Source: Candidatus Eisenbacteria bacterium (GTDB lineage: Bacteria > Eisenbacteria > RBG-16-71-46 > JASEGR01). Taken from it: a DNA stretch of 60,138 bases. Under the pieces are notes generated by a model. The model did not search any database. It had not been told where the DNA came from and saw nothing but the letters and a program-made list of their open reading frames with translations. Made by a program: the position numbers and the translations under genes. The DNA lies in contig JASEGR010000006.1 in assembly GCA_030017955.1 (NCBI GenBank), positions 1 through 60,138 of the forward strand, read 5' to 3'. Positions 1 through 60,138 of this stretch are shown piece by piece (the first letter of the stretch is position 1; the number at the start of each line of letters is the position of its first letter).

Positions 1-219
1 AGCTTTTTCATGACTTTTCGCCTCCTTTCCTTGGAATTCCTGGTGCATCGAGCACGAACAAAGTCACCATCACTAGAAAAGAACGACCTTCAGACTTTCA
101 CACACGGTTTCTTCCTCCTTGCGCCAATCACATGCTTCCAAGCTCACCAACTCAAGAATTTCTTCAACGCTTCCACCCCCCGAACCCTGCTCGCAGTCTC
201 GTGGAGATTATTCTCTGTC

Positions 220-1029
220 TCACCTAAACATGGCCTTGATCTTGCCCCAGGTCTCTGTCTCGGCTGCCGTGCCAGGAGTGGAGCGAAACCTTACTTCCCA
301 CATATGCACTGCCAAGTTATACGGATAATTATGGTCGAGGATCCAGAAACCGACCCACGAACACGGAGGCAATTGGTACAAGGCACCGTTGGTACTCCCT
401 GACGGATGCCATCGAGCTAGAGAACAAGAAGCCCAGAGTAACCATCCAGCAATATCTCCGTTATCGATGTAGCCCAGATTGCCCGTCCACGGAATAACAA
501 TCCCATTTAGATCTTCCCAGAAGGAGGGCCGCCAACTGTTTGAAAGGAAGAGATCTGTAGGCCCGAAGTCGTACGCCCCGCCGGCACCAATGCGCTCAAA
601 AAGTGCCCGACCTGCACCACTATGGTCGTGACTGCAATCGCCATCAAACGTCTCAATCCCAGCTTGTGTATGACCTTCGACGAGGGCTAGGATCTCGTCC
701 CAAGCATACGACAGTTCATAGTAAGTGCAATGGCTAACAAAGATTTGGCGGAAGAAATAAGGCCGCTCTTGCAGCTCGGTCTCAAAGCCAACAGGATCAC
801 GGTCATACCAAGTGTATCCATAGCCCAGGTTGTTCAGGGCCGTGATCGCTGCAGGAGGCCAGTTGTACGCATCATCAGTGTAAACAATTATCCCCCACCA
901 CGGCTCACCAACCTCGTGCTTACCAGGAGCCGGCCACTCCGGCGGGAATGGAGACAAACTGTTGGTATCTGCAAAAACTGAAAATGCCCACAGAATCATA
1001 ATGGGCATCACTACCATCATTTTCTTCAT
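220..1029 (-). CDS. Trp-rich secreted protein of unknown function
   Basis: I do not recognise a family. The chosen ATG at 1029 opens with a clear signal peptide (MKKMMVVMPIMILWAFSVFA, cleavage probably after the last Ala), and a purine-rich GGGGGTGACC lies just upstream; a longer frame reaching 1092 only adds a charged stretch before the signal. The mature protein of about 250 residues is rich in Trp, Tyr and Gly and has several Cys. The first half (IIVYTDDAYNWPPAAI, then LNNLGYGYTWYDRD, then a strand ending in FVSH) reads like an alternating beta-alpha fold, perhaps a ThuA/GATase-like domain, but no catalytic signature is visible. It lies downstream of the ECF sigma/anti-sigma/HtrA-like operon after a 329-base gap, so it is probably transcribed separately. 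No lipobox or outer-membrane terminal motif is seen. The 219 bases after its stop hold nothing I recognise. Confidence 0.7.
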   Translation of the reverse strand: MKKMMVVMPIMILWAFSVFADTNSLSPFPPEWPAPGKHEVGEPWWGIIVYTDDAYNWPPAAITALNNLGYGYTWYDRDPVGFETELQERPYFFRQIFVSHCTYYELSYAWDEILALVEGHTQAGIETFDGDCSHDHSGAGRALFERIGAGGAYDFGPTDLFLSNSWRPSFWEDLNGIVIPWTGNLGYIDNGDIAGWLLWASCSLARWHPSGSTNGALYQLPPCSWVGFWILDHNYPYNLAVHMWEVRFRSTPGTAAETETWGKIKAMFR

Positions 1030-1358
1030 CACGGTCACCCCCAAAACGAGGTTCCTCCGACCAACAAAGAAACCCTCCAACCGTCCACCCAACCGGCATA
1101 CAACAACACTAGGAAATCATTTCTTTGGACCACCCCCTTTCAAAAAAAATACCCAGCTGGCATTTTAGATTCATCCAGACTGGGCACAAACTCCACAACC
1201 TCCTAAAGACCGCAAGGCAGCGGTTCTTCCCAAGACCGCGCACATCATACAGTGTAGTCATCCACGTGTACAGAGGTTTCTTAAGTCATTTTCTCCTCAC
1301 CAAGATATAAAATATCTTGAGACATTATAGATAGGCAAAAACCTGGGAAACGAGGGAT
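1030..1358. other. Intergenic region with an AT-rich hairpin
   Basis: No gene is seen in these 329 bases. Positions 1301-1308 (CAAGATAT) and 1312-1319 (ATATCTTG) form a perfect 8-bp stem with a 3-base AAA loop, 40 bases after the stop of the HtrA-like gene. It lacks a clear T-tract on the - strand, so it may be a terminator, a stabilising 3' hairpin or an operator for the downstream secreted-protein gene. A run of eight A (T on the - strand) lies around 1143-1150. Confidence 0.4.
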
Positions 1359-2501
1359 TTATCTCTTCGGAGACCTCTGAGCAGGCACAGACAGCTGGGA
1401 TGGTTTCTCTCCGACCTCGACGAGTTGACTAAACGTCCTCCCAAGCCTCACAAAATCAATTCGTATTTTTCCCCCCGGTCTTGTCGAGGCCACGATTGAA
1501 GCAAATTCGTTCGGATTCTTCACCCGCTCTCCCGAGACTCCAATTATGACATCCCCTTGCCGGAGCCCCATCCTTTCGGCTGGGCTGCCAGGCAGAACAT
1601 CGAGGATAAGGGCACCGGTTTCGTCTTCATCAATGTCCGGCAGGCCGACAGTGACCCCTTGCCTTGCAATATTGACTCCGAGAAAGCCCCGCGAGACCTT
1701 TCCAGAAGTCCTCAGTTGTTTTGCAACTTCGATCACTTTCTCTATCGGAACTGCAAATCCTGACTGCAAATCATCGCCCGAAACCAAGCCCCGGCCCACA
1801 GCGTTCGTAAGTCTTCCTGATGCAATACCCACAAGCTCGCCGTTCATGTTTATAACCGCTGCTCCGCTTGTGCCCGGCAGAAGTGAAGTGTCCAGCGGAA
1901 GAAGCTCCCCTCCGCCTGCTATCCTCACCCGCCGTGAGGGCCGAATCCTTCCCAGACAGGCGGACGAGCGGCCTCTGTAGCTACCGCCGACAACTACCAC
2001 TGGCGATTCCTCAGCGAGTGAAGACGAATTGCCAAAGGAAGGTGAAGGAAGGCCTTCGAGCGAAACCTTGAGAAGCGACATGTTCGTGAGCTCATCGGTG
2101 CCGACTATAGTCGCGCTTACTTCCCGTCCGTCTGGAAGGAGGACGGAAACATCTCCCAGATCCCTTGCGAGCGTGGCGGTGGTCACAATATATCCATCAG
2201 AGTCAATGACAACCCCTGAGCCCACACTTTTCCATGCAGGGGGATAGCCCCTGCGTGCCGGAATTCCCACCCTGGCGAGCGGGCTCACTGTCCCTCCGGG
2301 TGAGCTCGAAAAAGGAGTTCCCTTAGTGGAGATCACCGTGACAACGTATTCCCTGCCGACTTTTATGATGTTCGATAGATCGCGGTCAGAGACTGCAGTC
2401 CTCAGTTTCGCAAATCCACACTCACAGGCAAAACATGACAGAGCCAAGATCAGAGCAATCGATAAGAGACCCGCTTTAGAACGTGACAGAGGCTTTTCCA
2501 T
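1359..2501 (-). CDS. HtrA/DegP-like PDZ protein with a degenerate catalytic triad (probable pseudoprotease)
   Basis: The start is set at the ATG at 2501, preceded by GAGGAGG and overlapping the anti-sigma gene by 26 bases, giving 380 residues. An N-terminal hydrophobic segment (about residues 8-25) is followed by a trypsin-like domain (about 85-250) and one PDZ domain (about 273-363, with GFLGVNI and LRQGDVIIGVSG). The fold signature is intact, but comparison with DegP shows the catalytic His position (normally TNNH) reads TTAT (Thr110) and the Asp position (normally SDIA) reads TNMS (Asn140); only the Ser is kept, in GTSGAA (Ser212). A classical triad cannot form. Its place after an ECF sigma/anti-sigma pair suggests a periplasmic sensor or chaperone in envelope-stress signalling, where active DegS/MucD proteins are usually found. 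It could instead bind peptides through its PDZ domain. Confidence 0.85.
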   Translation of the reverse strand: MEKPLSRSKAGLLSIALILALSCFACECGFAKLRTAVSDRDLSNIIKVGREYVVTVISTKGTPFSSSPGGTVSPLARVGIPARRGYPPAWKSVGSGVVIDSDGYIVTTATLARDLGDVSVLLPDGREVSATIVGTDELTNMSLLKVSLEGLPSPSFGNSSSLAEESPVVVVGGSYRGRSSACLGRIRPSRRVRIAGGGELLPLDTSLLPGTSGAAVINMNGELVGIASGRLTNAVGRGLVSGDDLQSGFAVPIEKVIEVAKQLRTSGKVSRGFLGVNIARQGVTVGLPDIDEDETGALILDVLPGSPAERMGLRQGDVIIGVSGERVKNPNEFASIVASTRPGGKIRIDFVRLGRTFSQLVEVGEKPSQLSVPAQRSPKR

Positions 2502-3045
2502 CTCCCTCCTCATAGGAAACATAACTTTCGGGCCTGGCACCCTCGTCAGAAAGAACCCAATCGTCAAGAACAAGCTCGGCGTCTTGAGGCAATGATGAGC
2601 CGGCCTCAATGCGAGGGTGCGTATGGGAATAAACATGAGGATAGGCCGGGGCATCGGGCATTCTCGACGCTTCTCCGACGGTGGCAACAGGCGCGATCTT
2701 CGTCGGTCTCAAAGCTTCTGTTCCTCTCAGGACAAAGAAGACTGCCAGCGCAACGGACACGAAAGCACCAGCCAGCCGGAGCGGATAGGGGATGCCGAAA
2801 ATCGTCCTCGGTTCCGCCACTTCTTCTTCGGCCAGCGCCCTGTGCCTGACTCTCTCGGCGAAGAATGGCGGAACAGTAATGCGCGGGAGAGAACGGAGAA
2901 GTGAAACCGATCTCTCAAACTCGTTCAGAGCAACTGCGCACTTCTCACAATTATCAATGTGGTCGCCAAGCTCCTTTCTCTCCTCGTTACTCAGCCAGTC
3001 TTCCAGATAGCCTGAAAAGAGTTCTTTTGCTTTCTTACAGTTCAT
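2476..3045 (-). CDS. Membrane-bound zinc anti-sigma factor
   Basis: This 189-residue protein should hold the ECF sigma factor encoded just upstream inactive at the inner membrane. The N-terminal zinc-binding anti-sigma (ZAS/zf-HC2) motif is complete: Cys3, then HIDNCEKC giving His29, Cys33 and Cys36. One transmembrane segment lies at about residues 91-107 (LAGAFVSVALAVFFVLR). The roughly 80-residue C-terminal part would be periplasmic and is acidic. Its ATG overlaps the sigma stop codon in ATGA, so the two are translationally coupled and probably made in fixed ratio. The downstream HtrA-like gene starts inside its 3' end. The release signal is unknown; with the neighbouring protease probably inactive, another protease may cleave it. 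Confidence 0.9.
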   Translation of the reverse strand: MNCKKAKELFSGYLEDWLSNEERKELGDHIDNCEKCAVALNEFERSVSLLRSLPRITVPPFFAERVRHRALAEEEVAEPRTIFGIPYPLRLAGAFVSVALAVFFVLRGTEALRPTKIAPVATVGEASRMPDAPAYPHVYSHTHPRIEAGSSLPQDAELVLDDWVLSDEGARPESYVSYEEGDGKASVTF

Positions 3046-3683
3046 ATATCTCCTCTCTTCATGCGGGACTCCAGTCTGTTTCTCATGAGGAGGCGGGCTC
3101 TGTTTATTCTCGATCTCACAGTCCCGCCAGGTACATCAAGGACATCAGCTACCTCTTCATAGGAAAGACCTTCGATATCCCTCAACACCAAAGCCGCCCG
3201 GTATTTTGGAGGCAGTTTTGCGAGAACCCCTTGCACGATCTGTTCCAGCTCCCTCTGTTCCGCCAAATCGTGGGGAGATTGCGCTGGATCCCGAAATCCC
3301 GGAAACGAATCCCCCGAGTTTTCGTGAATCTCGTCAATGCTCAAATGCCTGGGTCTTCTTACCCTCCTCCTTATTTCATTCTTTGCAAGATTCAGCGCTA
3401 TCGTATAAATCCAGGTGGAAAATCTGCTCCCCTTCCTGTATCTGGTTCTATGGCGATATATTCTCAAGAAAGTTTCCTGCGCAATCTCCTGCGCTGCGTC
3501 TCTGTCTCCTATGAACCTGGCAACCGTATTTATAATCCTGCCATCGTATCTTTCGACAAGAAGTTTGAAGGCACGGCCGGAGCCGAGGCCTACCTTCTCC
3601 ATCAGCTCTTCGTCGGTCTCTTCCATCTGAGGAAGCTCTATGGGCCTCAACCCCTTCTCTGTCAATTCATCTTTCTCCTTCAA
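3042..3683 (-). CDS. ECF-type RNA polymerase sigma-70 factor (RpoE-like)
   Basis: The 213-residue protein has region 2 (from about residue 28, with FKLLVERYDGRI, DAAQEIAQETFLRIYR and FSTWIYTIALNLAKNEIRRR) and region 4 (about 145-205, with LPPKYRAALVLRDIEGLSY and VPGGTVRSRINRARLLM), and no region 1 or 3, which defines the ECF group. The reading frame opens at a TTG (3683) behind GGGAGGTG at good spacing; the next in-frame Met (residue 20) is also possible. It is the first gene of a three-gene operon with its anti-sigma factor and an HtrA-like protein, the arrangement of envelope-stress ECF systems. Its regulon cannot be read from the window. Confidence 0.92.
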   Translation of the reverse strand: MKEKDELTEKGLRPIELPQMEETDEELMEKVGLGSGRAFKLLVERYDGRIINTVARFIGDRDAAQEIAQETFLRIYRHRTRYRKGSRFSTWIYTIALNLAKNEIRRRVRRPRHLSIDEIHENSGDSFPGFRDPAQSPHDLAEQRELEQIVQGVLAKLPPKYRAALVLRDIEGLSYEEVADVLDVPGGTVRSRINRARLLMRNRLESRMKRGDI

Positions 3684-3727
3684 CTCTCTTTACACCTCCC
3701 GCCCTGCAATGGTTCCCTCTCCGTAAT

Positions 3728-3756
3728 ATGTTATCCCGTTCTCCCGCCGGCTGCAA
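3728..3756 (-). promoter_or_regulatory. Candidate promoter of the ECF sigma operon
   Basis: Read on the - strand: TTGCAG (3756-3751), a 17-base spacer, then TAACAT (3733-3728). Each hexamer matches the housekeeping consensus at four of six positions. The site lies 45 bases before the TTG start of the sigma gene. I see no ECF-type GGAAC/GTC pair at a correct distance on this strand, so autoregulation is not evident. The rest of the 304-base gap between the divergent genes holds no gene. Confidence 0.4.
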
Positions 3757-3865
3757 GGTGCTCTGTTAGGCGGCTCCCTTGTGCCCTGGGCCTATAGTGT
3801 CCGTGGCTTACAAAATGGTCGGGTCAACCCAGGGGGCAAACGTCCAAATCCGCACGCCAAACATC

Positions 3866-3892
3866 TTGACTTGGATTCGGGATTCTCATAAA
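3866..3892 (+). promoter_or_regulatory. Candidate promoter of the OPT transporter gene
   Basis: TTGACT (3866-3871), a short 15-base spacer and CATAAA (3887-3892) resemble a housekeeping promoter, about 100 bases before the transporter start. The spacer is shorter than ideal. Confidence 0.35.
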
Positions 3893-3988
3893 GATTATCG
3901 GAACTTTGAACGGATGATGAATACAGACGTCAAAGCGCACAATTGTCTGGTGTCTCCTCCTAACGCCTTTTCATCGAGGAGGTAGCGA

Positions 3989-5947
3989 TTGGAAAACAAT
4001 AAGAAGAGTCCCCGGCCAAACACCGGCTTTGAGCCCTACATAAAGCCTGAGGAACGAATTCCTGAGGCAACGGTTAGGGCGGTGGTTTTGGGGGCGCTCC
4101 TGGCGGCAGTGTTCGGAGTAGCCAATGCTTATCTTGGGTTGAAGGTGGGAATGACCGTATCTGCCTCCATCCCTGCTGCAGTCATGTCGATGGCAATTCT
4201 GAGGGGAGTGTTGAGGACGGGGACTGTCCTTGAAAACAACATTGCGCAGACTATAGGCTCCTCCGGTGAGTCCCTGGCAGCGGGCATCGTCTTTACGGTT
4301 CCTGCTTTCTTTATTTGGAATGCGACAGTGGCCGGATTTCATCATGAGATCAGCTCATGGGAAATTTTCTTTCTATCTCTCATGGGAGGGTTTCTGGGAA
4401 TACTCTTCGTGATACCCCTCCGGAGATATTTGATGGTGCGCGAGCACGGGAAGCTGAAATTCCCCGAAGGAACCGCTTGTGCTGAAATCCTAAAGGCCGG
4501 AGATGAAGGAGGGGCAAGAGCAAAGACCGTGTTCGCTGGAATTGGCCTGGGTGCGCTCTACAAAATATTGATGAGCGCAGTAAGGCTATGGCCGGAAATT
4601 CCTAATAATGACCTGCGTTTCTATAAAGGGGCCAACGTCGGTATAGATGCCACCCCGGCTTTGCTGGGAGTGGGATACATCATTGGTCCCCGCATTTCTG
4701 CTCTGATGCTCAGTGGAGCAGTCCTGGGATATTTGGGAATCTCACCCCTGATTGCCTGTATCGGAACCCATATCACTAGTTTCGTCCCGCCCGCGACTAA
4801 GTTAATCACCGAAATGACTCCAACGGAAATCAGAGACAACTATATCAAGTATCTCGGAGTCGGTGCAGTGCTCCTGGGGGGATTCATCAGTCTGTTCAAA
4901 GCGCTGCCGATAATCTTTCACTCCTTCGGAGTTGCCATCAAGGAGATATTCGGAAGAAAAGAAGAGGCCGTGGTGAGACCGAGGACGGATCAAGACCTTC
5001 CAATGTGGTTTGTCCTGGCGGGAGTTGCCGCGGCAATCATTGCCATCTGGCTTTACCCTGGAACGGGACTGCATCTCATCGGCACAGCATTGGTGGTCAT
5101 TTTTGGTTTCTTTTTCGTGGTAGTAGCTGCAAGACTCGTCGGAATCGTTGGGAGTTCTTCATCCCCTGTTTCAGGCATGACTATCGCCACGCTTCTGGTC
5201 ACCAGCCTGATTCTCCTGTCTTTTGGAGTCTCGGGCGTGGCCGGCATGGTCACGGTGATGTTCATCGGGACAATCGTCTGCATCGCAGTATGCATGTCCG
5301 GAGATATCTCGCAGGACTTGAAGACCGGATATTTATTGGGAGCGACTCCAAGGTCTCAGCAGCTCATGGAATTTGTCGGACTTATCGCACCGGCGATTTT
5401 CATGGGCTTCACGATTTTCCTCATGAGTAAATCTTTCGGGTTTGTGAAAGATGCCACGCATCCGACTCCACTTCTGGCACCGCAGGCGAACGTGATGGCT
5501 GCCATCGTGCGGGGGGTGATGACCGGGAATCTTCCCTGGATCTACATAGTCGTGGGGGCCATGCTCGCTTTGACTGTTGAGCTTCTGGGAATCTCTTCTT
5601 TGCCTTTTGCCATCGGACTCTATCTGCCCCTGGATCTATCGACTCCGATCATGGCCGGCGGCTTGATCTCCTGGATCGTTAAGAAGCTCTCCTCAGGCGA
5701 AGAGAATGCCAAGGAGAGGGAGGAGAAAGGAGTACTGTTTGGCTCCGGGCTGATTGCCGGCGATGCTCTGCTTGGAGTGTGCGTCGCCTTCGCGATCGCA
5801 CTGTCATCGCGTTACAGGGCATACTATGAGGCCCACGAAACCGCGCCTCTTGCGGGGACCTATGCCTCCTGGCTGTCACTAGCGGCTTTTGCGGCCATTA
5901 CGTTCTTGCTTTACAGGTCAACGCGGATAAAAGCAGCGAACAAATAG
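3989..5947 (+). CDS. OPT-family oligopeptide transporter
   Basis: A 652-residue inner-membrane protein with about 14-16 hydrophobic segments. The N-terminal region (EATVRAVVLGALLAAVFGVA, then AYLGLKVGMTVSASIPAAV) and the following NIAQTIGSSGESLAAG are typical of prokaryotic oligopeptide transporter (OPT) proteins, proton-coupled importers of small peptides or metal chelates. The length fits the family. The start is a TTG at 3989 with GAGGAGG six bases upstream; no ATG fits as well. It stands alone between the divergent sigma operon and a downstream lipoprotein gene and is followed by a hairpin at 5981-6012. The substrate cannot be deduced. Confidence 0.93.
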   Translation: MENNKKSPRPNTGFEPYIKPEERIPEATVRAVVLGALLAAVFGVANAYLGLKVGMTVSASIPAAVMSMAILRGVLRTGTVLENNIAQTIGSSGESLAAGIVFTVPAFFIWNATVAGFHHEISSWEIFFLSLMGGFLGILFVIPLRRYLMVREHGKLKFPEGTACAEILKAGDEGGARAKTVFAGIGLGALYKILMSAVRLWPEIPNNDLRFYKGANVGIDATPALLGVGYIIGPRISALMLSGAVLGYLGISPLIACIGTHITSFVPPATKLITEMTPTEIRDNYIKYLGVGAVLLGGFISLFKALPIIFHSFGVAIKEIFGRKEEAVVRPRTDQDLPMWFVLAGVAAAIIAIWLYPGTGLHLIGTALVVIFGFFFVVVAARLVGIVGSSSSPVSGMTIATLLVTSLILLSFGVSGVAGMVTVMFIGTIVCIAVCMSGDISQDLKTGYLLGATPRSQQLMEFVGLIAPAIFMGFTIFLMSKSFGFVKDATHPTPLLAPQANVMAAIVRGVMTGNLPWIYIVVGAMLALTVELLGISSLPFAIGLYLPLDLSTPIMAGGLISWIVKKLSSGEENAKEREEKGVLFGSGLIAGDALLGVCVAFAIALSSRYRAYYEAHETAPLAGTYASWLSLAAFAAITFLLYRSTRIKAANK

Positions 5948-5980
5948 AAGAGTCGTCCCGTACGGGCTGAGCCCGGGTAA

Positions 5981-6012
5981 TTGGGGACACCCATAACCGC
6001 GGGTGTCGCCAA
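5981..6012 (+). terminator. Stem-loop after the transporter gene
   Basis: TTGGGGACACCC (5981-5992) pairs with GGGTGTCGCCAA (6001-6012) with one mismatch over 12 positions and an 8-base loop. It starts 34 bases after the stop codon. There is no T-tract, so it is either a weak terminator or a 3'-end stabiliser. Confidence 0.5.
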
Positions 6013-6147
6013 ATCTGGAATCTACGGGTCACTGAGTTTCTGGCAACAGTGCTGTCATCAGGTCATTCCGCATCCCCCGCTTTTACATATTCCCGTCTGA
6101 GGTGTCTATGTCAATGAATGTTGAACACTAACGCGATTGGGAGCTTC

Positions 6148-6178
6148 GAATGAAGCCCAGGGTAAAGTCTGGGCATTC
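6148..6178. terminator. Hairpin just upstream of the lipoprotein promoter
   Basis: GCCCAG (6155-6160) pairs with CTGGGC (6169-6174) across GGTAAAGT, and outer GAAT (6148-6151) pairs with ATTC (6175-6178) around a 3-base bulge. It ends four bases before the -35 hexamer of the next gene, so it may insulate that promoter or act as an operator. Confidence 0.35.
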
Positions 6179-6181
6179 CCC

Positions 6182-6209
6182 TTGACATAGAGTCAATAGG
6201 CTCTACTCT
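6182..6209 (+). promoter_or_regulatory. Promoter of the CxxCH lipoprotein gene
   Basis: A perfect -35 hexamer TTGACA (6182-6187), a 16-base spacer and TACTCT (6204-6209) lie 25 bases before the ATG, with AGAGGTGATC as ribosome binding site between them. The leader would be very short. Confidence 0.55.
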
Positions 6210-6234
6210 TATCTGTAAGAGAGGTGATCTTCCT

Positions 6235-6681
6235 ATGACGAAATTAATGGACGTCGTGCTTCTTTCTCTTCTTGCGGCTCTCCTTCTGCTTGCGGGCTGC
6301 TATACAGTTCTCAAACACCCTGCCGCCTCAACAATTTCAGATGTTCAGCCTTACGGCGAACGCTGCTCCGACTGTCACCACGCCGGAATACCCGGCTACC
6401 ATGACCCATTCTACTACGGAAGCTACAGGTACGGATGGTGGTCTTACTATGGGAGGCCGTGGTGGTACGACTATAACTACGAGCCGTACCGCCGGGGCTA
6501 TCAACCCACCCCGCCCGTGACGGGGCAGAGACATCTCTGGCAGGATGATTCCGCGTCAAAGAAGAGCAGTGCAAGGCAGATGAAGTCTGAAGACCCGTCA
6601 CCGGCAAAGGATACGCAGGACCAGAAGACTTCAAAGGAAAAAAAGGAAGAAAAGAAGCGCAATCTATGGAAGGACAAATAG
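6235..6681 (+). CDS. Small lipoprotein with a single CxxCH motif and a Tyr/Trp/Gly-rich core
   Basis: 148 residues. A signal peptide ends in the lipobox LLAGC, so Cys22 should be lipidated and the protein held in a membrane facing the periplasm or surface. Residues 44-48 read CSDCH, the pattern that binds c-type heme, but there is only one and no distal Met/His pattern I can name; it could equally bind a metal. Residues about 55-90 are packed with Tyr, Trp, Gly and Arg (YYGSYRYGWWSYYGRPWWYD), and the tail is Lys/Glu-rich and probably disordered. It has its own promoter and ribosome binding site and precedes a FadL/PorV-like outer-membrane protein on the same strand. Family not recognised. Confidence 0.8.
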   Translation: MTKLMDVVLLSLLAALLLLAGCYTVLKHPAASTISDVQPYGERCSDCHHAGIPGYHDPFYYGSYRYGWWSYYGRPWWYDYNYEPYRRGYQPTPPVTGQRHLWQDDSASKKSSARQMKSEDPSPAKDTQDQKTSKEKKEEKKRNLWKDK

Positions 6682-6736
6682 GCTTGGATGAACCGGGTAG
6701 CTTGACTAGTCCCAGGCAATCATGGGGAGTTTAGGA

Positions 6737-8005
6737 ATGCTGACGACTCTCGCAGGTCCGGTAACTCGATTGGCTCGGAGATACACCTTTCTTCTGACAT
6801 CACTTGCGGTAATTCTGTGTCCGGCCACCTTGCTCGCGGCCTATCCCTCTCTTCCCGACATTCCGCTGGTCAACGACTACGGCGTCTTTGCAAGAGCTCA
6901 AGGGATGGGAGGAGCTCACGTGGCGGCATGCGAAGACATCTCAGCGCTTTTTTTCAATCCGGCCGGGCTTGCTCTCCTCAAGCGACCTGAGCTTGCCGTC
7001 GGCCTCAGCCATTTGACCTCCGAGATCTCCACTACTTGGTCAGGCAACACCCTGCTTTCTTCAGCTGGAGCTACGAGGCTCAATTCGCTGGGCATGGCTT
7101 ACCCATTTCCTACTTTCAGAGGCAGCTTTGTCGTTGCGGGAGGTTATGGAAGGCCGAATAGCATGGACTATGATTATGCCAGAACTTCGGGTTCTGAGAA
7201 TATCCTGGTGACTGAAAGAGGAGGGGCAGGACCGCTCGCCGGGGGGGTTGCCGTTGATGTCTCGCCGAACGTCTCGGTCGGAGGCTCTTTTCAGATCCTG
7301 TCGGGATCATCCAGAAGAACATTTCTCGACGAGTATCCGCTTGCGCCGGTCGAGAGTCTCTCAACTAGAGAGCGTATTGACGATTCGGATATAAGTGGAT
7401 GGGGCCTTTCTCTTGGCGCCCTTTTCAAGGCCGGTAAGCCATTCAAGGCAGGAATCACGGTGCAGTTTCCCCAGCACTATTTCTTCGAAGGCACTCAGAC
7501 CGTAACCGAAACTCGTCTGGGGCACGTCACGCAGGATTCGCTTAGCTCATACGAAGAGGTAAGGTTCGAGGATGAAATAACGCTTCCTTTTTCATTCAGC
7601 TCAGGGATAAGCTTTTCCGTTCCATACCTCACCCTGGCATTCGACGCAAGCTATACAGACTGGACAGAGCTTGACTACGCGGGACCCCTCAAGGTAGGAA
7701 ACTTTTATGCTTATAAGCCCACAGTCGATCTCAGGTTCGGGCAGGAACTCACACTGCCGTGGCTTCCTGTCAGGCTGAGAGCCGGCTACGCTATTGAACC
7801 TATCTCCTACAAGCTTCTCCTGGGAGACGAAGCAACCATAGTCAAGGACAAGACCGTTTTCTCTGCAGGCGCCGGAATCATCCTTGAAGATTCGATCACC
7901 CTTGATGTGGCCTACACACAATCGTCTTTCGAGAGAGCAATAGCAGGATTCAGCGAGAAAGATACCGCAAAGAAGTTGTTCCTCTCCTTCGCCTACAGGT
8001 TCTAG
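6737..8005 (+). CDS. FadL/PorV-like outer-membrane beta-barrel protein
   Basis: About 422 residues. The ATG at 6737 is preferred because GGGGAG lies seven bases upstream; an ATG at 6722 has no such site. A signal peptide runs to LLAAYPS. The mature start with AQGMGGAHVAACEDISALFF and NPAGLALL is the hallmark of the OmpP1/FadL/PorV superfamily (QGMGGA then NPAGLA), and alternating hydrophobic strands continue to a terminal aromatic residue (LFLSFAYRF), as expected for BAM-dependent insertion. FadL members import hydrophobic compounds; PorV members act in protein secretion. The sequence does not decide between them. It follows the small lipoprotein gene by 55 bases and may share its transcript. 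Confidence 0.85.
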   Translation: MLTTLAGPVTRLARRYTFLLTSLAVILCPATLLAAYPSLPDIPLVNDYGVFARAQGMGGAHVAACEDISALFFNPAGLALLKRPELAVGLSHLTSEISTTWSGNTLLSSAGATRLNSLGMAYPFPTFRGSFVVAGGYGRPNSMDYDYARTSGSENILVTERGGAGPLAGGVAVDVSPNVSVGGSFQILSGSSRRTFLDEYPLAPVESLSTRERIDDSDISGWGLSLGALFKAGKPFKAGITVQFPQHYFFEGTQTVTETRLGHVTQDSLSSYEEVRFEDEITLPFSFSSGISFSVPYLTLAFDASYTDWTELDYAGPLKVGNFYAYKPTVDLRFGQELTLPWLPVRLRAGYAIEPISYKLLLGDEATIVKDKTVFSAGAGIILEDSITLDVAYTQSSFERAIAGFSEKDTAKKLFLSFAYRF

Positions 8006-8111
8006 CAGAGATTGAATGCTGTCTGGGGCCACCTCGCTACGTGGCGATGAACCCTGAGCTGGCTTTCGCGGGAGGGATGGGACACCCATCTTGGCGAGCA
8101 AGGTGGGGATA

Positions 8112-8132
8112 CCCACCCCTTTAGAGGGTGGG
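8112..8132. terminator. Hairpin between convergent genes
   Basis: CCCACCC (8112-8118) pairs perfectly with GGGTGGG (8126-8132) around a 7-base loop, in the 252-base gap between the convergent PorV-like and acyl-CoA dehydrogenase genes. The gap also carries the word TGGCGAGC twice (near 8093 and 8153). No T-tract follows. Confidence 0.4.
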
Positions 8133-8237
8133 AGGGGCAAGGATTCCCCGCCTGGCGAGCCGTAGATGGGTCATCCCGGAGCGGAGCCAGCCATGGTCAT
8201 TCGCCATGCGTGATTCGACACTGCCGGACAGGACAGA

Positions 8238-8258
8238 AATAGGTGACTGTCACTATTT
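8238..8258. repeat. Dispersed inverted repeat, copy 1 (compact form)
   Basis: AAATAGGTGACTGTCACTATT is self-complementary: AAATA-GTGAC pairs with GTCAC-TATT around a central T and one bulged G. It abuts the stop codon of the acyl-CoA dehydrogenase gene. Related words recur at 27498-27561 and 28530-28602, so this is a family of intergenic elements placed at gene ends. Confidence 0.6.
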
Positions 8259-9412
8259 TAGTGGGGGGTGGCCTCGCGGATGAGGTGGAGGGCGATGATG
8301 TTTTTCTGAATCTGGTTCGTGCCTTCGTAGATCTGCGTTATCTTTGCATCCCTCATCATCTTCTCAACAGGATAGTCCTTCATATATCCATAGCCGCCGA
8401 GGATCTGCACTGCATCAGTCGTGACCTTCATGGCAACGTCGGAGGCGAAGAGCTTCGCCATGGCCGAGTCCTTACCTACATCACTTGCTCCCGAATCAAT
8501 CATTCTGGCAGATGAATAGACAAGAGCCCGCGATGCCTCAACCTGTGTCGCCATGTCAGCCAGCATGTGCTGAATCCCCTGGAAGGACGATATGGGCTGA
8601 CCGAACTGGACGCGTCTTCTGGCATAGTTGACGGCCTCATCAAGAGCCCCCTGGGCTATCCCGACCGCCTGGGCCGCAACGCCAGGCCTTGACTGGTCGA
8701 ATGTTTTCATGGCCACTATGAATCCCATACCTTCCCTTGCGAGGAGGTTCTTCTTGGGAATCACGCAGTCCTGAAATGTGAGCTCCCTCGTCGCCGAGCT
8801 TCTGATTCCCATCTTGTTCTCCTTCTTGCCGAATCCGAAACCTGGAGTCCCCTTTTCGACAACGAAGGCACTTGCTCCCCGTGCACCTTTTGTTTTATCA
8901 GTCTTTGCAATAACAGTGTAGATCTCGGCCTCTCCTCCGTTCGTTATCCACTGTTTTGTTCCATTCAATATGTACTCGTCCCCTCTCTTCACGGCGGAAG
9001 TCTCTATTGCGGCGGCATCCGAGCCGGCATTGGGCTCTGTAAGCGCAAAAGCCGCCAGCTTCTCGCCTTTCGCTATCGGAGTAAGGTATTTCTTTTTCTT
9101 TTCCTCATCCCCGAAGAGAAGGATCGGGAATGCCCCGAGCGCCGAGGCAGCGTAGCATACTGCTACTCCCCCGCAGATTCTGCTCAGCTCCTCAGTCACA
9201 ATGCAGAGCTCAAAGCAACCGCCATTCGTGCCACCGTATTCCTCCGGTATGTAGACCCCAAAGAGATCCGACTTTGCCAGCGTCTTCATTATGTTCCACG
9301 GAAACTCCCCGGTTTCATCCAGCTTCGCTCTCACCGGCAGGATTTCCTTCTCTGCTATCTCTCTGGCCAGGTTCTTGAGTGCCTTCTGGTAGTCAGTTAG
9401 AAAATAATCCAC
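8258..9412 (-). CDS. Acyl-CoA dehydrogenase
   Basis: A 384-residue flavoprotein of the usual family length, predicted to oxidise an acyl-CoA to the trans-2-enoyl-CoA and pass electrons to an electron-transfer flavoprotein. Signature segments are present: AFALTEPNAGSDAAAIETSA and YILNGTKQWITNGG (FAD and substrate binding), QFGQPISSFQGIQHMLADMA, and near the C terminus QILGGYGYMKDYPVEKMMRD with the catalytic-base region IYEGTNQIQ. It starts 12 bases after rnc and ends the long fatty-acid-synthesis array, so it is probably co-transcribed with it. A short-chain or branched-chain substrate is most likely from overall similarity to butyryl-CoA dehydrogenases, but no etfAB is seen in the window. Confidence 0.93.
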   Translation of the reverse strand: MDYFLTDYQKALKNLAREIAEKEILPVRAKLDETGEFPWNIMKTLAKSDLFGVYIPEEYGGTNGGCFELCIVTEELSRICGGVAVCYAASALGAFPILLFGDEEKKKKYLTPIAKGEKLAAFALTEPNAGSDAAAIETSAVKRGDEYILNGTKQWITNGGEAEIYTVIAKTDKTKGARGASAFVVEKGTPGFGFGKKENKMGIRSSATRELTFQDCVIPKKNLLAREGMGFIVAMKTFDQSRPGVAAQAVGIAQGALDEAVNYARRRVQFGQPISSFQGIQHMLADMATQVEASRALVYSSARMIDSGASDVGKDSAMAKLFASDVAMKVTTDAVQILGGYGYMKDYPVEKMMRDAKITQIYEGTNQIQKNIIALHLIREATPH

Positions 9413-9424
9413 GGGTCTCTCCTT

Positions 9425-10162
9425 CTACGAGGTGAGTCTTCTGAGCTTTTCAAGGGCATCTCTCGCAGCTCTCTGCTCAGCTTCCTTCTTGCTCATGCCG
9501 CCGCCCTCGCCAAGCACCTCTCCATCAATAGATACGTCAACCACGAATTGCTTCTCGTGCTCAGGGCCTTGCTCAGACCTGACCCTGTAGCGCGGAGGAG
9601 TCTTGAATTCATCCTGAACGTACTCCTGCAGCATGCTTTTGAAGTTGGCATGTTCGAGGTCCTGCATGATCTTGCCTGAGTCCGTGAGAAGGTGCCGGGC
9701 AGCAAACCTTCGTGCAGCAGGAAGCCCCATCTCAAGATAGATCGCTGCAAAAAGAGCCTCAAAAGCATCGGCCAGGATCGATGAACGTTCCCTTCCCCCT
9801 GCGCTCTCCTCAGTCTCTCCAAGGAAAAGGTACTTCCCCAGTTTGAGCTTCCTGGCGCTTCTCACCAGGATCGGCTTCGAGACCAGGAGTGATTTCATCT
9901 TCGTCAGTGTACCTTCTCTCTCATGCGGATATTCCGAATACAGATGCTCGCTCACCAGAAAACCCAGGATGGAATCTCCGAGGAATTCCATCCTTTCGTT
10001 CGATGAGAACATCGTTCCGTCCTTATTGTACGCGTAAGACCGGTGGGTCAAAGCTTGCTTGAGGAGGGATTTGTTCTTGAACTTGAAACCCAGCAGCTTC
10101 TCGAACTCAAGAAGGACAGACGTGGATCGCGATTTGCTTTTCCTTGAGGCCTGTCCTGGCAA
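9425..10162 (-). CDS. rnc: Ribonuclease III
   Basis: 245 residues. It cleaves double-stranded RNA in rRNA and mRNA processing. The catalytic domain carries NERMEFLGDSILGFLVSEHL and later LADAFEALFAAIYLE with the metal-binding Glu/Asp residues; a C-terminal double-stranded-RNA-binding domain (about 165-245) ends with GGMSKKEAEQRAARDALEKL. The start is a TTG at 10162 with GAGGAG six bases upstream, the site overlapping the end of fabF. The order acpP-fabF-rnc is a widely conserved bacterial gene string. Confidence 0.96.
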   Translation of the reverse strand: MPGQASRKSKSRSTSVLLEFEKLLGFKFKNKSLLKQALTHRSYAYNKDGTMFSSNERMEFLGDSILGFLVSEHLYSEYPHEREGTLTKMKSLLVSKPILVRSARKLKLGKYLFLGETEESAGGRERSSILADAFEALFAAIYLEMGLPAARRFAARHLLTDSGKIMQDLEHANFKSMLQEYVQDEFKTPPRYRVRSEQGPEHEKQFVVDVSIDGEVLGEGGGMSKKEAEQRAARDALEKLRRLTS

Positions 10163-10173
10163 CAGCTTCTCCT

Positions 10174-11427
10174 CTAATCTTTGAACTTTTTCACTGCAAG
10201 AGTTACGTTGTGCCCTCCAAAACCAAATGAGTTTGAAAGAGCAACTTCAACCGCATGCTTCCTTGCCACGTTGGGAACATAGTCAAGGTCACATTCAGGG
10301 TCCGGTTTCTCGTAGTTCACCGTGGGCGGAAGAACTGAATCCCTGATTGCCAGTACGCACGCAATGAGTTCAACTCCGCCAGCGGCGCCCAAAAGATGGC
10401 CCGTCATCGATTTTGTTGAACTCACGGCCACGCGGTATGCACTCTCGCCAAAGACCTTCTTGATAGCCGTGGTCTCGAACTTATCGTTCAGAGGGGTCGA
10501 GGTTCCATGCGCATTGATGTAATCGACATCTTCCGGTCTGAGGTGACCATCGCGCAGGCAGATTTCCATTGAACGGGCGGCGCCTTCACCGTCGGGAGAA
10601 GGTGCGGTCACGTGGTAAGCATCCGATGTGCTTCCGTAGCCGACAAGCTCAGCCAGAGGACGCGCACCTCGGTCCAGGGCGTGCTTGAGCTCCTCAAGAA
10701 TTAGTATGCCGGCTCCCTCGCCCATGACAAAACCGTCCCTCTCGAGGTCGAACGGTCTGGATGCCTTTCCGGGTTCGCTGTTTCGAGTGGACAAGGCCTT
10801 CATGGCACAGAACCCGCCCACCGAAAGGGGAGTTATGGCAGCTTCGCAGCCGCCTGCAATGATGACATCCGCGTCCCCTCTCTCGATTATTCTCATGCCT
10901 TCGCCCACTGCATTAGCACCGGACGCGCAAGCAGACACCGGCGCGAAATTCGGTCCCTTGGCGCCAAACTTGATCGAAATCTGTCCTGGGGCCATATCGG
11001 CAATCATCAACGGTATGAAGAACGGGCTTACCCTGGATGGTCCCTTCGAGAGGAGCATGCTGTGCTGTTCCTCGAGAGTCCTAATGCCTCCGATGCCGGA
11101 GCCGACCAGAACGCCGAACCTCTCGCCATCAAGCTTTGAGAGCTCAAGCCCGGCTTCCTTCACGGCCTGGACGGCGGCCGCAAGACCGTACTGCACGAAC
11201 AGGTCGGTCCTCCTTATCTCCTTTCTCTCCAGGTAGTTCTCGGGATTGAATCCCTTCACCTCTGCCGCAATCTGCGTCTCAAAGGCTGAGGGGTCAAACT
11301 TCGTGATCCGGGATACTCCCACCCGGCCGGCGACGGTACTATCCCAGAACTCGGAAACCTCAAGTCCAATAGGCGAGATAACACCCATCCCGGTGATAAC
11401 CACCCTTTTCGTATCACTCTTCTCCAT
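10174..11427 (-). CDS. fabF: 3-oxoacyl-ACP synthase II (KAS II)
   Basis: 417 residues, the normal length. It condenses malonyl-ACP with a growing acyl-ACP in type II fatty-acid elongation. The Cys-His-His triad is visible: the nucleophile Cys in [15 protein letters not shown], one His in [13 protein letters not shown] and the other in [13 protein letters not shown]. The C terminus [17 protein letters not shown] is typical. It lies 23 bases after acpP and is followed by rnc, the usual order of the fatty-acid-synthesis cluster. Confidence 0.97.
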
Positions 11428-11450
11428 GCTTGCTCCACTACTCCTGGCCT

Positions 11451-11693
11451 CTACTTCGCCGCAGCATGGCTTCTCAGATACTCGATTGCGTCCTTTACGG
11501 TCTTTATCTTCTCGGCATCCTCATCTGGAATCTCAATGTCGAATTCCTCTTCAAGCGCCATTACGAGCTCAACCGTATCGAGGGAATCCGCACCGAGGTC
11601 GTCAACGAAGGACGCTTCCGGCGTAACCCGGTCAGCGGATACTGAAAGCTGCTCCATTATCAACTCTTTCACTTTCTCCTCACTGAATTCCAT
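11451..11693 (-). CDS. acpP: Acyl carrier protein
   Basis: An 80-residue acidic protein carrying the growing acyl chain on a phosphopantetheine arm. The attachment motif [20 protein letters not shown] puts the modified residue at Ser37. The ATG at 11693 is chosen over an in-frame GTG at 11705 because the strong ribosome binding site GAGGAGGTGA overlaps that GTG; the resulting length matches known ACPs. It sits between fabG and fabF. The 119-base spacer from fabG contains a hairpin, the largest gap in this stretch, so acpP may have an extra promoter or processing site to give the high level an ACP needs. Confidence 0.96.
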
Positions 11694-11741
11694 CTTGGGG
11701 GTCACCTCCTCTCAGTCGGCTGCAACTGATCGTATTGCGGT

Positions 11742-11768
11742 GGGCCTGATCAGGGACACGACAGGCCC
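11742..11768 (-). promoter_or_regulatory. Hairpin in the fabG-acpP spacer
   Basis: GGGCCTG (11742-11748) pairs perfectly with CAGGCCC (11762-11768) around 13 bases. It lies 49 bases before the acpP start on the transcribed strand and may be an RNA processing site or 5' stabiliser of an acpP-led mRNA. No T-tract is present, so it is probably not a terminator. Confidence 0.4.
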
Positions 11769-11812
11769 CTATTCTCCATTGCCGGTAAGTTCTTCTTAGG
11801 GCAGGCATAGTA

Positions 11813-12556
11813 TTACATGGCCCATCCGCCGTCAACATTCAATACCTGGCCTGTTATGTATGAGGCTTCATTCGATGCAAAAAAGAGGACGGCATTTGCC
11901 ACGTCCTGCGGGGCTCCGGCCTGTCCTCCCGGAATCAGTCTAAACAGGTCCTCCCTGGCCTTTTCTGAAAGAGCTTGAGTCATCGGAGTATCAATAAAAC
12001 CGGGCGCGATCGCGTTTACCGTGATTCCTCTTGAGGCCACCTCCTTGGCCACAGATTTCGTGAACCCGATTATTCCTGCCTTTGAAGCAGAATAGTTCGC
12101 CTGGCCCGCATTTCCCCTCATTCCGACTACGGACGTGATGTTCACTATTCTTCCGTATCTCTGCCTGGCCATCTGCTTCAACACCGCCCTTGTACAATTG
12201 AACGTTCCCTTCAGATTCACGTTTATCACCAGGTCCCAGTCCGACTCGCTCATCCTGAGGAGGAGCGAATCTCTCGTCACGCCGGCATTGTTGACGAGGA
12301 TGTGGACCGGCGAGAAAGTGCGCTCTGCTTCCTCAGCCAGCCCTTCACTCTCTTCCGAACGGGATACGTCAACTTTACAGAAATGACCTCCAGTCCCTAT
12401 CTTCTTGATCTCATCCGCTGTCCTCTGCCCCTCTTCCCCATTCATGTCGGCAACGACCACATTCGCACCTTCGCCGGCAAACGAAAGGCAGATTGCCTTA
12501 CCGATTCCCTGGGCACCGCCCGTCACTATGACCGTTTTTCTCTCAATTCCGCTCAT
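11813..12556 (-). CDS. fabG: 3-oxoacyl-ACP reductase
   Basis: 247 residues of the short-chain dehydrogenase family, reducing 3-oxoacyl-ACP with NADPH. Seen: the Rossmann motif GGAQGIGKAIC, NNAG in ILVNNAGVTRDSLL, the catalytic Ser in VNITSVVGMRG, and Tyr and Lys in YSASKAGIIGFTKS. The C terminus ITGQVLNVDGGWAM is the standard ending of FabG. It is placed between fabD and acpP as in most bacterial fab clusters. Confidence 0.96.
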   Translation of the reverse strand: MSGIERKTVIVTGGAQGIGKAICLSFAGEGANVVVADMNGEEGQRTADEIKKIGTGGHFCKVDVSRSEESEGLAEEAERTFSPVHILVNNAGVTRDSLLLRMSESDWDLVINVNLKGTFNCTRAVLKQMARQRYGRIVNITSVVGMRGNAGQANYSASKAGIIGFTKSVAKEVASRGITVNAIAPGFIDTPMTQALSEKAREDLFRLIPGGQAGAPQDVANAVLFFASNEASYITGQVLNVDGGWAM

Positions 12557-12577
12557 AGGAAAGACCTATGACAGTCA

Positions 12578-13549
12578 TCACATTTTACTTGAGACAAACG
12601 TCTTAACTTTATCTAGTGTTTGAGATAATGAATCGGGAGTGTCCGTCGAATATACCTCGGCAGACCGGTCGATCGACCTCATGAGCCCCTTGAGCACTGT
12701 CCCGGGACCTGCCTCGACGAACACCTTAACTCCTTCGCCGGCCATACTCCTCATGGATTCTTCCCATCTGACGGGAGAAAGAAGCTGCTCTCCAAGGGAG
12801 CTCCTTATTTCCTCGGGCATGACAACCTCGGCCGCCGAGCAGTTCGCAATCACGGGGAAAGAAGCTTTCCTGATTTTGAACTGTAATAGTGCTTCTCTGA
12901 GCCCGGCCGCGGCGGACTCCATCAGTTCGGAATGGAAGGCACCGCTCACTTCCAGCTGCACGGCTTTCTTGGCTCCCCTCTCCTTGGCGAGAACCACTGC
13001 TCTCTCAACTGCGGGGATATCCCCGGAGAGAACCACCTGGCTCGGAGAGTTAAGATTCGCAAGAGAAAGAACTCCATCCCCTCTTGCCTCGCCGCAGAGA
13101 AGCTCGATCTCTCTAACCGGCATGCCGAGGATTGCGGCCATTCCTCCGGGCCGCTCAAGACCGGCCTCAAACATCAGCTCTCCTCTTCGTCTCACAAGGA
13201 GAAGGCCGTCCTCAAAACTCATCGCACCTGCGCAGACAAGCGCCGAGTATTCGCCCAAGCTGTGACCTGCGGCCAACGCAGGACGGATTTCCGCATCGAA
13301 GAGAAGCTGGCTCACGGCAATTGAGTGAATCAGAATTGCCGGCTGGGTGTTTACCGTCTTCCTCAGCTCCTCCTCAGGCCCTTCAAACGAGAGTTTCGCT
13401 ATGTCAAAGTTCAGAATGTCGTTTGCCTTGTCGTAAAGCTCCCGGACACTGCGGAAAGTGTCATAGAGCGTCTTTCCCATTCCGACGTATTGCGACCCTT
13501 GGCCGGGAAAGAGAAAAGCCAGCTTTTCGCTTCCTGTTTCGCCTAGCAT
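12578..13549 (-). CDS. fabD: Malonyl-CoA:ACP transacylase
   Basis: About 323 residues. It moves malonyl from CoA to ACP. The N-terminal FLFPGQGSQYVGMG and the nucleophile motif AAGHSLGEYSALVCAG are clear, and a conserved His is found in SGAFHSELM. The ATG at 13549 overlaps the fabH stop codon by a few bases; a GTG at 13561 is an alternative that adds four residues. It is part of the plsX-fabH-fabD-fabG string. Confidence 0.96.
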   Translation of the reverse strand: MLGETGSEKLAFLFPGQGSQYVGMGKTLYDTFRSVRELYDKANDILNFDIAKLSFEGPEEELRKTVNTQPAILIHSIAVSQLLFDAEIRPALAAGHSLGEYSALVCAGAMSFEDGLLLVRRRGELMFEAGLERPGGMAAILGMPVREIELLCGEARGDGVLSLANLNSPSQVVLSGDIPAVERAVVLAKERGAKKAVQLEVSGAFHSELMESAAAGLREALLQFKIRKASFPVIANCSAAEVVMPEEIRSSLGEQLLSPVRWEESMRSMAGEGVKVFVEAGPGTVLKGLMRSIDRSAEVYSTDTPDSLSQTLDKVKTFVSSKM

Positions 13550-14532
13550 CTTATGACACACCCTCCCCAGGTGAACCCTCCTCCAAATGCAGCCAGCACG
13601 ATGAGGTCTCCCTTTTTCACCCTGCCGCTCTTCCTGGCCTCATTTAGGGCCATGGGAATTGAGGCAGCAGAGGTGTTTCCGTATTTCTCAAGGGTGACAA
13701 GAACCTTGTCCATCGGAATGCCAAGCCTTTTTGCAGTCGCCTGAATGATCCTGAGGTTCGCCTGGTGCGGTATCAAGAGCGAGATTTCGTCTGCAGAAAT
13801 GCCGGCCTTAGCTATGGCTTCCTCAGCTATATCACCCATGGCGCGCACCGCACTCTTGAAGACTTCATTCCCCTTCATCTTGAGGAAGTGAAGTCCATTC
13901 TCGACGCTTTCCTTGGATGCAGGAATTCTGGATCCCCCTGCAGGCAGCTCAAGAAGGGAACCAAGAGTCCCGTCACTTCCGAGGCAGATAGAGAGTATGC
14001 CGGCATCGTCTCCGCAGGGCCTGAGAACAGCAGCTCCCGCACCGTCGCCGAAAAGGACACATGTGTTCCTGTCATTCCAGTCTGTGATCTTTGAAAGTGT
14101 CTCGACGCCCACAACGAGGATCGTTTCAGCTTCTCCGGCTGCAATCATCACTCTTCCTATCGAGAGTCCATAGATGAACCCGGAGCAAGCAGCGCTTATG
14201 TCAAATGCACAGGCCTTGGAAGCGCCGAGAAGCTCCTGAAGGGTGCATGCCGCCGAGGGAAAAAGCCTGTCCGGTGTTATTGTCCCGACAATTATGCGGT
14301 CGATCTCCTCGGGCTTCATTCCCGCATCATCAAGTGCTTCGCGAGAAGCCGCGAAAGCCATGTCCGATGAGGCAGTCTTATCGTCCGCAATCCTTCTCTC
14401 CCTGATTCCTGTTCTCGTAACAATCCATTCATCAGTCGTATCCACCATTTTCTCCAGATCCTGATTCGTGAGGACCTTTGGAGGCGCATACGAGCCGGTT
14501 CCTGCTATTTTCGCATTCCTAAAAGCCTTCAC
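13543..14532 (-). CDS. fabH: 3-oxoacyl-ACP synthase III (KAS III)
   Basis: 329 residues. It starts fatty-acid synthesis by condensing a primer acyl-CoA with malonyl-ACP. The triad is present: the nucleophile Cys116 in FDISAACSGFIYGLS, His in LIPHQANLRI, and Asn in EKYGNTSAAS. The start is a GTG at 14532 with GGAGG at good distance, lying inside the end of plsX (14-base overlap), which suggests translational coupling. Confidence 0.96.
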   Translation of the reverse strand: MKAFRNAKIAGTGSYAPPKVLTNQDLEKMVDTTDEWIVTRTGIRERRIADDKTASSDMAFAASREALDDAGMKPEEIDRIIVGTITPDRLFPSAACTLQELLGASKACAFDISAACSGFIYGLSIGRVMIAAGEAETILVVGVETLSKITDWNDRNTCVLFGDGAGAAVLRPCGDDAGILSICLGSDGTLGSLLELPAGGSRIPASKESVENGLHFLKMKGNEVFKSAVRAMGDIAEEAIAKAGISADEISLLIPHQANLRIIQATAKRLGIPMDKVLVTLEKYGNTSAASIPMALNEARKSGRVKKGDLIVLAAFGGGFTWGGCVIRC

Positions 14533-15565
14533 CTGTCCCTCCGAAGACCTTAAGTTCCTTTCGGATATGATCGTTTACTCTGTTTTCAACTACTCTTGCG
14601 GCTACCTTGATAGCATTCATTATCGCTTTTGCAGAGGAACGTCCATGTCCTATTATGCAGACCCCGTTCACTCCGAGAAGAGGCGCTCCGCCGTATTCGG
14701 CATAGTCTAGCTGCTGCCGAAAACGCCTGAAAGCCGGCTTGAGGAGTGCAGAGCCCAGCCTGGCAATAACGCTCTTGGCTACCTGCTCGCTGATGGCAGA
14801 GCTCAAGAGGCCTTCGACGCTCTCAGCAACTTTCAACACGACGTTTCCAGTGAACCCGTCGCAGACCACTACATCTGCGCCGCCCCCGAAAATATCCGTT
14901 CCCTCGATGTTTCCAACAAAATTAAGACCGCTATGAGCCAGGAGCTTGTGGGTGTTCTGAGCCAGCTCGTTTCCTTTCGAACTCTCTTCACCTATGTTGA
15001 GAAGGCCGATTCTCGGTTCAGGTCTGTCCAAAATGAACTTCGCATATGTCCTGCCCATTACCGCAAACTGAAGGAGATGGGCGGGCTTGCAGTCTGAATT
15101 CGCACCAACGTCGAGAACGATGCACCCTCCCATTTTGTTTGGGAAAAAAGCCGCTATTGCCGGCCTCAAGGCATTCTCGAGTCTCCCAAGACAAAGCAAG
15201 GTCGTTGCCACAACCGCGCCAGTGTTTCCCGCGCTAACGAGCGCATCAAGCTCCCCTTCTTTCTGCATGTTTGCGCCAACTACAATTGAAGAAGCCTTCT
15301 TTGTCTTGAATGCGGCAATAGCAGACTCACCCATTTCAATCTGTTCCGGCGCATGAATGATCCTGAAGCGGTTCGGCTTCTCCCCGAACGATGCGATCTC
15401 CTTCTCTATGAGATTCTTGTCGCCAAGAAGGACGGACTCGAACCTTCCGTTCCCCTGTGCCAGAGCCTGGATGACGCCCTGGACTACCACACGAGGACCA
15501 CTATCGCCCCCCATGGCATCGACTCCAATCCTGGGTATGCTTATCTCACTCTGATCAGGATCCAT
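14519..15565 (-). CDS. plsX: Phosphate acyltransferase PlsX
   Basis: 348 residues. It converts acyl-ACP to acyl-phosphate for the PlsY step of phospholipid synthesis. IGVDAMGGDSGPRVVVQGV near the N terminus, IVVGANMQKEGELDALVSAG and VGGNIEGTDIF-type segments (here VGNIEGTDIFGGGADVVVCD) are characteristic. It follows rpmF by 81 bases and overlaps fabH, the standard yceD-rpmF-plsX-fabH order. Confidence 0.96.
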   Translation of the reverse strand: MDPDQSEISIPRIGVDAMGGDSGPRVVVQGVIQALAQGNGRFESVLLGDKNLIEKEIASFGEKPNRFRIIHAPEQIEMGESAIAAFKTKKASSIVVGANMQKEGELDALVSAGNTGAVVATTLLCLGRLENALRPAIAAFFPNKMGGCIVLDVGANSDCKPAHLLQFAVMGRTYAKFILDRPEPRIGLLNIGEESSKGNELAQNTHKLLAHSGLNFVGNIEGTDIFGGGADVVVCDGFTGNVVLKVAESVEGLLSSAISEQVAKSVIARLGSALLKPAFRRFRQQLDYAEYGGAPLLGVNGVCIIGHGRSSAKAIMNAIKVAARVVENRVNDHIRKELKVFGGTGEGF

Positions 15566-15646
15566 AGCTCGAAAGCCCTCTTGCTAAATCCGATTGGATT
15601 CCGGCGCATTTCCCGGGCTGCATCCGCGTTAGACTATCGCCCGGAG

Positions 15647-15829
15647 TCAGGTCTCTTTTCCGAAAACCACAACTTCATCATTATAGTAGCCGCAGTTCGG
15701 GCAGACCCTGTGAGGAAGCTTTGGCTGTCCGCAGTGTGAACAGGCTGAAAGCGTCGGAGGGGTAAGTTTCCAGTGAGTTCTTCTCTTATCTCTTCTCGTC
15801 TTGGAATGTCTTCTCTTAGGAAGCGCCAT
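15647..15829 (-). CDS. rpmF: Large-subunit ribosomal protein bL32
   Basis: 60 residues beginning [20 protein letters not shown], a nearly invariant bL32 N terminus, with a zinc ribbon formed by four cysteines (CSHCGQ and CPNCGYY). It overlaps the yceD-like gene upstream by 14 bases and precedes plsX, matching the conserved yceD-rpmF-plsX arrangement that links ribosome and lipid synthesis. Confidence 0.96.
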
Positions 15830-16361
15830 CCAGTTCTCCTCCTTCTCTACGCAGAAACTTTTCTAACGGTCTCCATCTTTCATCAGTCTCAGGCTTTGCA
15901 CATCTGCAAGGTTCGTTGTTCAAATCAGCGCCACACTTCGGGCATATTCCCCTGCAATCCGGTCTGCAGAGCCTCTTGATCGGCAGCGAAAGCAATATGC
16001 TCTCCCGTATCTGATCGCCGATATCTATAGTCTTCCCATCATGAAAAGCAGTATACCTGTCGGGCTGCGCTTCATCAAGCTCAAGGCCGGAAACCGATGG
16101 TTTCTTGACCAGGCCGAAGATATGGAGAGCCACACTGAGGGGCCTTCTCAGCTCCGCGAGGCACCGTGAGCACTCATCAAGCAGCTCGCCTGATATAGTA
16201 CCATCAATTACCACTTCCTCACCAGTCTTGACAAGGGAAACTTTAAGTCTCAGAGGTCCGGCGAAATTGGCAATCGAATGCTCTATGCCAAGGCCTGCTT
16301 GACTGTCCTCAATCTCCAGCGTGTTCAACCCTTCGTGCAGGTCTGCAATATGGATAGTCAC
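15816..16361 (-). CDS. DUF177/YceD family protein
   Basis: About 181 residues. YceD-family proteins are encoded before rpmF in most bacteria and in some have a role in 23S rRNA maturation. The family pattern is visible in the middle Cys pair (DECSRCL) and the C-terminal metal-binding cluster [13 protein letters not shown] followed by CRC. The GTG at 16361, 10 bases after the nfnB stop and behind GAGGG, is preferred; an upstream ATG at 16433 would lie inside nfnB and add 24 residues without similarity. Confidence 0.88.
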
Positions 16362-16371
16362 CGGGCGGCCC

Positions 16372-17835
16372 TCATTGTTCCAGGGCTGAGCTTGATGACG
16401 CCGTCGGGGACCAGTACTTCCCTTCAAACTCACCCTCCAGGTACTTGTCTATGGCCCGCGCGGCTTTTCTTGCAGCCCCCATGGCCAGGATAACGGTGGC
16501 GCCGCCGGTTACAATGTCTCCACCGGCAAAAACGCCCTTCTTTGTTGTCTCACCTGTGGCGGGGTCAGCAACAATGCAGCCCTTCTTGTTCACCTCAAGT
16601 TTCTCAGTGGTCGATGGAACAAGCGGGTTCGGCCCCTGGCCTACAGCCACTACCACTGTCTGAACGTCAAACTCGGTCTCAGATCCCTTCACGGGGACAG
16701 GTCTTCTTCTTCCGCTGTCGTCCGGCTCGCCAAGTTCCATCCTGATGAGGCGGAGCGCGCGCACCCACCCGTCCGGGGTTCCAAGCACGTCAACGGGTGC
16801 GGCAAGGAAATGAAATTGTACACCCTCTTCCTGGGCATTCTCAACCTCTTCTTTTCTCGCGGGGGCCTCTTCTCTGGACCTTCTGTAAATGATATGGGAT
16901 TCGGCTCCCAGCCGGAGAGCACACCTGGCGGCATCCATGGCAGTATTGCCCGCGCCGATAACCGCAACCTTCTTCCCGACCACTACCGGCGTATCGTAGT
17001 CCGGGAAGAGGTACGCCTTCATCAAGTTCACCCGCGTAAGGAACTCGTTGGCAGAGTAGACGCCGTTCAGATTCTCTCCCGGGACACCCATGAAATAAGG
17101 GAGCCCGGCACCTGTCCCGACGAAGACAGCATCAAAACCGTCCATCAGGAACTCATCCAGGAGTCTCAGTCTTCCCACCACAAAGCTCTTCTCAATCTTG
17201 ACGCCGAGCTTTCTCAAATAGTCCACCTCGGCCTCAAGAACTGCCTTTGGCAGCCTGAACTCGGGAATTCCATACCTCAGTACCCCGCCTATACTATGGA
17301 GTGCTTCGAAGATGGTCACATCATGCCCCATCTTGGCAAGGTCACTGGCAATTGTAAGGCCTGCAGGACCCGAGCCCACCACAGCAACTCTCTTTCCGCT
17401 CGGAGCAGGCAACTTCGGAACTTCCACATTTCCGATTCTTCTCTCGTAATCAGCCGCAAACCTTTCCAGCCTCCCGATGGCTATCGGATCGCCTTTTCTT
17501 CCGACTAAGCAGACTTTCTCACATTGGTCCTCCTGCGGGCATACCCTTCCACAAATCGCGGGAAGGCTGTTCTTCTCTTTGAGCTTCCTGGCTGATCCGA
17601 GAAAGTCTCTCTGCTGTATGAGCCGTATGAAACCGGGAATGTCGATCTCAACGGGACAGCCATCAATGCAAAGCGGCTTCTTACAGTCTATACACCTCAC
17701 CGCTTCGACCACCGCCTCTTCATCAGTGTAACCGAGAGCGACTTCCTTGAAATTCTTCGACCTGAGCAAGGGGTCCTGCCTCGACATCTTCTGTCTCTCA
17801 AGAATAAGTTTCTTCTTGGGCTTGTCGGAGTTCAT
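16372..17835 (-). CDS. nfnB: NADH-dependent ferredoxin:NADP oxidoreductase, large subunit (NfnB; GltD-like)
   Basis: 487 residues. The N-terminal part binds two iron-sulfur clusters (CIDCKKPLCIDGCPVEIDIP and AICGRVCPQEDQCEKVC), followed by an FAD-binding fold (VAVVGSGPAGLTIASDLAKM) and an NADPH-binding fold (VAVIGAGNTAMDAARCALRL, then YRRSREEAPARKEE). This architecture is shared by the glutamate synthase small subunit and by NfnB/sulfide dehydrogenase. No glutamate synthase large subunit is present, whereas the small-subunit partner NfnA lies directly upstream, the TAG of one touching the ATG of the other. The NfnAB complex couples reduced ferredoxin and NADH oxidation to NADPH formation by electron bifurcation. 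The nearby ferredoxin-reducing Kor and NADPH-using FabG fit that role. Confidence 0.9.
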   Translation of the reverse strand: MNSDKPKKKLILERQKMSRQDPLLRSKNFKEVALGYTDEEAVVEAVRCIDCKKPLCIDGCPVEIDIPGFIRLIQQRDFLGSARKLKEKNSLPAICGRVCPQEDQCEKVCLVGRKGDPIAIGRLERFAADYERRIGNVEVPKLPAPSGKRVAVVGSGPAGLTIASDLAKMGHDVTIFEALHSIGGVLRYGIPEFRLPKAVLEAEVDYLRKLGVKIEKSFVVGRLRLLDEFLMDGFDAVFVGTGAGLPYFMGVPGENLNGVYSANEFLTRVNLMKAYLFPDYDTPVVVGKKVAVIGAGNTAMDAARCALRLGAESHIIYRRSREEAPARKEEVENAQEEGVQFHFLAAPVDVLGTPDGWVRALRLIRMELGEPDDSGRRRPVPVKGSETEFDVQTVVVAVGQGPNPLVPSTTEKLEVNKKGCIVADPATGETTKKGVFAGGDIVTGGATVILAMGAARKAARAIDKYLEGEFEGKYWSPTASSSSALEQ

Positions 17836-18669
17836 CTAGCTGTGAACCGCCTGTTTCTTCGTAAACTCTTCAAGAGAACGTTTCTCATCTGCAAGGTACA
17901 TTTTGAGCCGTCCGATCATGAGGTCGAAATCAACCTCATGGGCGTCGAAATCCGGGCCGTCCACACAGGCAAACTTGGTTTTACCGCCAACGCTCACCCT
18001 GCAGGCCCCGCACATGCCGGTCCCATCCACCATGATTGAGTTGAGGCTGACCAGCGTCTTTATGCCGTACGGCCTTGTGACCTCAGCCACAGCCTTCATC
18101 ATGACTACAGGTCCGACTGCCATCACGAGGGAAATTGGCTTCCCCCGGTCGATTATCTTTCTGAGTTCATCTATCACGAGTCCCTTAACGCCGTACGAAC
18201 CGTCATCAGTCGTTATCAAGAGCTCATCACTTGCAGCTCTCATCTCATCTTCCAGGATGAGCAGGGACTTCGTCCTTGCTCCAATGATCGAGATGCAGTA
18301 GTTGCCCGCCTCCTTGAAAGCCCTGGCAACAGGATATTCCTCCGCTATCCCTATCCCTCCGCCGATGCAGACCACAGTTCCGTATTTCTTTATCTCGGAA
18401 GGCTTCCCGAGCGGCCCGACAACGTCGGCAAGCGAATCTCCCTTCGAGAGCGTCCCAAGGTGCACCGTGGTCTTCCCCACTTTCTGAAAGATCAGGGTCA
18501 GAAGCCCGTCACGAGCGTCAACGATCGTGAGAGGGATTCTCTCTCCCTTCTCGTCAATTCTGATGAGAACGAACTGTCCCGGAAGCGCCTTCGATGCAAT
18601 CAGCCCTGCCGTCACCTTGATGAGGCAGATTGTCTCATGCAGGTCTTTTTTCTCAACTATCTCAAACAA
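17836..18669 (-). CDS. nfnA: NADH-dependent ferredoxin:NADP oxidoreductase, small subunit (NfnA)
   Basis: 277 residues, the usual NfnA/SudB length. An N-terminal FAD-binding barrel (PGQFVLIRIDEKGERIPLTI) is followed by an NAD-binding domain (GTVVCIGGGIGIAEEYPVAR) and a C-terminal [2Fe-2S] site with Asp and three Cys in VDGTGMCGACRVSVGG and FACVDGPDFDAHEVDF. These features match the subunit that binds NAD(H) in the electron-bifurcating complex with NfnB. It overlaps ndk upstream by 13 bases. Confidence 0.9.
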   Translation of the reverse strand: MFEIVEKKDLHETICLIKVTAGLIASKALPGQFVLIRIDEKGERIPLTIVDARDGLLTLIFQKVGKTTVHLGTLSKGDSLADVVGPLGKPSEIKKYGTVVCIGGGIGIAEEYPVARAFKEAGNYCISIIGARTKSLLILEDEMRAASDELLITTDDGSYGVKGLVIDELRKIIDRGKPISLVMAVGPVVMMKAVAEVTRPYGIKTLVSLNSIMVDGTGMCGACRVSVGGKTKFACVDGPDFDAHEVDFDLMIGRLKMYLADEKRSLEEFTKKQAVHS

Positions 18670-19082
18670 GTTTCAACCCTCCCGGAGAAGAACTCAATCT
18701 CTTCGCTTGCCGTACCGCTCGAATCAGATGCATGGACCGAGTTTCTCTGCTTGTCGACTCCAAACCTCTCCCTGATTGTTCCCGGAGATGCCTGGCTGGG
18801 ATCCGTCGAACCCACGAGCTTTCTCAATTTCTCCACCGCCCCGTTTCCCTCCAGCACGCAGACAACACACGGCCCGCTTGACATATACTTCACAAGACTA
18901 TCGATGAACGGTTTTCCCTCATGCACCTTGTAGAACCTTCTCGCATCCGGCTCACTGAGCCTCAGCATTGACATGCTCAGAATGGAGAAACCGCCGCTTT
19001 CCACAGAGGAGAGAATCTGACCGATAAGGTTCCTCTCGACTGCGTCAGGTTTGATTATGAGGAGTGTCCTCTCAACCCCCAC
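18657..19082 (-). CDS. ndk: Nucleoside diphosphate kinase
   Basis: 141 residues from a GTG at 19082, giving the expected N terminus VERTLLIIKPDAVERNLIGQ; an upstream ATG would add about 37 foreign residues inside korC. The active-site His is in RNSVHASDSSGTASEEIEFF and the phosphate-binding region is present. It exchanges terminal phosphates among nucleoside di- and triphosphates, and could use the GTP or ATP formed by the succinyl-CoA synthetase in the same cluster. It overlaps korC by 11 bases. Confidence 0.95.
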   Translation of the reverse strand: MGVERTLLIIKPDAVERNLIGQILSSVESGGFSILSMSMLRLSEPDARRFYKVHEGKPFIDSLVKYMSSGPCVVCVLEGNGAVEKLRKLVGSTDPSQASPGTIRERFGVDKQRNSVHASDSSGTASEEIEFFSGRVETCLR

Positions 19083-19683
19083 AGACTTCCCTTCCAAGCT
19101 CAGATCCAAGCTCCAGCGCGCGCCTGTTGAGATCGAGGCTCTTCTTTGGAACGCGCCCCTCAACGGCCTTGAGAAGAGCATCTCTTGATACAATTCCGGT
19201 GACTTCTCTCAACACCCCAAGGGAAACGACATTCGTTGCAACTTCGGTCCCAAGCCTTTCTCTCGTAAGTCTCTTGAGAGGTATCTTCACTATTCTTTGG
19301 GTTGCCTCGGGAAATTCCTTTATTGTCGTTGTGTCAGCGATAACAGTCCCGTTCTTCTTCACACGCGGCAAATAGCTCTTTAGCGACTCTGGCGTTAGGC
19401 AGAGAAGGAAGTCCAGGAATGTGACTTTCGGCGTGTCGATTTCCTCAGACGAGATTATCACGTCCGATGCGCTCTTCCCGCCCCTTGCCTCAGGCCCGTA
19501 ATTCTCAGTCTGGGCAACCATTTTGCCGTCGAAGACGAACGCCGCCTCGGCCAGGATGACCCCTGCCAATATAAGTCCCTGGCCGCCCTCACCGCTCAAT
19601 CTGACAGCCACCTCTGAACCTGCGGGCAGAGAACCAGAATTCCTGCCCGGGTGAGAATCTATTCCTGTCTGCTTAGGATTCAC
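19072..19683 (-). CDS. korC: 2-oxoacid:ferredoxin oxidoreductase, gamma subunit
   Basis: 203 residues from a GTG at 19683 behind GGAGG, overlapping korB by 11 bases. The gamma domain is recognised by VRLSGEGGQGLILAGVILAE and QTENYGPEARGGKSASDVII. It forms part of the alpha-beta-gamma-delta enzyme encoded by the four adjacent genes, probably the 2-oxoglutarate enzyme given sucCD upstream. Confidence 0.93.
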   Translation of the reverse strand: MNPKQTGIDSHPGRNSGSLPAGSEVAVRLSGEGGQGLILAGVILAEAAFVFDGKMVAQTENYGPEARGGKSASDVIISSEEIDTPKVTFLDFLLCLTPESLKSYLPRVKKNGTVIADTTTIKEFPEATQRIVKIPLKRLTRERLGTEVATNVVSLGVLREVTGIVSRDALLKAVEGRVPKKSLDLNRRALELGSELGREVCGG

Positions 19684-20530
19684 TTTTTGCCCCTCCGGTC
19701 TTTCCCCCGAGTCTCTCAATGAGTTTGTCGTACTCATCCACGTATTCCGGCGCATCCTTTTGGAAAAGAACGCCGGTGGAAAACTTGCTGTTCTTCTCTT
19801 CCGGTGGAAGCTTCTGCCAGCTCTGAATGGGAACTGCATGCTCTTTCTGCCACCGGAGCATATCAATCTGAGACTTGAAATCGTTGTATCTTCCGTACAC
19901 GGTGTAGCAGTTGGATACGGCCTCTATGAGAGAGAATCCTCGCTTCTTGATTCCTCCTGCAATCAATGTCTCCAGTCTTCTCGCATTGTAGACAGCTTCT
20001 CTCGCCACGTAAGTTGCGCCGGATGCCCTTGCAAGGTCGCAGATATCAAAAGGTGGCTCAATGTTTCCGTGACGGGCAGTGCTTCCGGAAGAACCCTGCG
20101 GCGTCGTAGGAGAGTACTGTCCTCCGGTCATACCGTATGTCTCATTATTCACAACAATCGCCGTCAAATCTATGTTTCTTCTGGCTGCGTGAATGAAATG
20201 GTTTCCACCGATGGCGATGGCATCCCCGTCACCCATGATTACGACGACGGTAAGCTCGGGCTTTGCGAACTTTATTCCTGTGGCAAATGCAATCGCTCTT
20301 CCGTGCGTGGTATGAAGTCCGCAGAAGTCAAGATAGACCGGCATTCTTGACGTGCAGCCGATTCCGGAGACGACGACGATCTTGTTTCTGTCTATTCCAA
20401 GACTGTTCACCGCTCTCAGAAAGGCTCCCATGACTATCCCCACACCGCACCCAGCGCACCACACGCTGGGAAATCTCTTGTGAGGCCTTAGGTAACCTGT
20501 CACAACTTTTGTAACCGGGGCTACTGGCAT
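19673..20530 (-). CDS. korB: 2-oxoacid:ferredoxin oxidoreductase, beta (TPP-binding) subunit
   Basis: 285 residues. It binds thiamine diphosphate: VWCAGCGVGIVMGAFLRAVN, GIGCTSRMPVYLDF, and the Mg/TPP motif VVIMGDGDAIAIGGNHFIHA followed by NNETYGMTGGQYSPTTPQGS. Together with the alpha, gamma and delta subunits it should interconvert 2-oxoglutarate plus CoA and succinyl-CoA plus CO2, reducing ferredoxin. It starts two bases after the korA stop. Confidence 0.95.
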   Translation of the reverse strand: MPVAPVTKVVTGYLRPHKRFPSVWCAGCGVGIVMGAFLRAVNSLGIDRNKIVVVSGIGCTSRMPVYLDFCGLHTTHGRAIAFATGIKFAKPELTVVVIMGDGDAIAIGGNHFIHAARRNIDLTAIVVNNETYGMTGGQYSPTTPQGSSGSTARHGNIEPPFDICDLARASGATYVAREAVYNARRLETLIAGGIKKRGFSLIEAVSNCYTVYGRYNDFKSQIDMLRWQKEHAVPIQSWQKLPPEEKNSKFSTGVLFQKDAPEYVDEYDKLIERLGGKTGGAKSES

Positions 20531-20532
20531 AT

Positions 20533-21657
20533 TTAACCTTTCGTTATCGCCTCCAGAATCTCTTCCGGATCGAAAAGTTCACCGTCGACTTTGGAAAGTC
20601 TGGTCACCTTTGTCTTTCCCGCTACTGCCCTCTCAACCTCTCTTACAGCTTGTCCCATGTTGAGCTCGGGCACAAGTATCTCTCTCACGTGCGAACCGAG
20701 GTTCCTGAGCTCATGTTCAGGGAAAGGCCAGACAAGTCTCGGCCTCAAGAGGCCGGCCTTTATCCCCTTTTGCCTCGCAAGTGTGACCGCTCTCTTTGCC
20801 ACTCTTGCGCTGCAGCCATATGCAAAGACGACGAAATCCGCATCATCCATAAGGAAACTGTAGGAAGACGCGTACTTCTTCGAGACCATGTCCATTTTCG
20901 AGACAAGCGCTCTTATGTTGGCATCAATCTCGTTAGGTTTGAGGGTTGAGAATCCCCTCTCGTCATGAGTGAGTCCAGTAATGTGGTATCTGTAGCCTTC
21001 TCCGAAGTTCGCAAGCGGTGTTATCTCGCCGGGTCTTCTCCTGAACGGGATATAGTCTTCGGGTTTCTCTTTTGGTTTCATCCGCTCGACAACGTGCAGA
21101 TTGTCAAACAACGACAGGTCAACCCCTTCTCTCACGTGCCCTATGACTTCATCAAGGAGGACAACTGTCGGCATCCTGAACTCTTCAGAGATATTGAAAG
21201 CGGTTACCATGAGCTCCACGGTTTCCGCCGCAGACCACGGCGCTACGGCCGCAATCGGATGATCGCCATGGCTTCCCCACATGACCTGCATGAAATCGCC
21301 CTGAGAAGGAAGGGTCGGAAGTCCCGTTGACGGCCCGCCCCGCTGGACATCGATGAAAACGCAAGGAATCTCCGCCATCCCTGCGTACCCTATGGTCTCC
21401 TGCATCAGTGAGAAGCCCGGGCCGCTCGTCGCGGTCATGGCCTTCGCACCGGCAATGGAGGCCCCAATGATGGCGGAGGCCGAGGCAATCTCATCCTCCA
21501 TCTGAATGAACTTCCCTCCTAGTCTGGGCAGCACGCCCGAAACATACTCTGCGATTTCAGACGATGGAGTGATCGGATAGCCGGCAAAGAAGGTGAGACC
21601 CGCCCTCACCGCCCCCTCAACACAGGCTTCGTTTCCCTGGATTAGTTTTGGTTTCAT
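20533..21657 (-). CDS. korA: 2-oxoacid:ferredoxin oxidoreductase, alpha subunit
   Basis: 374 residues with the pyrimidine-binding fold of the alpha subunit. GNEACVEGAVRAGLTFFAGY-PITPSSEIAE at the N terminus, MEDEIASASAIIGASIAGAK and TATSGPGFSLMQETIGYAGM are typical. A C-terminal transketolase-like domain follows (LLRPRLVWPFPEHEL). The short gaps to korD and korB indicate a single operon. Confidence 0.95.
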   Translation of the reverse strand: MKPKLIQGNEACVEGAVRAGLTFFAGYPITPSSEIAEYVSGVLPRLGGKFIQMEDEIASASAIIGASIAGAKAMTATSGPGFSLMQETIGYAGMAEIPCVFIDVQRGGPSTGLPTLPSQGDFMQVMWGSHGDHPIAAVAPWSAAETVELMVTAFNISEEFRMPTVVLLDEVIGHVREGVDLSLFDNLHVVERMKPKEKPEDYIPFRRRPGEITPLANFGEGYRYHITGLTHDERGFSTLKPNEIDANIRALVSKMDMVSKKYASSYSFLMDDADFVVFAYGCSARVAKRAVTLARQKGIKAGLLRPRLVWPFPEHELRNLGSHVREILVPELNMGQAVREVERAVAGKTKVTRLSKVDGELFDPEEILEAITKG

Positions 21658-21659
21658 TT

Positions 21660-21968
21660 TCAGTCCGCCACCTTTTCTACTGTTATTGCAAAGTCAGGAC
21701 ACCTGAGCTCGCAGAGTTTACAGTCGTTGCATTTCGAAATCGCAACCACGACCGGGAAACCATCGTCTCGCGGCTCGAGCACTTTTGTCGGACAGAACTC
21801 TATGCATATCCCGCAGCTCTTGCAGCATGTTTCCGAGATTCTTATTGTTATCTTCCCGTTTTCAAAGACAAGGAATCCACCCTCTTCTTTTGCGTGGGTG
21901 TCTTCATCGTGGTGTTCCATGCTCTCTCTACGGAGAGACCCCGCCTTTTCTACGTCCTCTTTCTCCAT
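21660..21968 (-). CDS. korD: 2-oxoacid:ferredoxin oxidoreductase, delta subunit (2[4Fe-4S] ferredoxin)
   Basis: 102 residues from the ATG at 21968, two bases after the sucD stop; an upstream start would lie in sucD. Two [4Fe-4S] motifs are present: CCKSCGICIEFCPTKVLE and CNDCKLCELRCPDFAI. It passes electrons from the TPP site to soluble ferredoxin. The first 40 residues are charged and not conserved in the family. Confidence 0.92.
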   Translation of the reverse strand: MEKEDVEKAGSLRRESMEHHDEDTHAKEEGGFLVFENGKITIRISETCCKSCGICIEFCPTKVLEPRDDGFPVVVAISKCNDCKLCELRCPDFAITVEKVAD

Positions 21969-21970
21969 CG

Positions 21971-22858
21971 CTATTTCCTTCCACCCTTTCTGGAAAGTGC
22001 CTCTTTCACAAGCGGGTTTATCTCTGAAGGAGTCTCTGCCACTCTGCATCCCGCAGCCCTCAGAGCTTCAAGCTTCTCTTTGGCAGTTCCCGACCCTCCG
22101 GAGACTATTGCCCCCGCATGCCCCATTCTTTTTCCAGGCGGAGCAGTCTTACCTGCGACAAACCCGACGACCGGCTTTGACAGCTTTTCCTTGATGAACC
22201 TGGCTGCATCTTCTTCGTCGGAGCCGCCAATCTCACCGATCAGAACTATGGCCTTGGTCTCGTCATCTTTCTCAAACAGGGTCAGCACATCCACAAAATT
22301 CGTCCCTGGGACAGGGTCCCCGCCGATTCCCACACAAGTCGTCTGTCCGATTCCTGCCCGGGTGAGATTGCTCACTACTTCATACGTCAGAGTTCCGCTT
22401 CGGGAGACTACGCCTACCGGCCCCGGGGAGTGGATCTCGCCGGGCATGATTCCGACTTTGCACTTCCCGGGAGAAATTATTCCCGGGCAGTTGGGTCCTA
22501 TCAACCGTATGCCGCGCTCGCTCATGTACTCCGCCGCCTTCACCATTTCAAGCGTTGGGACTCCCTCCGTGATGCATACTATAAGCTCAATCCCGGCGCC
22601 GCACGCCTCATAGATGGCATCGGGCGCAAAAGAAGCCGGGACATAGACGCAAGATGTGTTGGCTCCCGTTTTCCTTACTGCTTCCACCACAGAGTCGAAA
22701 ACCGGGATGTCCTGAACCGATGTCCCGCCTTTCCCCGGCGTGACTCCGGCAACCACTTTCGTTCCGTACTCCTTCATCTTTAACGCATGAAAAGAACCGT
22801 CTCTTCCTGTTATTCCTTGCACAACGAGTTTCGTGTTGTTTCCGACGAGTATGCTCAA
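21971..22858 (-). CDS. sucD: Succinyl-CoA synthetase, alpha subunit
   Basis: 295 residues, the typical length. [20 protein letters not shown] and [20 protein letters not shown] form the CoA-binding region, and the phosphorylated His is in [20 protein letters not shown]. With SucC it interconverts succinyl-CoA and succinate with substrate-level phosphorylation. Its start overlaps the sucC stop by four bases. Confidence 0.96.
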
Positions 22859-23997
22859 GAGGCCACCCCCCTTGCTTTCGCCACCACGTCCTTCACTCCT
22901 TCATCCATAATCGTTGTTGACCGAAGCCCCTTTTCCGAGAGAATCTTCCGCGCCGCGTCCTCGTTGGTCCCGGTCAGCCTTATCACGATCGGGATATCAG
23001 TCTTCACCGTCTTGAGCGATTCCACGAGCCCCAGGGCAACATCATCGCACCTCGTAATGCCTCCAAAGATGTTGAAGAAGATTGCCTTCACGTTCTTGTC
23101 CGAAAGTAGAATTCCCATCGCCGCTTTTACCTTGTCAGGGTTGGAGCTTCCGCCGATATCAAGGAAGTTCGCGGGCTCCGCACCGAAGTGCTTTATGAGG
23201 TCCATGGTAGCCATTGCGAGTCCGGCTCCATTTACAACACAGCCCACGTTTCCGTCAAGCTTGACATAGCTCAAACCCTTCTCCCTGGCAACGGCCTCGT
23301 TTTTGTCTTCGCCGTCCTTGTCCCTCAGGAGCTCAAGCTCGCCATGCTTGAAGAGCGCGTTGTCGTCAAGATTCACCTTGGCATCAAGTGCGATCACGTC
23401 GCCGCTCTTTGTGAGCACAAGAGGATTTATCTCCGCAAGAGATGCGTCACATTCAAGGAATAGTCTCCAGAGCTTTGGGACGACAGAGGCTATCTTCAGA
23501 GCCACACTCTTGTCCTTCTCAATTCCAAAAGCGATTTCCCTTGCCTGGAATTGAAGGAGCCCGTTCCACGGATCAAAATGAAGTCTGAGAATCTTCTCCG
23601 GAGTCCGCCTCGCAACTTCCTCGATTTCGATCCCGCCTTCAGCGCTCGCCATCACAAGCGGAAGTCTTTTTCTCCTGTCAACAAGAATCCCGAGATAGTA
23701 CTCCTTTGCGATGTCCAGGCTTTCGGCAACAAGAAGCTTCCTAACCGGAAGGCCCTTGATCTGCATGCCCAGAATGGCCGCGGCATTCTCACCGACTTCA
23801 TCAGGCGTACGCGCGAATTTTATTCCGCCTGCTTTGCCCCTTCCTCCGACAAGCACTTGTGCTTTTAGCACAACCGGAAATCCGATCTTGGCGGCGGCGC
23901 TCTTCGCTTCTTCCTTCGAAGAAGCAACAACGCCTTTTGGCACCGGAATACCGGACTTCGCGAAAAGCTCCTTTGCCTGATACTCGTGAATGTTCAT
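22855..23997 (-). CDS. sucC: Succinyl-CoA synthetase, beta subunit
   Basis: 380 residues. [20 protein letters not shown] begins the ATP-grasp domain; [40 protein letters not shown] and [16 protein letters not shown] are conserved. Together with the adjacent sucD and kor genes it forms the succinyl-CoA segment of an oxidative, reductive or split TCA cycle. It overlaps the upstream cPGS-like gene by four bases. Confidence 0.96.
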
Positions 23998-25340
23998 TTG
24001 TTCACTCCGCTCCTTATCCGTGAGACAAAACCATGAACCACCTCTCTCAGGTCCGGCTTTCCCTTCTCCCTGACGTCGTACCTTGCTCTTACCGACGGTT
24101 TCTTGACATTTATCATTCTTCTCAAGTCAATGGGTGTGGCAACGAGCACAGAATCACATGAACAGGAGTTCACCGTCTCCTCAAGATCCTTGATCTGTGA
24201 TGCAATGTACCCCAAGGCGGGAAGCACAGGCCCGATGTGTGGAAACTTCTTGAAGACCTCTCTTAGCTCGCCCCTGGCGAAGGGCCTCGGATCTACAATC
24301 TCGCTGGCCCCTAAGTTCTTCGCTGCGATGTAACCTGCCCCAAACGGCATTTCACCATGAGTAATAGTCGGTCCGTCTTCGATAACAAGAACCCGTTTCC
24401 CCTGGATGAGCGAAGGCGAATCAACGCTAATCGGAGATTCGGTCTCAACGAAAATGCAGGTCGGATTCACGGACCTCACGTTCTTTTTGACGGTGGAGAT
24501 ATCCTCTGCCTTCGCAGTATCCACCTTGTTTATTACAACAACATCAGCAAGTCTAACGCTGGTTTCACCTGCATGATATCTCAGCTCATGTCCGGCCCTG
24601 TGAGGGTCTGCCACAACAAGCTGAAGCCAGGGTTTGAAGAATGACAAATCATTGTTTCCACCGTCCCACAAGAGAAAGTCAGCCTCCTTCGAGGCTGCGT
24701 TCAGGATTTCTCCGTAGGCAACTCCGGCGAAAACCACTACTCCCTTCTCGATGTGAGGTTCGTATTCCTCTCTCTCTTCAATCGTACAGTTATGCCGGTC
24801 GAGATCCTCAAATGTCTCAAACCGCTGAACGCCCTGCTTGGTAAGGTCTCCGTACGGCATCGGATGACGCACAACCACCACCTTGTGGCCGTCTTCCCTC
24901 AGAATCTCCGCCACCCTTCTTGTGACCGCGCTTTTTCCGCATCCGGTTCTCACGGCAAGCACCGATATGACCGGGACCTTGCTCTCAAGCATTGTCTCAG
25001 ACGTGCCTATGATTGAAAAGCACGCGCCAAGCGATAAGATAAGCGACGCCTTGTGCATCACGTATTCGTGAGAGACATCGCTGTACGCAAAGACGACCTC
25101 CATGACACCGTTATCCTTGACAAGCGATGGAAGTTCTTCCTCCGGGTGAATCGGAATGCCGCGGGGATAGAATCCCCCCGACAAAGAAGGCGGATAGACC
25201 CTTTTGTCAATGTGGGGAATCTGGGTCGCAGTGAACGCAACGACTTCGTACTGCTCCTTGTCCTTGAAGAAGAGATTGAAATTGTGGAAATCCCTTCCCC
25301 CTGCTCCCATGATGATGACTTTTCTTCTCTCCACGACCAT
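23994..25340 (-). CDS. Cyclic 2,3-diphosphoglycerate synthetase-like P-loop GTPase
   Basis: About 448 residues from the ATG at 25340; a longer frame to 25490 runs through an intergenic palindrome and is not used. The N-terminal half has a Rossmann-like start (KVIIMGAGGRDFHNFNLFFK) and the middle a P-loop, AVRTGCGKSAVTRRVAEIL, with ADVVVINKVDTAKAEDI as the NKxD base-specificity motif, so it should bind GTP or ATP. Proteins like this are usually annotated as cyclic 2,3-diphosphoglycerate synthetase, after the methanogen enzyme, but occur in many bacteria with unknown function. It is the first gene of the long - strand array and overlaps sucC by four bases, so it may serve central metabolism. 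Confidence 0.78.
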   Translation of the reverse strand: MVVERRKVIIMGAGGRDFHNFNLFFKDKEQYEVVAFTATQIPHIDKRVYPPSLSGGFYPRGIPIHPEEELPSLVKDNGVMEVVFAYSDVSHEYVMHKASLILSLGACFSIIGTSETMLESKVPVISVLAVRTGCGKSAVTRRVAEILREDGHKVVVVRHPMPYGDLTKQGVQRFETFEDLDRHNCTIEEREEYEPHIEKGVVVFAGVAYGEILNAASKEADFLLWDGGNNDLSFFKPWLQLVVADPHRAGHELRYHAGETSVRLADVVVINKVDTAKAEDISTVKKNVRSVNPTCIFVETESPISVDSPSLIQGKRVLVIEDGPTITHGEMPFGAGYIAAKNLGASEIVDPRPFARGELREVFKKFPHIGPVLPALGYIASQIKDLEETVNSCSCDSVLVATPIDLRRMINVKKPSVRARYDVREKGKPDLREVVHGFVSRIRSGVNK

Positions 25341-25378
25341 GCTCCCTATTTCTTCACCGGATTCTCGCTCCTCGCCAA

Positions 25379-25398
25379 CCTCTCCCCACGGGGAGAGG
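25379..25398. repeat. CCTCTCCCC/GGGGAGAGG palindromic repeat
   Basis: CCTCTCCCC (25379-25387) and GGGGAGAGG (25390-25398) form a 9-bp perfect inverted repeat around AC, extended outside by imperfect arms (CCTCGCCAA before, TTGAGGTGAGG after). From memory, elements of this type are very common intergenic sequences in many bacterial genomes. Confidence 0.6.
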
Positions 25399-25638
25399 AT
25401 TGAGGTGAGGGGATTTGATGAATTAAGTCGCCACGCCGCCGTCCCCTTGTGCAAAACAGCACCTGAGCAGGAGCCCCTGGCGAATCCCAATCACAAAAAA
25501 AGGGCATCCGGCGACAGAATTGCCCCCTCTATCCCCTTGCGAATAGGCCTACCTTTGCCTACCCCAATAGCTTACACATGAACTACGCTACGTGAGAAAA
25601 TCCGCCTATCGTGCTTCGTAACCTCTGCCGGTCACGAC

Positions 25639-25662
25639 AAGCGGGACATTGCTGTCCCGTTT
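25639..25662 (-). terminator. Terminator of the hldE1-hldE2 operon
   Basis: CGGGACA (25642-25648) pairs perfectly with TGTCCCG (25653-25659) around TTGC, extended by AAG/TTT with one G-U pair. It lies 115 bases after the hldE2 stop. The T-run is on the + strand, so it may act in both directions. Confidence 0.5.
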
Positions 25663-25776
25663 GTCCTAGTCAATGTTTAGCCAGTCCAAGTGTCAGGGAA
25701 CAAAAACGCTACCATGAAGCCCACCCTTTGTCAACAACCTGGAAAGAAAATGGAGACAGGGATGGGGGTTCTCAGC

Positions 25777-26256
25777 TTAACTGCATGTCCGGCGCGAGAT
25801 TATATCCACAATCGAAGAGGTTGATTTGCCTTTGACCTCGGGGATGATCACGACCTCGCCGCCCGATGCTTCCACGGTGTCCTTGCCTACAACCTCGTCA
25901 ATTGCGTAGTCGCCGCCTTTCACAAGGACATCCGGAGTGAGAAAATCTATGAGAAGTGCCGGAGTTTCCTCATCAAAAAGACACACGTAGTCGACACTCC
26001 TGAGCTCGCAAAGTAAGAAAGCCCTGTCTTCTTCCGGGACGATGGGCCTTCCCTTTCCCTTTATTGCCCTCACAGACTTGTCGGTGTTCAAGCCGATCAC
26101 GAGGATGTCGCCCAGGGATCTAGCCTTTCTCAAATACTCAATATGGCCCCTGTGAAGAATGTCAAAACATCCGTTTGTGAACACGACCTTCTTGCTATGG
26201 AGTTTTGCCCGTTCCCTAATCTCTCTCAACCTGTCTCTGGTCACCACTTCGCCCAT
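25777..26256 (-). CDS. hldE2: D-glycero-beta-D-manno-heptose 1-phosphate adenylyltransferase
   Basis: 159 residues, the C-terminal half of the two-domain HldE of enterobacteria, here a separate protein (also called RfaE2). It attaches AMP to heptose 1-phosphate to make ADP-heptose for the lipopolysaccharide core. The nucleotidyltransferase signature is FTNGCFDILHRGHIEYLRKA (HxGH as HRGH), with DILVIGLNTDKSVRAIKGKG following. It lies 35 bases after hldE1 and should be co-transcribed with it. Confidence 0.95.
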   Translation of the reverse strand: MGEVVTRDRLREIRERAKLHSKKVVFTNGCFDILHRGHIEYLRKARSLGDILVIGLNTDKSVRAIKGKGRPIVPEEDRAFLLCELRSVDYVCLFDEETPALLIDFLTPDVLVKGGDYAIDEVVGKDTVEASGGEVVIIPEVKGKSTSSIVDIISRRTCS

Positions 26257-26291
26257 TACTCTCTCTTTTCTGCCCGGAACATTTCGGGATC

Positions 26292-27311
26292 CTACTTTTT
26301 CCCGCCGGTGCCTTTCAGATTCTCCGGATTCAGATCTTCCCGGAAGGAGGCGTAAATCTCTTCACGGGTGGTCGCCGCAGTTCCGAGCTCTCTTATCACG
26401 AGGCCGGCGGCATGATTTGAGATCTCAGCCGCTTCCCTGAAATCTCCTCCTGCGGAAACAGCAAGCGCGAACGCGGAGACAACCGTGTCGCCGGCTCCTG
26501 TCACGTCATAAACATGTCTCGCAACGGTCGGGAAATGAGTCACGCTTCCGTTCTTTTCAAAAAGGGTCATCCCCTTATCTCCCCTCGTGATGAGGACTGC
26601 CTCGCATCCGAGTCTCCTCCTCAGGCCGGAGCCGACTTCGCGAAGCGAGGCTTCATCCACTATCTTCTTCCCGAACGCCGTGCTTGCCTCTATCTGATTG
26701 GGCGTGATCAGGCTCACGCCTCTGTAACTTGGGAAATGTGATTCCTTGGGGTCAACGAAAACTGGAACTCTCATTTTTCGAGCCAGCAAGAGAAAATTCT
26801 TCAACAAAGACGGTGTTATTACTCCTTTCCCGTAGTCGGAAATCACGCAGGCATCAAACCTGCCGATCTCCGAGCGGATCCCGGAAAGAAGCTTCCTTGC
26901 GACTTCGGCCTTCGGTCCTTCACGTGTTTCCTGGTCGGCTCTTACGACCTGCTGATTATGTGCGATGATTCTCGTCTTGAGAGTTGTTACCCGCCCCTTC
27001 TCAGCCAGTATGCCGGAACTGCTTATCCCCTGCCTGCCGAGCTCTTTAGTGAGAATTCTTCCGTTTAGATCATTCCCGATGACAGTTGCAAGAAAAGGCT
27101 TTCCGCCAAGAGAGCGGATATTTTGAGCGACGTTTCCGGCGCCGCCAAGCCGGTAGGATTCCGAGAGAACGTCCACGACGGGTACGGGTGCCTCCGGGGA
27201 GATTCTCCATACAGTTCCCCAGAGATACTTATCAAGCATGATATCCCCGAGGACAAGGATTCTCCTTCCCCTCATCCCCTTGAGCAGTTCTTTCAACCTC
27301 TTTTCGTTCAC
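26292..27311 (-). CDS. hldE1: D-glycero-beta-D-manno-heptose-7-phosphate kinase
   Basis: 339 residues from a GTG at 27311 (VNEKRLKELLKGMRG); the frame extends to 27374 but without a ribosome binding site. A PfkB-type sugar kinase (RfaE1) with ILVLGDIMLDKYLWGTVWRI, the substrate region LGGAGNVAQNIRSLGGKP and the ATP/anion-hole motif YDVTGAGDTVVSAFALAVSA. It phosphorylates heptose 7-phosphate at C1. Together with hldE2 it shows the organism makes heptose-containing lipopolysaccharide. Confidence 0.95.
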   Translation of the reverse strand: MNEKRLKELLKGMRGRRILVLGDIMLDKYLWGTVWRISPEAPVPVVDVLSESYRLGGAGNVAQNIRSLGGKPFLATVIGNDLNGRILTKELGRQGISSSGILAEKGRVTTLKTRIIAHNQQVVRADQETREGPKAEVARKLLSGIRSEIGRFDACVISDYGKGVITPSLLKNFLLLARKMRVPVFVDPKESHFPSYRGVSLITPNQIEASTAFGKKIVDEASLREVGSGLRRRLGCEAVLITRGDKGMTLFEKNGSVTHFPTVARHVYDVTGAGDTVVSAFALAVSAGGDFREAAEISNHAAGLVIRELGTAATTREEIYASFREDLNPENLKGTGGKK

Positions 27312-27497
27312 AGATGCGACCTTATCACCTGGGCAAAAAACTGTCAACGACTCGCGAGTATCGGAGGGGGGCATCTCCGATTACGCGACGGGGACGGGGT
27401 TCCGGAATAGTTGTGAGCCGACATGGTTCTGCAGAATGGCGTTGGAGCGAACCTGATGAGATTCCCGGGGTACTCGTCCCCCGGAAAGGGAAAAACG

Positions 27498-27561
27498 AGG
27501 ATAGTCACTATCTTTCAAGGAAGGGGAAAATTGGATGAAAAGTGGTGACTGTCCCTATTTT
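27498..27561. repeat. Dispersed inverted repeat, copy 2 (degenerate)
   Basis: The right arm, 27538-27561, contains GTGGTGACTGTCCCTATTTT and closely resembles the arms at 28530-28588 and the element at 8238. The left part (27498-27512, GAGGATAGTCACTAT) is a degraded arm. It lies 24 bases before the EamA transporter gene; a further copy follows that gene. Confidence 0.5.
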
Positions 27562-27585
27562 CCTTGAGTATCATACACAGCTGGA

Positions 27586-28524
27586 TTGACTTTGCTGAGG
27601 GGATCCCTTGCCATTGAAACAGTTCCCGAGAGGAATGACAGGTTGAACTCCTGGCCGCTCGTAGTCTATCTGGACATCTTCATTGCCATCTGCGCCGTTT
27701 CCTGGGCTGCGCCCCTCATCCGCCTGGCCGATGCCCCGTCTCTCGCCATTGCCTTCTTCAGAATGATGTTTGCCTCCCTCCTTCTGCTGGTCCCAACGCT
27801 TGTCAAGGAAAGGTCAACCCTCATTTCTCTCAAGAGCCGGGACTGGCTCATTCTCCTGGCATCCGGTTTTTTCCTGGCCCTGCATTTCGCAGCATGGATT
27901 TCATCACTGGCTTTCACCAGTGTGGCGAGCTCGGTAGTAATTCTGGCAACTCAACCCGTATTCGCTGCCCTACTTGGATTCCTCATCCTGAAGGATAAGA
28001 TAGCCTTGATGTCTGTCTGGGGAATGGCCTTCGCAATTGCCGGCAGTGTTGCCATCGGGGCGGGGGATTTCTCCGGCGGCGCGAGACTTTTGTTCGGTGA
28101 CTTGCTCTCCTTGTCAGGGGCGGCATTCGTTTCCGGATATCTCTTGATAGGCCGCTCTCTCAGGAAGAGCATGCCGCTTCTGGCCTATGTCTTCCCGGTT
28201 TATCTGTTCGCTGCCCTCATCCTCGGCCTAATCTGTTTCGTAACAAGGACCAGACTCGGCCCATTCCCTGCCCAAACCTGGGCTTACATTTTCCTCCTGG
28301 CACTCATTCCCCAGGTAGTCGGTCACACCCTTTTCAACTGGGCTCTGAAACACATTAGGGCGTACGTGGTAGCAGTGGCAGCACTGGGCGAACCTATCGG
28401 CGCGAGCATTCTTGCGGCACTTCTATTCCACGAGATCCCAGGCCCGGTGATTTACTTGGGAGGAATGCTTATTCTGGTGGGGATTTTCCTGGTGGGGATT
28501 TTCCTGGTGGTTTATAAGGAGTGA
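27586..28524 (+). CDS. EamA/DMT-family membrane transporter
   Basis: 312 residues with ten hydrophobic segments arranged as two EamA repeats, as in drug/metabolite exporters. SSVVILATQPVFAALLGFLI in the first repeat and HIRAYVVAVAALGEPIGASI in the second are characteristic. The start is uncertain: the frame opens at a TTG (27586) without a good ribosome binding site, and GAGGGG at 27597-27602 would suit a start a few codons later. The 3' end carries a 15-bp unit repeated two and a half times (28474-28510), adding LVGIF repeats to the last helix. The gene is flanked by copies of the dispersed inverted repeat. Substrate unknown. Confidence 0.9.
   Translation: MTLLRGSLAIETVPERNDRLNSWPLVVYLDIFIAICAVSWAAPLIRLADAPSLAIAFFRMMFASLLLLVPTLVKERSTLISLKSRDWLILLASGFFLALHFAAWISSLAFTSVASSVVILATQPVFAALLGFLILKDKIALMSVWGMAFAIAGSVAIGAGDFSGGARLLFGDLLSLSGAAFVSGYLLIGRSLRKSMPLLAYVFPVYLFAALILGLICFVTRTRLGPFPAQTWAYIFLLALIPQVVGHTLFNWALKHIRAYVVAVAALGEPIGASILAALLFHEIPGPVIYLGGMLILVGIFLVGIFLVVYKE
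28474..28510 (+). repeat. 15-bp tandem repeat inside the EamA gene
   Basis: CTGGTGGGGATTTTC occurs twice in full and then half (28474-28488, 28489-28503, 28504-28510). It keeps the frame and lengthens the last transmembrane helix by five residues per unit, so copy number could vary without breaking the gene. Confidence 0.85.
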
Positions 28525-28529
28525 TAAAG

Positions 28530-28602
28530 AAAATAGTGACAGGCACCTATTTTCAAAAGAGGGAAAAATAGGTGCCTGTCACTATTTTTTGTCACTATTT
28601 TT
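28530..28602. terminator. Perfect 24-bp hairpin, copy 3 of the dispersed repeat; probable bidirectional terminator
   Basis: The arms at 28530-28553 and 28565-28588 (core TAGTGACAGGCACCTA and TAGGTGCCTGTCACTA, both flanked by A and T runs) are exactly complementary over 24 bases, with an 11-base loop. T-runs follow on both strands. It sits five bases after the EamA stop and 15 bases beyond the stop of the convergent ATPase gene, as expected of a two-way terminator. A partial third arm (GTCACTATTTTT, 28591-28602) follows. Confidence 0.8.
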
Positions 28603-28603
28603 C

Positions 28604-31075
28604 CTATTTTTCCAGTTCGTCCAGCTTCTCCTTGCATTCAGCAAGTTTTCTCCGGTTCGAGAACTGCTCAAACTTGGAGCAAGCACTTCTCAGCCAACCG
28701 GAAGCCCTAGTCTTTTCCCCTTTGACCATGAAAAGAATGCCCATCTCAAACTCGGTCTCGGCAATACCCATGTTGTTCTTCGCATTCCTGAATGCGTGGA
28801 GAGCGCGCTCAAAATGCTCCTCGGCCTTCACCCACCTTCCTTTTTCTCTCTCAATCATGCCCATCACAATCTCGTATCCGCCGAAGCCAGTCTCGATCTC
28901 CAGAACTTGTAAAAGATAGGCTGCCTTGGCGGCGTACTCTTCCGCGGTGTCGATATCCTTGACACCCAGGGCACATGCTGCCCTCCCAAGGAAACTGAAA
29001 CACTTGATCCAGGACACTCCTATTCTGTCTGATATGGAGAGACTCTTACTGTAGTAGACTTGAGCTTCCCGCCAGTTTTTCTGGTCGAGGTGCGCAGTTG
29101 CTATGTTATGCAGAGTTGATGCCAAGTCATAAAGATCGTTTTCTTCCTCATAGATCGGAATGCATTTCTCCAGCCATTCAATGGCTTTTGCCATATTTCC
29201 CTTGTAAACCTCAAGCCCACCCAGACTGTTGTAGGTTCTGCCAACGAGCACCCTGACTTTTGAAGCCGTCGCATACTCCATGGCCTCCCTGAGTCTCTTC
29301 TCGCAACCGTCCCAATTTCCCTGCTCGAGGAAGAGGCTCCCAATCCTGTAGCATGCAACGGCCTTGACTGAAGGGTCGTTGTCGCCCACCAACGAAAGAG
29401 CCGTCTCGAAGCACTTCCGGGCGTATTCGGACTCTCCCCTCTGCTTCTCTATCATCCCGGTCGTGAGAAGTGCCTGGCTCTCCGAAACAGGGTCATTGAG
29501 AAGGCCGGCAAGCGTCATGGCTTCCTCACAGTATTGAAGCGACTGGTCCCAGTTTCCGAGAAGTTCGTGAAGTCTTCCAAGCTGAAGTTTCACGGAGAGC
29601 ATCTCAGCAGAGCCCTCCTTTCCTTTCCCGAGAACCTCCCCGGCCCTTTCAAGAGGTTTTACCGCATCGGCGTAGGCCGAGCCCGATGCGAGGAGTGATG
29701 CAGAACGAAGAAGATGCGGCACAGCCTCCGGTTTCTCGCCCGCATCCCAGAGGTGATGCGCCAGTCTATGGGTCTTCTCGTCTTCGCTGAGAGACTGAGC
29801 TCTTTGGACTGCACCGGCGGCTTTCTTGTTGAGTCTTATTCTTTCTTCACCCGTCAACGATTCAAGAATCCGTTCACGCACAAGCGGGTGTGCGAACGTG
29901 AACTTCTCACCATCAAGAGAAAGAAATCTGAACTCGCTTGAGAGTTCCTCAATCATCATGACAAGGTTTGCTTTCTCCTCGCCAAGCGCTTTCTCAAGGA
30001 GCTCGGCAGGGAAACTGTATCCCAGGATGGAGGCAAGATTCACAATTGTCCTCTTCTCTTCATCCAGGGAGCTGGCCAGATTGGAAAGCCTGAGGTTCAG
30101 CCGTTCGGTAACACCTTCTCCAATGACATCATACATTCCCTCTGTCGGTTGGTTGTACCAGACTCCACCCCTGACATAAAGCTTCTGCACTCCTATAAGA
30201 CCTCTTATTTCCTCCTGGACAAGCAGAGGGTTCCCATCGGTCCGCCCATAAACATAGTCGGGAAACTCAGACGAAAGGTCTGACTTCGCCAGGTACTTGT
30301 GAACAAGTGTTCTTGTCTCCTGCCTGCCCAGCCTCTGAAGCTCAATCACTTCGATGCTCGGGTTTCCTCTTAACAGGCCGGCGACTTTGCTCTCTTTTGC
30401 GGGCATATGGCCCTGCGCCACAAGTTCTTCCCTTGAATTAAGGAGAACGAGAAGCACGCGGCTTCCGGAAAGCTGCGTCGGGCATCTTTCTATGAACTGA
30501 ACCGTCGTCCTGTCTGCCAGCTGGATGTCATCAAGCACAAGAAGCAGCGGAGATTCGACAGAGATGAAGTTCAGGGATTCGATGATCCTGAGCAGCATTC
30601 TTTCAGAACGCGTCTCATCTCCCACTAGACCGGGCTTTTCTTGCGCATTGTTCAGACAAACAGCCCTGGTTCCGAACTCGAGTAGTTCCCTGAGGAAAGA
30701 AGGCAGTTCCAGACATCTTGAGAAGTTCTTTCTTGCGTAGTCCTGAAGTACCTGCAGAATCGGCTGGCACGGCGCTGAATGCAAGCTGGACATCGAACTT
30801 GTCTTGAGCACCTCGACGCCCTTCCAAAGAGCCCTCTTCGCGAATTCCTCCATGAGGCGAGTCTTACCGACTCCAGGTTCTCCCGAGATAAGAACGACTT
30901 TCCCTGACCATTTCACGCATGAATCAAGACAAGCTTCCAGCCTCTGAAGCTCCTTTTCTCTTCCGACAAAAGGCGGCTTGAGTTGGAGGATGTAGCGTGC
31001 ATCCTCAAGGCCGGATGCCCAGTCGATTCCAAGGGTCGAAAAGTCAATTTCAGGGACAGCGTCTTTCCTTTTCAC
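28604..31075 (-). CDS. AAA-type ATPase with C-terminal TPR repeats (cyclase-associated)
   Basis: About 823 residues. The GTG at 31075 is chosen because AAGGAG lies six bases upstream; the frame extends to 31174 without such a site. An AAA_16/NACHT-like domain begins at PPFVGREKELQRLEACLD, with Walker A ISGEPGVGKTRLMEEF (about residues 63-78) and Walker B LLLVLDDIQLADRTTVQFIE. The second half consists of about eight tetratricopeptide repeats (for example LLNDPVSESQALLTTGMIEK, AVACYRIGSLFLEQGNWDGC). No DNA-binding domain is visible at the C terminus, so it is not a LuxR/MalT regulator. In many bacteria and in mammalian soluble adenylyl cyclase, this AAA-TPR module is fused to a class III cyclase; here a CHASE2 cyclase gene lies immediately upstream on the same strand, so a functional pair is likely. 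Confidence 0.82.
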   Translation of the reverse strand: MKRKDAVPEIDFSTLGIDWASGLEDARYILQLKPPFVGREKELQRLEACLDSCVKWSGKVVLISGEPGVGKTRLMEEFAKRALWKGVEVLKTSSMSSLHSAPCQPILQVLQDYARKNFSRCLELPSFLRELLEFGTRAVCLNNAQEKPGLVGDETRSERMLLRIIESLNFISVESPLLLVLDDIQLADRTTVQFIERCPTQLSGSRVLLVLLNSREELVAQGHMPAKESKVAGLLRGNPSIEVIELQRLGRQETRTLVHKYLAKSDLSSEFPDYVYGRTDGNPLLVQEEIRGLIGVQKLYVRGGVWYNQPTEGMYDVIGEGVTERLNLRLSNLASSLDEEKRTIVNLASILGYSFPAELLEKALGEEKANLVMMIEELSSEFRFLSLDGEKFTFAHPLVRERILESLTGEERIRLNKKAAGAVQRAQSLSEDEKTHRLAHHLWDAGEKPEAVPHLLRSASLLASGSAYADAVKPLERAGEVLGKGKEGSAEMLSVKLQLGRLHELLGNWDQSLQYCEEAMTLAGLLNDPVSESQALLTTGMIEKQRGESEYARKCFETALSLVGDNDPSVKAVACYRIGSLFLEQGNWDGCEKRLREAMEYATASKVRVLVGRTYNSLGGLEVYKGNMAKAIEWLEKCIPIYEEENDLYDLASTLHNIATAHLDQKNWREAQVYYSKSLSISDRIGVSWIKCFSFLGRAACALGVKDIDTAEEYAAKAAYLLQVLEIETGFGGYEIVMGMIEREKGRWVKAEEHFERALHAFRNAKNNMGIAETEFEMGILFMVKGEKTRASGWLRSACSKFEQFSNRRKLAECKEKLDELEK

Positions 31076-31438
31076 TTTCTTCTCCTTAGGCAGTTCCCTC
31101 GAAGCCTGCCCATGAGAGGAAAGCAATGCCCGTGCCACGAAGTGCTCCGCCGGATGAGCGACCGCTCGGGGCAAAGCAACTTCTGCATTGGCTTAGAGTT
31201 AGCAGTCCCAGGTTAGATATGTCTCAGGGGCAACGATGCCGCAGGCACGGGAGAAAGAAAGAAAGCGAGCGGAAAAAGACGCCGCCAGGAACGGAATACC
31301 CTTCACAATCTATTTGTCTTTCAGCTGATAAGGACTGGTGGCTGAAAAGAACCAGCCTGAAGATTTTTCACCAGTTCACGGGGGAAGTATTCCTGAGCCC
31401 ATGACAGACCAGAGACTTGCCTCGGCCTGCTCTGGGCG
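31076..31438. other. Intergenic region between cyclase and ATPase genes
   Basis: 363 bases without a recognised gene. A weak stem (CTGGTGGCTG with AACCAGC, around 31334-31360) lies after the cyclase stop. I found no clear promoter, so co-transcription with the cyclase is possible but not shown. Confidence 0.3.
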
Positions 31439-33562
31439 TTACTTCACCTCAAACTCGAAGATTCCGTCCCAGTTGTCGGGCGGCGGATTCTTGGCAAACG
31501 AAAGGCATCTTGCGAGATACGTCTTCGAGGGACCATCAGCCGGCCTAATCTTGAGCACTTGTTCGAAGAAGGACACTGCCTCGCTCCACTTGCGAAGGTG
31601 GTAAAGCGCAAGCCCCTTCTCATACAACTCAAGTGCAGCCCGAAAACCGTCTTCGAGAGGCTCTCCCTTCATTCCGAGAAGCTCGTAAATCTTGATCGGC
31701 AGCTTTTTCCCCTTCACCCTCACTTCATCCAGCTCTCTCACATCTACTTCGTCCTTCACCCGCAAGTATGTCATCTCACTGATCAGCAGGTCTGTTCCAT
31801 ATTCCTTGTTTGCTCCCTCGAGGCGTGAAGCCAGGTTCACTGAGTCGCCTATCGCAGTATAGTCGAAAAGGACACTCGAACCCATATTCCCGACAACTGC
31901 CCTTCCGGAATTGATGCCGGTACGGTTCCGGAACGGAATCTTCCCGGCATTCTCCCACTCCCTGCACATTTCTCTCAAGGCAGACTTCATCTTCAAGGCA
32001 CACCGGCAGGCATTGAGCGGGTGTTTGTCAGTCGGGATAGGAGCACCGAATTCAGCCATGATTGCGTCACCCTGGTACTTGTCGAGAGTGCCGTCAAACT
32101 CGAAGATGACATCCGTCATTCTTGAGAGATATTCGTTCAGCCTCGCGCTCAGCTCGGAGGGCCCCAAGGATTCAGAAATCGTGGTGAAGCCCGCAATATC
32201 CGTAAAAAGGATGCTTATCTCCCTTTCCTCCCCTCCCAAGGCAAGAAGCTCAGGGTTCTTGAAAAGTTCGGTCATCACCGTCTTTGGAAGATAATGTTGG
32301 AATGCCGACTTGATGAATCTCTTGTCCTTCTGCTCTTCGACAAACATCTCGATGATTGTCGAGCAATTCGCGGCGAATATCGTAATCTCCGGAGCCATTA
32401 CATTCACCCATATCAGCTTCTTGGAGAACAAGACAATCGCACTCACGCCGACGCCCATGGAGAGGACAACAAGGACCAGAAGCCCGAGAGTCGGCTTTTT
32501 CGTTCTGCGCGTCAGGAATATTGTCAGCAGAGAAATTGCCAGATAGAGGGGCACGTAAGCCAGCCCCTTGCCTCCGCCCGGGGCCCTGATGAACTTGCCG
32601 TCCAGGACAGTCCTCAGAGCGTTGGCGTGCATTTCTACTCCGGGCATGTAGCTCTTCGATCCTCCCCGTCCCTTGTAGAACGGAGTAAGAACAAGATCAT
32701 GAGCTTCCAGGAGGCTGACGCCAATCAGAACTATCTTGTCCCGAAAAACACCCGCTTCTTTCAGCACTTCAAAGCTGTCCATGTCCCCGTCACCCGTCAA
32801 CGTGAAGGTCGAGTCATCAAGAACAGATGACAGCGATTGGTACTTGAAGGAGTGAGGAGGCCCGGCGTAGTTGATCAGAAAGAAGTTGTCTCCATAAGCA
32901 GGTATTGTCGTCCTGCCAATCCTGAGTTTCGAATGAGTGTTTGCCGTCAGTGAATCCGGAATACCATACAGTTGTCTCAGAGCTTCGACACCAAGCGAGT
33001 GATAGATTTTTCCGGTTATGGTTCTTGAGAAGGCGTACCTCCTCAGGAATCCGTCGCTATCCGTGTAGCTGTCAACAAGACCCCAGGATTTCGCGCTTTG
33101 TCGCAGAGGCTCGATCGGCGGCAGAAGCCCAACCCCTTTCACCTTGCCCCTTATGTCGATGCTCCTCCCGGCGAGAATCACATTCCCCGCCTCTCTCAGC
33201 GCCTTGGCAAACAGAAGATCTTCTGCTTCGCTTGAGGCCTCGGTGAATTCCACGTCGAAAACCACAAGCTTCGCGCCGGCCGCCTTAAGATTCGTGACTG
33301 CCCTCCCGTAGAGGCTCCTCGGCCAGGGATATGAATAGGGCAGGTCTTCAATCGAAGTATCATCGACTGCAATAATGATGATTTCATTTCCCGCATCTTC
33401 GGCACCTCTTATCTCGAATCTCTTGTTCAGGAAAAAGAGTTCCAGGTTGTCAAAAAAATCAATGTGGCTCAGGAAAAGCGCCAGGAAGGTGCTCGCAACG
33501 CAGATGAGAAGGTTTGTTACACTGAGAAATCTTACTCTTTTCTCAGCAGTCTTCTTCTTCAC
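31439..33562 (-). CDS. Adenylate/guanylate cyclase with CHASE2 sensor domain
   Basis: 707 residues. After one transmembrane segment (about 15-32) comes an extracytoplasmic CHASE2 domain (about 40-330, with IIIIAVDDTSIEDLPYSYPW and LVVFDVEFTEAS), then three more membrane segments (335-400) and a class III cyclase domain (about 445-630). Metal-binding Asp455 (LFTDIAGFTTIS) and Asp499 (YQGDAIMAEFGAP) are present. Lys495 and Asp567 (FDYTAIG) are the pair expected for adenine recognition, and Asn576 and Arg580 (SVNLASR) are the transition-state residues, so an active adenylate cyclase is predicted. A short TPR-like tail (640-690) follows. The start is a GTG at 33562. It lies after an outer-membrane-like protein and a FecR protein, before an AAA-TPR ATPase. 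The ligand is unknown. Confidence 0.92.
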   Translation of the reverse strand: MKKKTAEKRVRFLSVTNLLICVASTFLALFLSHIDFFDNLELFFLNKRFEIRGAEDAGNEIIIIAVDDTSIEDLPYSYPWPRSLYGRAVTNLKAAGAKLVVFDVEFTEASSEAEDLLFAKALREAGNVILAGRSIDIRGKVKGVGLLPPIEPLRQSAKSWGLVDSYTDSDGFLRRYAFSRTITGKIYHSLGVEALRQLYGIPDSLTANTHSKLRIGRTTIPAYGDNFFLINYAGPPHSFKYQSLSSVLDDSTFTLTGDGDMDSFEVLKEAGVFRDKIVLIGVSLLEAHDLVLTPFYKGRGGSKSYMPGVEMHANALRTVLDGKFIRAPGGGKGLAYVPLYLAISLLTIFLTRRTKKPTLGLLVLVVLSMGVGVSAIVLFSKKLIWVNVMAPEITIFAANCSTIIEMFVEEQKDKRFIKSAFQHYLPKTVMTELFKNPELLALGGEEREISILFTDIAGFTTISESLGPSELSARLNEYLSRMTDVIFEFDGTLDKYQGDAIMAEFGAPIPTDKHPLNACRCALKMKSALREMCREWENAGKIPFRNRTGINSGRAVVGNMGSSVLFDYTAIGDSVNLASRLEGANKEYGTDLLISEMTYLRVKDEVDVRELDEVRVKGKKLPIKIYELLGMKGEPLEDGFRAALELYEKGLALYHLRKWSEAVSFFEQVLKIRPADGPSKTYLARCLSFAKNPPPDNWDGIFEFEVK

Positions 33563-33701
33563 AGTGACCCTTGTTCCATTTGTTCATAAAGCTCGGCCGG
33601 TCGCGCGGTCGTAAGCTTACCGTCCACGGGGCGAAAGCGCAAAAGCTCTGACTCGAAGATTGGGAACATCATTGAAGTCTGGATCAGGAGAGCATCTCAG
33701 C

Positions 33702-36182
33702 CTAGAAATTCTGATTGAGCGTCACTCTGAATATCGTCTCACGGTAATCGTTTGAGGGAATTGCCTTGTCATTGAAGCGCACGCTCCCGACTTCAACGCC
33801 CAGGAGGGGACCTCTTGAAAAGCGGTAGTTGGCGCCTCCTTCGACGAAAGTTCTCATGGAGTTGTATACATTTGAATTACCTTCTGCACTGAGTGTCCTC
33901 AGAAGCGCAAAGACTTCGATTCTCTCTCTGAAGACTTTTCTGGTCGCCCCGATCATGTAACTCTTGAAGTCAACCGAGAGTGTATTCTGGTTCGGAAAAC
34001 TCTGTTTGTCCAGAGAGTAGCCGGCCCGCAGGGTAAGCCCGCGCGTGAGATCATTCTGGACATTAAGAGAAACCGAGGTTGTCTTGAGAACCGAAGCAGG
34101 ATTTACCTTGTCATCCTTCCTCGACGGTGCCACCACAACGCTCAAACGGGTCGGCTTCCTAAAAGGCGCCACCGTGACGTCGAAGCCCAGGGAATAGCTT
34201 GTGGTAACATCATTCACTCCGCCCAAGGTATCCGGAGCGTCGTTTTCTCTATCATAGATTCTGTAGGCGAAGGTAAATGAGTTCAGGTGATCCTCAAGGA
34301 GAACAAGAGCCGGCTTCGAAAAGCGAACCACGTTGCCGATCGGGAAAATGGCTTTGTCGTGTCTGGTGAGACTCCCTTTCCCGGGTGCAAGTCCGAGTGA
34401 GAAAGAAACCGACTTTGTCCACTTGGTCGCCTGCTTGTCTTTTGATAGATTGTCTCTGAAGCTCTCGTAAGTGATGCCGCCGGTGAGAAGACCTCCGCCG
34501 AACGAAATCTGATCCCTTGCTTTCATTCCCGCCTTGTCGTTCTGAAGAGATGTCGCGCCAAGGGAATAGTATGCAGAGCCGACGGATCTGTAGAGAATAT
34601 CGAACACATTCCTTTTTATGTTTCCCCTCAGTCTGACCCCGTAGGCTAACGATGAAAGATCCCGCGGGTCCAGAGGGACCGTGCTTGAGTTTATTACAAA
34701 ATACTTTTCATACTCGGAAGGATCAAAAGGAAGACTCACGTCAAACGTCGTGTCAGCTTCTGCCTTTGTGAGCGCCCCGCGCGATGTATCCAGCGTGATG
34801 AACGAGACTGCTCCCTCTCCCTCCATGATAATTCTCTTTCCCAGGAAATAGAAACCCAGGTCGGTACCCAGGACAATATTCTCTTTCGGATCCGTTCCGA
34901 ACTTTATGGAAGTAGGTCTATCTTGAACTTTGGCGAAGTTGACTCCAAACACAGTCATTCCGCGCGAAACTGACGTTCTCAGGCCGCGGAGCCTCTGCTT
35001 AAAAGTTCCCGCAGTTGTGACAACCACAGAGTCCACGCCGCCGACGCCCGTGAGAAGCTGCCCTTCTCCTTCAATCTTCCTCCTGGTCTCTCCTTCAACG
35101 TATGAAATACCGACCGGGCCGAGCTTCAGATTGGTTTGGGTTCCCCTCACCCTCTTTCCCCAGAGAACCAGCTCGGAGTATGTCGGAGTCACATCGCCGG
35201 CATAGAAATCAAGGTGAGGGAGTTTGAGCTCTCCTTTAAATTTGTGTTTGGGCTGCTTGTTACTTTTCTCATCAGAGGTCAGAAAAACGTTTCCCGAGTA
35301 TCTCAGGATAGAGTACTTCCCGGAGGCGCGAACCCTGAACATGTTCGTCTGGCCAGGCTCTTGCCTGACCGATGCGCCCGGTCCGGTTATGTCGTCGCTT
35401 TTCAGGTCGATGTAGGTATCTCCGGTAATGGAAGGGAGTCTCCCGGCAACTGATGTCTTGCCAGTCTGAAATGCAAGAGCAAACTCCGGCAGTGCGACCC
35501 CGGACGTGTCTGATGCTGTCACTGAGATCGTATGCGGGCCGAATGAGAGCGGCTTACTGGGAACGAATGTGAGAATGTACCGGGTGACATTCGCCTCATT
35601 CGTAACGTCCCTCCCGTCCAATTTGATCCTGACAGTCTTAACATCCACGCTGTTACCGTCTTCAAGAAACGAGAATGCAATTAGCGGCATTCTCTCAAGA
35701 ACGCCTGAGCCCTCTTCCGGGCTCAGCGGGACTATCTCCACACCCGTCGAGCTTCCGTCAGCATCGATCGCGGCCGGATTCAGCGATGGCTCTTCAGAGG
35801 GGAAGCTGGCCGAACCGCCCTGTTCGCCGGTTGCAACCACAAAATACTCTATGGCTCTCCCTTTCATATCAACCACTACATCATACTTCTGTTCGCCGAG
35901 AGGCCTCATCGCCGTCTTTCTGAATTCCTTGTCATTTGCCATTCTATGGAAGAGCTCAACCTCGTTAATCTTTCCCCCAACTGCCTCAACTTCAGCGACA
36001 ATTCGAGCCTTCCCGCCCTGAAGCAATTTCACAACCGGCACACCTCTTATTGAGATTCCCTCGTCCGGGGAGGCCGTGCTCGCGAGCGTGAGCGAAACAA
36101 GGAGAAGCAGCGCAGGCACGCACCGGAGCATGCTTACGCTGCAAGCTATCCTAGCGATTGGTCTGTTTCCTGGGTTCCGCAA
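33702..36182 (-). CDS. Large beta-strand-rich, probably outer-membrane protein of unknown function
   Basis: 826 residues from a TTG at 36182 behind GAGGAG. A signal peptide (MLRCVPALLLLVSLTLASTA region) is followed by an Ig/cohesin-like N-terminal part (about 45-260, with a stretch on FGPHTISVTASDTSGVALPE typical of Big/FN3-like folds) and a long C-terminal region of alternating beta strands (about 270-826) ending in FRVTLNQNF. A terminal Phe and strand periodicity suggest an outer-membrane beta barrel. It stands between FecR and the CHASE2 cyclase in one operon, so it could receive a surface signal and relay it through the periplasm to the cyclase. I do not recognise the family. Confidence 0.75.
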   Translation of the reverse strand: MRNPGNRPIARIACSVSMLRCVPALLLLVSLTLASTASPDEGISIRGVPVVKLLQGGKARIVAEVEAVGGKINEVELFHRMANDKEFRKTAMRPLGEQKYDVVVDMKGRAIEYFVVATGEQGGSASFPSEEPSLNPAAIDADGSSTGVEIVPLSPEEGSGVLERMPLIAFSFLEDGNSVDVKTVRIKLDGRDVTNEANVTRYILTFVPSKPLSFGPHTISVTASDTSGVALPEFALAFQTGKTSVAGRLPSITGDTYIDLKSDDITGPGASVRQEPGQTNMFRVRASGKYSILRYSGNVFLTSDEKSNKQPKHKFKGELKLPHLDFYAGDVTPTYSELVLWGKRVRGTQTNLKLGPVGISYVEGETRRKIEGEGQLLTGVGGVDSVVVTTAGTFKQRLRGLRTSVSRGMTVFGVNFAKVQDRPTSIKFGTDPKENIVLGTDLGFYFLGKRIIMEGEGAVSFITLDTSRGALTKAEADTTFDVSLPFDPSEYEKYFVINSSTVPLDPRDLSSLAYGVRLRGNIKRNVFDILYRSVGSAYYSLGATSLQNDKAGMKARDQISFGGGLLTGGITYESFRDNLSKDKQATKWTKSVSFSLGLAPGKGSLTRHDKAIFPIGNVVRFSKPALVLLEDHLNSFTFAYRIYDRENDAPDTLGGVNDVTTSYSLGFDVTVAPFRKPTRLSVVVAPSRKDDKVNPASVLKTTSVSLNVQNDLTRGLTLRAGYSLDKQSFPNQNTLSVDFKSYMIGATRKVFRERIEVFALLRTLSAEGNSNVYNSMRTFVEGGANYRFSRGPLLGVEVGSVRFNDKAIPSNDYRETIFRVTLNQNF

Positions 36183-36229
36183 ACAGAGTCTCCTCTTTTC
36201 AGTCGGTCCGGAGGCGGTATGCGAAAGCT

Positions 36230-36967
36230 CTAGCGGTTCACTTTTCTCTTAATAATCAGCTCTTTTATGTTGCCCTGACTGTCCTTGTATTCGATCCTGA
36301 TTTCCTCTTCAGTCACTGCGCCCTCTTCTGCCCCGAACCCGGGTGTCTCTCCCTGGACAACCGGCCTCAATCCGGGGGCCTCATTCCCTGTCGAAGTCGC
36401 TATCATTCCCGGTTTAACAGTGACGGATCCATAATCGTTTGAGAATTCCATTTCGCCTTCTATGCAAATTAGGCTCGAGAACCCGTTCTCCGCCACCTCC
36501 TCATAGAACTCTGATCCCTTGACGGATGCGACTGAAGTCGGGGTCTCAACCTCAAACCGCGTGCCTTCCGTCTTCGTCACTTTGGCCCACAAATCTCCAG
36601 CTCCCACCCACAGTCTTTTAGAAACAGCCTTTCCCTGTCTTTCTCCGTTCACAACGAGCTCGGTATTTGAGCTTATCTTCACCAGACTCTTATCGTCCTG
36701 AAACAGGACTGCAGCGAAACCATCTTCGCCTGTTCTGAGGAGATCTCCTCCATCAAGAATCTCACCCTTCTTGGGAACAAACCATTCTCCCGGGTTTGCC
36801 CGTTTCAGCTTCACATTCCCGGTCGCTTTCATGACGAGCGCAATGGCTTTGGGCTCACCAGCCGACGACTCATGAGGAGAGAGCTGGATACAGATAATGA
36901 GGAGAGATACCAGGGGAAGAACTCCAATCCTCAAGAAGCCCATCGACAGACCCGGCTTATTTGTCAT
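36230..36967 (-). CDS. FecR-domain periplasmic protein
   Basis: 245 residues. A signal peptide or anchor (about 10-33) precedes a FecR domain: ALVMKATGNVKLKRANPGEW, then GGDLLRTGEDGFAAVLFQDD and LVKISSNTELVVNG, and finally RFEVETPTSVASVKGSEFYE, the segment most conserved in the family. FecR proteins outside iron regulation usually have no known partner. The C-terminal 60 residues are acidic, ending in a Lys-rich strand. It overlaps the upstream secreted-protein gene in ATGA and precedes the outer-membrane-like protein by 47 bases, forming an operon with the CHASE2 cyclase. A second FecR-cyclase pair lies at 50.5-53.4 kb. Confidence 0.88.
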   Translation of the reverse strand: MTNKPGLSMGFLRIGVLPLVSLLIICIQLSPHESSAGEPKAIALVMKATGNVKLKRANPGEWFVPKKGEILDGGDLLRTGEDGFAAVLFQDDKSLVKISSNTELVVNGERQGKAVSKRLWVGAGDLWAKVTKTEGTRFEVETPTSVASVKGSEFYEEVAENGFSSLICIEGEMEFSNDYGSVTVKPGMIATSTGNEAPGLRPVVQGETPGFGAEEGAVTEEEIRIEYKDSQGNIKELIIKRKVNR

Positions 36968-38034
36968 CTGACAGAAACCTCAACATCTTCCGGCTTGCCT
37001 TGTTTGATTTCATTTATTATCGTACGCAATTTTTCAGGAGTAATCTGCTTGTCGTCCAGAAAGATATTTCCATCCGGTACATACCCTTCCAGCTGATTCA
37101 GCACATCCGCCAGAAGGTTCGGGGGCAAAAGTGAAAGGATGCTCATGATCACTGCAGAAGCATTGCTCACAGGCGCGATCCGCCTCTGCCCGATTTTGAA
37201 CCAGAAGATTTCGCTGAGTATGGTCTCTTCAGCGCCGGACGTTTTCACAATCGCCTCGACTTGCCAGCAATAGGTGTGTCCTTCAAGCAGGGCTTCCGCC
37301 GAGCTTGGATACGTCAGGAAGTGAGAGCCCTGGAAAGGAGACTTGTACCTGTCAACCTTGTATTGCGGCTGGTTGTCGAGAGCCTCTTCAGCAGAAACCT
37401 GATCCTGCATTAGCTCAACAAGAACGAAATTGAATTCGTTCGCCTGGGAAGTCCATTGAAATGGTGGAGGCGGCGAGCTTACCGAAGGAGGTTCTCCGCC
37501 GAATCTTGTTCCAGGGCCCAGGAGCTCAAGCGTGTTCGGGTTTCGAACGGTTATGGTCAGCGCGCCCTCGAATTCCTCTCCAGTGCCGACGTCGCGGAGT
37601 TGAAGCCTAAAGGTATAAGTGTCTGCGGGAAGAGACCCAGTGCTCAGAATGGCGCCCTTCAGGCCCTCGGCGGCATCCCTAATCGAGAAATCCTCAATCT
37701 TGAAGTCAGTTGAGGTTCCCAAATCTCTATTGGTGAGGACGATAATAGTGTCAGGCTTCAGGCTGCTTACCGTGGATGTCCCGCTTCCCAACTCTCCGCG
37801 CCGGGTACTGGTTACCACAAGGGAAAGCTGAACATCTCGCCGTAGGTTATCGTTAGTAATCTTCACCTCAAAGATCAGCGGATTGTTTGTCGCATCGCTG
37901 AGGTCGAAGTCGGATATGCGGAAAACTTGAATATCGGTATTGAGAAGGGTGATCTTGACAGTGGGGAGTGAGGATGCCGTCGAAGCAGCCAAGAGAATCA
38001 AACAAGGCAGAGCCAAAACCAACAGCTTTCTCAT
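36964..38034 (-). CDS. Secreted protein of unknown function, first gene of the left FecR-cyclase operon
   Basis: 356 residues. A signal peptide (MRKLLVLALPCLILLAASTA) leads into a beta-rich domain (about 25-170; IFEVKITNDNLRRDVQLSLV is Ig-like), a proline-rich linker (VSSPPPPFQWTSQ) and a second fibronectin-like domain (about 185-285; EGHTYCWQVEA and EIFWFKIG). The last 60 residues are helical, with an LPPNLLADVLNQLEGYVPDG motif. AGGAG lies 10 bases before the ATG. I do not recognise the family. It is translationally coupled to fecR and likely belongs to the same envelope signalling complex. Confidence 0.75.
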   Translation of the reverse strand: MRKLLVLALPCLILLAASTASSLPTVKITLLNTDIQVFRISDFDLSDATNNPLIFEVKITNDNLRRDVQLSLVVTSTRRGELGSGTSTVSSLKPDTIIVLTNRDLGTSTDFKIEDFSIRDAAEGLKGAILSTGSLPADTYTFRLQLRDVGTGEEFEGALTITVRNPNTLELLGPGTRFGGEPPSVSSPPPPFQWTSQANEFNFVLVELMQDQVSAEEALDNQPQYKVDRYKSPFQGSHFLTYPSSAEALLEGHTYCWQVEAIVKTSGAEETILSEIFWFKIGQRRIAPVSNASAVIMSILSLLPPNLLADVLNQLEGYVPDGNIFLDDKQITPEKLRTIINEIKQGKPEDVEVSVR

Positions 38035-38373
38035 TTCCAGAAGTCTCCTCTAGCCATCTGCCCTTCCGGTTCAGTGAGCCTTGAAGCCACACTAGCAGTC
38101 CCGGCGGGAATTGAGAAGAGAAAATTTGCGGTTCCACGGACGGCACTAGCAGGCATCAGCGAAACCTTCCATAGTCTAGCATCATGCCGCATTCGCGTCA
38201 AGCGAAGTTAGCACTTAAACGATGGCTCAAGGAGGAACGCCCAAGAGCAAGACCGTATCAGGCTTCGGACACGGCGATGAGATGGGCGGACGAGAAAACT
38301 CATCCGCCCGCAGCACGACGGGCACAATTTGGAGAGGGAAAACAGGAAGCGCGCGCTTTTCCCCTTATTCTTG

Positions 38374-38400
38374 TTGACAACTTTGGAATAGAAGTATTAC
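38374..38400 (+). promoter_or_regulatory. Candidate promoter of the pilin operon
   Basis: A perfect TTGACA (38374-38379), a 15-base spacer and TATTAC (38395-38400). Transcription would begin near 38407, at the edge of the structured leader. The spacer is somewhat short. Confidence 0.45.
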
Positions 38401-38406
38401 TGTGTA

Positions 38407-38524
38407 TGCTAACGCGAGTTTTGCACTCGGATGATTATGGCCGAAAGGGGGTGGTAGCAGACTCCGGGAACGCGTTTCTTCCAGTTCGTGTGAAATTCCT
38501 TACCTATCAAGGAGGTAATCTAAG
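38407..38524 (+). promoter_or_regulatory. Structured pilin mRNA leader with a sequestered ribosome binding site
   Basis: The predicted leader has three elements. CGAGT/ACTCG (38415-38419/38425-38429) forms a hairpin. AACGCG (38411-38416) can alternatively pair with CGCGTT (38471-38476), enclosing a CC-GAAA-GG tetraloop (38441-38448). TTACCT (38500-38505) pairs with AGGTAA (38513-38518), covering most of the strong ribosome binding site AAGGAGGT. This is the layout of a translational switch. It does not match a c-di-GMP-I or -II consensus that I know. Confidence 0.4.
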
Positions 38525-38905
38525 ATGGGACAGACCCAGATTCTCATGATCGTTCTTGCAATAATCATAATTGCCGCTGCGGTGGCAGTGGGCTTGAGGC
38601 AATTCGGAAAAGCCGGGGAGCAGGCTGACCTTGATGCAGCAAGACAGGATTGCCAGAGAGTCGCTGCCTCGGCGCTTGCCTGGTATCAGAAACCTGCTGA
38701 ACTCGGAGGCGGCGGGAGGTCCTGGACTGGCGTAACGTTCGACAAAATTGGTGATGACGGCAAGACTACCGGCGGCATAGCAATGACCGTTGCTGATTCG
38801 TCCGGTTGGCTTAAGATTACTGCACCCACGGCAAAGAAGAACATTTTTGGCATATTGCATCCCGATTCTGCAAGGGGACTTATCACTAGAGCAGAGAACA
38901 GGTAG
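38525..38905 (+). CDS. Small pilin-like protein with a Met-Gly-Gln leader (candidate major pilin)
   Basis: 126 residues. The N terminus MGQTQILMIVLAIIIIAAAV is a two-residue leader followed directly by a hydrophobic helix, then an amphipathic stretch (GEQADLDAARQDCQRVAASA) and a Gly-rich head domain. The layout is that of type IV pilins, but the usual GFTLIE prepilin-peptidase site and its Glu+5 are missing; cleavage after Gly2 is my guess. It is the first gene of an operon with PilC, PilB and others, has a very strong ribosome binding site and is separated from pilC by a GC-rich hairpin, all consistent with the abundant major subunit. From memory, similar MGQ-type small proteins precede pilus genes in FCB-group bacteria. 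Confidence 0.72.
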   Translation: MGQTQILMIVLAIIIIAAAVAVGLRQFGKAGEQADLDAARQDCQRVAASALAWYQKPAELGGGGRSWTGVTFDKIGDDGKTTGGIAMTVADSSGWLKITAPTAKKNIFGILHPDSARGLITRAENR

Positions 38906-38918
38906 TCCTACACTCGCT

Positions 38919-38956
38919 GTGCGGGGGAGGGATCTCTGAACGGCTCTCCCCCGCAC
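38919..38956 (+). promoter_or_regulatory. GC-rich stem-loop between pilin and pilC
   Basis: GTGCGGGGGAG (38919-38929) pairs perfectly with CTCCCCCGCAC (38946-38956) over 11 bp around a 16-base loop. There is no T-tract. It probably stabilises the pilin mRNA or reduces read-through, so that pilin is made in excess over the machine. Confidence 0.65.
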
Positions 38957-38972
38957 ATCCAGAGCTTCGAGC

Positions 38973-40325
38973 ATGCCTGAGTTCCGGTACAAAGCCATTT
39001 CACTCGCAGGAAAACCAGTACAAGGAATTATCCTTGCTAAAGGAAAGGGCGAGGCCAGGTCGTCAGTTGCCAAGCTCTGCCAGGAGAGAAAGCTCCGCCT
39101 GGTCGAAGTAAGCAAGAAATCCTCGTTCATCTACAGAATTACGAAAAAGGGGGAACCGACCAAGAAAGGTGAGGAAGAAGCCTTTCACAAGAAAGAAGTT
39201 GAAGTCCTCCTGAAGAGGCAGTTCCCGCCGGAGAGGGGCTTCAAGATATCGGTCCAGAAGAAGCTCCTTGACTTCAGTTTCAAACCCCCCAACAGGGATA
39301 TTGTCCTCTTCGTAAGAATATGTTCAGACCTCCTGCGGGAGAAACTTCCCTACGACGAGATTCTCAACCTCGTCCTGAACGACACTACGAACAAGACACT
39401 GCGCCGCACTATTTCGCAAATCAGCACCGATCTGAAGGACGGCAAGGATGGACAGGAGGTCTTCAAGAAACATGAGCAGACATTGGGAAGATTCCCCGCA
39501 TACATGCTGGGGATTGCCTCCAACAGCGGAAACATGGCTGAGGTATATGACAGTACCGCCAAGTTCCTTGAGAGAGACCAGGAGTTCAGAAAAAATCTGA
39601 GAGGCGCCCTGATCACTCCAATCGTCACCCTCCTTCTCCTTTTCGGAGCAGTCGTTTACTATGTCGGATACATCTTCCCGAAGACCGCCGAGGTTTTTCT
39701 GAAGCTCAAGATAAAGCTTCCGCCGATGACGACCGCCTCGCTTGCCGCAAGTGATTTTCTCAGATCTCACATGCTGCTCGTGTTTGCAGTTCTAATCGTC
39801 CCTCCCGTAGCGACAGTGATACTCACAAAGACAAAAAAAGGAAAGCTGCTCTTTGACAAGTACATAATAAAGCTTCCAGTCCTCGGATCTCTTATTCACA
39901 AAACCAGCATCGAGATATTTGCAAGGGTTTTCAACTCGCTCTACACGGGTTCAGGCGAGAACATTGCGGTCATCCGCACGGCGGCAGAGGCCTGCAGGAA
40001 CAAATACATGGAAGAGAGAATAAAAACGGTTGCGATTCCGCTTATGCTCAAGGAAGGCAAGGGGCTCGTGGAGGCGCTTGAAGCGACCAGAGTATTCACC
40101 GTGAATGCCATCTCCCGCTTCAGGTCGGGCTCGGAATCGGGCGCGCTCAAATCCTCGTCCGAGCAGCTTGCCAACTACTATGAAAAGGAAACTGGCTACA
40201 AGATGAAGAGCACCGTCGAACTGATAAATCTGGTCATTGCGTTTGTAATAATGATCGTAACGCTTGCGCTCACGCTCGTTTCATCAGAGACTGCCTTCAT
40301 AAAGCCCGACTTGGGCTCAATGTAA
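38973..40325 (+). CDS. pilC: Type IV pilus/type II secretion inner-membrane platform protein (PilC/GspF)
   Basis: 450 residues. MPEFRYKAISLAGKPVQGII is the usual N-terminal start, followed by a longer than usual charged linker (about 45-105). Two GspF domains (about 110-230 and 310-440) each end in hydrophobic segments (about 206-226, 254-275 and 415-435). ASNSGNMAEVYDSTAKFLER in the first domain and FRSGSESGALKSSSEQLANY in the second are the diagnostic repeats. It organises the assembly motor and pilin extraction from the inner membrane. The ribosome binding site is weak compared with that of the pilin gene. It precedes pilB by 10 bases. Confidence 0.93.
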   Translation: MPEFRYKAISLAGKPVQGIILAKGKGEARSSVAKLCQERKLRLVEVSKKSSFIYRITKKGEPTKKGEEEAFHKKEVEVLLKRQFPPERGFKISVQKKLLDFSFKPPNRDIVLFVRICSDLLREKLPYDEILNLVLNDTTNKTLRRTISQISTDLKDGKDGQEVFKKHEQTLGRFPAYMLGIASNSGNMAEVYDSTAKFLERDQEFRKNLRGALITPIVTLLLLFGAVVYYVGYIFPKTAEVFLKLKIKLPPMTTASLAASDFLRSHMLLVFAVLIVPPVATVILTKTKKGKLLFDKYIIKLPVLGSLIHKTSIEIFARVFNSLYTGSGENIAVIRTAAEACRNKYMEERIKTVAIPLMLKEGKGLVEALEATRVFTVNAISRFRSGSESGALKSSSEQLANYYEKETGYKMKSTVELINLVIAFVIMIVTLALTLVSSETAFIKPDLGSM

Positions 40326-40335
40326 GGGGCCGGGA

Positions 40336-42093
40336 ATGCCGCAGCCGAAGAGCAGGATAGGTGAGATTCTTTCGAAAAAAGGAATTGTTGACGCCGAGAC
40401 TCTTGAAAGAGCCGAAGGAATTCTTGAGCAGGAAGACGGGAAAAGAAAGCTCACCGATATATTAGTTTCCGACTTCGGAATCGATCACCACGCCGTCTTC
40501 AGCGAAGTCTCACGCTTCTACGCCTTCAAAGAGCTCAACCTTGACGAACAGGCGGTGGATGATCCGCGGCTTGAGTTCATAAAAGGCATTCTCGATAAGC
40601 TCACCCCTGAAATTGTGGAAAAGATAATCACAAGAAAGATGCTGCCGTTCAAAGTCTCCGAGGACCAGAAGGACCTTCTTCTCATAATCACCCCCGATCC
40701 CACAGACAAGGAAGTTTCATCTCTCTCAAGGCATTTCCCTTACAAAAAGCACGAGATTCTCTACACAAGGCTTAACAAATTCGACACCCTGCTGGAAAAA
40801 GTGGTACCGCCGAAGAATGAGTTCCTGGAGATAGTTGAAAAGCAGAGTCAGCCCATTGAAGTGTCCGAAGAGGAAGGAGCAGAAGAGCCGATCGACAAGG
40901 ACACAGTCTCTGCACTCAGGGCGCTCGTTGAAGCTTCTCTGATAGAGGCCGTGAGGAAGGGCGCGAGCGATATTCATGTCGTCCCTCATGATTCGAAGAG
41001 CACTGAGATTCATTTCCGGATTGACGGCAATCTTCAGCTCTGGAGAATCGACCCATACAAACCCGAAGCAGTTTCTGCGGTCATCAAGGATTTCTCCAAA
41101 AATGTTGACAGGTTTGAGAGGGAAATCGCGCAGGACGGGTTCATTCAGAAGAGGGTTGATGACCAGTGGATAAGGTATCGAGTCTCAATTCTTCCGATAG
41201 TCGGAAGCGAATTCAGGAGAAAGTGGGAATCAATTGTAGTAAGGGTGCTGGATGATAGAAATGTTGTGACGGAAATCGAGCGGCTGGGATTTCTTGAGAA
41301 AGCTCTCAGTGATTTCAAGGCAGCAATCTCTGCCCCACAGGGAATAATCATTCTTACGGGGCCTACAGGGTGCGGGAAGAGCACAACGCTCATGGCAGCT
41401 CTTCACCACGTCATGGATCCAACCGTGAATGTTCTGACAGTTGAGGACCCGGTCGAGTTCCTGATAAAGGGTGCAAGACAGCTCAAGATTGGCAACAAGA
41501 TGAATTTCGACCAGGCGATAAGGTCTATCCTGAGACATGACCCTGACATCGTCATGGTGGGCGAGATCAGGGACCTGAAGACTGCTGAAATAGCGATCAA
41601 GCTTGCAAATACCGGCCACCTCACATTCTCCACCCTCCACACGAACGATGCTCCAAGTTCTGTCACAAGGCTCTATACCATGGGCGTCGAGCCGTTTCTC
41701 ATTGCCAATGCAATCAACGTGATAATTGCCCAGCGCCTGGTCAGGACACTCTGCTCAAAGTGCAAGGCGCCTGCAAAAACACCCGATGTGCCAGCCGCCC
41801 GGCGGCTTGGATTGAGCGATGAAGAGATCAAATCCGCGGTTTTCTACGAACCCGTTGGATGCCCGGAGTGCAACAAAGGATGGAAGGGGCGCGCGGCCAT
41901 ACACGAGGGGCTCCTTTTCACAAAAGAGATAAGGAAAATAATCTCTTCATCAAAAGACACAGTGGATGAGACGGCGATCAAAGAGCAGGCAAAGAAGACT
42001 GGTGTTTTGACCTTGAGGGAATCTGGCGCTCAGAAGGCTAAGGAAGGGATCACGACCATCGAGGAAATAATCTCTGCAACCGTCGAGGAGTAA
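40336..42093 (+). CDS. pilB: Assembly ATPase PilB/GspE
   Basis: 585 residues. An N-terminal MshEN/GspE_N-like domain (about 1-160) precedes the hexameric ATPase core. Motifs: GASDIHVVP (209-217), Walker A GPTGCGKS (342-349), Asp box VEDPVE (369-374), Walker B IVMVGEIRD (405-413) and His box STLHTND. The four cysteines of the zinc-binding C-terminal module are present (Cys473, Cys476, Cys509, Cys512), which marks an assembly ATPase rather than a retraction ATPase. It powers pilin polymerisation. It is followed by the pilin-like gene at 42100 after six bases, with GAGGAG at its own 3' end serving as that gene's ribosome binding site. Confidence 0.94.
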   Translation: MPQPKSRIGEILSKKGIVDAETLERAEGILEQEDGKRKLTDILVSDFGIDHHAVFSEVSRFYAFKELNLDEQAVDDPRLEFIKGILDKLTPEIVEKIITRKMLPFKVSEDQKDLLLIITPDPTDKEVSSLSRHFPYKKHEILYTRLNKFDTLLEKVVPPKNEFLEIVEKQSQPIEVSEEEGAEEPIDKDTVSALRALVEASLIEAVRKGASDIHVVPHDSKSTEIHFRIDGNLQLWRIDPYKPEAVSAVIKDFSKNVDRFEREIAQDGFIQKRVDDQWIRYRVSILPIVGSEFRRKWESIVVRVLDDRNVVTEIERLGFLEKALSDFKAAISAPQGIIILTGPTGCGKSTTLMAALHHVMDPTVNVLTVEDPVEFLIKGARQLKIGNKMNFDQAIRSILRHDPDIVMVGEIRDLKTAEIAIKLANTGHLTFSTLHTNDAPSSVTRLYTMGVEPFLIANAINVIIAQRLVRTLCSKCKAPAKTPDVPAARRLGLSDEEIKSAVFYEPVGCPECNKGWKGRAAIHEGLLFTKEIRKIISSSKDTVDETAIKEQAKKTGVLTLRESGAQKAKEGITTIEEIISATVEE

Positions 42094-42099
42094 GATTGA

Positions 42100-42591
42100 A
42101 TGTCAACCGGTGAGATGCTTTTTCTTATCTGCGCGATGGCACTTCTCTCAACGCTTATACTTTCTGTGAATACATCACTTTTTCAGGCTAACGATTTCGC
42201 TTCGGAGGGGACAATCGGCATGTATGCTGTGTCTGTTGCGCAGCAATACGTCGAGATGGCAAGGCAGTTGAAGTACGACGAGACTACTGTATCGGGCTAT
42301 CCTTCTAACCCGCCCGCCGGATTCACGATGGCCGGGAGGCTTGGAAAAGACACTGGTGAATCCTACCCTGATTTTGATGATGTGGATGATTTCAACAACT
42401 TCGCTTTACGGGATTCGACTTCTTTTGGAAAGTGTGCTGTAAGCATTGACGTCGCCTATGTGAATGAAAACGACCCTACGCAGACTGCTCAGGGACAGAC
42501 CTATGCAAAGAGAATGACCGTAACGGTAAGTTCTCCTTTTCTCAGAGCGCCTCTCCGGTTGAGTCATGTGTTCACCTACTTCGAAAAGTGA
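42100..42591 (+). CDS. Minor pilin-like protein
   Basis: 163 residues. MSTGEMLFLICAMALLSTLI is a very short leader, a Gly-Glu pair and a hydrophobic helix, then an alpha-helical spine (GMYAVSVAQQYVEMARQLKY) and a beta-rich head ending in LRLSHVFTYFEK. The spine-plus-head shape and its position between pilB and other pilus genes indicate a minor pilin or pseudopilin. No named family is recognised. Gly4-Glu5 could be processed by a prepilin peptidase. Confidence 0.68.
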   Translation: MSTGEMLFLICAMALLSTLILSVNTSLFQANDFASEGTIGMYAVSVAQQYVEMARQLKYDETTVSGYPSNPPAGFTMAGRLGKDTGESYPDFDDVDDFNNFALRDSTSFGKCAVSIDVAYVNENDPTQTAQGQTYAKRMTVTVSSPFLRAPLRLSHVFTYFEK

Positions 42592-42602
42592 GGTAAACAG
42601 AA

Positions 42603-43052
42603 TTGCCTAGTGAAAAAGAGCTCCTTCTGATGGGTTTTTCAGACCAGGACAGAAGGGAATTTCTCGCCATTGGAAGGGAGAAGGAATTCCATCTGAATGA
42701 AGTGATAATCCGGGAAAACACGCCGGGTCTCGAGATGTACATAATCGAAGACGGAGAAGTATCGCTGTGGCTGGATGATGCCAACCTCGGGACCCTCAAA
42801 GAGGGAGATACCCTCGGTGCTTCCGTAATCGTTCTCCAGCACCCCAGAACAGCAAGGGTTGTGGCGGAAGGCTACGTGAGGGTGAGGGAGTATGAGAGGT
42901 CGCAGGTTATGGCGTACTTCAGGCGAAAACCTCCAGTGCTTTTTCAGCAGTTCTTCGTCAACGTCACGCACGTGCTTGTCGGCCAGCTGCGCAAGGCAAA
43001 TCAGAGAATCTGGCTGCTGAACAATAGACTGAGGGAGCTCGAACTAACCTAG
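42603..43052 (+). CDS. Stand-alone cyclic-nucleotide-binding-domain protein in the pilus operon
   Basis: 149 residues from a TTG at 42603 preceded by GAGGT. It is a single CRP-like cNMP-binding beta roll: EFHLNEVIIRENTPGLEMYI, IIEDGEVSLWLDDANLG, then the phosphate-binding cassette EGDTLGASVIVLQHPRTARV. The Arg (Arg82) and Thr (Thr83) that hold the cyclic phosphate are present, but the Glu that normally contacts the ribose hydroxyl is Ala73. A C-terminal helix of about 45 residues follows without a DNA-binding domain. It may sense the product of the two CHASE2 cyclases that flank the operon and act on the motor proteins directly. Loss of the Glu could mean altered or lost nucleotide binding. 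Confidence 0.78.
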   Translation: MPSEKELLLMGFSDQDRREFLAIGREKEFHLNEVIIRENTPGLEMYIIEDGEVSLWLDDANLGTLKEGDTLGASVIVLQHPRTARVVAEGYVRVREYERSQVMAYFRRKPPVLFQQFFVNVTHVLVGQLRKANQRIWLLNNRLRELELT

Positions 43053-43056
43053 TTCG
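43040..43056 (+). promoter_or_regulatory. Small hairpin over the stop codon of the cNMP-binding gene
   Basis: CGAACTA (43040-43046) pairs perfectly with TAGTTCG (43050-43056) around ACC; the stop codon TAG is in the right arm and the next ATG is six bases on. It could influence translation of the following pilin-like gene, which has no clear ribosome binding site. Confidence 0.35.
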
Positions 43057-43062
43057 TAACCC

Positions 43063-43650
43063 ATGGGCATTTTCCTCGACATCGCAGCATCAGCCATAAT
43101 AGGAGCAATACTCCTCGGCACTGTTCTCTCGCTCAACGCATCGCTGATTGAGAATTCACACCGGGCGACAATGGAAGTCGCAGTACAGAGGAATTTGGGA
43201 ACCATCACCGCGCTCATGCTGCGAGACCTGAAAAACATGGGCTACAAGGTAAGTCCGGCAGTTTCTACGGCCAGGTCGGACACTGTATTTTTCAGAGGAG
43301 ATCTGAATGATGATGGCTCAGCTGACTCAGTCGGTTATTTCCTGGGGCCAGTGGATGAACTTGCCGGAACTGAGAATCCCGGCGACAGGACTCTGATAAG
43401 GAATTTTAATGGCGCGAGGCAATTGCTTGCTACCGGCGTTACATCTTTGGATTTCTCCTATTTCGGAGCCGCACAGGAGAAGATTGAAAGGCAGGAGGGT
43501 GAGACAGCGGAACAGAGAAGAGCAAGGCAGGCTTCAATCGTTACAGTTCAGGTTTCCGTTATAGTCGAAAGCCCCTACAAGTACGGGAGAGACTACACAA
43601 AGGCAATCGGAAAATTCAGGGTCTCTCCCAAGAATCTGACCCTGGGGTGA
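43063..43650 (+). CDS. Minor pilin/pseudopilin-like protein (PilW/GspJ-like shape)
   Basis: 195 residues. MGIFLDIAASAIIGAILLGT begins with Met-Gly and a hydrophobic helix, then an amphipathic helix (RATMEVAVQRNLGTITALML) and a beta-rich head (residues 70-190) with VGYFLGPVDELAGTENPGDR and a strand on ASIVTVQVSVIVES. The layout is that of GspJ/PilW minor subunits. There is no canonical GFTLIE site. It follows the cNMP-binding gene by 10 bases. Confidence 0.68.
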   Translation: MGIFLDIAASAIIGAILLGTVLSLNASLIENSHRATMEVAVQRNLGTITALMLRDLKNMGYKVSPAVSTARSDTVFFRGDLNDDGSADSVGYFLGPVDELAGTENPGDRTLIRNFNGARQLLATGVTSLDFSYFGAAQEKIERQEGETAEQRRARQASIVTVQVSVIVESPYKYGRDYTKAIGKFRVSPKNLTLG

Positions 43651-43653
43651 CCT

Positions 43654-44691
43654 TTGGGAAGAGCCTCCCTTCTTGTCGTCATGGGCTTTCTTGTGGTTTT
43701 CGGCACTTTGAAATCCAGCATCAATAAGACAGTCCAGAGCCTTACTCGAAATCTTGTTTCTTCGTTCGAGGATTATTCTGCCAGGGATGCCGCAGGGTCG
43801 TCCGTGTTGATTGCCCTGAGGAAGATCTCGAAGGACAACGACCTGAGGGGCACGATTACCCTTCCTCCCTTCTCAGGGGCATCGGCGACCGTGACTGTTG
43901 TGGATTCAACAACTGATTCGACTCTTGCGAGGAACGAAGTAAGACTTCTTGCAACCGCATCGGTTGGCTCCACTTCAAGAAAGGTGAAGGTGCTTGCAAA
44001 GAGAGAGAGCCTAGTACCTCAAGACACCGAGGCTGCGATTGGCCTCAAGGGAGCTGTCACAAGCGTTGATTTCCTGGGAGCGGCGTTTTTGATCGACGGC
44101 CACGACTGGCTCCCCGGGGGACCGCTCGCCTCCCCCGCGGACAGTGTCCCCGGCGTATCGGCAAGTTCCGCAGCAGATTCCACCGCCCTTGTCGCCGGAC
44201 TCGGTCCAAGCTGGAATCAAGTCCAGGGAGCCGGCCCTGAACCCAGCATCTCAACACTTAAGGGCACCTATGATTTCAACAGAATGTTTCAGGGATTCCG
44301 CTCAGTGGCGACACGCATACTCTCTGTCAGGACAACTATCGGTGGAGGACAGGTCTGGGGGACAAGAGCTCAGCCCGAGGTCACGATTATCTCGGGAATT
44401 GTGAAGGTCGCCGGTGCCACTTCCGGCGTTGGCGTGCTTGCAGTGGATGGATCGCTGACCGTAACCGGGAACTTCTACTGGGAAGGATTCATTCTCGTAA
44501 AGTCTGCAGGAAGCATAGAGCTCCAGGGGAATTCCACGATATACGGAGGCCTGCTCTGTGAGTCAGGGCCGGCTGGATTCGGATTCAGGTCCCAAGGGAG
44601 CATGAGTCTCTATTACAGTTCCTCGTCGCTTGAGACTGCCCGTTCAAAACTTGACATAAACTACTTTAAGCCTTACGCATGGTACGAGTAG
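43654..44691 (+). CDS. Large minor pilin-like protein
   Basis: 345 residues from a TTG at 43654 just after the previous stop. MGRASLLVVMGFLVVFGTLK is again a Met-Gly leader plus a hydrophobic helix, followed by the spine (SSFEDYSARDAAGSSVLIAL) and a Ser/Thr/Gly-rich exported domain. The last third (ISGIVKVAGATSGVGVLAVD, then GNFYWEGFILVKSAGSIELQ and YGGLLCES) has the repeating strands of a beta helix or PilX/PilY-associated polymer-tip domain. The size suggests a tip subunit or adhesin. No named family is recognised. Confidence 0.68.
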   Translation: MGRASLLVVMGFLVVFGTLKSSINKTVQSLTRNLVSSFEDYSARDAAGSSVLIALRKISKDNDLRGTITLPPFSGASATVTVVDSTTDSTLARNEVRLLATASVGSTSRKVKVLAKRESLVPQDTEAAIGLKGAVTSVDFLGAAFLIDGHDWLPGGPLASPADSVPGVSASSAADSTALVAGLGPSWNQVQGAGPEPSISTLKGTYDFNRMFQGFRSVATRILSVRTTIGGGQVWGTRAQPEVTIISGIVKVAGATSGVGVLAVDGSLTVTGNFYWEGFILVKSAGSIELQGNSTIYGGLLCESGPAGFGFRSQGSMSLYYSSSSLETARSKLDINYFKPYAWYE

Positions 44692-44700
44692 GACAGGCAG

Positions 44701-44724
44701 GCCCCGTCACAGGGCAGCCGGGGC
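44701..44724 (+). promoter_or_regulatory. Hairpin before the PilT-like gene
   Basis: GCCCCG (44701-44706) pairs with CGGGGC (44719-44724) around 12 bases, seven bases after the stop of the large minor pilin gene. It may separate the subunit part of the operon from the PilT/PilMNOP part. Confidence 0.4.
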
Positions 44725-44763
44725 TCTAGGCATGTCCTCTCTTTGGCAGGGATGGTTTTCCTA

Positions 44764-45987
44764 ATGGGAGGAACTGTGGAGGCAAAAGAAATCCTTTCCA
44801 AGCTGGCCGCTAAACTCCCCAAAGGGGTCGGCGGAGTTGACAAGCAGAACCTCGTGGCGAAAATCCTGGGGGAAACACCGGCTTCTGATGTGGCAGCCCT
44901 TAGAGAAACCCTCAACTCCCTCCTCTTCAAGATGGAGGCAAACAAAGCTTCCGACATAGACCTCGGAGGGCACGGGTGCAAAGGGTCTGTTTGGTACAGG
45001 ATATTCGGTGAGAAGAAACCGGATACCTCGCTGGGCACCTTGACCCCGGATGAATCGGATTTTCTTCTTCAATCCATCCTCACGGAAAGCCAGAGAGAAC
45101 ACCTCTGCAGGGAGAGGAATCTGGATTTCTCTTTTGTGGCCGCCGATGCCAAGACGAGTTTCAGGTTCAGGGGAGACATGTACTTTGACCTGGATTCTCT
45201 TGCCCTTAACATGAGAATCATTGCAAATGCAATAAGACCTTTCACTGACCTTGAGCTTCACCCCAACATAGCGCGTGCTCTTGCGATCAAGTTCGACAAG
45301 CATGGATTGATTCTTGTTACCGGTCTTACCGGTGCCGGCAAGAGTACGACACTTGACAGCATTATCGACCTGAACAACCAGACTTCTACCGGACATATTG
45401 TAATAATAGGGTCCCCTATCGAGACAGTTCATCAGCCGAGCAATTGTATCGTCAGGCATCGGGAGGTTGGAAAGGATGTTCTCTCCTTCAAGGAGGGAGC
45501 AATACAGGCGCTGAGGCAAGATCCGAACATCGTGGTAGTCGGTGAGATGAGAGATCCCGAAACCATTCTTACTGTTCTTGAGATAACCGACAGCGGCCAC
45601 AAGGTCTTTTCAACCCTGCACACGGCCTCTGCGGTTGAGAGCATAGACAGAATAATAGGAGAATGCGCGGTAGAGGAACAGAACAGGGTGAGAGAAAGAC
45701 TTGCCGATACGCTGAAATGCGTGTTATCGCAGAAACTGGTTCCTACCGTGGACGGAAAAAGAGTTCTTGCAAAAGAGGTGATGTTAATGACATCCTCCAT
45801 TCGGGCTGCCATAAAGAACAACAACAGCGGCGAGATCTTTCAGATGATATTTGAATCGGCAGACCAGGGGATGACGACACTGGAGCAGGATCTGAAGCGC
45901 CTGTTCGCAAAAGGAAGAATATCCCGGGAAGAAGCCATGAACTATGCAAACAACAAGAAGAGGCTGGACGAGATCCTCAAGGAATAG
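44764..45987 (+). CDS. PilT/PilU-like ATPase with an altered Asp box
   Basis: About 407 residues from the ATG at 44764; an upstream TTG (44743), an ATG (44752) and a GTG (44776) are possible. The N-terminal 75 residues are unlike PilT. Numbered from the TTG, Walker A is GLTGAGKS (194-201), Walker B IVVVGEMRDPET (263-274) and the His box STLHT (290-294). The Asp box, normally EDPIE, reads GSPIE (223-227): both leading acids are gone while the last Glu, thought to be the general base in PilT, remains. The PilT C-terminal AIRNLIRE element is only loosely kept as SSIRAAIKN. It lacks the zinc module of PilB. It may be a retraction-type motor or a non-canonical motor partner. Confidence 0.88.
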   Translation: MGGTVEAKEILSKLAAKLPKGVGGVDKQNLVAKILGETPASDVAALRETLNSLLFKMEANKASDIDLGGHGCKGSVWYRIFGEKKPDTSLGTLTPDESDFLLQSILTESQREHLCRERNLDFSFVAADAKTSFRFRGDMYFDLDSLALNMRIIANAIRPFTDLELHPNIARALAIKFDKHGLILVTGLTGAGKSTTLDSIIDLNNQTSTGHIVIIGSPIETVHQPSNCIVRHREVGKDVLSFKEGAIQALRQDPNIVVVGEMRDPETILTVLEITDSGHKVFSTLHTASAVESIDRIIGECAVEEQNRVRERLADTLKCVLSQKLVPTVDGKRVLAKEVMLMTSSIRAAIKNNNSGEIFQMIFESADQGMTTLEQDLKRLFAKGRISREEAMNYANNKKRLDEILKE

Positions 45988-46065
45988 GATGACTCAGCCC
46001 ATGCTGCTTTCCGGTTTCAACCGTGACCCACGCAGTCGCAAAGAGATGAAGAAGGGAAACCTCTT

Positions 46066-47607
46066 ATGAAGCGCGGTGTAGGTATCGCAGTAGATGGAAC
46101 GGAAATAAGATCGGCGCATCTCGTGAAAGTGAACAAGGTCTTCAAGGTCCTCTCGCTTTCAAAGGGAAACTTGCTGACAAAGCTCGATGTGGCCGAAGAC
46201 GTTACAAAGGATAAGGAAGAAGTTTCCCTCAAAGAAATCTTTGGCGGCACGGAGCTTGGAGAAACCAAGCCGAAGGTGGAAGCTGAGGATAACTCGTCAG
46301 TCCTTCTGCGGATGCTTGGTGAAGCTACCTCGAAAGGCTCCCTTCTTGCGCTGAATCTCAGCGAATCGAACGTGCTCTTCTATGAGATTGACCCCTCCCG
46401 GTTTGGCAAGAATGCGGCAAAGCTGTCCAAGAAGAGCGTGATGAAGAAGCTCAGAGCCGAACTTGAGCGGAAAGGAGAAAGTCAGGCCAAGCTGAGTGAG
46501 CTTGATTGCTTCAGGACTGACAGAGGCAGCATTATCGGTCTTGCATACGACCCTCCCGGGGAGCTCCTTGCCCTGATATCGACCGTAAAGAGCTTCGTTA
46601 GCGCAAAGTTCAGGGTTTCAACCGTGGATTCGAACATGATTGCCCTAATGAACCTTGTCCGGGCCGATACCCCGGATAGAGACCAGGTCCAGGCCGTCGT
46701 TTACATCGGAAAGGAGTTCTCACGGGTCCTCTTCTTGAAAGGCGGCGACTACCTCCGCTCTTCCAGGGTAATCAATGAGGGAGCCGATTCTCCACAGATA
46801 CTTGAAACGGTTCACAGCAGGATAATATTCGAACAGGATGAGGCCGGCATCACCGAGGTCAACCGCGTCGTTCTCGCGGGAGACGTAGTACGACTCGGAG
46901 GGAAGGACTTCCTGGCTCCAAGATTTCCAAATGCGTCAGTCGAATATCTCGTTCCGCCCCAGTTGGATCTGAGCTCTCTCAGCGAAGAAGAAAAGGGAAC
47001 GGTTTGTGAGTACGCAATCCCCCTCGGCCTCGCATGGAAAGCTCTCGAACCCGGACATCCCGGGTTCTACCTAACGAACCTTCTTCCCGCCCAGGTCATC
47101 GAGATGGAGAAACTCATCAAGATTACCTGGTATCACATTGCCATTATTGCACTCTTTGTCCTGGCAGCGTTCTTCCTGGCAGGCAAGGACATTCAGATTT
47201 CATCCGCCATGAATTCAAGAAGGGCAAACATCAGTTATCTTGATCGCCAGATCGCAAAAGCAAAGCCTCTTCTTGTCGAGGTAGACCAGAATGAGGCGAG
47301 GCTCGTTTCTCTGGGAAAGGCACTTGGGCAGCTCAACGCACTGGAGAAGAGCACGCCCAGATGGACCACGATGTTCTCACGCATGGCGCGAGGCACGAGC
47401 GACCTCGGAGGTCTTTGGCTCACCGAGTTCGGGACGACTGAGAAAGGGATTCTCCTGGTGGGACGGTCGGTGTACAGAAATAGAGTCTCATCATTCTCCA
47501 AATACCTTGACAAGCCGAAACTCGGCGAGGTGAGGAGGGCAACTATAAGACAGAAGGAAATCTACTCATTTACATATGAAGCCGAGGGCTCAGGAGGAAA
47601 GAAGTAG
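46066..47607 (+). CDS. PilM-PilN fusion protein
   Basis: 513 residues. The first 325 have the actin-like ATPase shape of PilM/GspL: VGIAVDGTEIRSAHLVKVNK at the N terminus, VQAVVYIGKEFSRVLFLKGG in the middle and EVNRVVLAGDVVRLGG further on. Residues 336-341 read LTNLLP, matching the INLLP motif at the start of PilN that docks into PilM, and are followed by a transmembrane helix (about 355-373) and a periplasmic coiled-coil plus ferredoxin-like region as in PilN. In known pili PilM and PilN are separate proteins. The fusion would fix the inner-membrane alignment complex in a 1:1 ratio. Its TAG overlaps the next start by one base. Confidence 0.85.
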   Translation: MKRGVGIAVDGTEIRSAHLVKVNKVFKVLSLSKGNLLTKLDVAEDVTKDKEEVSLKEIFGGTELGETKPKVEAEDNSSVLLRMLGEATSKGSLLALNLSESNVLFYEIDPSRFGKNAAKLSKKSVMKKLRAELERKGESQAKLSELDCFRTDRGSIIGLAYDPPGELLALISTVKSFVSAKFRVSTVDSNMIALMNLVRADTPDRDQVQAVVYIGKEFSRVLFLKGGDYLRSSRVINEGADSPQILETVHSRIIFEQDEAGITEVNRVVLAGDVVRLGGKDFLAPRFPNASVEYLVPPQLDLSSLSEEEKGTVCEYAIPLGLAWKALEPGHPGFYLTNLLPAQVIEMEKLIKITWYHIAIIALFVLAAFFLAGKDIQISSAMNSRRANISYLDRQIAKAKPLLVEVDQNEARLVSLGKALGQLNALEKSTPRWTTMFSRMARGTSDLGGLWLTEFGTTEKGILLVGRSVYRNRVSSFSKYLDKPKLGEVRRATIRQKEIYSFTYEAEGSGGKK

Positions 47608-48497
47608 TGTCGAACGTACTGAGAACCACCCTGATAATGCTTGTTCTCTTCTGTGTCATCTTGAGTTTTGGGACTTACCGGGTCTTCAAGAAAAAAGCCG
47701 GTGAGGAGAGGGCTTTAAGGAAACTGGAGAACGGGAAGAAGACAGAGCTTGCGGCTGTCCGTTCGAGGATCGACTCCATACCGTTCTTGAAGACAAAGGT
47801 GAAGGAAAAGGAAGAAGAGCTTTCACGGCGTTCAAGGATACTGCCTTCGCAGAACGACCCCTCTACGACCTACGCATACTTCAATACGCTTTTTGGCAAG
47901 AGAGGCGCTTTCCTGAGTGCAGATTTCTCTTTCCAGGGAAAGACGGATGCTGAAGGCTACTCTTACAACACTTACAGATTGGGCGGAGACGGAGACTTCC
48001 TCCGGTTCTATTATTTCATCTGGTATCTTGAAAACATGCCGCTTCTTTACGGAATAGAGTCCATCAGGATCGATGCGATCCCTCCTTCCCAGGAAGACCC
48101 CAGACTGGGCAAGGTGAGATTCGAGGTCATCATCAGAGCTTACTACGCTCCCCACAGCGAGCTTCCCAAACCGAAAGTCTCTCCATTCCTGAGACCGGCA
48201 AGCATTAGTTTGAACCCCTTCTCACCCCTTGTCTATGAACTGCTTCCTCCAAACGACGAGGGGCTTCTTGATGTTGACACGGCGAGCCTTCTCGGAACCG
48301 GAAAGGGAGTCGCATTTCTCAAGGACGCAAGCGGAGACCTCTTTTCCCTCAGGGAAGGGGATAGAGTTTACCTTGGATTCGTATCCAAGATCGATTCTGA
48401 CAAAGGCGAAGTCGGATTCCTTCTCAACAAGGGAGGCGTAACGGAGAAGAAGTCCCTCAGGGTGGAGATGTTGACATCCGGAAGCCAAAAACGATAG
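47607..48497 (+). CDS. PilO-PilP fusion protein
   Basis: 296 residues from a GTG at 47607 behind GGAGG, sharing a base with the previous TAG. One transmembrane helix (about 6-24), a coiled coil (about 30-75) and a ferredoxin-like periplasmic domain (about 85-183) give the PilO layout. A Pro/Ser linker then leads to a C-terminal domain (about 200-292) with LNPFSPLVYE and GDLFSLREGDRVYLGFVSKI followed by repeated short strands, the pattern of the PilP beta-sandwich that contacts the secretin. PilP is normally a separate lipoprotein. Here it is tied to PilO, so no separate lipoprotein is needed. The PilP assignment rests on short motifs and is less sure than PilO. Confidence 0.75.
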   Translation: MSNVLRTTLIMLVLFCVILSFGTYRVFKKKAGEERALRKLENGKKTELAAVRSRIDSIPFLKTKVKEKEEELSRRSRILPSQNDPSTTYAYFNTLFGKRGAFLSADFSFQGKTDAEGYSYNTYRLGGDGDFLRFYYFIWYLENMPLLYGIESIRIDAIPPSQEDPRLGKVRFEVIIRAYYAPHSELPKPKVSPFLRPASISLNPFSPLVYELLPPNDEGLLDVDTASLLGTGKGVAFLKDASGDLFSLREGDRVYLGFVSKIDSDKGEVGFLLNKGGVTEKKSLRVEMLTSGSQKR

Positions 48498-48547
48498 TCA
48501 AGATCCTGGCTCTGCTCAAGTGAGTGCTTAGTCAACAGCTCCGGGGG

Positions 48548-48562
48548 TTCTCCAAAGGAGAA
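48548..48562 (+). promoter_or_regulatory. Hairpin covering the secretin ribosome binding site
   Basis: TTCTCC (48548-48553) pairs with GGAGAA (48557-48562) around AAA; the right arm contains the AAGGAG ribosome binding site of the secretin gene, whose ATG is at 48566. Translation may be lowered unless the upstream gene is being translated. Confidence 0.45.
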
Positions 48563-48565
48563 AAC

Positions 48566-49732
48566 ATGAACCGCAAGTCTATTCTCTTTGTGATTCTTCT
48601 CACTGCGGCTGCTGGCATAACGCAATGCTGGGCCCAGAAAGCGACACAGAGCGGCATTTCCCGGGAGGCCGAAATAGTTGCCCTGAGCGGGAAAGCCACC
48701 TTCAGGGAGGCAATGAGAGTAATTGAGTCTGTGAGCGGCATGAGAATCATCGCGCCTGAAGACTATAAAGATGCAGATAAGGAAATCGGGTTCGATGTGC
48801 CCGGTGTCCAGTGGAAGGTTGCTCTCAATATCATTGCCAAGGACAGAGGCCTTGAGATTGTTTCGCGGGAAAGGACTATTGAGCTAAGGAAGAGACTCGA
48901 GGAGGGAGGAAGAGAGGCCGCTCCCTCGCCTGAGGTTCTGGTCGATTCCAGAGAAGTCTCTATATCCGCCATCTTCTTTGAAGCAAATAGGTCTGCATTG
49001 AGAGAGCTTGGCATAGATTGGGCCTCTCTCAGGACCGGGGGTGTAAAATTCACCTTCAGCGACACGCTTGCGCTCAAAGACGGGAGAGTCAAGTCCGCAG
49101 GCGTGGCTGGAGGACCCACCGGCACAGTTGATGTCCTCACACTTCTCAGGTTCTTTGAATCGAGAGGCCAGGGTGAAGTTATTGCCAATCCTCAGATAAG
49201 AGTTCTCAGCGGGAAAGAAGGAAATGTGAAGGTTGGAACAGACTTCTTTGTCACAACAAGGGACTTTGCCGGGAATACAATTCAGCAGCTTCAGAGCACT
49301 GGAACAATCTTGACTGTGACTCCGCATGTCCTGACGCAGGACGGCGTTGACTTCATCTACCTCCTGATCAGTGCCGAAAGAAGTTCATACGAGGCCGGCA
49401 CCAGCACTATCGGAAAAACGACTGCTTCTACGTATGCTCTCCTCTTCAACGGTGAAGAGACTGCAATAGGAGGTCTCTACGGCACTTCCCAGGCAGTAAA
49501 AAGAGAAGGATTTCCGTTCCTCAAGGACCTCCCATGGTGGTTCTTTGGGTTGAAATACGTCTTTGGCTATGACAGCAAGCAGGTAACGAAAAATGAGCTT
49601 GTAATACTTGTCAAAGCAAACATCGTTCCAACACTCAAATCGCGCCTCGAGGAGAAAGAAAAAGACAAGTCCATGATGGAGAAGATTGAGCAGAGAAGAC
49701 AGGAGTTCGAACAGAGGACCAGGAGGAAATAG
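48566..49732 (+). CDS. Short secretin (PilQ/GspD-like outer-membrane channel)
   Basis: 388 residues from the ATG at 48566 with AAGGAG six bases upstream. A signal peptide (MNRKSILFVILLTAAAGITQ, ending near CWAQ) precedes one short N domain (about 40-95; SGKATFREAMRVIESVSGM is the secretin/TonB short N-terminal pattern) and then the secretin domain (about 130-365): QGEVIANPQIRVLSGKEGNV, STGTILTVTPHV, and the C-terminal signature KREGFPFLKDLPWWFFGL. Most PilQ/GspD proteins have several more N domains and are 600-700 residues, so this is unusually small. It should form the outer-membrane exit of the pilus or secretion machine. Its stop overlaps the next gene's start. Confidence 0.87.
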   Translation: MNRKSILFVILLTAAAGITQCWAQKATQSGISREAEIVALSGKATFREAMRVIESVSGMRIIAPEDYKDADKEIGFDVPGVQWKVALNIIAKDRGLEIVSRERTIELRKRLEEGGREAAPSPEVLVDSREVSISAIFFEANRSALRELGIDWASLRTGGVKFTFSDTLALKDGRVKSAGVAGGPTGTVDVLTLLRFFESRGQGEVIANPQIRVLSGKEGNVKVGTDFFVTTRDFAGNTIQQLQSTGTILTVTPHVLTQDGVDFIYLLISAERSSYEAGTSTIGKTTASTYALLFNGEETAIGGLYGTSQAVKREGFPFLKDLPWWFFGLKYVFGYDSKQVTKNELVILVKANIVPTLKSRLEEKEKDKSMMEKIEQRRQEFEQRTRRK

Positions 49733-50541
49733 TGTTTCGGAAGTTCGAGGTGACAATATCCCCTCCTGAAGTGGAAGAGAATCTGCCGTTTCTTGTCGAA
49801 AACGGCCTTGGCGTCGAACTCATGCTCTATGACATCGATTACACCAGAAATGCCAAGGCTGCCTCGCTTCAGAGAATCGGCAATCTCCTCAGAAAGAACG
49901 GCATAACTCCCACTGCGCACGGTCCGTTCTATGATCTGAATCCGGGGAGCAGGGATTCCTCGGTAAGAAGCTACACACTGCGCTGCTTCTCCGAGACTCT
50001 TGAAGCGTGCTCACATCTCGGAGTGAGCCTTGTTGTTTTCCACACGGGATTGAACCCTCTTCTTCCGATCACCTATCAGAAAATCTGGCTTGACATCTCC
50101 ATGGACTCGTGGAAACCGGTCGTGAGGGAAGCTGAGGAGAAGAAGATCGTCATTGCCATTGAGAACACATTTGCGCGGGATTCGTCGACAATTGAGGCAA
50201 TTGTCAGGGAAGTGTCCTCGGAGTGGCTCAAGGTGTGCTTTGATGCTGCCCATGTTCATGTCTATTCCAGGAAGCCGATCGAGGAATGGCTGGACAACCT
50301 GGACGGGCTGGTCAGAAAGATCCACTTGAATGACAACGCGGGAGAGCACGATGACCATCTCTCACTTGGCGAGGGGAATATGGATATCGTTAACGTCTTT
50401 CGCCAGCTCGAGAAGAGAAAGCTCTTTCCAATTGTTACCTTGGAACTCGACGTGAGCAGGTTCGAGAAAAGCCTTGATTTTCTGGAAGAACACAAGCTGT
50501 GGAAGCGAAAAAAACGTGAGCTAATTCCCCGCACCAAGTAG
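49732..50541 (+). CDS. Sugar phosphate isomerase/AP-endonuclease-like TIM-barrel protein
   Basis: 269 residues from a GTG that shares one base with the secretin stop, behind AGGAGG. It has the xylose-isomerase-like TIM-barrel fold (AP_endonuc_2): FEVTISPPEVEENLPFLVEN, TPTAHGPFYDLNPGSRD, LVVFHTGLNPLL, IVIAIENTFARDSSTIEAIV, VCFDAAHVHVYSR and IHLNDNAGEHDDHLSLGEGN carry the metal-binding His, Glu, Asp and His residues of the family. The substrate could be a sugar phosphate or damaged DNA; nothing decides. Coupling to the secretin suggests it may help glycosylate pilus or surface components. Its 3' end overlaps the convergent cyclase gene by 21 bases. Confidence 0.82.
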   Translation: MFRKFEVTISPPEVEENLPFLVENGLGVELMLYDIDYTRNAKAASLQRIGNLLRKNGITPTAHGPFYDLNPGSRDSSVRSYTLRCFSETLEACSHLGVSLVVFHTGLNPLLPITYQKIWLDISMDSWKPVVREAEEKKIVIAIENTFARDSSTIEAIVREVSSEWLKVCFDAAHVHVYSRKPIEEWLDNLDGLVRKIHLNDNAGEHDDHLSLGEGNMDIVNVFRQLEKRKLFPIVTLELDVSRFEKSLDFLEEHKLWKRKKRELIPRTK

Positions 50542-52599
50542 TTCACAGCAGGACACAGGTTCTTTCCTGCCTTTCAGACTTACGGTGCCAAGCTCTCTGA
50601 CCATGAATTTTCCCTTTGCCCTTCTCAGAGTCTCCGTACTTACTATTATGTGCGTCCCGTAATCCTTGTTCAAACTTTCCAGTCTTGATGCAACGTTCAC
50701 ACCGTCACCCATCACCGTGTACTCCATCCTCTCAACTGAACCTACGTTCCCGGCGAAGACAATACCCGTGTTTATTCCGACCCCGATGTCCAGCGGAGGC
50801 TTGCCCTCCTCCTTCCACCTTGCGGACATTTCCCTTACCTTTGTCATCATAGCGATGGCAGTTCTGAGAGCCCTGTCGGGGTGATCGTCACACGCAACCG
50901 GAGCCCCGAAGATTGCCATTATCGCATCCCCCACAAATTTGTTGACTGTGCCCCCGTGAGAGAAAATGATTTCGGTCATAGCTGTAAGGTACTCATTTAT
51001 TAGCGGCACTAATTCTTCAGCCGAAAGCGTTTCAGATATCGTCGTAAAACCACGCACGTCGGAAAATAGTATGCTCACATCTCTTTTCTCGCCGGGAATG
51101 GTGGCCTGTCTGTTCTTGAGTATCTCGCCAAGCACATCAGGGGATACGTATTTTCCGAAAGTATTGCTTATCCTCTGCCTCTCTCTTCTCTCCTTCTCAA
51201 ATCTGTACCCAACTGTTCCCACAAACGTCCCGAACAGCGAAAACGTCGGGGCGGTCAGGTCCGTGATCAAACCCGACCTGGCAAACAAGAAACAGGACAA
51301 CGCGAAATATCCGGCTCCGAAAACAACAAAAATCAGGAGCGTCGTGATTGCCTTCCTCTCGGACACGAGATATGCGAGACCGAAAGACAGGACAAGGATG
51401 ACAAGCACCATGAAACGCATGGGCACAAGCGTGAGGAAGCTTCTTTCAAGAATGGTATGCAATGCATTTGCCTGAAATCCGACCATCGGATAGAGAGTCT
51501 CAAATGGAATAGTGGCTCTATCCTGCGAATCAAGTGTCGCGTCCCCGATAAGGACGACTCTGCCCTGAAGTTCGGCAAGTTTCTCCTTTGCTATCCTAGG
51601 TTGAAGATCATTGAGGATAAGATTTCGGGATTCGCAAATATCGAAATACGAGAATTTCTTTATCCCGTACCGGCCATCCCATTTTCCAGTCCAGTTGACA
51701 ATCATCTGGCCTTCTCTATCAACTGGAATCCTGAGAGGTTTTTCCAGCCTCAGTCCCCCGGGTATCACCACCCACCTGCCGGATTCAAAAGTGACCTCCG
51801 ACAAATCGGCATCAAAATAGTCGCAGGCTATCGACAGGGCAATCGAAGGAAACAATCTCCCCTGAAAAGAAACCAGAACGGGATACTTTCTTGCAGTGCC
51901 GTCCGAGTTGAGTCCCCTCCTGCCGATGTCCGGGTCAAGCTGCTCAAAACCAACTCCTGCTGCCGCTGAAAGAAGAGTCTCGTTAGGAGGAAATATGTTC
52001 TTTGCGGGGAGCGCCCTTGTGTTTGAAAACGGGATTGAGAACTTCAGGGTCTGGGGCGAAAGAGAATTCGCATCCTTCCCTGGAACTTCCGCCTCATCGC
52101 CCCTTCCAAGTTCAAAGTACTGTCCCAGATGCACATGACCGTTCCTTAAGATAGATTCTCTGAACGCGGCATCATCATCCTTGCTGGACGAGAAAAAAAC
52201 ATCAAATCCCTCCGCTCTCGTTCCAAAGTCAGTAAGAGCATCAATCAAAAGAGCATGATAGATTCTTCGCCACGGCCACTTCTCTCCAAAGCCTTCTTCG
52301 CTCTTCTCATCGATTGTCACTATCGAGACAATGGAACTCCCCTTCGATTCACCTCTGATCCTGAACCTCAGGTCAACAGACTTGAGCTCCGCCGGATAGA
52401 AAACGCCTGCAACAAGGAGGATGAGAGTAAGAGATGCGGAAATAAGAGAGATTATGAGCGGGACGAGCAGGCCGCCACGCGGGCGGAAAGAACTCAGCAA
52501 TCCACGGAATCCACGAGGCGATCGCGGTTTTCCGGGTTTGTATGCTTCCCGGTCAGCGTTGGAAGAAGAGTTCATCCGGGCAAGCAGGTTAACGCGCAT
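50521..52599 (-). CDS. Adenylate/guanylate cyclase with CHASE2 sensor domain (second copy)
   Basis: About 692 residues from the ATG at 52599, inside the end of the FecR gene; a TTG at 52608 or an ATG at 52575 are alternatives. After a basic N terminus and a transmembrane helix (about 45-65) comes a CHASE2 domain (about 75-400; SIVSIVTIDEKSEEGFGEKW and LQGRVVLIGDATLDSQDR), three further helices, and a class III cyclase domain: ILFSDVRGFTTISETL, NKFVGDAIMAIFGAP and MEYTVMGDGVNVASRLESLN. Metal-binding Asp, Lys, Asn and Arg are present; the position of Asp567 in the first cyclase is Glu here (MEYT), so substrate choice is less clear, though still likely ATP. It forms an operon with a FecR protein and a GAF-SpoIIE phosphatase. 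Confidence 0.92.
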   Translation of the reverse strand: MRVNLLARMNSSSNADREAYKPGKPRSPRGFRGLLSSFRPRGGLLVPLIISLISASLTLILLVAGVFYPAELKSVDLRFRIRGESKGSSIVSIVTIDEKSEEGFGEKWPWRRIYHALLIDALTDFGTRAEGFDVFFSSSKDDDAAFRESILRNGHVHLGQYFELGRGDEAEVPGKDANSLSPQTLKFSIPFSNTRALPAKNIFPPNETLLSAAAGVGFEQLDPDIGRRGLNSDGTARKYPVLVSFQGRLFPSIALSIACDYFDADLSEVTFESGRWVVIPGGLRLEKPLRIPVDREGQMIVNWTGKWDGRYGIKKFSYFDICESRNLILNDLQPRIAKEKLAELQGRVVLIGDATLDSQDRATIPFETLYPMVGFQANALHTILERSFLTLVPMRFMVLVILVLSFGLAYLVSERKAITTLLIFVVFGAGYFALSCFLFARSGLITDLTAPTFSLFGTFVGTVGYRFEKERRERQRISNTFGKYVSPDVLGEILKNRQATIPGEKRDVSILFSDVRGFTTISETLSAEELVPLINEYLTAMTEIIFSHGGTVNKFVGDAIMAIFGAPVACDDHPDRALRTAIAMMTKVREMSARWKEEGKPPLDIGVGINTGIVFAGNVGSVERMEYTVMGDGVNVASRLESLNKDYGTHIIVSTETLRRAKGKFMVRELGTVSLKGRKEPVSCCELLGAGN

Positions 52600-53365
52600 C
52601 CCTTTCAAGATTCCACTTCACCCAGACGTCCAGGGAGTCAGCCGTCAAATCAAACTTCCGAGGAACGGGTTTTTCGTTGATGTTCCCCCCGTGTAATGTC
52701 ACCTCTTCAAGAGCGCTGAGGATGACCGTGTACTCGTTGAGAGTGACCTCCCGGGGCCCCGGCACCTGTCGCGGTCCTGAGACTTGCCGGGGGGACGTGA
52801 CCTTGTACCCAGTCTCCGCAGTGTCTTCCCCTTCCGGCATGACTCTGGAAGGAACAACTTTCACTGACCCGGTATACACTTTGACGGTAGTCATGCTATC
52901 CGAAAGAAGGTCTATTCTGAAGACTGTCCCTTCGACCCCGGTGAGCGCAATCGGGGTTCTCACCTCGAGCCCTTTGCCCTCCTCCTTCTTGTAGATCTTG
53001 CCCCAGACTTTTGCCTTGTCCTTCCCGGCAAGAGAAGGGAGAATTCTCGTTTTCACCTTTCCTGCTTTCAGACCTTCGATGAGTATGGACGTGTTTTCAT
53101 CAACTCTGAGCACCGTGCTTCCCGGAAAGGTGATCTCAACCCTCGATCCCTTCATGGTCGTTATCTTGTCGCCCTCTTTGACTATCATGTTGGGGAGAAT
53201 CCGGATCGTCTCCTTCTCACCTTTCCTCTCGAGGACGGCAACGGGGAGAACAAGTGTAACCCTGGCTTCCTTCCTTGGACCTGATTCCTGAGAGAAGCAG
53301 AGCGCCAGAGGCCCGGCAACAAGAACCAATACTGTACAGAAAAGAAGCGCCCTTCTGAACTTCAA
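52589..53365 (-). CDS. FecR-domain periplasmic protein (second copy)
   Basis: 258 residues from a TTG at 53365, chosen because AAAGGAGG lies six bases upstream; an ATG at 53407 would add 14 residues but lacks such a site. A signal peptide (LLFCTVLVLVAGPLALCFSQ) is followed by a FecR domain: LPNMIVKEGDKITTMKGSRV, VLRVDENTSILIEGLKAG and LEVRTPIALTGVEGTVFRID. Near residue 190 a short repeat (SPRQV, GPRQV, GPREV) occurs three times. It lies directly before a CHASE2 cyclase gene, repeating the FecR-cyclase arrangement of the left module. Confidence 0.88.
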   Translation of the reverse strand: MKFRRALLFCTVLVLVAGPLALCFSQESGPRKEARVTLVLPVAVLERKGEKETIRILPNMIVKEGDKITTMKGSRVEITFPGSTVLRVDENTSILIEGLKAGKVKTRILPSLAGKDKAKVWGKIYKKEEGKGLEVRTPIALTGVEGTVFRIDLLSDSMTTVKVYTGSVKVVPSRVMPEGEDTAETGYKVTSPRQVSGPRQVPGPREVTLNEYTVILSALEEVTLHGGNINEKPVPRKFDLTADSLDVWVKWNLERDAR

Positions 53366-53431
53366 GATGAACCTCCTTTCACACCCCAGCGTCTCACCCG
53401 ACGGCATGGGAACGCGACTGACGTTTCCGCA

Positions 53432-54745
53432 CTATATGTGCTTCAAGACCAGGAAGGTGATATCGTCACTCTCGACCGAGCCCGGGGAGAAACCGGCCAG
53501 ATTCTCGGAGATCTTATTCCCGGTCTCAGAAGCGTTGTTCTTCACGGAATTCTTCACAATATCCAGGAGGCGGTCGTCCCCGAATTCCTCGCCATCAGAA
53601 TTGGTCTTTTCGACGACCCCGTCGGTGAAGATGACGAGAGAGTCCCCCTTCTCCAGGCGAATCGTTCTTTCAACAAACTTCACGTCCCCGAGAACGCCGA
53701 GAGGAATTCCTCCCTCCGTGAGAAGCTCAATCTCCCCCGTACTTCTGGCGAGGACCGGCGGATTCTGCCCTGCATTTGAATAGGTAATAGTTTCCTTCTC
53801 AGGATCGAGCACTCCGAGAAACAGGGTGGCGAAATTTCCAGGGTCGGTGCACTCGAAAAGCAGGCTGCTCGTTTCCTCGGCGATCTTTGAGACGGTCTTC
53901 TGAGACCGCGATACGGTTTTTAGCAGCGCCTGGAGATTGGACATTAGAAGCGCAGCCGGCACTCCATGCCCGGTGACATCACCAAGGGCTATGCCGACTG
54001 CAGAGTTATCCAGGAACAGAAAGTCGTAGTAGTCTCCCCCAACCTCATCACACGGTTTGCTGAAAATGAATATCTCGTATCCCGGGATTTCTGGAGCTCC
54101 TGCCGGAAGCAGCCTCTTCTGGATTCTGGATGCAAGGGAAATCTCATGCTGGAGTCTTTCTCTTTCCAGAGATTCCTTGTGCAGTCTTGCATTCTCAAGC
54201 GCAAGTGCAGCATGAGTCGACAGTCCCTCAAGAAACCGCCTATCCTCCGAAGTGAAAGCACCCGCTTCTTTGTTGACAAGTTCAAACGATCCGATTATCT
54301 CGCCTTTTCTGTTCCTGAGAGGGATGCAGAGGAGAGAGCGGGTCCGGTAGCCGCTGAGTTCATCAAACTTCTTGTAAAACCTCGGGTCCGAATATGCGTC
54401 CTTTACGAAAACACTGTCACCGGTTCTTGCAACATAGCCGGCGATGCCGCAACTGACCGGAAATCTGACGTCTTCGATTTCTTCCCCAAGAGCAGCCCGT
54501 GCCCATAGTTCGCCTTTTTCCCTGTCCAGGAGAAAAATAGATCCTCTGTCTGCGTTAGTTCTATTGGTTGCAATCTCAGTTATGAGCTTAAGTAGCTCAT
54601 CGAGGTCAAGCGTGGAGTTGAGAATCTTGCTGGCCTCAATCAGTGAGAGAAGAAATGCACCTTGAGTCTCAAGGCTTTTTCTTCTCTCCCTTCGCCTTCT
54701 TTCCCTTCCATCCCAGGCCCGAGCGACATGTGCAGACAATTCCAT
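53432..54745 (-). CDS. GAF-domain SpoIIE-type serine phosphatase (RsbU-like)
   Basis: About 437 residues from the ATG at 54745 with GGGGGTG upstream; an earlier ATG (54766) has no ribosome binding site. A basic coiled N terminus precedes a GAF sensor domain (about 35-190; RGSIFLLDREKGELWARAAL and GIAGYVARTGDSVFVKDAYS) and a PP2C/SpoIIE catalytic domain (about 205-437) with EVGGDYYDFLFL, GIALGDVTGHGVPAALLMSN and SLVIFTDGVVEKTNSDGEEF, which hold the metal-binding Asp residues. Such proteins dephosphorylate anti-sigma-factor antagonists in partner-switching pathways. None of those partners is in the window. It is the first gene of the right FecR-cyclase operon. Confidence 0.92.
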   Translation of the reverse strand: MELSAHVARAWDGRERRRRERRKSLETQGAFLLSLIEASKILNSTLDLDELLKLITEIATNRTNADRGSIFLLDREKGELWARAALGEEIEDVRFPVSCGIAGYVARTGDSVFVKDAYSDPRFYKKFDELSGYRTRSLLCIPLRNRKGEIIGSFELVNKEAGAFTSEDRRFLEGLSTHAALALENARLHKESLERERLQHEISLASRIQKRLLPAGAPEIPGYEIFIFSKPCDEVGGDYYDFLFLDNSAVGIALGDVTGHGVPAALLMSNLQALLKTVSRSQKTVSKIAEETSSLLFECTDPGNFATLFLGVLDPEKETITYSNAGQNPPVLARSTGEIELLTEGGIPLGVLGDVKFVERTIRLEKGDSLVIFTDGVVEKTNSDGEEFGDDRLLDIVKNSVKNNASETGNKISENLAGFSPGSVESDDITFLVLKHI

Positions 54746-54845
54746 AGCACACCCCCAGAATGTCATCAGATGGCACTTAATGATTTACTGATTCCTACTA
54801 GTAGATTGCGCCTCGTGAATTGTGGTGTCAAGAGGGAAACTTGGC

Positions 54846-54873
54846 TTGACAAGCATCCTTGACCTTTCATACT
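54846..54873 (+). promoter_or_regulatory. Candidate promoter of metH
   Basis: TTGACA (54846-54851), a 16-base spacer and CATACT (54868-54873). The leader would be about 100 bases and includes GCCTGG (54935-54940) that can pair with CCAGGC (54958-54963) just before AAAGGGG, the likely ribosome binding site. I see no B12-box or SAM-riboswitch signature. Confidence 0.5.
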
Positions 54874-54981
54874 CATGTCCACTACTATTGCGAACAATCC
54901 CCGGAAGGTAGGCGGCACCGGTAATCATAGTGAGGCCTGGATTCAGGGGAATCGCGGCCAGGCAAAGGGGTTCGGCAATCC

Positions 54982-57387
54982 ATGAGAGAATTCAGAGAGA
55001 GGCTGGGTAAAGAGGTCCTTCTTCTTGACGGAGCCATGGGCTCCCTGCTTCAGGGAAAAGGCATCGATCCCGAGGTGTGTCTTGAGGAGCTCAATATCTC
55101 AAGGCCCGAGCTCATAGAGGAAATCCATAAGCAGTATCTTATGGCCGGGGCAGACATTCTAACTACGAACACTCTCGGCGGCACAAGAATCAAGCTTTCG
55201 GAATACGGGCTTGGGAATAAGGTGTTCGAAGTCAACTTCGAGGGGGTGAGGATTGCAAAGAAGGCCGCCTCGGGAAACGCCTATGCAGCCCTCTCTGTCG
55301 GACCCACTGGAAAATTCCTTGAACCACTCGGCGAACTCTCTTTCGATGAGACAGTGGACATCTTCAGAGAACAGATTAAGGCCGGCGTGGAGGCCGGGGC
55401 GGACATCATTCTCCTTGAAACCATGCTTGACATCAGGGAGGTGAAGGCAGCCCTCATCGCGGCAAGAGATGTAACATCTCTTCCGTTGGGCTGCCAGCTG
55501 ACATTTGTTGACGACACGAGGATGGCAACGGGAACTGATGTTGAAACCGCAGTGGCAATCGTTGAGTCAATGGACATTGATTTTGTTGGTACGAACTGCA
55601 GCAAAGGCCCGAGGGAGCTCTATCCGGTCTTCGAGACTCTTTCGCGCTCTACCGATCTTCCGCTCATCATCCAGCCGAATGCAGGCCTGCCTGAGCTGGA
55701 CGGAAGGAGAACCGTCTATTCACTCGAGCCGGCTGTCCTGGCCGACTATACAACCAAATTCATATCACTCGGGGCATCCCTCGTCGGCGGCTGCTGCGGG
55801 ACCACACCGGCTCACATTAGGGCCATAAGGCAAGCTATGGGGAATATCAGAAGGCCGGAGCCGCGGCCGAAGCATCTCAAACTCGCGAGCAGGACAAAGC
55901 TCGTTGTCGCCGGGAAGAACAATCCCCTTCTGATTGTTGGAGAAAGGATCAACCCAGCCGGAAAGACCGCGCTTTCGCAGGAACTGAAGGAAGGCCGCAC
56001 GACCACATTGAGAAAGATGGCAATCGAACAGACAAAAGGTGGTGCTTCGGCGCTCGATGTTAACGTGAGCGTGGCCGGGATTAGCGAGGCGCCTCTAATG
56101 GAGCTGGCCGTTTTTGCCGTGAATAGTGTCAGCGATCTCCCGATTTCAATCGACAGCCCGGATGCTGCGGCAATTGAGACTGGCCTCAAGTCGGTGGACG
56201 GGAAACCAATCGTGAACTCTGTCAGCGGGAAAGAGGAAAGTCTGAATCTCATCCTTCCTCTCGCGAGAAAATATGGCACTGCCTTGATTGCCCTGCTTGT
56301 TGACGACGACGGGATCCCGGAAGATGCGAAGAAGAGAATAGCGATAGCCGAAAACATACTGGATAGAGCATTGAAGCTCGGAATAAGAGGGGAGAATATT
56401 CTTTTTGACCCGCTTGCTCTTTCGCTTGGGGCGTCCCAGCACCAAATAAACGAAACTCTTCAAGCGCTGAAGAGTCTCACTGATAAAGGTCTCTTCTCCG
56501 TTCTCGGCATAAGCAACGTTTCCTACGGTCTGCCCGAGAGAGCCAGTATTAACTCGACTTTCCTAAGTATGGCGCTCCTTGGAGGACTCACGGCGGCGAT
56601 ACTGAACCCGTGTGACGAGAAGATGAGATCAACAGCCCTCTCGGCCGGGTTCCTGCTGGGAGAGGACAAGGATGGAAAGCGTTTCATAGAAATGTTCCGG
56701 CCAAAGGCCGAAGAGAAAACGGCAATTGCGCCGGTTTTCGGCAATGCTGGGAAGGAAGCCGTCTGGAACGCAATTCTCGAAGGCGACAGGGAGAATATCG
56801 CGCGGCTTGTTGAATCGGCACTGGCCTCCGGTTCATCTCCCCGGGAGCTCGCAACCGAGCTTGTCCCGTCTGCGTTGGATGAAGTGGGAACTCTTTTCGA
56901 CAGGAGACAGTACTTCCTCCCTCAGGTCATGCTTTCTGCAGAGACTGCTGAGAGAGCGTTTCGGATCATAAGGCCGAAACTTGAGACTGGAGAAGCGGCA
57001 CGGAAGGGTAAGATTGTCTTTGCAACCGTCAGGGGAGACATCCACGATATCGGAAAGAACATTGTGATTTCACTTCTCGAAAGTCATGGCTTCCAGGTTG
57101 TCGATCTGGGTAAGGGCGTCCCCTCCGAAAGAATAGTCGATGAAGCCCTGAATGCCAGGGCTGACATAATAGCGCTGAGCGCACTCATGACAACTACAAT
57201 GCCGAGGATGGAAGAGTGCATTGAGCTCGCGAGAAAGAAGGGGCTTGCTACAAAAGTGATGATCGGCGGTGCAGTGGTCACGGAGGAATACAGAAAGAAG
57301 ATAGGCGCTGACGGCTACGCCAGAGACGGCATGAGCGCAGTCAAGCTTGCAAAATCACTGATGGAAAAAACCGCGAAGAAGATCTGA
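54982..57387 (+). CDS. metH: Cobalamin-dependent methionine synthase lacking the activation domain
   Basis: 801 residues. Four modules in order: homocysteine-binding domain (1-285) with LDGAMGSLLQGKGI, the zinc ligands Cys in VGTNCSKGP and Cys-Cys in VGGCCGTTP; methyltetrahydrofolate-binding domain (about 315-560) with IVGERINPAGKTALSQELKE and KGGASALDVNVSV; B12-binding cap (about 590-665); and B12-binding domain (about 668-801) with the axial His in RGDIHDIGKNIVISLL. The roughly 330-residue SAM-binding reactivation domain of E. coli MetH is missing at the C terminus, not replaced by a frameshift; short forms of this type occur in several lineages and need a separate reactivation protein. It makes methionine from homocysteine. 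Monocistronic by position. Confidence 0.93.
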   Translation: MREFRERLGKEVLLLDGAMGSLLQGKGIDPEVCLEELNISRPELIEEIHKQYLMAGADILTTNTLGGTRIKLSEYGLGNKVFEVNFEGVRIAKKAASGNAYAALSVGPTGKFLEPLGELSFDETVDIFREQIKAGVEAGADIILLETMLDIREVKAALIAARDVTSLPLGCQLTFVDDTRMATGTDVETAVAIVESMDIDFVGTNCSKGPRELYPVFETLSRSTDLPLIIQPNAGLPELDGRRTVYSLEPAVLADYTTKFISLGASLVGGCCGTTPAHIRAIRQAMGNIRRPEPRPKHLKLASRTKLVVAGKNNPLLIVGERINPAGKTALSQELKEGRTTTLRKMAIEQTKGGASALDVNVSVAGISEAPLMELAVFAVNSVSDLPISIDSPDAAAIETGLKSVDGKPIVNSVSGKEESLNLILPLARKYGTALIALLVDDDGIPEDAKKRIAIAENILDRALKLGIRGENILFDPLALSLGASQHQINETLQALKSLTDKGLFSVLGISNVSYGLPERASINSTFLSMALLGGLTAAILNPCDEKMRSTALSAGFLLGEDKDGKRFIEMFRPKAEEKTAIAPVFGNAGKEAVWNAILEGDRENIARLVESALASGSSPRELATELVPSALDEVGTLFDRRQYFLPQVMLSAETAERAFRIIRPKLETGEAARKGKIVFATVRGDIHDIGKNIVISLLESHGFQVVDLGKGVPSERIVDEALNARADIIALSALMTTTMPRMEECIELARKKGLATKVMIGGAVVTEEYRKKIGADGYARDGMSAVKLAKSLMEKTAKKI

Positions 57388-57494
57388 CTACACATTGCGG
57401 CAGGCCGGGTAGGCATGGGCTCCACCGCCACCACTCGGTTCGGATGTCCTTTCCCTCCTGCCGAAAATGTCGATCCTTCTCGTCCTCACTCACT

Positions 57495-57538
57495 CGAATT
57501 TGTGAACTCGGCCTACGGCCTCAGACAGCACAAATTCG
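57495..57538. repeat. Nested inverted repeat between metH and nfi
   Basis: CGAATTTGTG (57495-57504) pairs perfectly with CACAAATTCG (57529-57538), and GGCC/GGCC (57510-57513/57517-57520) pair inside it around TAC. It lies between the convergent metH and endonuclease V genes and could be a two-way terminator or a mobile palindromic element. A second short palindrome, CCCCTTGGGG, follows it directly. Confidence 0.5.
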
Positions 57539-57629
57539 TCCCCTTGGGGGTCGCTCCCTCGTCCGAGAAGGGAATCCAGAGATTTTCGGAAAGCCGGTTC
57601 AAGGACATCTCCCCGCGAGCAATCACACC

Positions 57630-58283
57630 TCACACGATCGAGTGTGCCAGTCGGAGGGGCTCTGGAATTCTGTAGCGCGGGCAGCAAGCAAGTACAATAT
57701 TTATCGCGTCAGCAAGCCTGATTCTGTGTCCCTGCGAAACGAAAACAGGTTTCACCCTGCTTCTTGTCCTTAGGGCTACACCGATTCTCTTCCCTGTCTT
57801 ATCCAGGATTTCCGAGAATGCTCCCTTCTCCCTGGCTGGGGGCGCATACATGCCAAAGAGATTCTTCTTCGCGCATCCAATAGTCGGAATGTCCAGAAGG
57901 ACCCCTACGTGAGACGCGATCCCCATGCTCCTCGGGTGAGCGACCCCATGTCCATCGAAGATCACAACGTCGGGGGATCTCGTCAGAGAAAGGACAGCCT
58001 CTATGATTGCTGGTCCTTCCCTGAAGGTAAGGAGCCCGGGTATGTACGGAAACTTGACCTTGAGCCTGGACTTCTCCACGTCAAGAAGCTCAAGCTCAGG
58101 AAAAGACACCACAATCGCCTTCGCGACAATAGTCCCGTCCTCAAGATAACTGGCATCCACCCCGCCGACCAGCCGCGGCGACCCTATTCTGCCTTTCCTT
58201 ATCACTCTCTTCCGCAGCTCATGCTGAATGACAAATGCTTCTCTGGGACTCACATTCCATGGATGAAGATCTTCTCGGACCAT
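57630..58283 (-). CDS. nfi: Endonuclease V
   Basis: About 217 residues from the ATG at 58283, close to the usual 220-225. It cleaves DNA one base 3' of deoxyinosine and other deaminated bases. The metal-binding Asp is in LVGGVDASYLEDGTIVAKAI, and SPDVVIFDGHGVAHPRSMGI with GIASHVGVLLDIPTIGCAKK is the family signature. Neither ribosome binding site nor operon partner is evident, and the 377-base region upstream is empty. Confidence 0.93.
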   Translation of the reverse strand: MVREDLHPWNVSPREAFVIQHELRKRVIRKGRIGSPRLVGGVDASYLEDGTIVAKAIVVSFPELELLDVEKSRLKVKFPYIPGLLTFREGPAIIEAVLSLTRSPDVVIFDGHGVAHPRSMGIASHVGVLLDIPTIGCAKKNLFGMYAPPAREKGAFSEILDKTGKRIGVALRTRSRVKPVFVSQGHRIRLADAINIVLACCPRYRIPEPLRLAHSIV

Positions 58284-58660
58284 CGATGGCAGAATCTTCT
58301 TGAAGGTCGAAGTAGCATAGCTCGACTCTCCAGCTCGCAGGGCCAATCGCTTCTCTATCTGGCCGAGCACGCTGCAACTAGATCGTCCGCGACCATGAGT
58401 TAATAAACGAATTCAGCGTCGATTGGCTGCTGCACGACCACCCTTGCGCCGCTTCATTGCGGCATGGCACTATGTTCGACCTCCCGAAGTAACCTGTAAG
58501 TAGTTCGTTGCCCCTCTTTTTCCCGCCGAGGCCACCTGAGTCAGCCTTTCTCAGATATCAAGAGTTCCGAGTCGAAGATAGTGAATTCGTACTGACAACT
58601 CGAGCCGTGTGGCCGGATACGCTGTGTGGTATGCGGAGTCGCGCTGCTGACTCCCCCGTG
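58284..58660. other. Intergenic region with a hairpin after hepT
   Basis: No gene is recognised. GGAGTC (58635-58640) pairs perfectly with GACTCC (58649-58654) around eight bases, seven bases beyond the hepT stop, as expected of a - strand terminator, though without a T-tract. The nfi promoter should also be here but is not obvious. Confidence 0.4.
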
Positions 58661-59014
58661 TCAAGTATTGTTTTTCTCCAAGTCTTTCCCCACTCCGGCC
58701 ATTTTGTTCTTCAAATCAGGAATGTCATCCTTGACAACTTTCCAAGTCCGTTCCAGGTTTACTCCAAAATAGTGGTGAATAAGAACGTCTCTCATTCCGG
58801 CAATCTTTTTCCATGGTATGTTCGGATATCTCTCTCTGAACTCCTGAGGAATACTCCTCACAGCTTCACCTATGATTTCCAGTCGCCTCAAGACAGCATC
58901 CTGAACCCTAGTATTGCTGCAGAAATCGTCGCCCGTGATTCCTTTCGTGTATTCTTCTATTTTTGCAATACTCTCTTGAATATCTTCGATATAAACTCTC
59001 ATGTCTCTTATCAT
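58661..59014 (-). CDS. hepT: HepT-like ribonuclease toxin (HEPN, DUF86)
   Basis: 117 residues. An all-helical HEPN protein; the HepT active-site pattern R-x4-H-x-Y is present as Arg75-DVLI-His80-His-Tyr82. HepT toxins cleave RNA and are neutralised by adenylylation of the Tyr by the partner MntA. The gene overlaps the antitoxin gene by four bases (ATGA), the standard arrangement of the type VII pair. All three key residues are kept, so it could be active. Confidence 0.92.
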
Positions 59015-59298
59015 AGAATTCTCACTTGCTCGTTCAGAATTCTTTCCCTGAGAATAGGCTTGATTGCACCGTACTCCACCAAGTCCACTTTTCTCCCCAG
59101 TGCTTCCTCGATTTCCAATTTAAGTCCCACGAAATCGAGTAAACTAATATCTTTCTCAATCTCCACCAGTATGTCAATGTCGCTATTCTCCCTCATATCC
59201 CCTCTGACAAATGAGCCAAATAGTCCTATTCTTTTGGCTCCGTATCGCTGCAGAATTGGGATGATCTTCTGTGCTATCTCCTCGACATCCGTTTGCAT
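59011..59298 (-). CDS. mntA: MntA-like antitoxin adenylyltransferase (minimal nucleotidyltransferase)
   Basis: 95 residues with the minimal nucleotidyltransferase motif [20 protein letters not shown]: the GSF-x-R-G loop (Gly28-Ser29) and metal-binding Asp40 and Asp42. It should transfer AMP residues from ATP to the Tyr of HepT and so silence the toxin. It starts one base after the stop of the preceding small gene, making a likely four-gene transcript. Confidence 0.92.
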
Positions 59299-59299
59299 A

Positions 59300-59734
59300 C
59301 TATCGCCCTATCCACCTTTTCATGCTACAGTTCCAGGTGCTGCTTTGGCGAAGGATTGTCTTCTCGCGGCAAATACCTGCTCCTGACCAATCGTCAGCTA
59401 TTCCAGCGTCGAAACATCTGTCCCAGCCTTGGCATCCCGATGACGTACTCACGACACCCTGGTCCCGCAACCCTTGGTAAAACCACCGTCCCATACCTCC
59501 AATTCTGCATTCACGGGTAGTACTATCATACGAAGAATAATGTTTGCTCTGAGAAACCGGTGAATCATTTAGGTAAACCTGAACATTATCATTGCGGTGA
59601 GGAAATGATTTCGCCAAGGCCACGGGAATCGCAATCAAGCCTTTGTCTATTCGACTTTGTGTTATCTTAATTGTCGCATAGCTGTAGGCGATTGGGCTCT
59701 TGCTTCGAACAATCCTTGTGGCTCTTTGTTCCAT
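59300..59734 (-). CDS. Small protein upstream of mntA; N-terminal half looks conserved, possibly a truncated gene
   Basis: 144 residues from the ATG at 59734, preceded by AAGG. The first 85 (IKITQSRIDKGLIAIPVALA, then VQVYLNDSPVSQ and TTRECRIGGMGRWFYQ) form a plausible basic beta-rich domain, perhaps a DNA-binding pseudobarrel of the kind found in front of restriction nucleases. After WFYQ the sequence (GLRDQGVVSTSS, then many Cys, Trp and Ser) loses any regular pattern, so a frameshift or truncation is likely. It ends one base before mntA, either by design or by chance. I do not assign a function. Confidence 0.5.
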   Translation of the reverse strand: MEQRATRIVRSKSPIAYSYATIKITQSRIDKGLIAIPVALAKSFPHRNDNVQVYLNDSPVSQSKHYSSYDSTTRECRIGGMGRWFYQGLRDQGVVSTSSGCQGWDRCFDAGIADDWSGAGICREKTILRQSSTWNCSMKRWIGR

Positions 59735-59811
59735 TTTCCTTTTCACCCATCTATGTCTCGGCGTACCACGCAACTGTTATCTGCGGAATTCCCTGTTCAC
59801 ATGTGACCTTC

Positions 59812-60030
59812 TCAAAAGCCAAACTCCCGCCCAGTACCGACCTCATGCTCACAACTAGGACATATCACCTTTTGCTCTGGGTCAGTGACGAGGCTGTGCC
59901 TCGAGATGCACTCCCAATGCCACCCGTTCCACGACCATTCTTCCGTCATCAAAGCGGTAAACAAAATCGAATCCAGTGTCTTTCCGCAAGTCCAGCAATT
60001 CTCGAGTTTATCCTTTTTCTTGCCAACCAT
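59812..60030 (-). CDS. Small zinc-ribbon-like protein
   Basis: 72 residues with two Cys pairs, CWTCGKTL and CPSCEHEV, plus Trp, His and Cys in NGWHWECISRH. It could bind zinc as a single ribbon. It is upstream of the HepT-MntA pair on the same strand, separated from the next small gene by 77 bases, and may be an N-terminal fragment of a larger protein. Family not recognised. The remaining 108 bases to the window end hold nothing identified. Confidence 0.5.
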   Translation of the reverse strand: MVGKKKDKLENCWTCGKTLDSILFTALMTEEWSWNGWHWECISRHSLVTDPEQKVICPSCEHEVGTGREFGF

Positions 60031-60138
60031 ACCTCACACTCCTTTACTTCTATCAAACGACTCGACATCATCACCTCTGTCCCCTAGTGTAGTGCGTCTA
60101 ACGCTTCTTTACATTTGGTGACTTTGGCCAGGATGCGC

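Follow-up and report, generated by a model that had tools for sequence, protein, structure and literature searches.

A stand-alone CNB-fold protein in the pilB-pilT interval of a type IV filament cluster flanked by two CHASE2 cyclases in Candidatus Eisenbacteria

Control of type IV pili at the level of the motor is known to be exerted by c-di-GMP (MshEN, FimX) or by PilZ, and control by cAMP acts at the level of transcription. In a 2024 review of PilB cofactors, cAMP acts via Vfr transcription and the phrase "cyclic nucleotide" is not used (PMC11656802). Both cAMP-Vfr of Pseudomonas and Cya1-Sycrp1 of Synechocystis work through Crp-type transcription factors (PMC11656802, PMC7690835). In the BiofilmReg operon of Burkholderia, a FecR protein is paired with a CHASE2 sensor and the output is a CHASE2 histidine kinase with a response regulator; no outer-membrane-like partner is present (PMC5192318). 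The open-access literature held no report of CNB (cyclic-nucleotide-binding) proteins at pilus clusters or of links between CHASE2 cyclases and CNB proteins, which does not imply their absence elsewhere. Here we describe a CNB gene in a pilus cluster beside two CHASE2 cyclase genes, in a stretch of 60,138 nucleotides from Candidatus Eisenbacteria (contig JASEGR010000006.1), hereafter referred to as the window.

The genes that an earlier note had described from the window were present where it had placed them, with their domains confirmed by Pfam. The plus-strand pilus operon it had outlined proved real; its first gene is the pilin-like one at 38525, an ORF at 38184-38549 probably being spurious. 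This first gene (38525..38905) encodes a 126-aa protein (MGQTQILMIVLAIII...) without a Pfam match, whose homologues occupy position 1 in 44 of 80 related loci and are frequently duplicated; it matched the SKW228 protein at 41% over 78 aa. Its N-terminus is MGQTQILMIV, in which no canonical prepilin cleavage site was seen by eye. A riboswitch ahead of this gene was ruled out, as there was no Rfam match and the fold was no better than that of shuffles. Next on the plus strand are a PilC/GspF-like platform protein (38973..40325; T2SSF, 2.7e-26; 54% to SKW228) and a PilB-like extension ATPase with an MshEN-like N-terminus (40336..42093; T2SSE, 1.4e-105). The latter matched the PilB profile at 2.8e-129, under the equivalog cut-off, and its N-terminus matched the MshE-related c-di-GMP motif at a sub-threshold 5e-4. 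The CNB gene (42603..43052; 149 aa, TTG start; cNMP_binding, PF00027, 6.4e-12) stands alone between u163 (42100..42591), whose homologues immediately precede the CNB gene in several loci, and u195 (43063..43650), which is followed by u345 (43654..44691); the latter two also have syntenic homologues. The earlier note had set the CNB gene amid pilin-like genes; the gene itself was confirmed, and its neighbours of 163, 195 and 345 aa lack a convincing Pfam match and are putatively minor-pilin-like, the last of them minor-pilin/PilX-like.

Downstream lies a PilT-like ATPase (44743..45987; T2SSE, 5.2e-32), which scored 318.4 bits against the pilT_fam cut-off of 319.1 and is 52-62% identical to its counterparts in the 80 loci. 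It is followed by a PilM-PilN-like protein (46066..47607) that is syntenic in 76 loci; its description in the earlier note as a fusion rests on gene position together with weak matches to PilN (0.012, at the C-terminus) and the PilM-like Amuc_1101 (0.002). The operon continues with u296, a putative PilO/PilP- or GspC-like protein without a Pfam match (47607..48497; syntenic in 70 loci), and a secretin (48524..49732; PF00263, 1.1e-26). A TIM-barrel protein (AP_endonuc_2; 49732..50541, plus strand; PF01261, 3.6e-35), whose gene overlaps the secretin stop and has no counterpart in the other pilus loci of the set, is probably a passenger. The PilB-type ATPase, PilC/GspF platform, secretin and PilT-type ATPase of the type IV filament superfamily (T4aP-like) were all found. 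With regard to type II secretion, GspE, GspF and GspD equivalog scores were all far under the curated cut-offs. We assign the machine to the type IV filament machines of the FCB group, i.e., those of Ignavibacteria, Balneolota, LCP-89 and the window lineage. Origin of the block as a foreign island was ruled out, its G+C and GC3 being in line with those of the flanks.

Scanning contigs with an alignment of the PilT-like ATPase yielded the 80 homologous clusters, nearly all of them from Ignavibacteria, Balneolota/Rhodothermota and LCP-89; the PilMN protein as query found none. The pilB-pilT interval was readable in 70 clusters, window included, and contained a CNB gene in 22, nearly always with tight spacing. 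The gene recurs at the same operon position in 21 homologous loci besides the window, with the two motor genes as its immediate neighbours in most Balneolaceae. In LCP-89-like genomes, CNB and a response-regulator receiver domain form a single protein; receiver-CNB fusions occur in 4 loci. Since a second pilB of SKW228 has its own receiver-CNB fusion, CNB appears to follow the motor. A separate pilT-CNB adjacency occurs in another genome (L269). This recurrence exceeds chance, although the clusters compared are related lineages and no independent trials. With 22 of 70 loci and two changes in CNB presence on the PilT-like tree, the in-operon CNB component can be regarded as a conserved, vertically inherited part of the pilus cluster, which supports the in-operon reader that had been proposed.

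The AF2 model of the 149-aa protein (pLDDT 90.7) showed a CNB fold and a 38-residue C-terminal helix (111-148), and matched CRP, PKA and PKG CNB domains in the PDB (Foldseek). Neither Pfam nor the model revealed an HTH, the chain ending in one long helix; since no HTH follows the CNB domain, a Crp/Fnr transcription factor was ruled out. A cAMP-sensor-like protein without a DNA-binding part, encoded between motor genes, suggests direct control of the motor. In its phosphate-binding cassette (LGASVIVLQHPRTA), Arg82 (in PRTA) is kept and the conserved ribose-contacting Glu is replaced by Ala73. The cassette Arg is present in 16/16 stand-alone forms and the Glu in all 15 others, the window protein being the exception; three of the four receiver-CNB fusions lack the Arg. 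Judged by these residues, the window protein is a possible but uncertain binder of cyclic nucleotides. The substituted Glu and the missing Arg would be expected if CNB were a nucleotide-independent adaptor, its fold kept for motor binding, its site decaying and the cyclases unrelated. Such a reading would also fit the lack of cyclase linkage in other genomes and has a precedent in PilZ, which has the fold of a c-di-GMP protein yet binds PilB independently of c-di-GMP (PMC11656802). However, the retention of both residues in the other stand-alone forms, and a window genome in which no Crp-type factor above cut-off could take the cAMP, count against it, and we consider it rather unlikely.

Two minus-strand modules flank the operon. 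The left one begins with a secreted 356-aa protein (36964..38034), weak homologues of which lie ahead of FecR in two other loci (L237, L238), and diverges from the pilus operon across ~490 bp. Behind it are a FecR-domain periplasmic protein (36230..36967; PF04773, 9.5e-11), an 826-aa protein without a Pfam match (33702..36182), a CHASE2 class III cyclase with a C-terminal TPR (31439..33562; CHASE2, 2.9e-46; Guanylate_cyc, 1.6e-21) and, 264 bp behind the cyclase, an AAA_16-TPR protein identified by Pfam (28604..31174). The 826-aa protein is a probable outer-membrane beta-barrel with an N-terminal Ig-like part, judging from hydrophobic/aromatic C-termini across its homologues; 10 of 20 CHASE2 loci have such a homologue between the FecR and CHASE2 genes. 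Both the 356-aa and the 826-aa protein were absent from the earlier description. The right module comprises a CHASE2 class III cyclase convergent with the operon (50521..52608; CHASE2, 2.6e-41; Guanylate_cyc, 1.7e-29), a FecR-domain protein (52589..53407; PF04773, 1.2e-11) and a GAF-SpoIIE phosphatase (53432..54766; SpoIIE, 1.8e-47; GAF). The class III catalytic set reported earlier is intact in both cyclases, which keep the two metal Asp, Lys, Thr, Asn and Arg (ILF[TS]D..GF, K..GDA, YT..GD.VN.ASR), a pattern that points to class IIIb adenylyl cyclases. Recent tandem duplication was ruled out, as they are 31% identical and have closer relatives elsewhere.

These are the only class III cyclases of the 3.1-Mb genome, and both lie within ~7 kb of the operon ends; by our own post hoc estimate, independent random placement would bring them so close with a probability of ~7e-5. 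The only CNB proteins of the genome are the pilus protein and one MscS-type channel, and no Crp-family HTH was found above cut-off anywhere in it, compared with 14/14 control genomes in which one was present. Together, the flanking cyclases, the missing Crp HTH and the channel as the only other CNB protein make a non-transcriptional route for cAMP plausible, and fit the earlier suggestion that control proceeds without a transcription factor.

The bracketing by FecR-CHASE2 pairs, which the earlier note had taken as part of the system and proposed to test by co-occurrence, was not borne out by conservation. None of the 80 related loci shows a CHASE2 cyclase near the pilus, and no FecR was detected there, FecR detection being less sensitive. 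Class III cyclases occur in 19/21 CNB-positive and 29/29 CNB-negative genomes, i.e., there is no genome-level signal of co-occurrence. The left FecR-outer-membrane-like-CHASE2 set is a conserved cassette that in other genomes is located away from the pilus. Each CHASE2 cassette is a self-contained module; its position next to a pilus is particular to the window genome, and neither cassette belongs to the conserved pilus cluster. As envelope-sensing systems they might instead act on, for example, the MscS-CNB channel or a partner switch with the SpoIIE phosphatase, their proximity to the pilus being due to chance or hitchhiking. In agreement with this, CHASE2 was found above cut-off in 10 of 46 class relatives (12 with weak matches), all without such a pilus, and there in frames that match SpoIIE beside a ~230-aa neighbour. 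However, both cyclases of the window genome flank the operon and are not recent duplicates, and the left cassette is divergent from it; we therefore consider another output improbable. In two other genomes (L267, L268), CNB genes directly follow a CHASE2 cyclase.

DUF3095 proteins were also considered as a source of the ligand. They are present in 14/21 CNB-positive and 0/23 CNB-negative genomes sampled, and in three genomes are encoded by the next gene after the secretin. The CNB family might respond to another cyclic nucleotide, one synthesized by enzymes of the DUF3095 type, leaving the window protein as a relic that has lost its writer. A low-confidence DUF3095 model gave cyclase-like fold matches that include cUMP synthases; homology to class III cyclases would rest on this model and on motif positions, sequence profiles giving E 0.41, and E 0.052 at a probability of 1%. 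However, the co-occurrence is confounded by Balneolales ancestry, the catalytic-motif Asn and Arg of class III enzymes are not conserved, and DUF3095 is absent from the window genome, making this reading very improbable.

We favor, with a probability of roughly 0.48, the explanation that CNB is a regulator dedicated to the pilus motor and that its ligand in the window is cAMP from the flanking CHASE2 cyclases. We infer that the protein is most likely a dimeric adaptor, joined via the long C-helix, which would dock on the motor, most likely on PilB, and directly set the balance of assembly and retraction, as PilZ-FimX does elsewhere. Its input would be lineage-specific, with a ligand for stand-alone forms and phosphorylation for receiver-CNB fusions. 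In the window genome, the two cyclases may sense the envelope via FecR and, on the left only, the outer-membrane-like protein, and couple to the adaptor by producing the cAMP that it would bind. That envelope-sensing cyclases gate the motor through cAMP and CNB, with phosphorylation or possibly DUF3095 serving sister lineages, is a possibility we advance tentatively. A conserved CNB component between motor genes in several phyla would, if true, constitute a new second-messenger path to pilus motors, and named isolates with the cluster (Gracilimonas mengyeensis, Gracilimonas amylolytica and Fodinibius halophilus) make the question testable.

The so-called T2SS of Bacteroidetes (Cytophaga) reportedly branches with T4aP in the work of Denise et al. 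from 2019. Like the machine described here, it belongs to the type IV filament machines of the FCB group and is a poor fit to both T2SS and classical T4aP; no CNB protein is mentioned for it, and this comparison, made by description, does not imply that the two are the same. The BiofilmReg operon shares the FecR-CHASE2 pairing, but in the window the output is a cyclase instead of a histidine kinase, and the left module includes an outer-membrane-like protein. As in cAMP-Vfr and Cya1-Sycrp1, class III cyclase output would be tied to type IV pili; here, however, the CNB protein has no HTH and the genome no Crp HTH above cut-off. A further parallel is c-di-GMP control by PilB-PilZ-FimX and MshEN, in which a small cytoplasmic protein or domain of second-messenger fold likewise acts on the extension ATPase. 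In the present case, however, the fold is that of CNB rather than PilZ, EAL or MshEN, the gene lies between pilB and pilT, and receiver-fused variants occur.

All domains listed in the earlier note were recovered in the window. The pilus genes occupy 38525 to 49732, separated mainly by short gaps (-1 to 78 bp), and a TIM-barrel gene lies downstream of the secretin. On the minus strand, the left cassette encodes a 356-aa secreted protein, FecR, an 826-aa protein, a CHASE2 cyclase (31439-33562) and then an AAA-TPR protein, and the right cassette encodes GAF-SpoIIE, FecR and a second CHASE2 cyclase (50521-52608). The six class III residues are intact in both cyclases, with a Lys/Thr pattern which we take to be that of class IIIb adenylyl cyclases. 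The N-terminus of PilB (40336-42093) resembles the MshEN c-di-GMP motif (SRIGEILSKKGIV) at a score below the NCBIfam cut-off; the motif Arg is replaced by Lys in relatives without a cNMP-binding-fold (CNB) gene.

The 149-aa stand-alone CNB protein (42603-43052, plus strand) was modelled with a pLDDT of 90.7 as a CNB barrel with a C-terminal helix (residues 111 to 148); the predicted structure has no HTH, and the closest solved structures are the CNB domains of CRP, PKA and PKG. Among 16 stand-alone CNB proteins examined, the phosphate-binding cassette Arg was present in all and the cassette Glu in 15, the window protein having Ala instead. Since Epac domains bind cAMP without this Glu, its loss is compatible with binding. 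Where the CNB domain is fused to a response-regulator receiver domain, the cassette Arg was retained in one of four proteins. The genome SKW228 has two pilB genes with a CNB protein beside each, one of them a receiver fusion; the second pilB and then the fusion, whose CNB domain is degenerate, adjoin the main pilus cluster (L125:125-2879).

A PilT-like alignment scan yielded 80 loci with the gene order of the window, the majority, by record title, from Ignavibacteria/Melioribacter, Balneolaceae and other Bacteroidetes-labelled genomes, two from LCP-89 and one from Latescibacterota (L109), where pilT, the PilM-PilN-like fusion, u296 (PilO/PilP- or GspC-like) and secretin genes were seen without pilC or pilB in the stretch covered. 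The machine was found in none of 46 relatives examined from the window's class, and it is therefore isolated there. At 21 loci besides the window a CNB gene occupies the pilB-pilT interval, where the gaps on either side of it mostly measure between a few and about 130 bp, and in most Balneolaceae pilB and pilT immediately flank it. In the PilT-like tree, where the window row sits on a long branch and its placement is unsure, two changes suffice for the CNB label, and the receiver fusions group together in a single supported clade. In L137, the CNB-less Ignavibacteria locus examined, the secretin is immediately followed by genes for a hybrid histidine kinase (1179 aa) and a response regulator (229 aa; together 15320-19545); many other loci have genes of comparable size behind the secretin. 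Elsewhere (L269:7379-9334), a 300-aa CNB protein begins one base after a pilT-like gene in a genome with tandem pilB-like genes. We favour a reading in which a CNB-fold adaptor would act on the pilus motor, with an input specific to each lineage; the adaptor role is suggested by the position of the CNB gene, its duplication with pilB and the receiver fusion. That the CNB protein is a dedicated pilus component is, as a claim by itself, very probable.

Across the window genome (3.1 Mb, 97% complete), the only class III cyclase matches and the only CHASE2 matches are the two flanking proteins, and the cNMP-binding domain was matched by just two proteins, the one from the pilus operon and an MscS-like channel that carries its CNB domain at the C-terminus. 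No Crp-family HTH scored above the cut-off there; one was present in all 14 control genomes. If cAMP is made, its readers visible by Pfam would be the pilus CNB protein and the channel, a count that comes from an incomplete genome and that readers of other folds would escape. The small number of writers and readers, together with their proximity, points to cAMP as the input in this genome, although the loss of the Glu and the absence of conserved linkage weaken this assignment.

The cyclase-pilus link proposed earlier is not conserved, since the 80 loci gave no match to a cyclase or to CHASE2 (flanks of up to 10 kb on each side if the contig extended that far, many shorter; the window's left cyclase would be at the edge of this reach), class III cyclases occurred in 19 of 21 CNB+ genomes vs. 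29 of 29 CNB- genomes, and the left-type cassette was seen in both. Of 20 CHASE2 cyclase loci taken from pilus-bearing genomes, 15 were left-like, with FecR upstream in 11 and FecR plus the 826-aa family in 10. In the conserved cassette (window 31439-38034; L234, L236, L237, L224-L226, L231 and L240-L242), FecR is followed by an outer-membrane-like protein that has 790-915 aa and no Pfam match, and this in turn by the CHASE2 cyclase. The C-termini of the 826-aa family, hydrophobic and for the most part aromatic, appear from their sequences to resemble those of outer-membrane barrels, and the cassette is possibly a trans-envelope cAMP sensor. Two other genomes, in which CNB genes immediately follow a CHASE2 cyclase, give independent hints that CHASE2 and CNB proteins are linked (L267:5190-10010, with GAF/SpoIIE-like proteins; L268:6872-12141, with further CNB genes). 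In class relatives (L271-L273), it is the SpoIIE phosphatase query, not the cyclase query, that the CHASE2 proteins match, and each is preceded by a protein of ~225-230 aa.

In three CNB+ genomes the gene immediately after the pilus secretin encodes DUF3095 (L117:15035-16258, L118:13895-15070 and L214:1501-2640). DUF3095 is present in 14 of 21 CNB+ vs. 0 of 23 CNB- genomes sampled, a distribution for which ancestry may account, since its carriers are mostly Balneolales. The top fold matches of its low-confidence model (pLDDT 38.7) are class III cyclases. Profile comparisons gave E-values of 0.41 and 0.052 (the latter at a probability of 1%), and conservation is lacking in the second half of the catalytic motif; kinship with class III nucleotidyl cyclases is a lead only. 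No papers mentioning DUF3095 were found among the open-access papers searched.

Taken whole, the statement that a CNB-fold adaptor acts on the motor with lineage-specific input, cAMP in the window genome, has a probability of about 0.48, just short of even. No papers linking CNB proteins to pilus motor clusters were found among the open-access papers searched, and in a 2024 review of PilB cofactors the phrase 'cyclic nucleotide' is absent and the role of cAMP is transcriptional (PMC11656802). The 'T2SS' of Bacteroidetes groups with T4aP (Denise et al.; PMC6668835), and the pairing of FecR with CHASE2 is already known from Burkholderia, where the output is a kinase (PMC5192318).

Follow-up and report, generated by a model that had tools for sequence, protein, structure and literature searches.

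A PilM-PilN fusion protein encoded beside a PilO-PilP fusion in a probable, diverged type IV pilus cluster of Candidatus Eisenbacteria

The stretch of Candidatus Eisenbacteria DNA analyzed in this work (60,138 nucleotides of contig JASEGR010000006.1, assembly GCA_030017955.1, hereafter the window) contains a single intact open reading frame of 513 residues (46066-47607, forward strand) in which a PilM-like part, an NLLP motif, a transmembrane helix and a PilN-like part follow one another in the same chain, as proposed in the first-pass annotation. The neighbor gene on the same strand (47607-48497) encodes a 296-residue protein in which PilO and PilP are also joined, a second fusion that had been overlooked in the earlier reading; the four functions of PilMNOP are therefore carried by two chains. 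The same genome retains a split pilM, pilN, pilO, pilP and pilQ operon on another contig (C3). Besides the ordinary pilus machine found elsewhere in the genome, the window very probably encodes another, diverged type IV machine, with an alignment complex made of the PilM-PilN and PilO-PilP chains.

The motif LTNLLP is located at residues 336-341 (47071-47088) and corresponds to the N-terminus of PilN. NLLP itself occupies residues 338-341, ahead of a transmembrane helix predicted by hydropathy at residues 349-379 (47110-47202; best 19-residue window, 358-376), which is followed by the PilN-like periplasmic part (residues 380-513, 47203-47604). This last part was matched by the Pfam PilN model at residues 449-506 (E=0.012, below the curated cut-off), and the PilN structure 3jc8 of the PDB was matched at residues 337-481 (E=0.0085). 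When the fusion was used as query against 47 genomes of the phylum (E up to 5), 12 matches in 12 genomes were obtained besides itself, although an E value of 0.001 was reached in just 2 of the 46 other genomes. Ten of these 12 matches were PilN genes of ordinary operons (E from 4e-4 to 0.12), and in seven of the ten the alignment started at fusion residue 328-337. With a PilN profile of the phylum, the alignment began at NLLP and ended at residue 485 (Z=4000, E=8e-4), and none of 500 shuffled sequences equaled its score. Judged from these alignments, the PilN half is collinear with the PilN proteins of its relatives from their first residues on. The possibility that NLLP is coincidental was discounted on the grounds that the alignments with PilN begin there. 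An assembly or frame artefact was also discarded, neither a stop nor an in-frame restart being present at the junction of the assembled sequence. No in-frame ATG, GTG or TTG was found between residues 300 and 347, so that NLLP is produced solely within the fused chain.

The PilM-like part comprises residues 1-323 (46066-47034), and its last recognizable residues are the GLA at 321-323, which fits the boundary at about residue 325 given previously. The Pfam model PilM_2 did not match the window reading frame, although it matches in all 47 genomes, and the NCBIfam model of the PilM-like protein Amuc_1101 matched residues 176-227 far below its cut-off (E=0.002). A profile built jointly from 49 split and fused PilMs of the phylum recognized the fusion with E=8e-7, the next non-PilM protein among 537 reading frames having E=0.089; leaving aside the PilM loci from which this profile was made and their members, the window fusion was the sole protein that passed. 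With profiles from split PilMs alone, 2 of 500 shuffled sequences scored as high as the PilM half. The clearest part of the match covers residues 179-260, and a second, weak piece follows at 264-287; between both pieces, before the AGD motif, inspection by eye shows about 50 residues fewer than in an ordinary PilM. Comparison of single-sequence profiles of the fusion with those of its fused and split relatives gave weak results (best E=2.7e-4, in one pair), AlphaFold run without homologues gave an unusable model (pLDDT of 31), and a phmmer search of the fusion against 692 reading frames of related loci gave no matches. No close relative was found when a collection of genome contigs was scanned with the fusion, and a second scan with the pair of fusions from two other genomes of the phylum, G002 and G004, recovered one locus, apparently that of G002 itself. 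The PilM half would thus be of the PilM type but very diverged, with an actin-like fold that is predicted from this assignment.

The PilO-PilP gene overlaps the end of the PilM-PilN gene by 1 nt. Its product gave nothing meaningful with Pfam (one unrelated match with E=0.33 in one search and none in another). When it was used as query against the 47 genomes (E up to 1), 22 matches besides itself were obtained, one of them below E=0.001. Fourteen of these fell in ordinary operons, four in PilO and ten in PilP genes, and the other eight were assigned to neither; the PilO alignments are contained in residues 9-199 of the query, and those with PilP in residues 199-287. In agreement with this partition, the PilO profile of the phylum matched residues 6-179 (E=0.0065) and the PilP profile residues 232-266 (E=0.0073), both at Z=4000 and both with none of 500 shuffled sequences as high. 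The PilO-like part, with its transmembrane segment, corresponds to residues 6-179 (47622-48143), and the PilP-like part begins at the NPF at residue 203 (48213-48476). At the equivalent place G002 and G004 have genes of 334 and 350 residues that by eye are the same PilO-PilP fusion; with the profiles, the PilO match of the G002 protein had E=0.31 with no shuffle as high out of 500, and the other matches were indistinguishable from shuffles. The double fusion layout, as read by eye, appears to be common to these two relatives.

The genes for PilB, PilC, PilM, PilN, PilO, PilP and a secretin are encoded together, as in the type IVa pilus machine, PilO and PilP being assigned by weak matches. All are on the forward strand, separated by no more than 78 nt, in the order PilC-type platform protein (38973-40325, Pfam T2SSF E=2.7e-26), PilB-type extension ATPase (40336-42093, Pfam T2SSE E=1.4e-105, with TIGR02538 as the best NCBIfam model, below its cut-off), three pilin-like genes with a cyclic-nucleotide-binding protein among them, PilT-family ATPase (44743-45987, 318.4 bits with TIGR01420, whose cut-off is 319.1), PilM-PilN, PilO-PilP and a short PilQ-like secretin of 402 residues (48524-49732, Pfam Secretin E=1.1e-26, with TIGR02515 as the best NCBIfam model, below its cut-off). 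Of this secretin, just the C-terminal secretin domain is recognized by Pfam. Four proteins encoded on the forward strand were classified by eye: three as pilin-like (38525-38905, 42100-42591 and 43063-43650), with no Pfam match, and one as pilin- or PilX-like (43654-44691), for which Pfam gave a single weak hit to an unrelated family (E=0.043). All four have a very short leader followed by a hydrophobic segment, and the usual Glu at +5, which goes with the class III signal of a type IVa major pilin, is absent; the protein encoded at 38525-38905 starts with MGQTQILMIVLAIII. Pilin starts of the MGQ type occur in bacteria of the FCB group. The cyclic-nucleotide-binding protein inside the operon is encoded at 42603-43052 (Pfam E=6.4e-12), and the cluster is flanked by two CHASE2 cyclases (31439-33562 and 50521-52608) and, near them, by FecR-domain proteins on either side (36230-36967 and 52589-53407). 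Control of the window pilus by cyclic nucleotides is possible.

The PilT-family ATPase has GSPIE where three relatives have EDPIE, and its activity is in doubt for this reason. This unusual Asp box, the extreme divergence of the PilM half and the split operon on contig C3 would all suit a fused gene that is decaying or redundant, redundancy being suspected because that operon still provides a complete pilMNOPQ set of separate genes. We consider this unlikely, as every gene of the cluster is open and tightly spaced, down to the 1-nt overlap between both fusion genes.

GspL of the type II secretion system has the same domain order as the fusion (PMC10191384), and the fused relatives G002 and G004 stand among GspG-like pilins with no PilT nearby, so that the window protein could be a GspL in which LTNLLP occurs by chance. 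This explanation is very unlikely: no GspL model of Pfam or NCBIfam matched the fusion at E up to 5, and no GspL appeared in the PDB searches up to E=10. The Pfam models T2SSL (PF05134) and GspL_C (PF12693), both of which match the E. coli control, were over their cut-off in none of the 47 genomes and had no match in the genome of the window at E up to 1. A GspL identity was consequently rejected on sequence, and NLLP sits where PilN begins. The PilT gene adjoining the fusion also argues for a pilus, since the type II secretion system is described as having arisen by loss of PilT (PMC10191384).

A survey of fused and split homologues, which had been suggested as a check, revealed further PilM-PilN fusions in 11 of the 47 genomes (G000, G002, G004, G017, G039, G040, G041, G042, G043, G044 and G045), some PilM_2 loci being classed as fused or split by frame length only. 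The G040 fusion has a probable PilM frameshift, that of G045 is interrupted by the contig start, and the incomplete case of G046 was left out of the count. One of these 11 cases is a second fusion in the window's own genome, in a 1250-residue frame on contig C23 (locus L034, 4441-8190) with separate PilO and PilP. Its PilM part is preceded by a repetitive, basic stretch of about 690 residues, which may result from where the open frame was taken to start.

Of 32 split loci, 28 had both ends readable, and in 19 of these the end of pilM overlaps the start of pilN by 4 nt. The spacing from GLA to NLLP is 14 residues in the window and would be 12 in locus L002 if both tails (GLALRRQGDKK and MIRVNLLP) were kept, so the junction spacing looks like that of a read-through of an ordinary operon. 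Exact NLLP is present in 28 of 32 PilN loci (26 of 30 without two duplicate pairs), the others being NLVP (in this genome), NVLP, one truncated case and one that was not read. Among the 12 fused proteins, exact NLLP is found in the window alone; the other eleven have LNF (six), INL (one), NRLLP/NLLKP (one), VDF (one) or nothing similar (two). The idea that NLLP eroded solely after fusion was dropped because INLYP or INFRR takes its place in two types of split PilN from the phylum.

A tree built from 50 PilM rows placed the fused forms on one side of a branch with support 83/86, found in 84% of the bootstrap trees, and the PilMs of the window, G002 and G004 group together (86/79). The window PilM has an end branch of 7.55, and its placement is unsure because long branches may attract each other. 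These data bear on the proposal of the first-pass annotation that the fusion is an intermediate between the PilM/PilN pair and GspL. A recent intermediate of this kind would account for the exactly retained NLLP and for a junction spacing similar to adjacent-gene read-through, but it is highly improbable, since the fused PilMs lie together on one side of the branch, GspL is over the cut-off nowhere among the 47 genomes and the PilM half is far diverged, its end branch indicating that it is not recent. The absence of GspL over the cut-off also means that nothing here ties the fused lineage to GspL. With the reservation imposed by the long branches, the fused PilMs would form a fused lineage of long standing and not a newly arisen intermediate, and PilM-PilN fusions were already known, so this part of the earlier proposal is not supported.

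In the preferred reading, a diverged pilus machine with a two-chain alignment complex, the PilM-like part would be located in the cytoplasm, and NLLP, which in ordinary pili is the peptide of PilN that docks on a separate PilM, belongs to the same chain. Docking would then be intramolecular or between ring neighbors, with PilM and PilN fixed at 1:1, and the PilP domain, which makes the contact with the secretin, would be attached directly to PilO. The system would likely operate as an ordinary alignment complex with two additional covalent links. Docking of NLLP into the groove of its own PilM is plausible, continued docking being suggested by the conservation of NLLP; the docking peptide could also be vestigial. 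We infer that the complex is assembled and that the system functions as a pilus. Overall, the evidence leans slightly towards PilMNOP in two chains locked at 1:1, in a PilT-bearing pilus system whose fused lineage is apart from type II secretion. If the two-chain reading is true, the double fusion in G002 and G004 would have arisen either once, long ago, or repeatedly. Natural fusions reveal which components at the base of the pilus remain associated and in what ratio, and 1:1 stoichiometries of PilM:PilN and PilO:PilP would constrain models of the ring beneath the pilus. One split and two fused versions in one genome allow a side-by-side comparison, and the double fusion offers a small structural target of two chains for the alignment complex.

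PilN is known to bind the IA-IC cleft of PilM (PMC7613929), and both proteins have been found joined in other bacteria. In Clostridioides difficile, PilMN is one chain with PilM and PilN as in the window (PMC6916266), but this organism is a monoderm that has neither a secretin nor PilP and for which another PilN motif has been suggested, whereas the window has a secretin and a PilO-PilP fusion. A pilMN fusion is reported in most type IV pili of Campylobacterota, where the order is pilMNOPQ and the consulted sections of the report mention no PilO-PilP fusion (PMC11870540), in contrast to the window. GspL/PulL of type II secretion has also been described as a PilM-PilN fusion (PMC10191384), from which the window differs by the lack of a GspL profile match and the presence of PilT. 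No description of a PilO-PilP fusion or of a two-chain PilMNOP was found in the literature searched, in which subscription papers were thinly covered; the PilM-PilN fusion is thus already known, and the double fusion appears to be a new variant. The loci of G002 (L046) and G004 (L047) differ from the window in the lack of NLLP, in their GspG-like pilins and in the lack of PilT within the stretch examined, but like the window they have a PilM-PilN fusion (22% identical to the window protein in the alignment, in the case of G004), with a fusion of the PilO-PilP type and then a secretin after it. Finally, a PilM-PilN1-12 chimera of P. aeruginosa has been crystallized (PMC5805733), and the molecule name of PDB 5eou gives PilM and PilN in one chain, which indicates that such a tether is workable; although man-made and limited to the peptide, this chimera carries the PilN N-terminus on the PilM chain as the window protein does.
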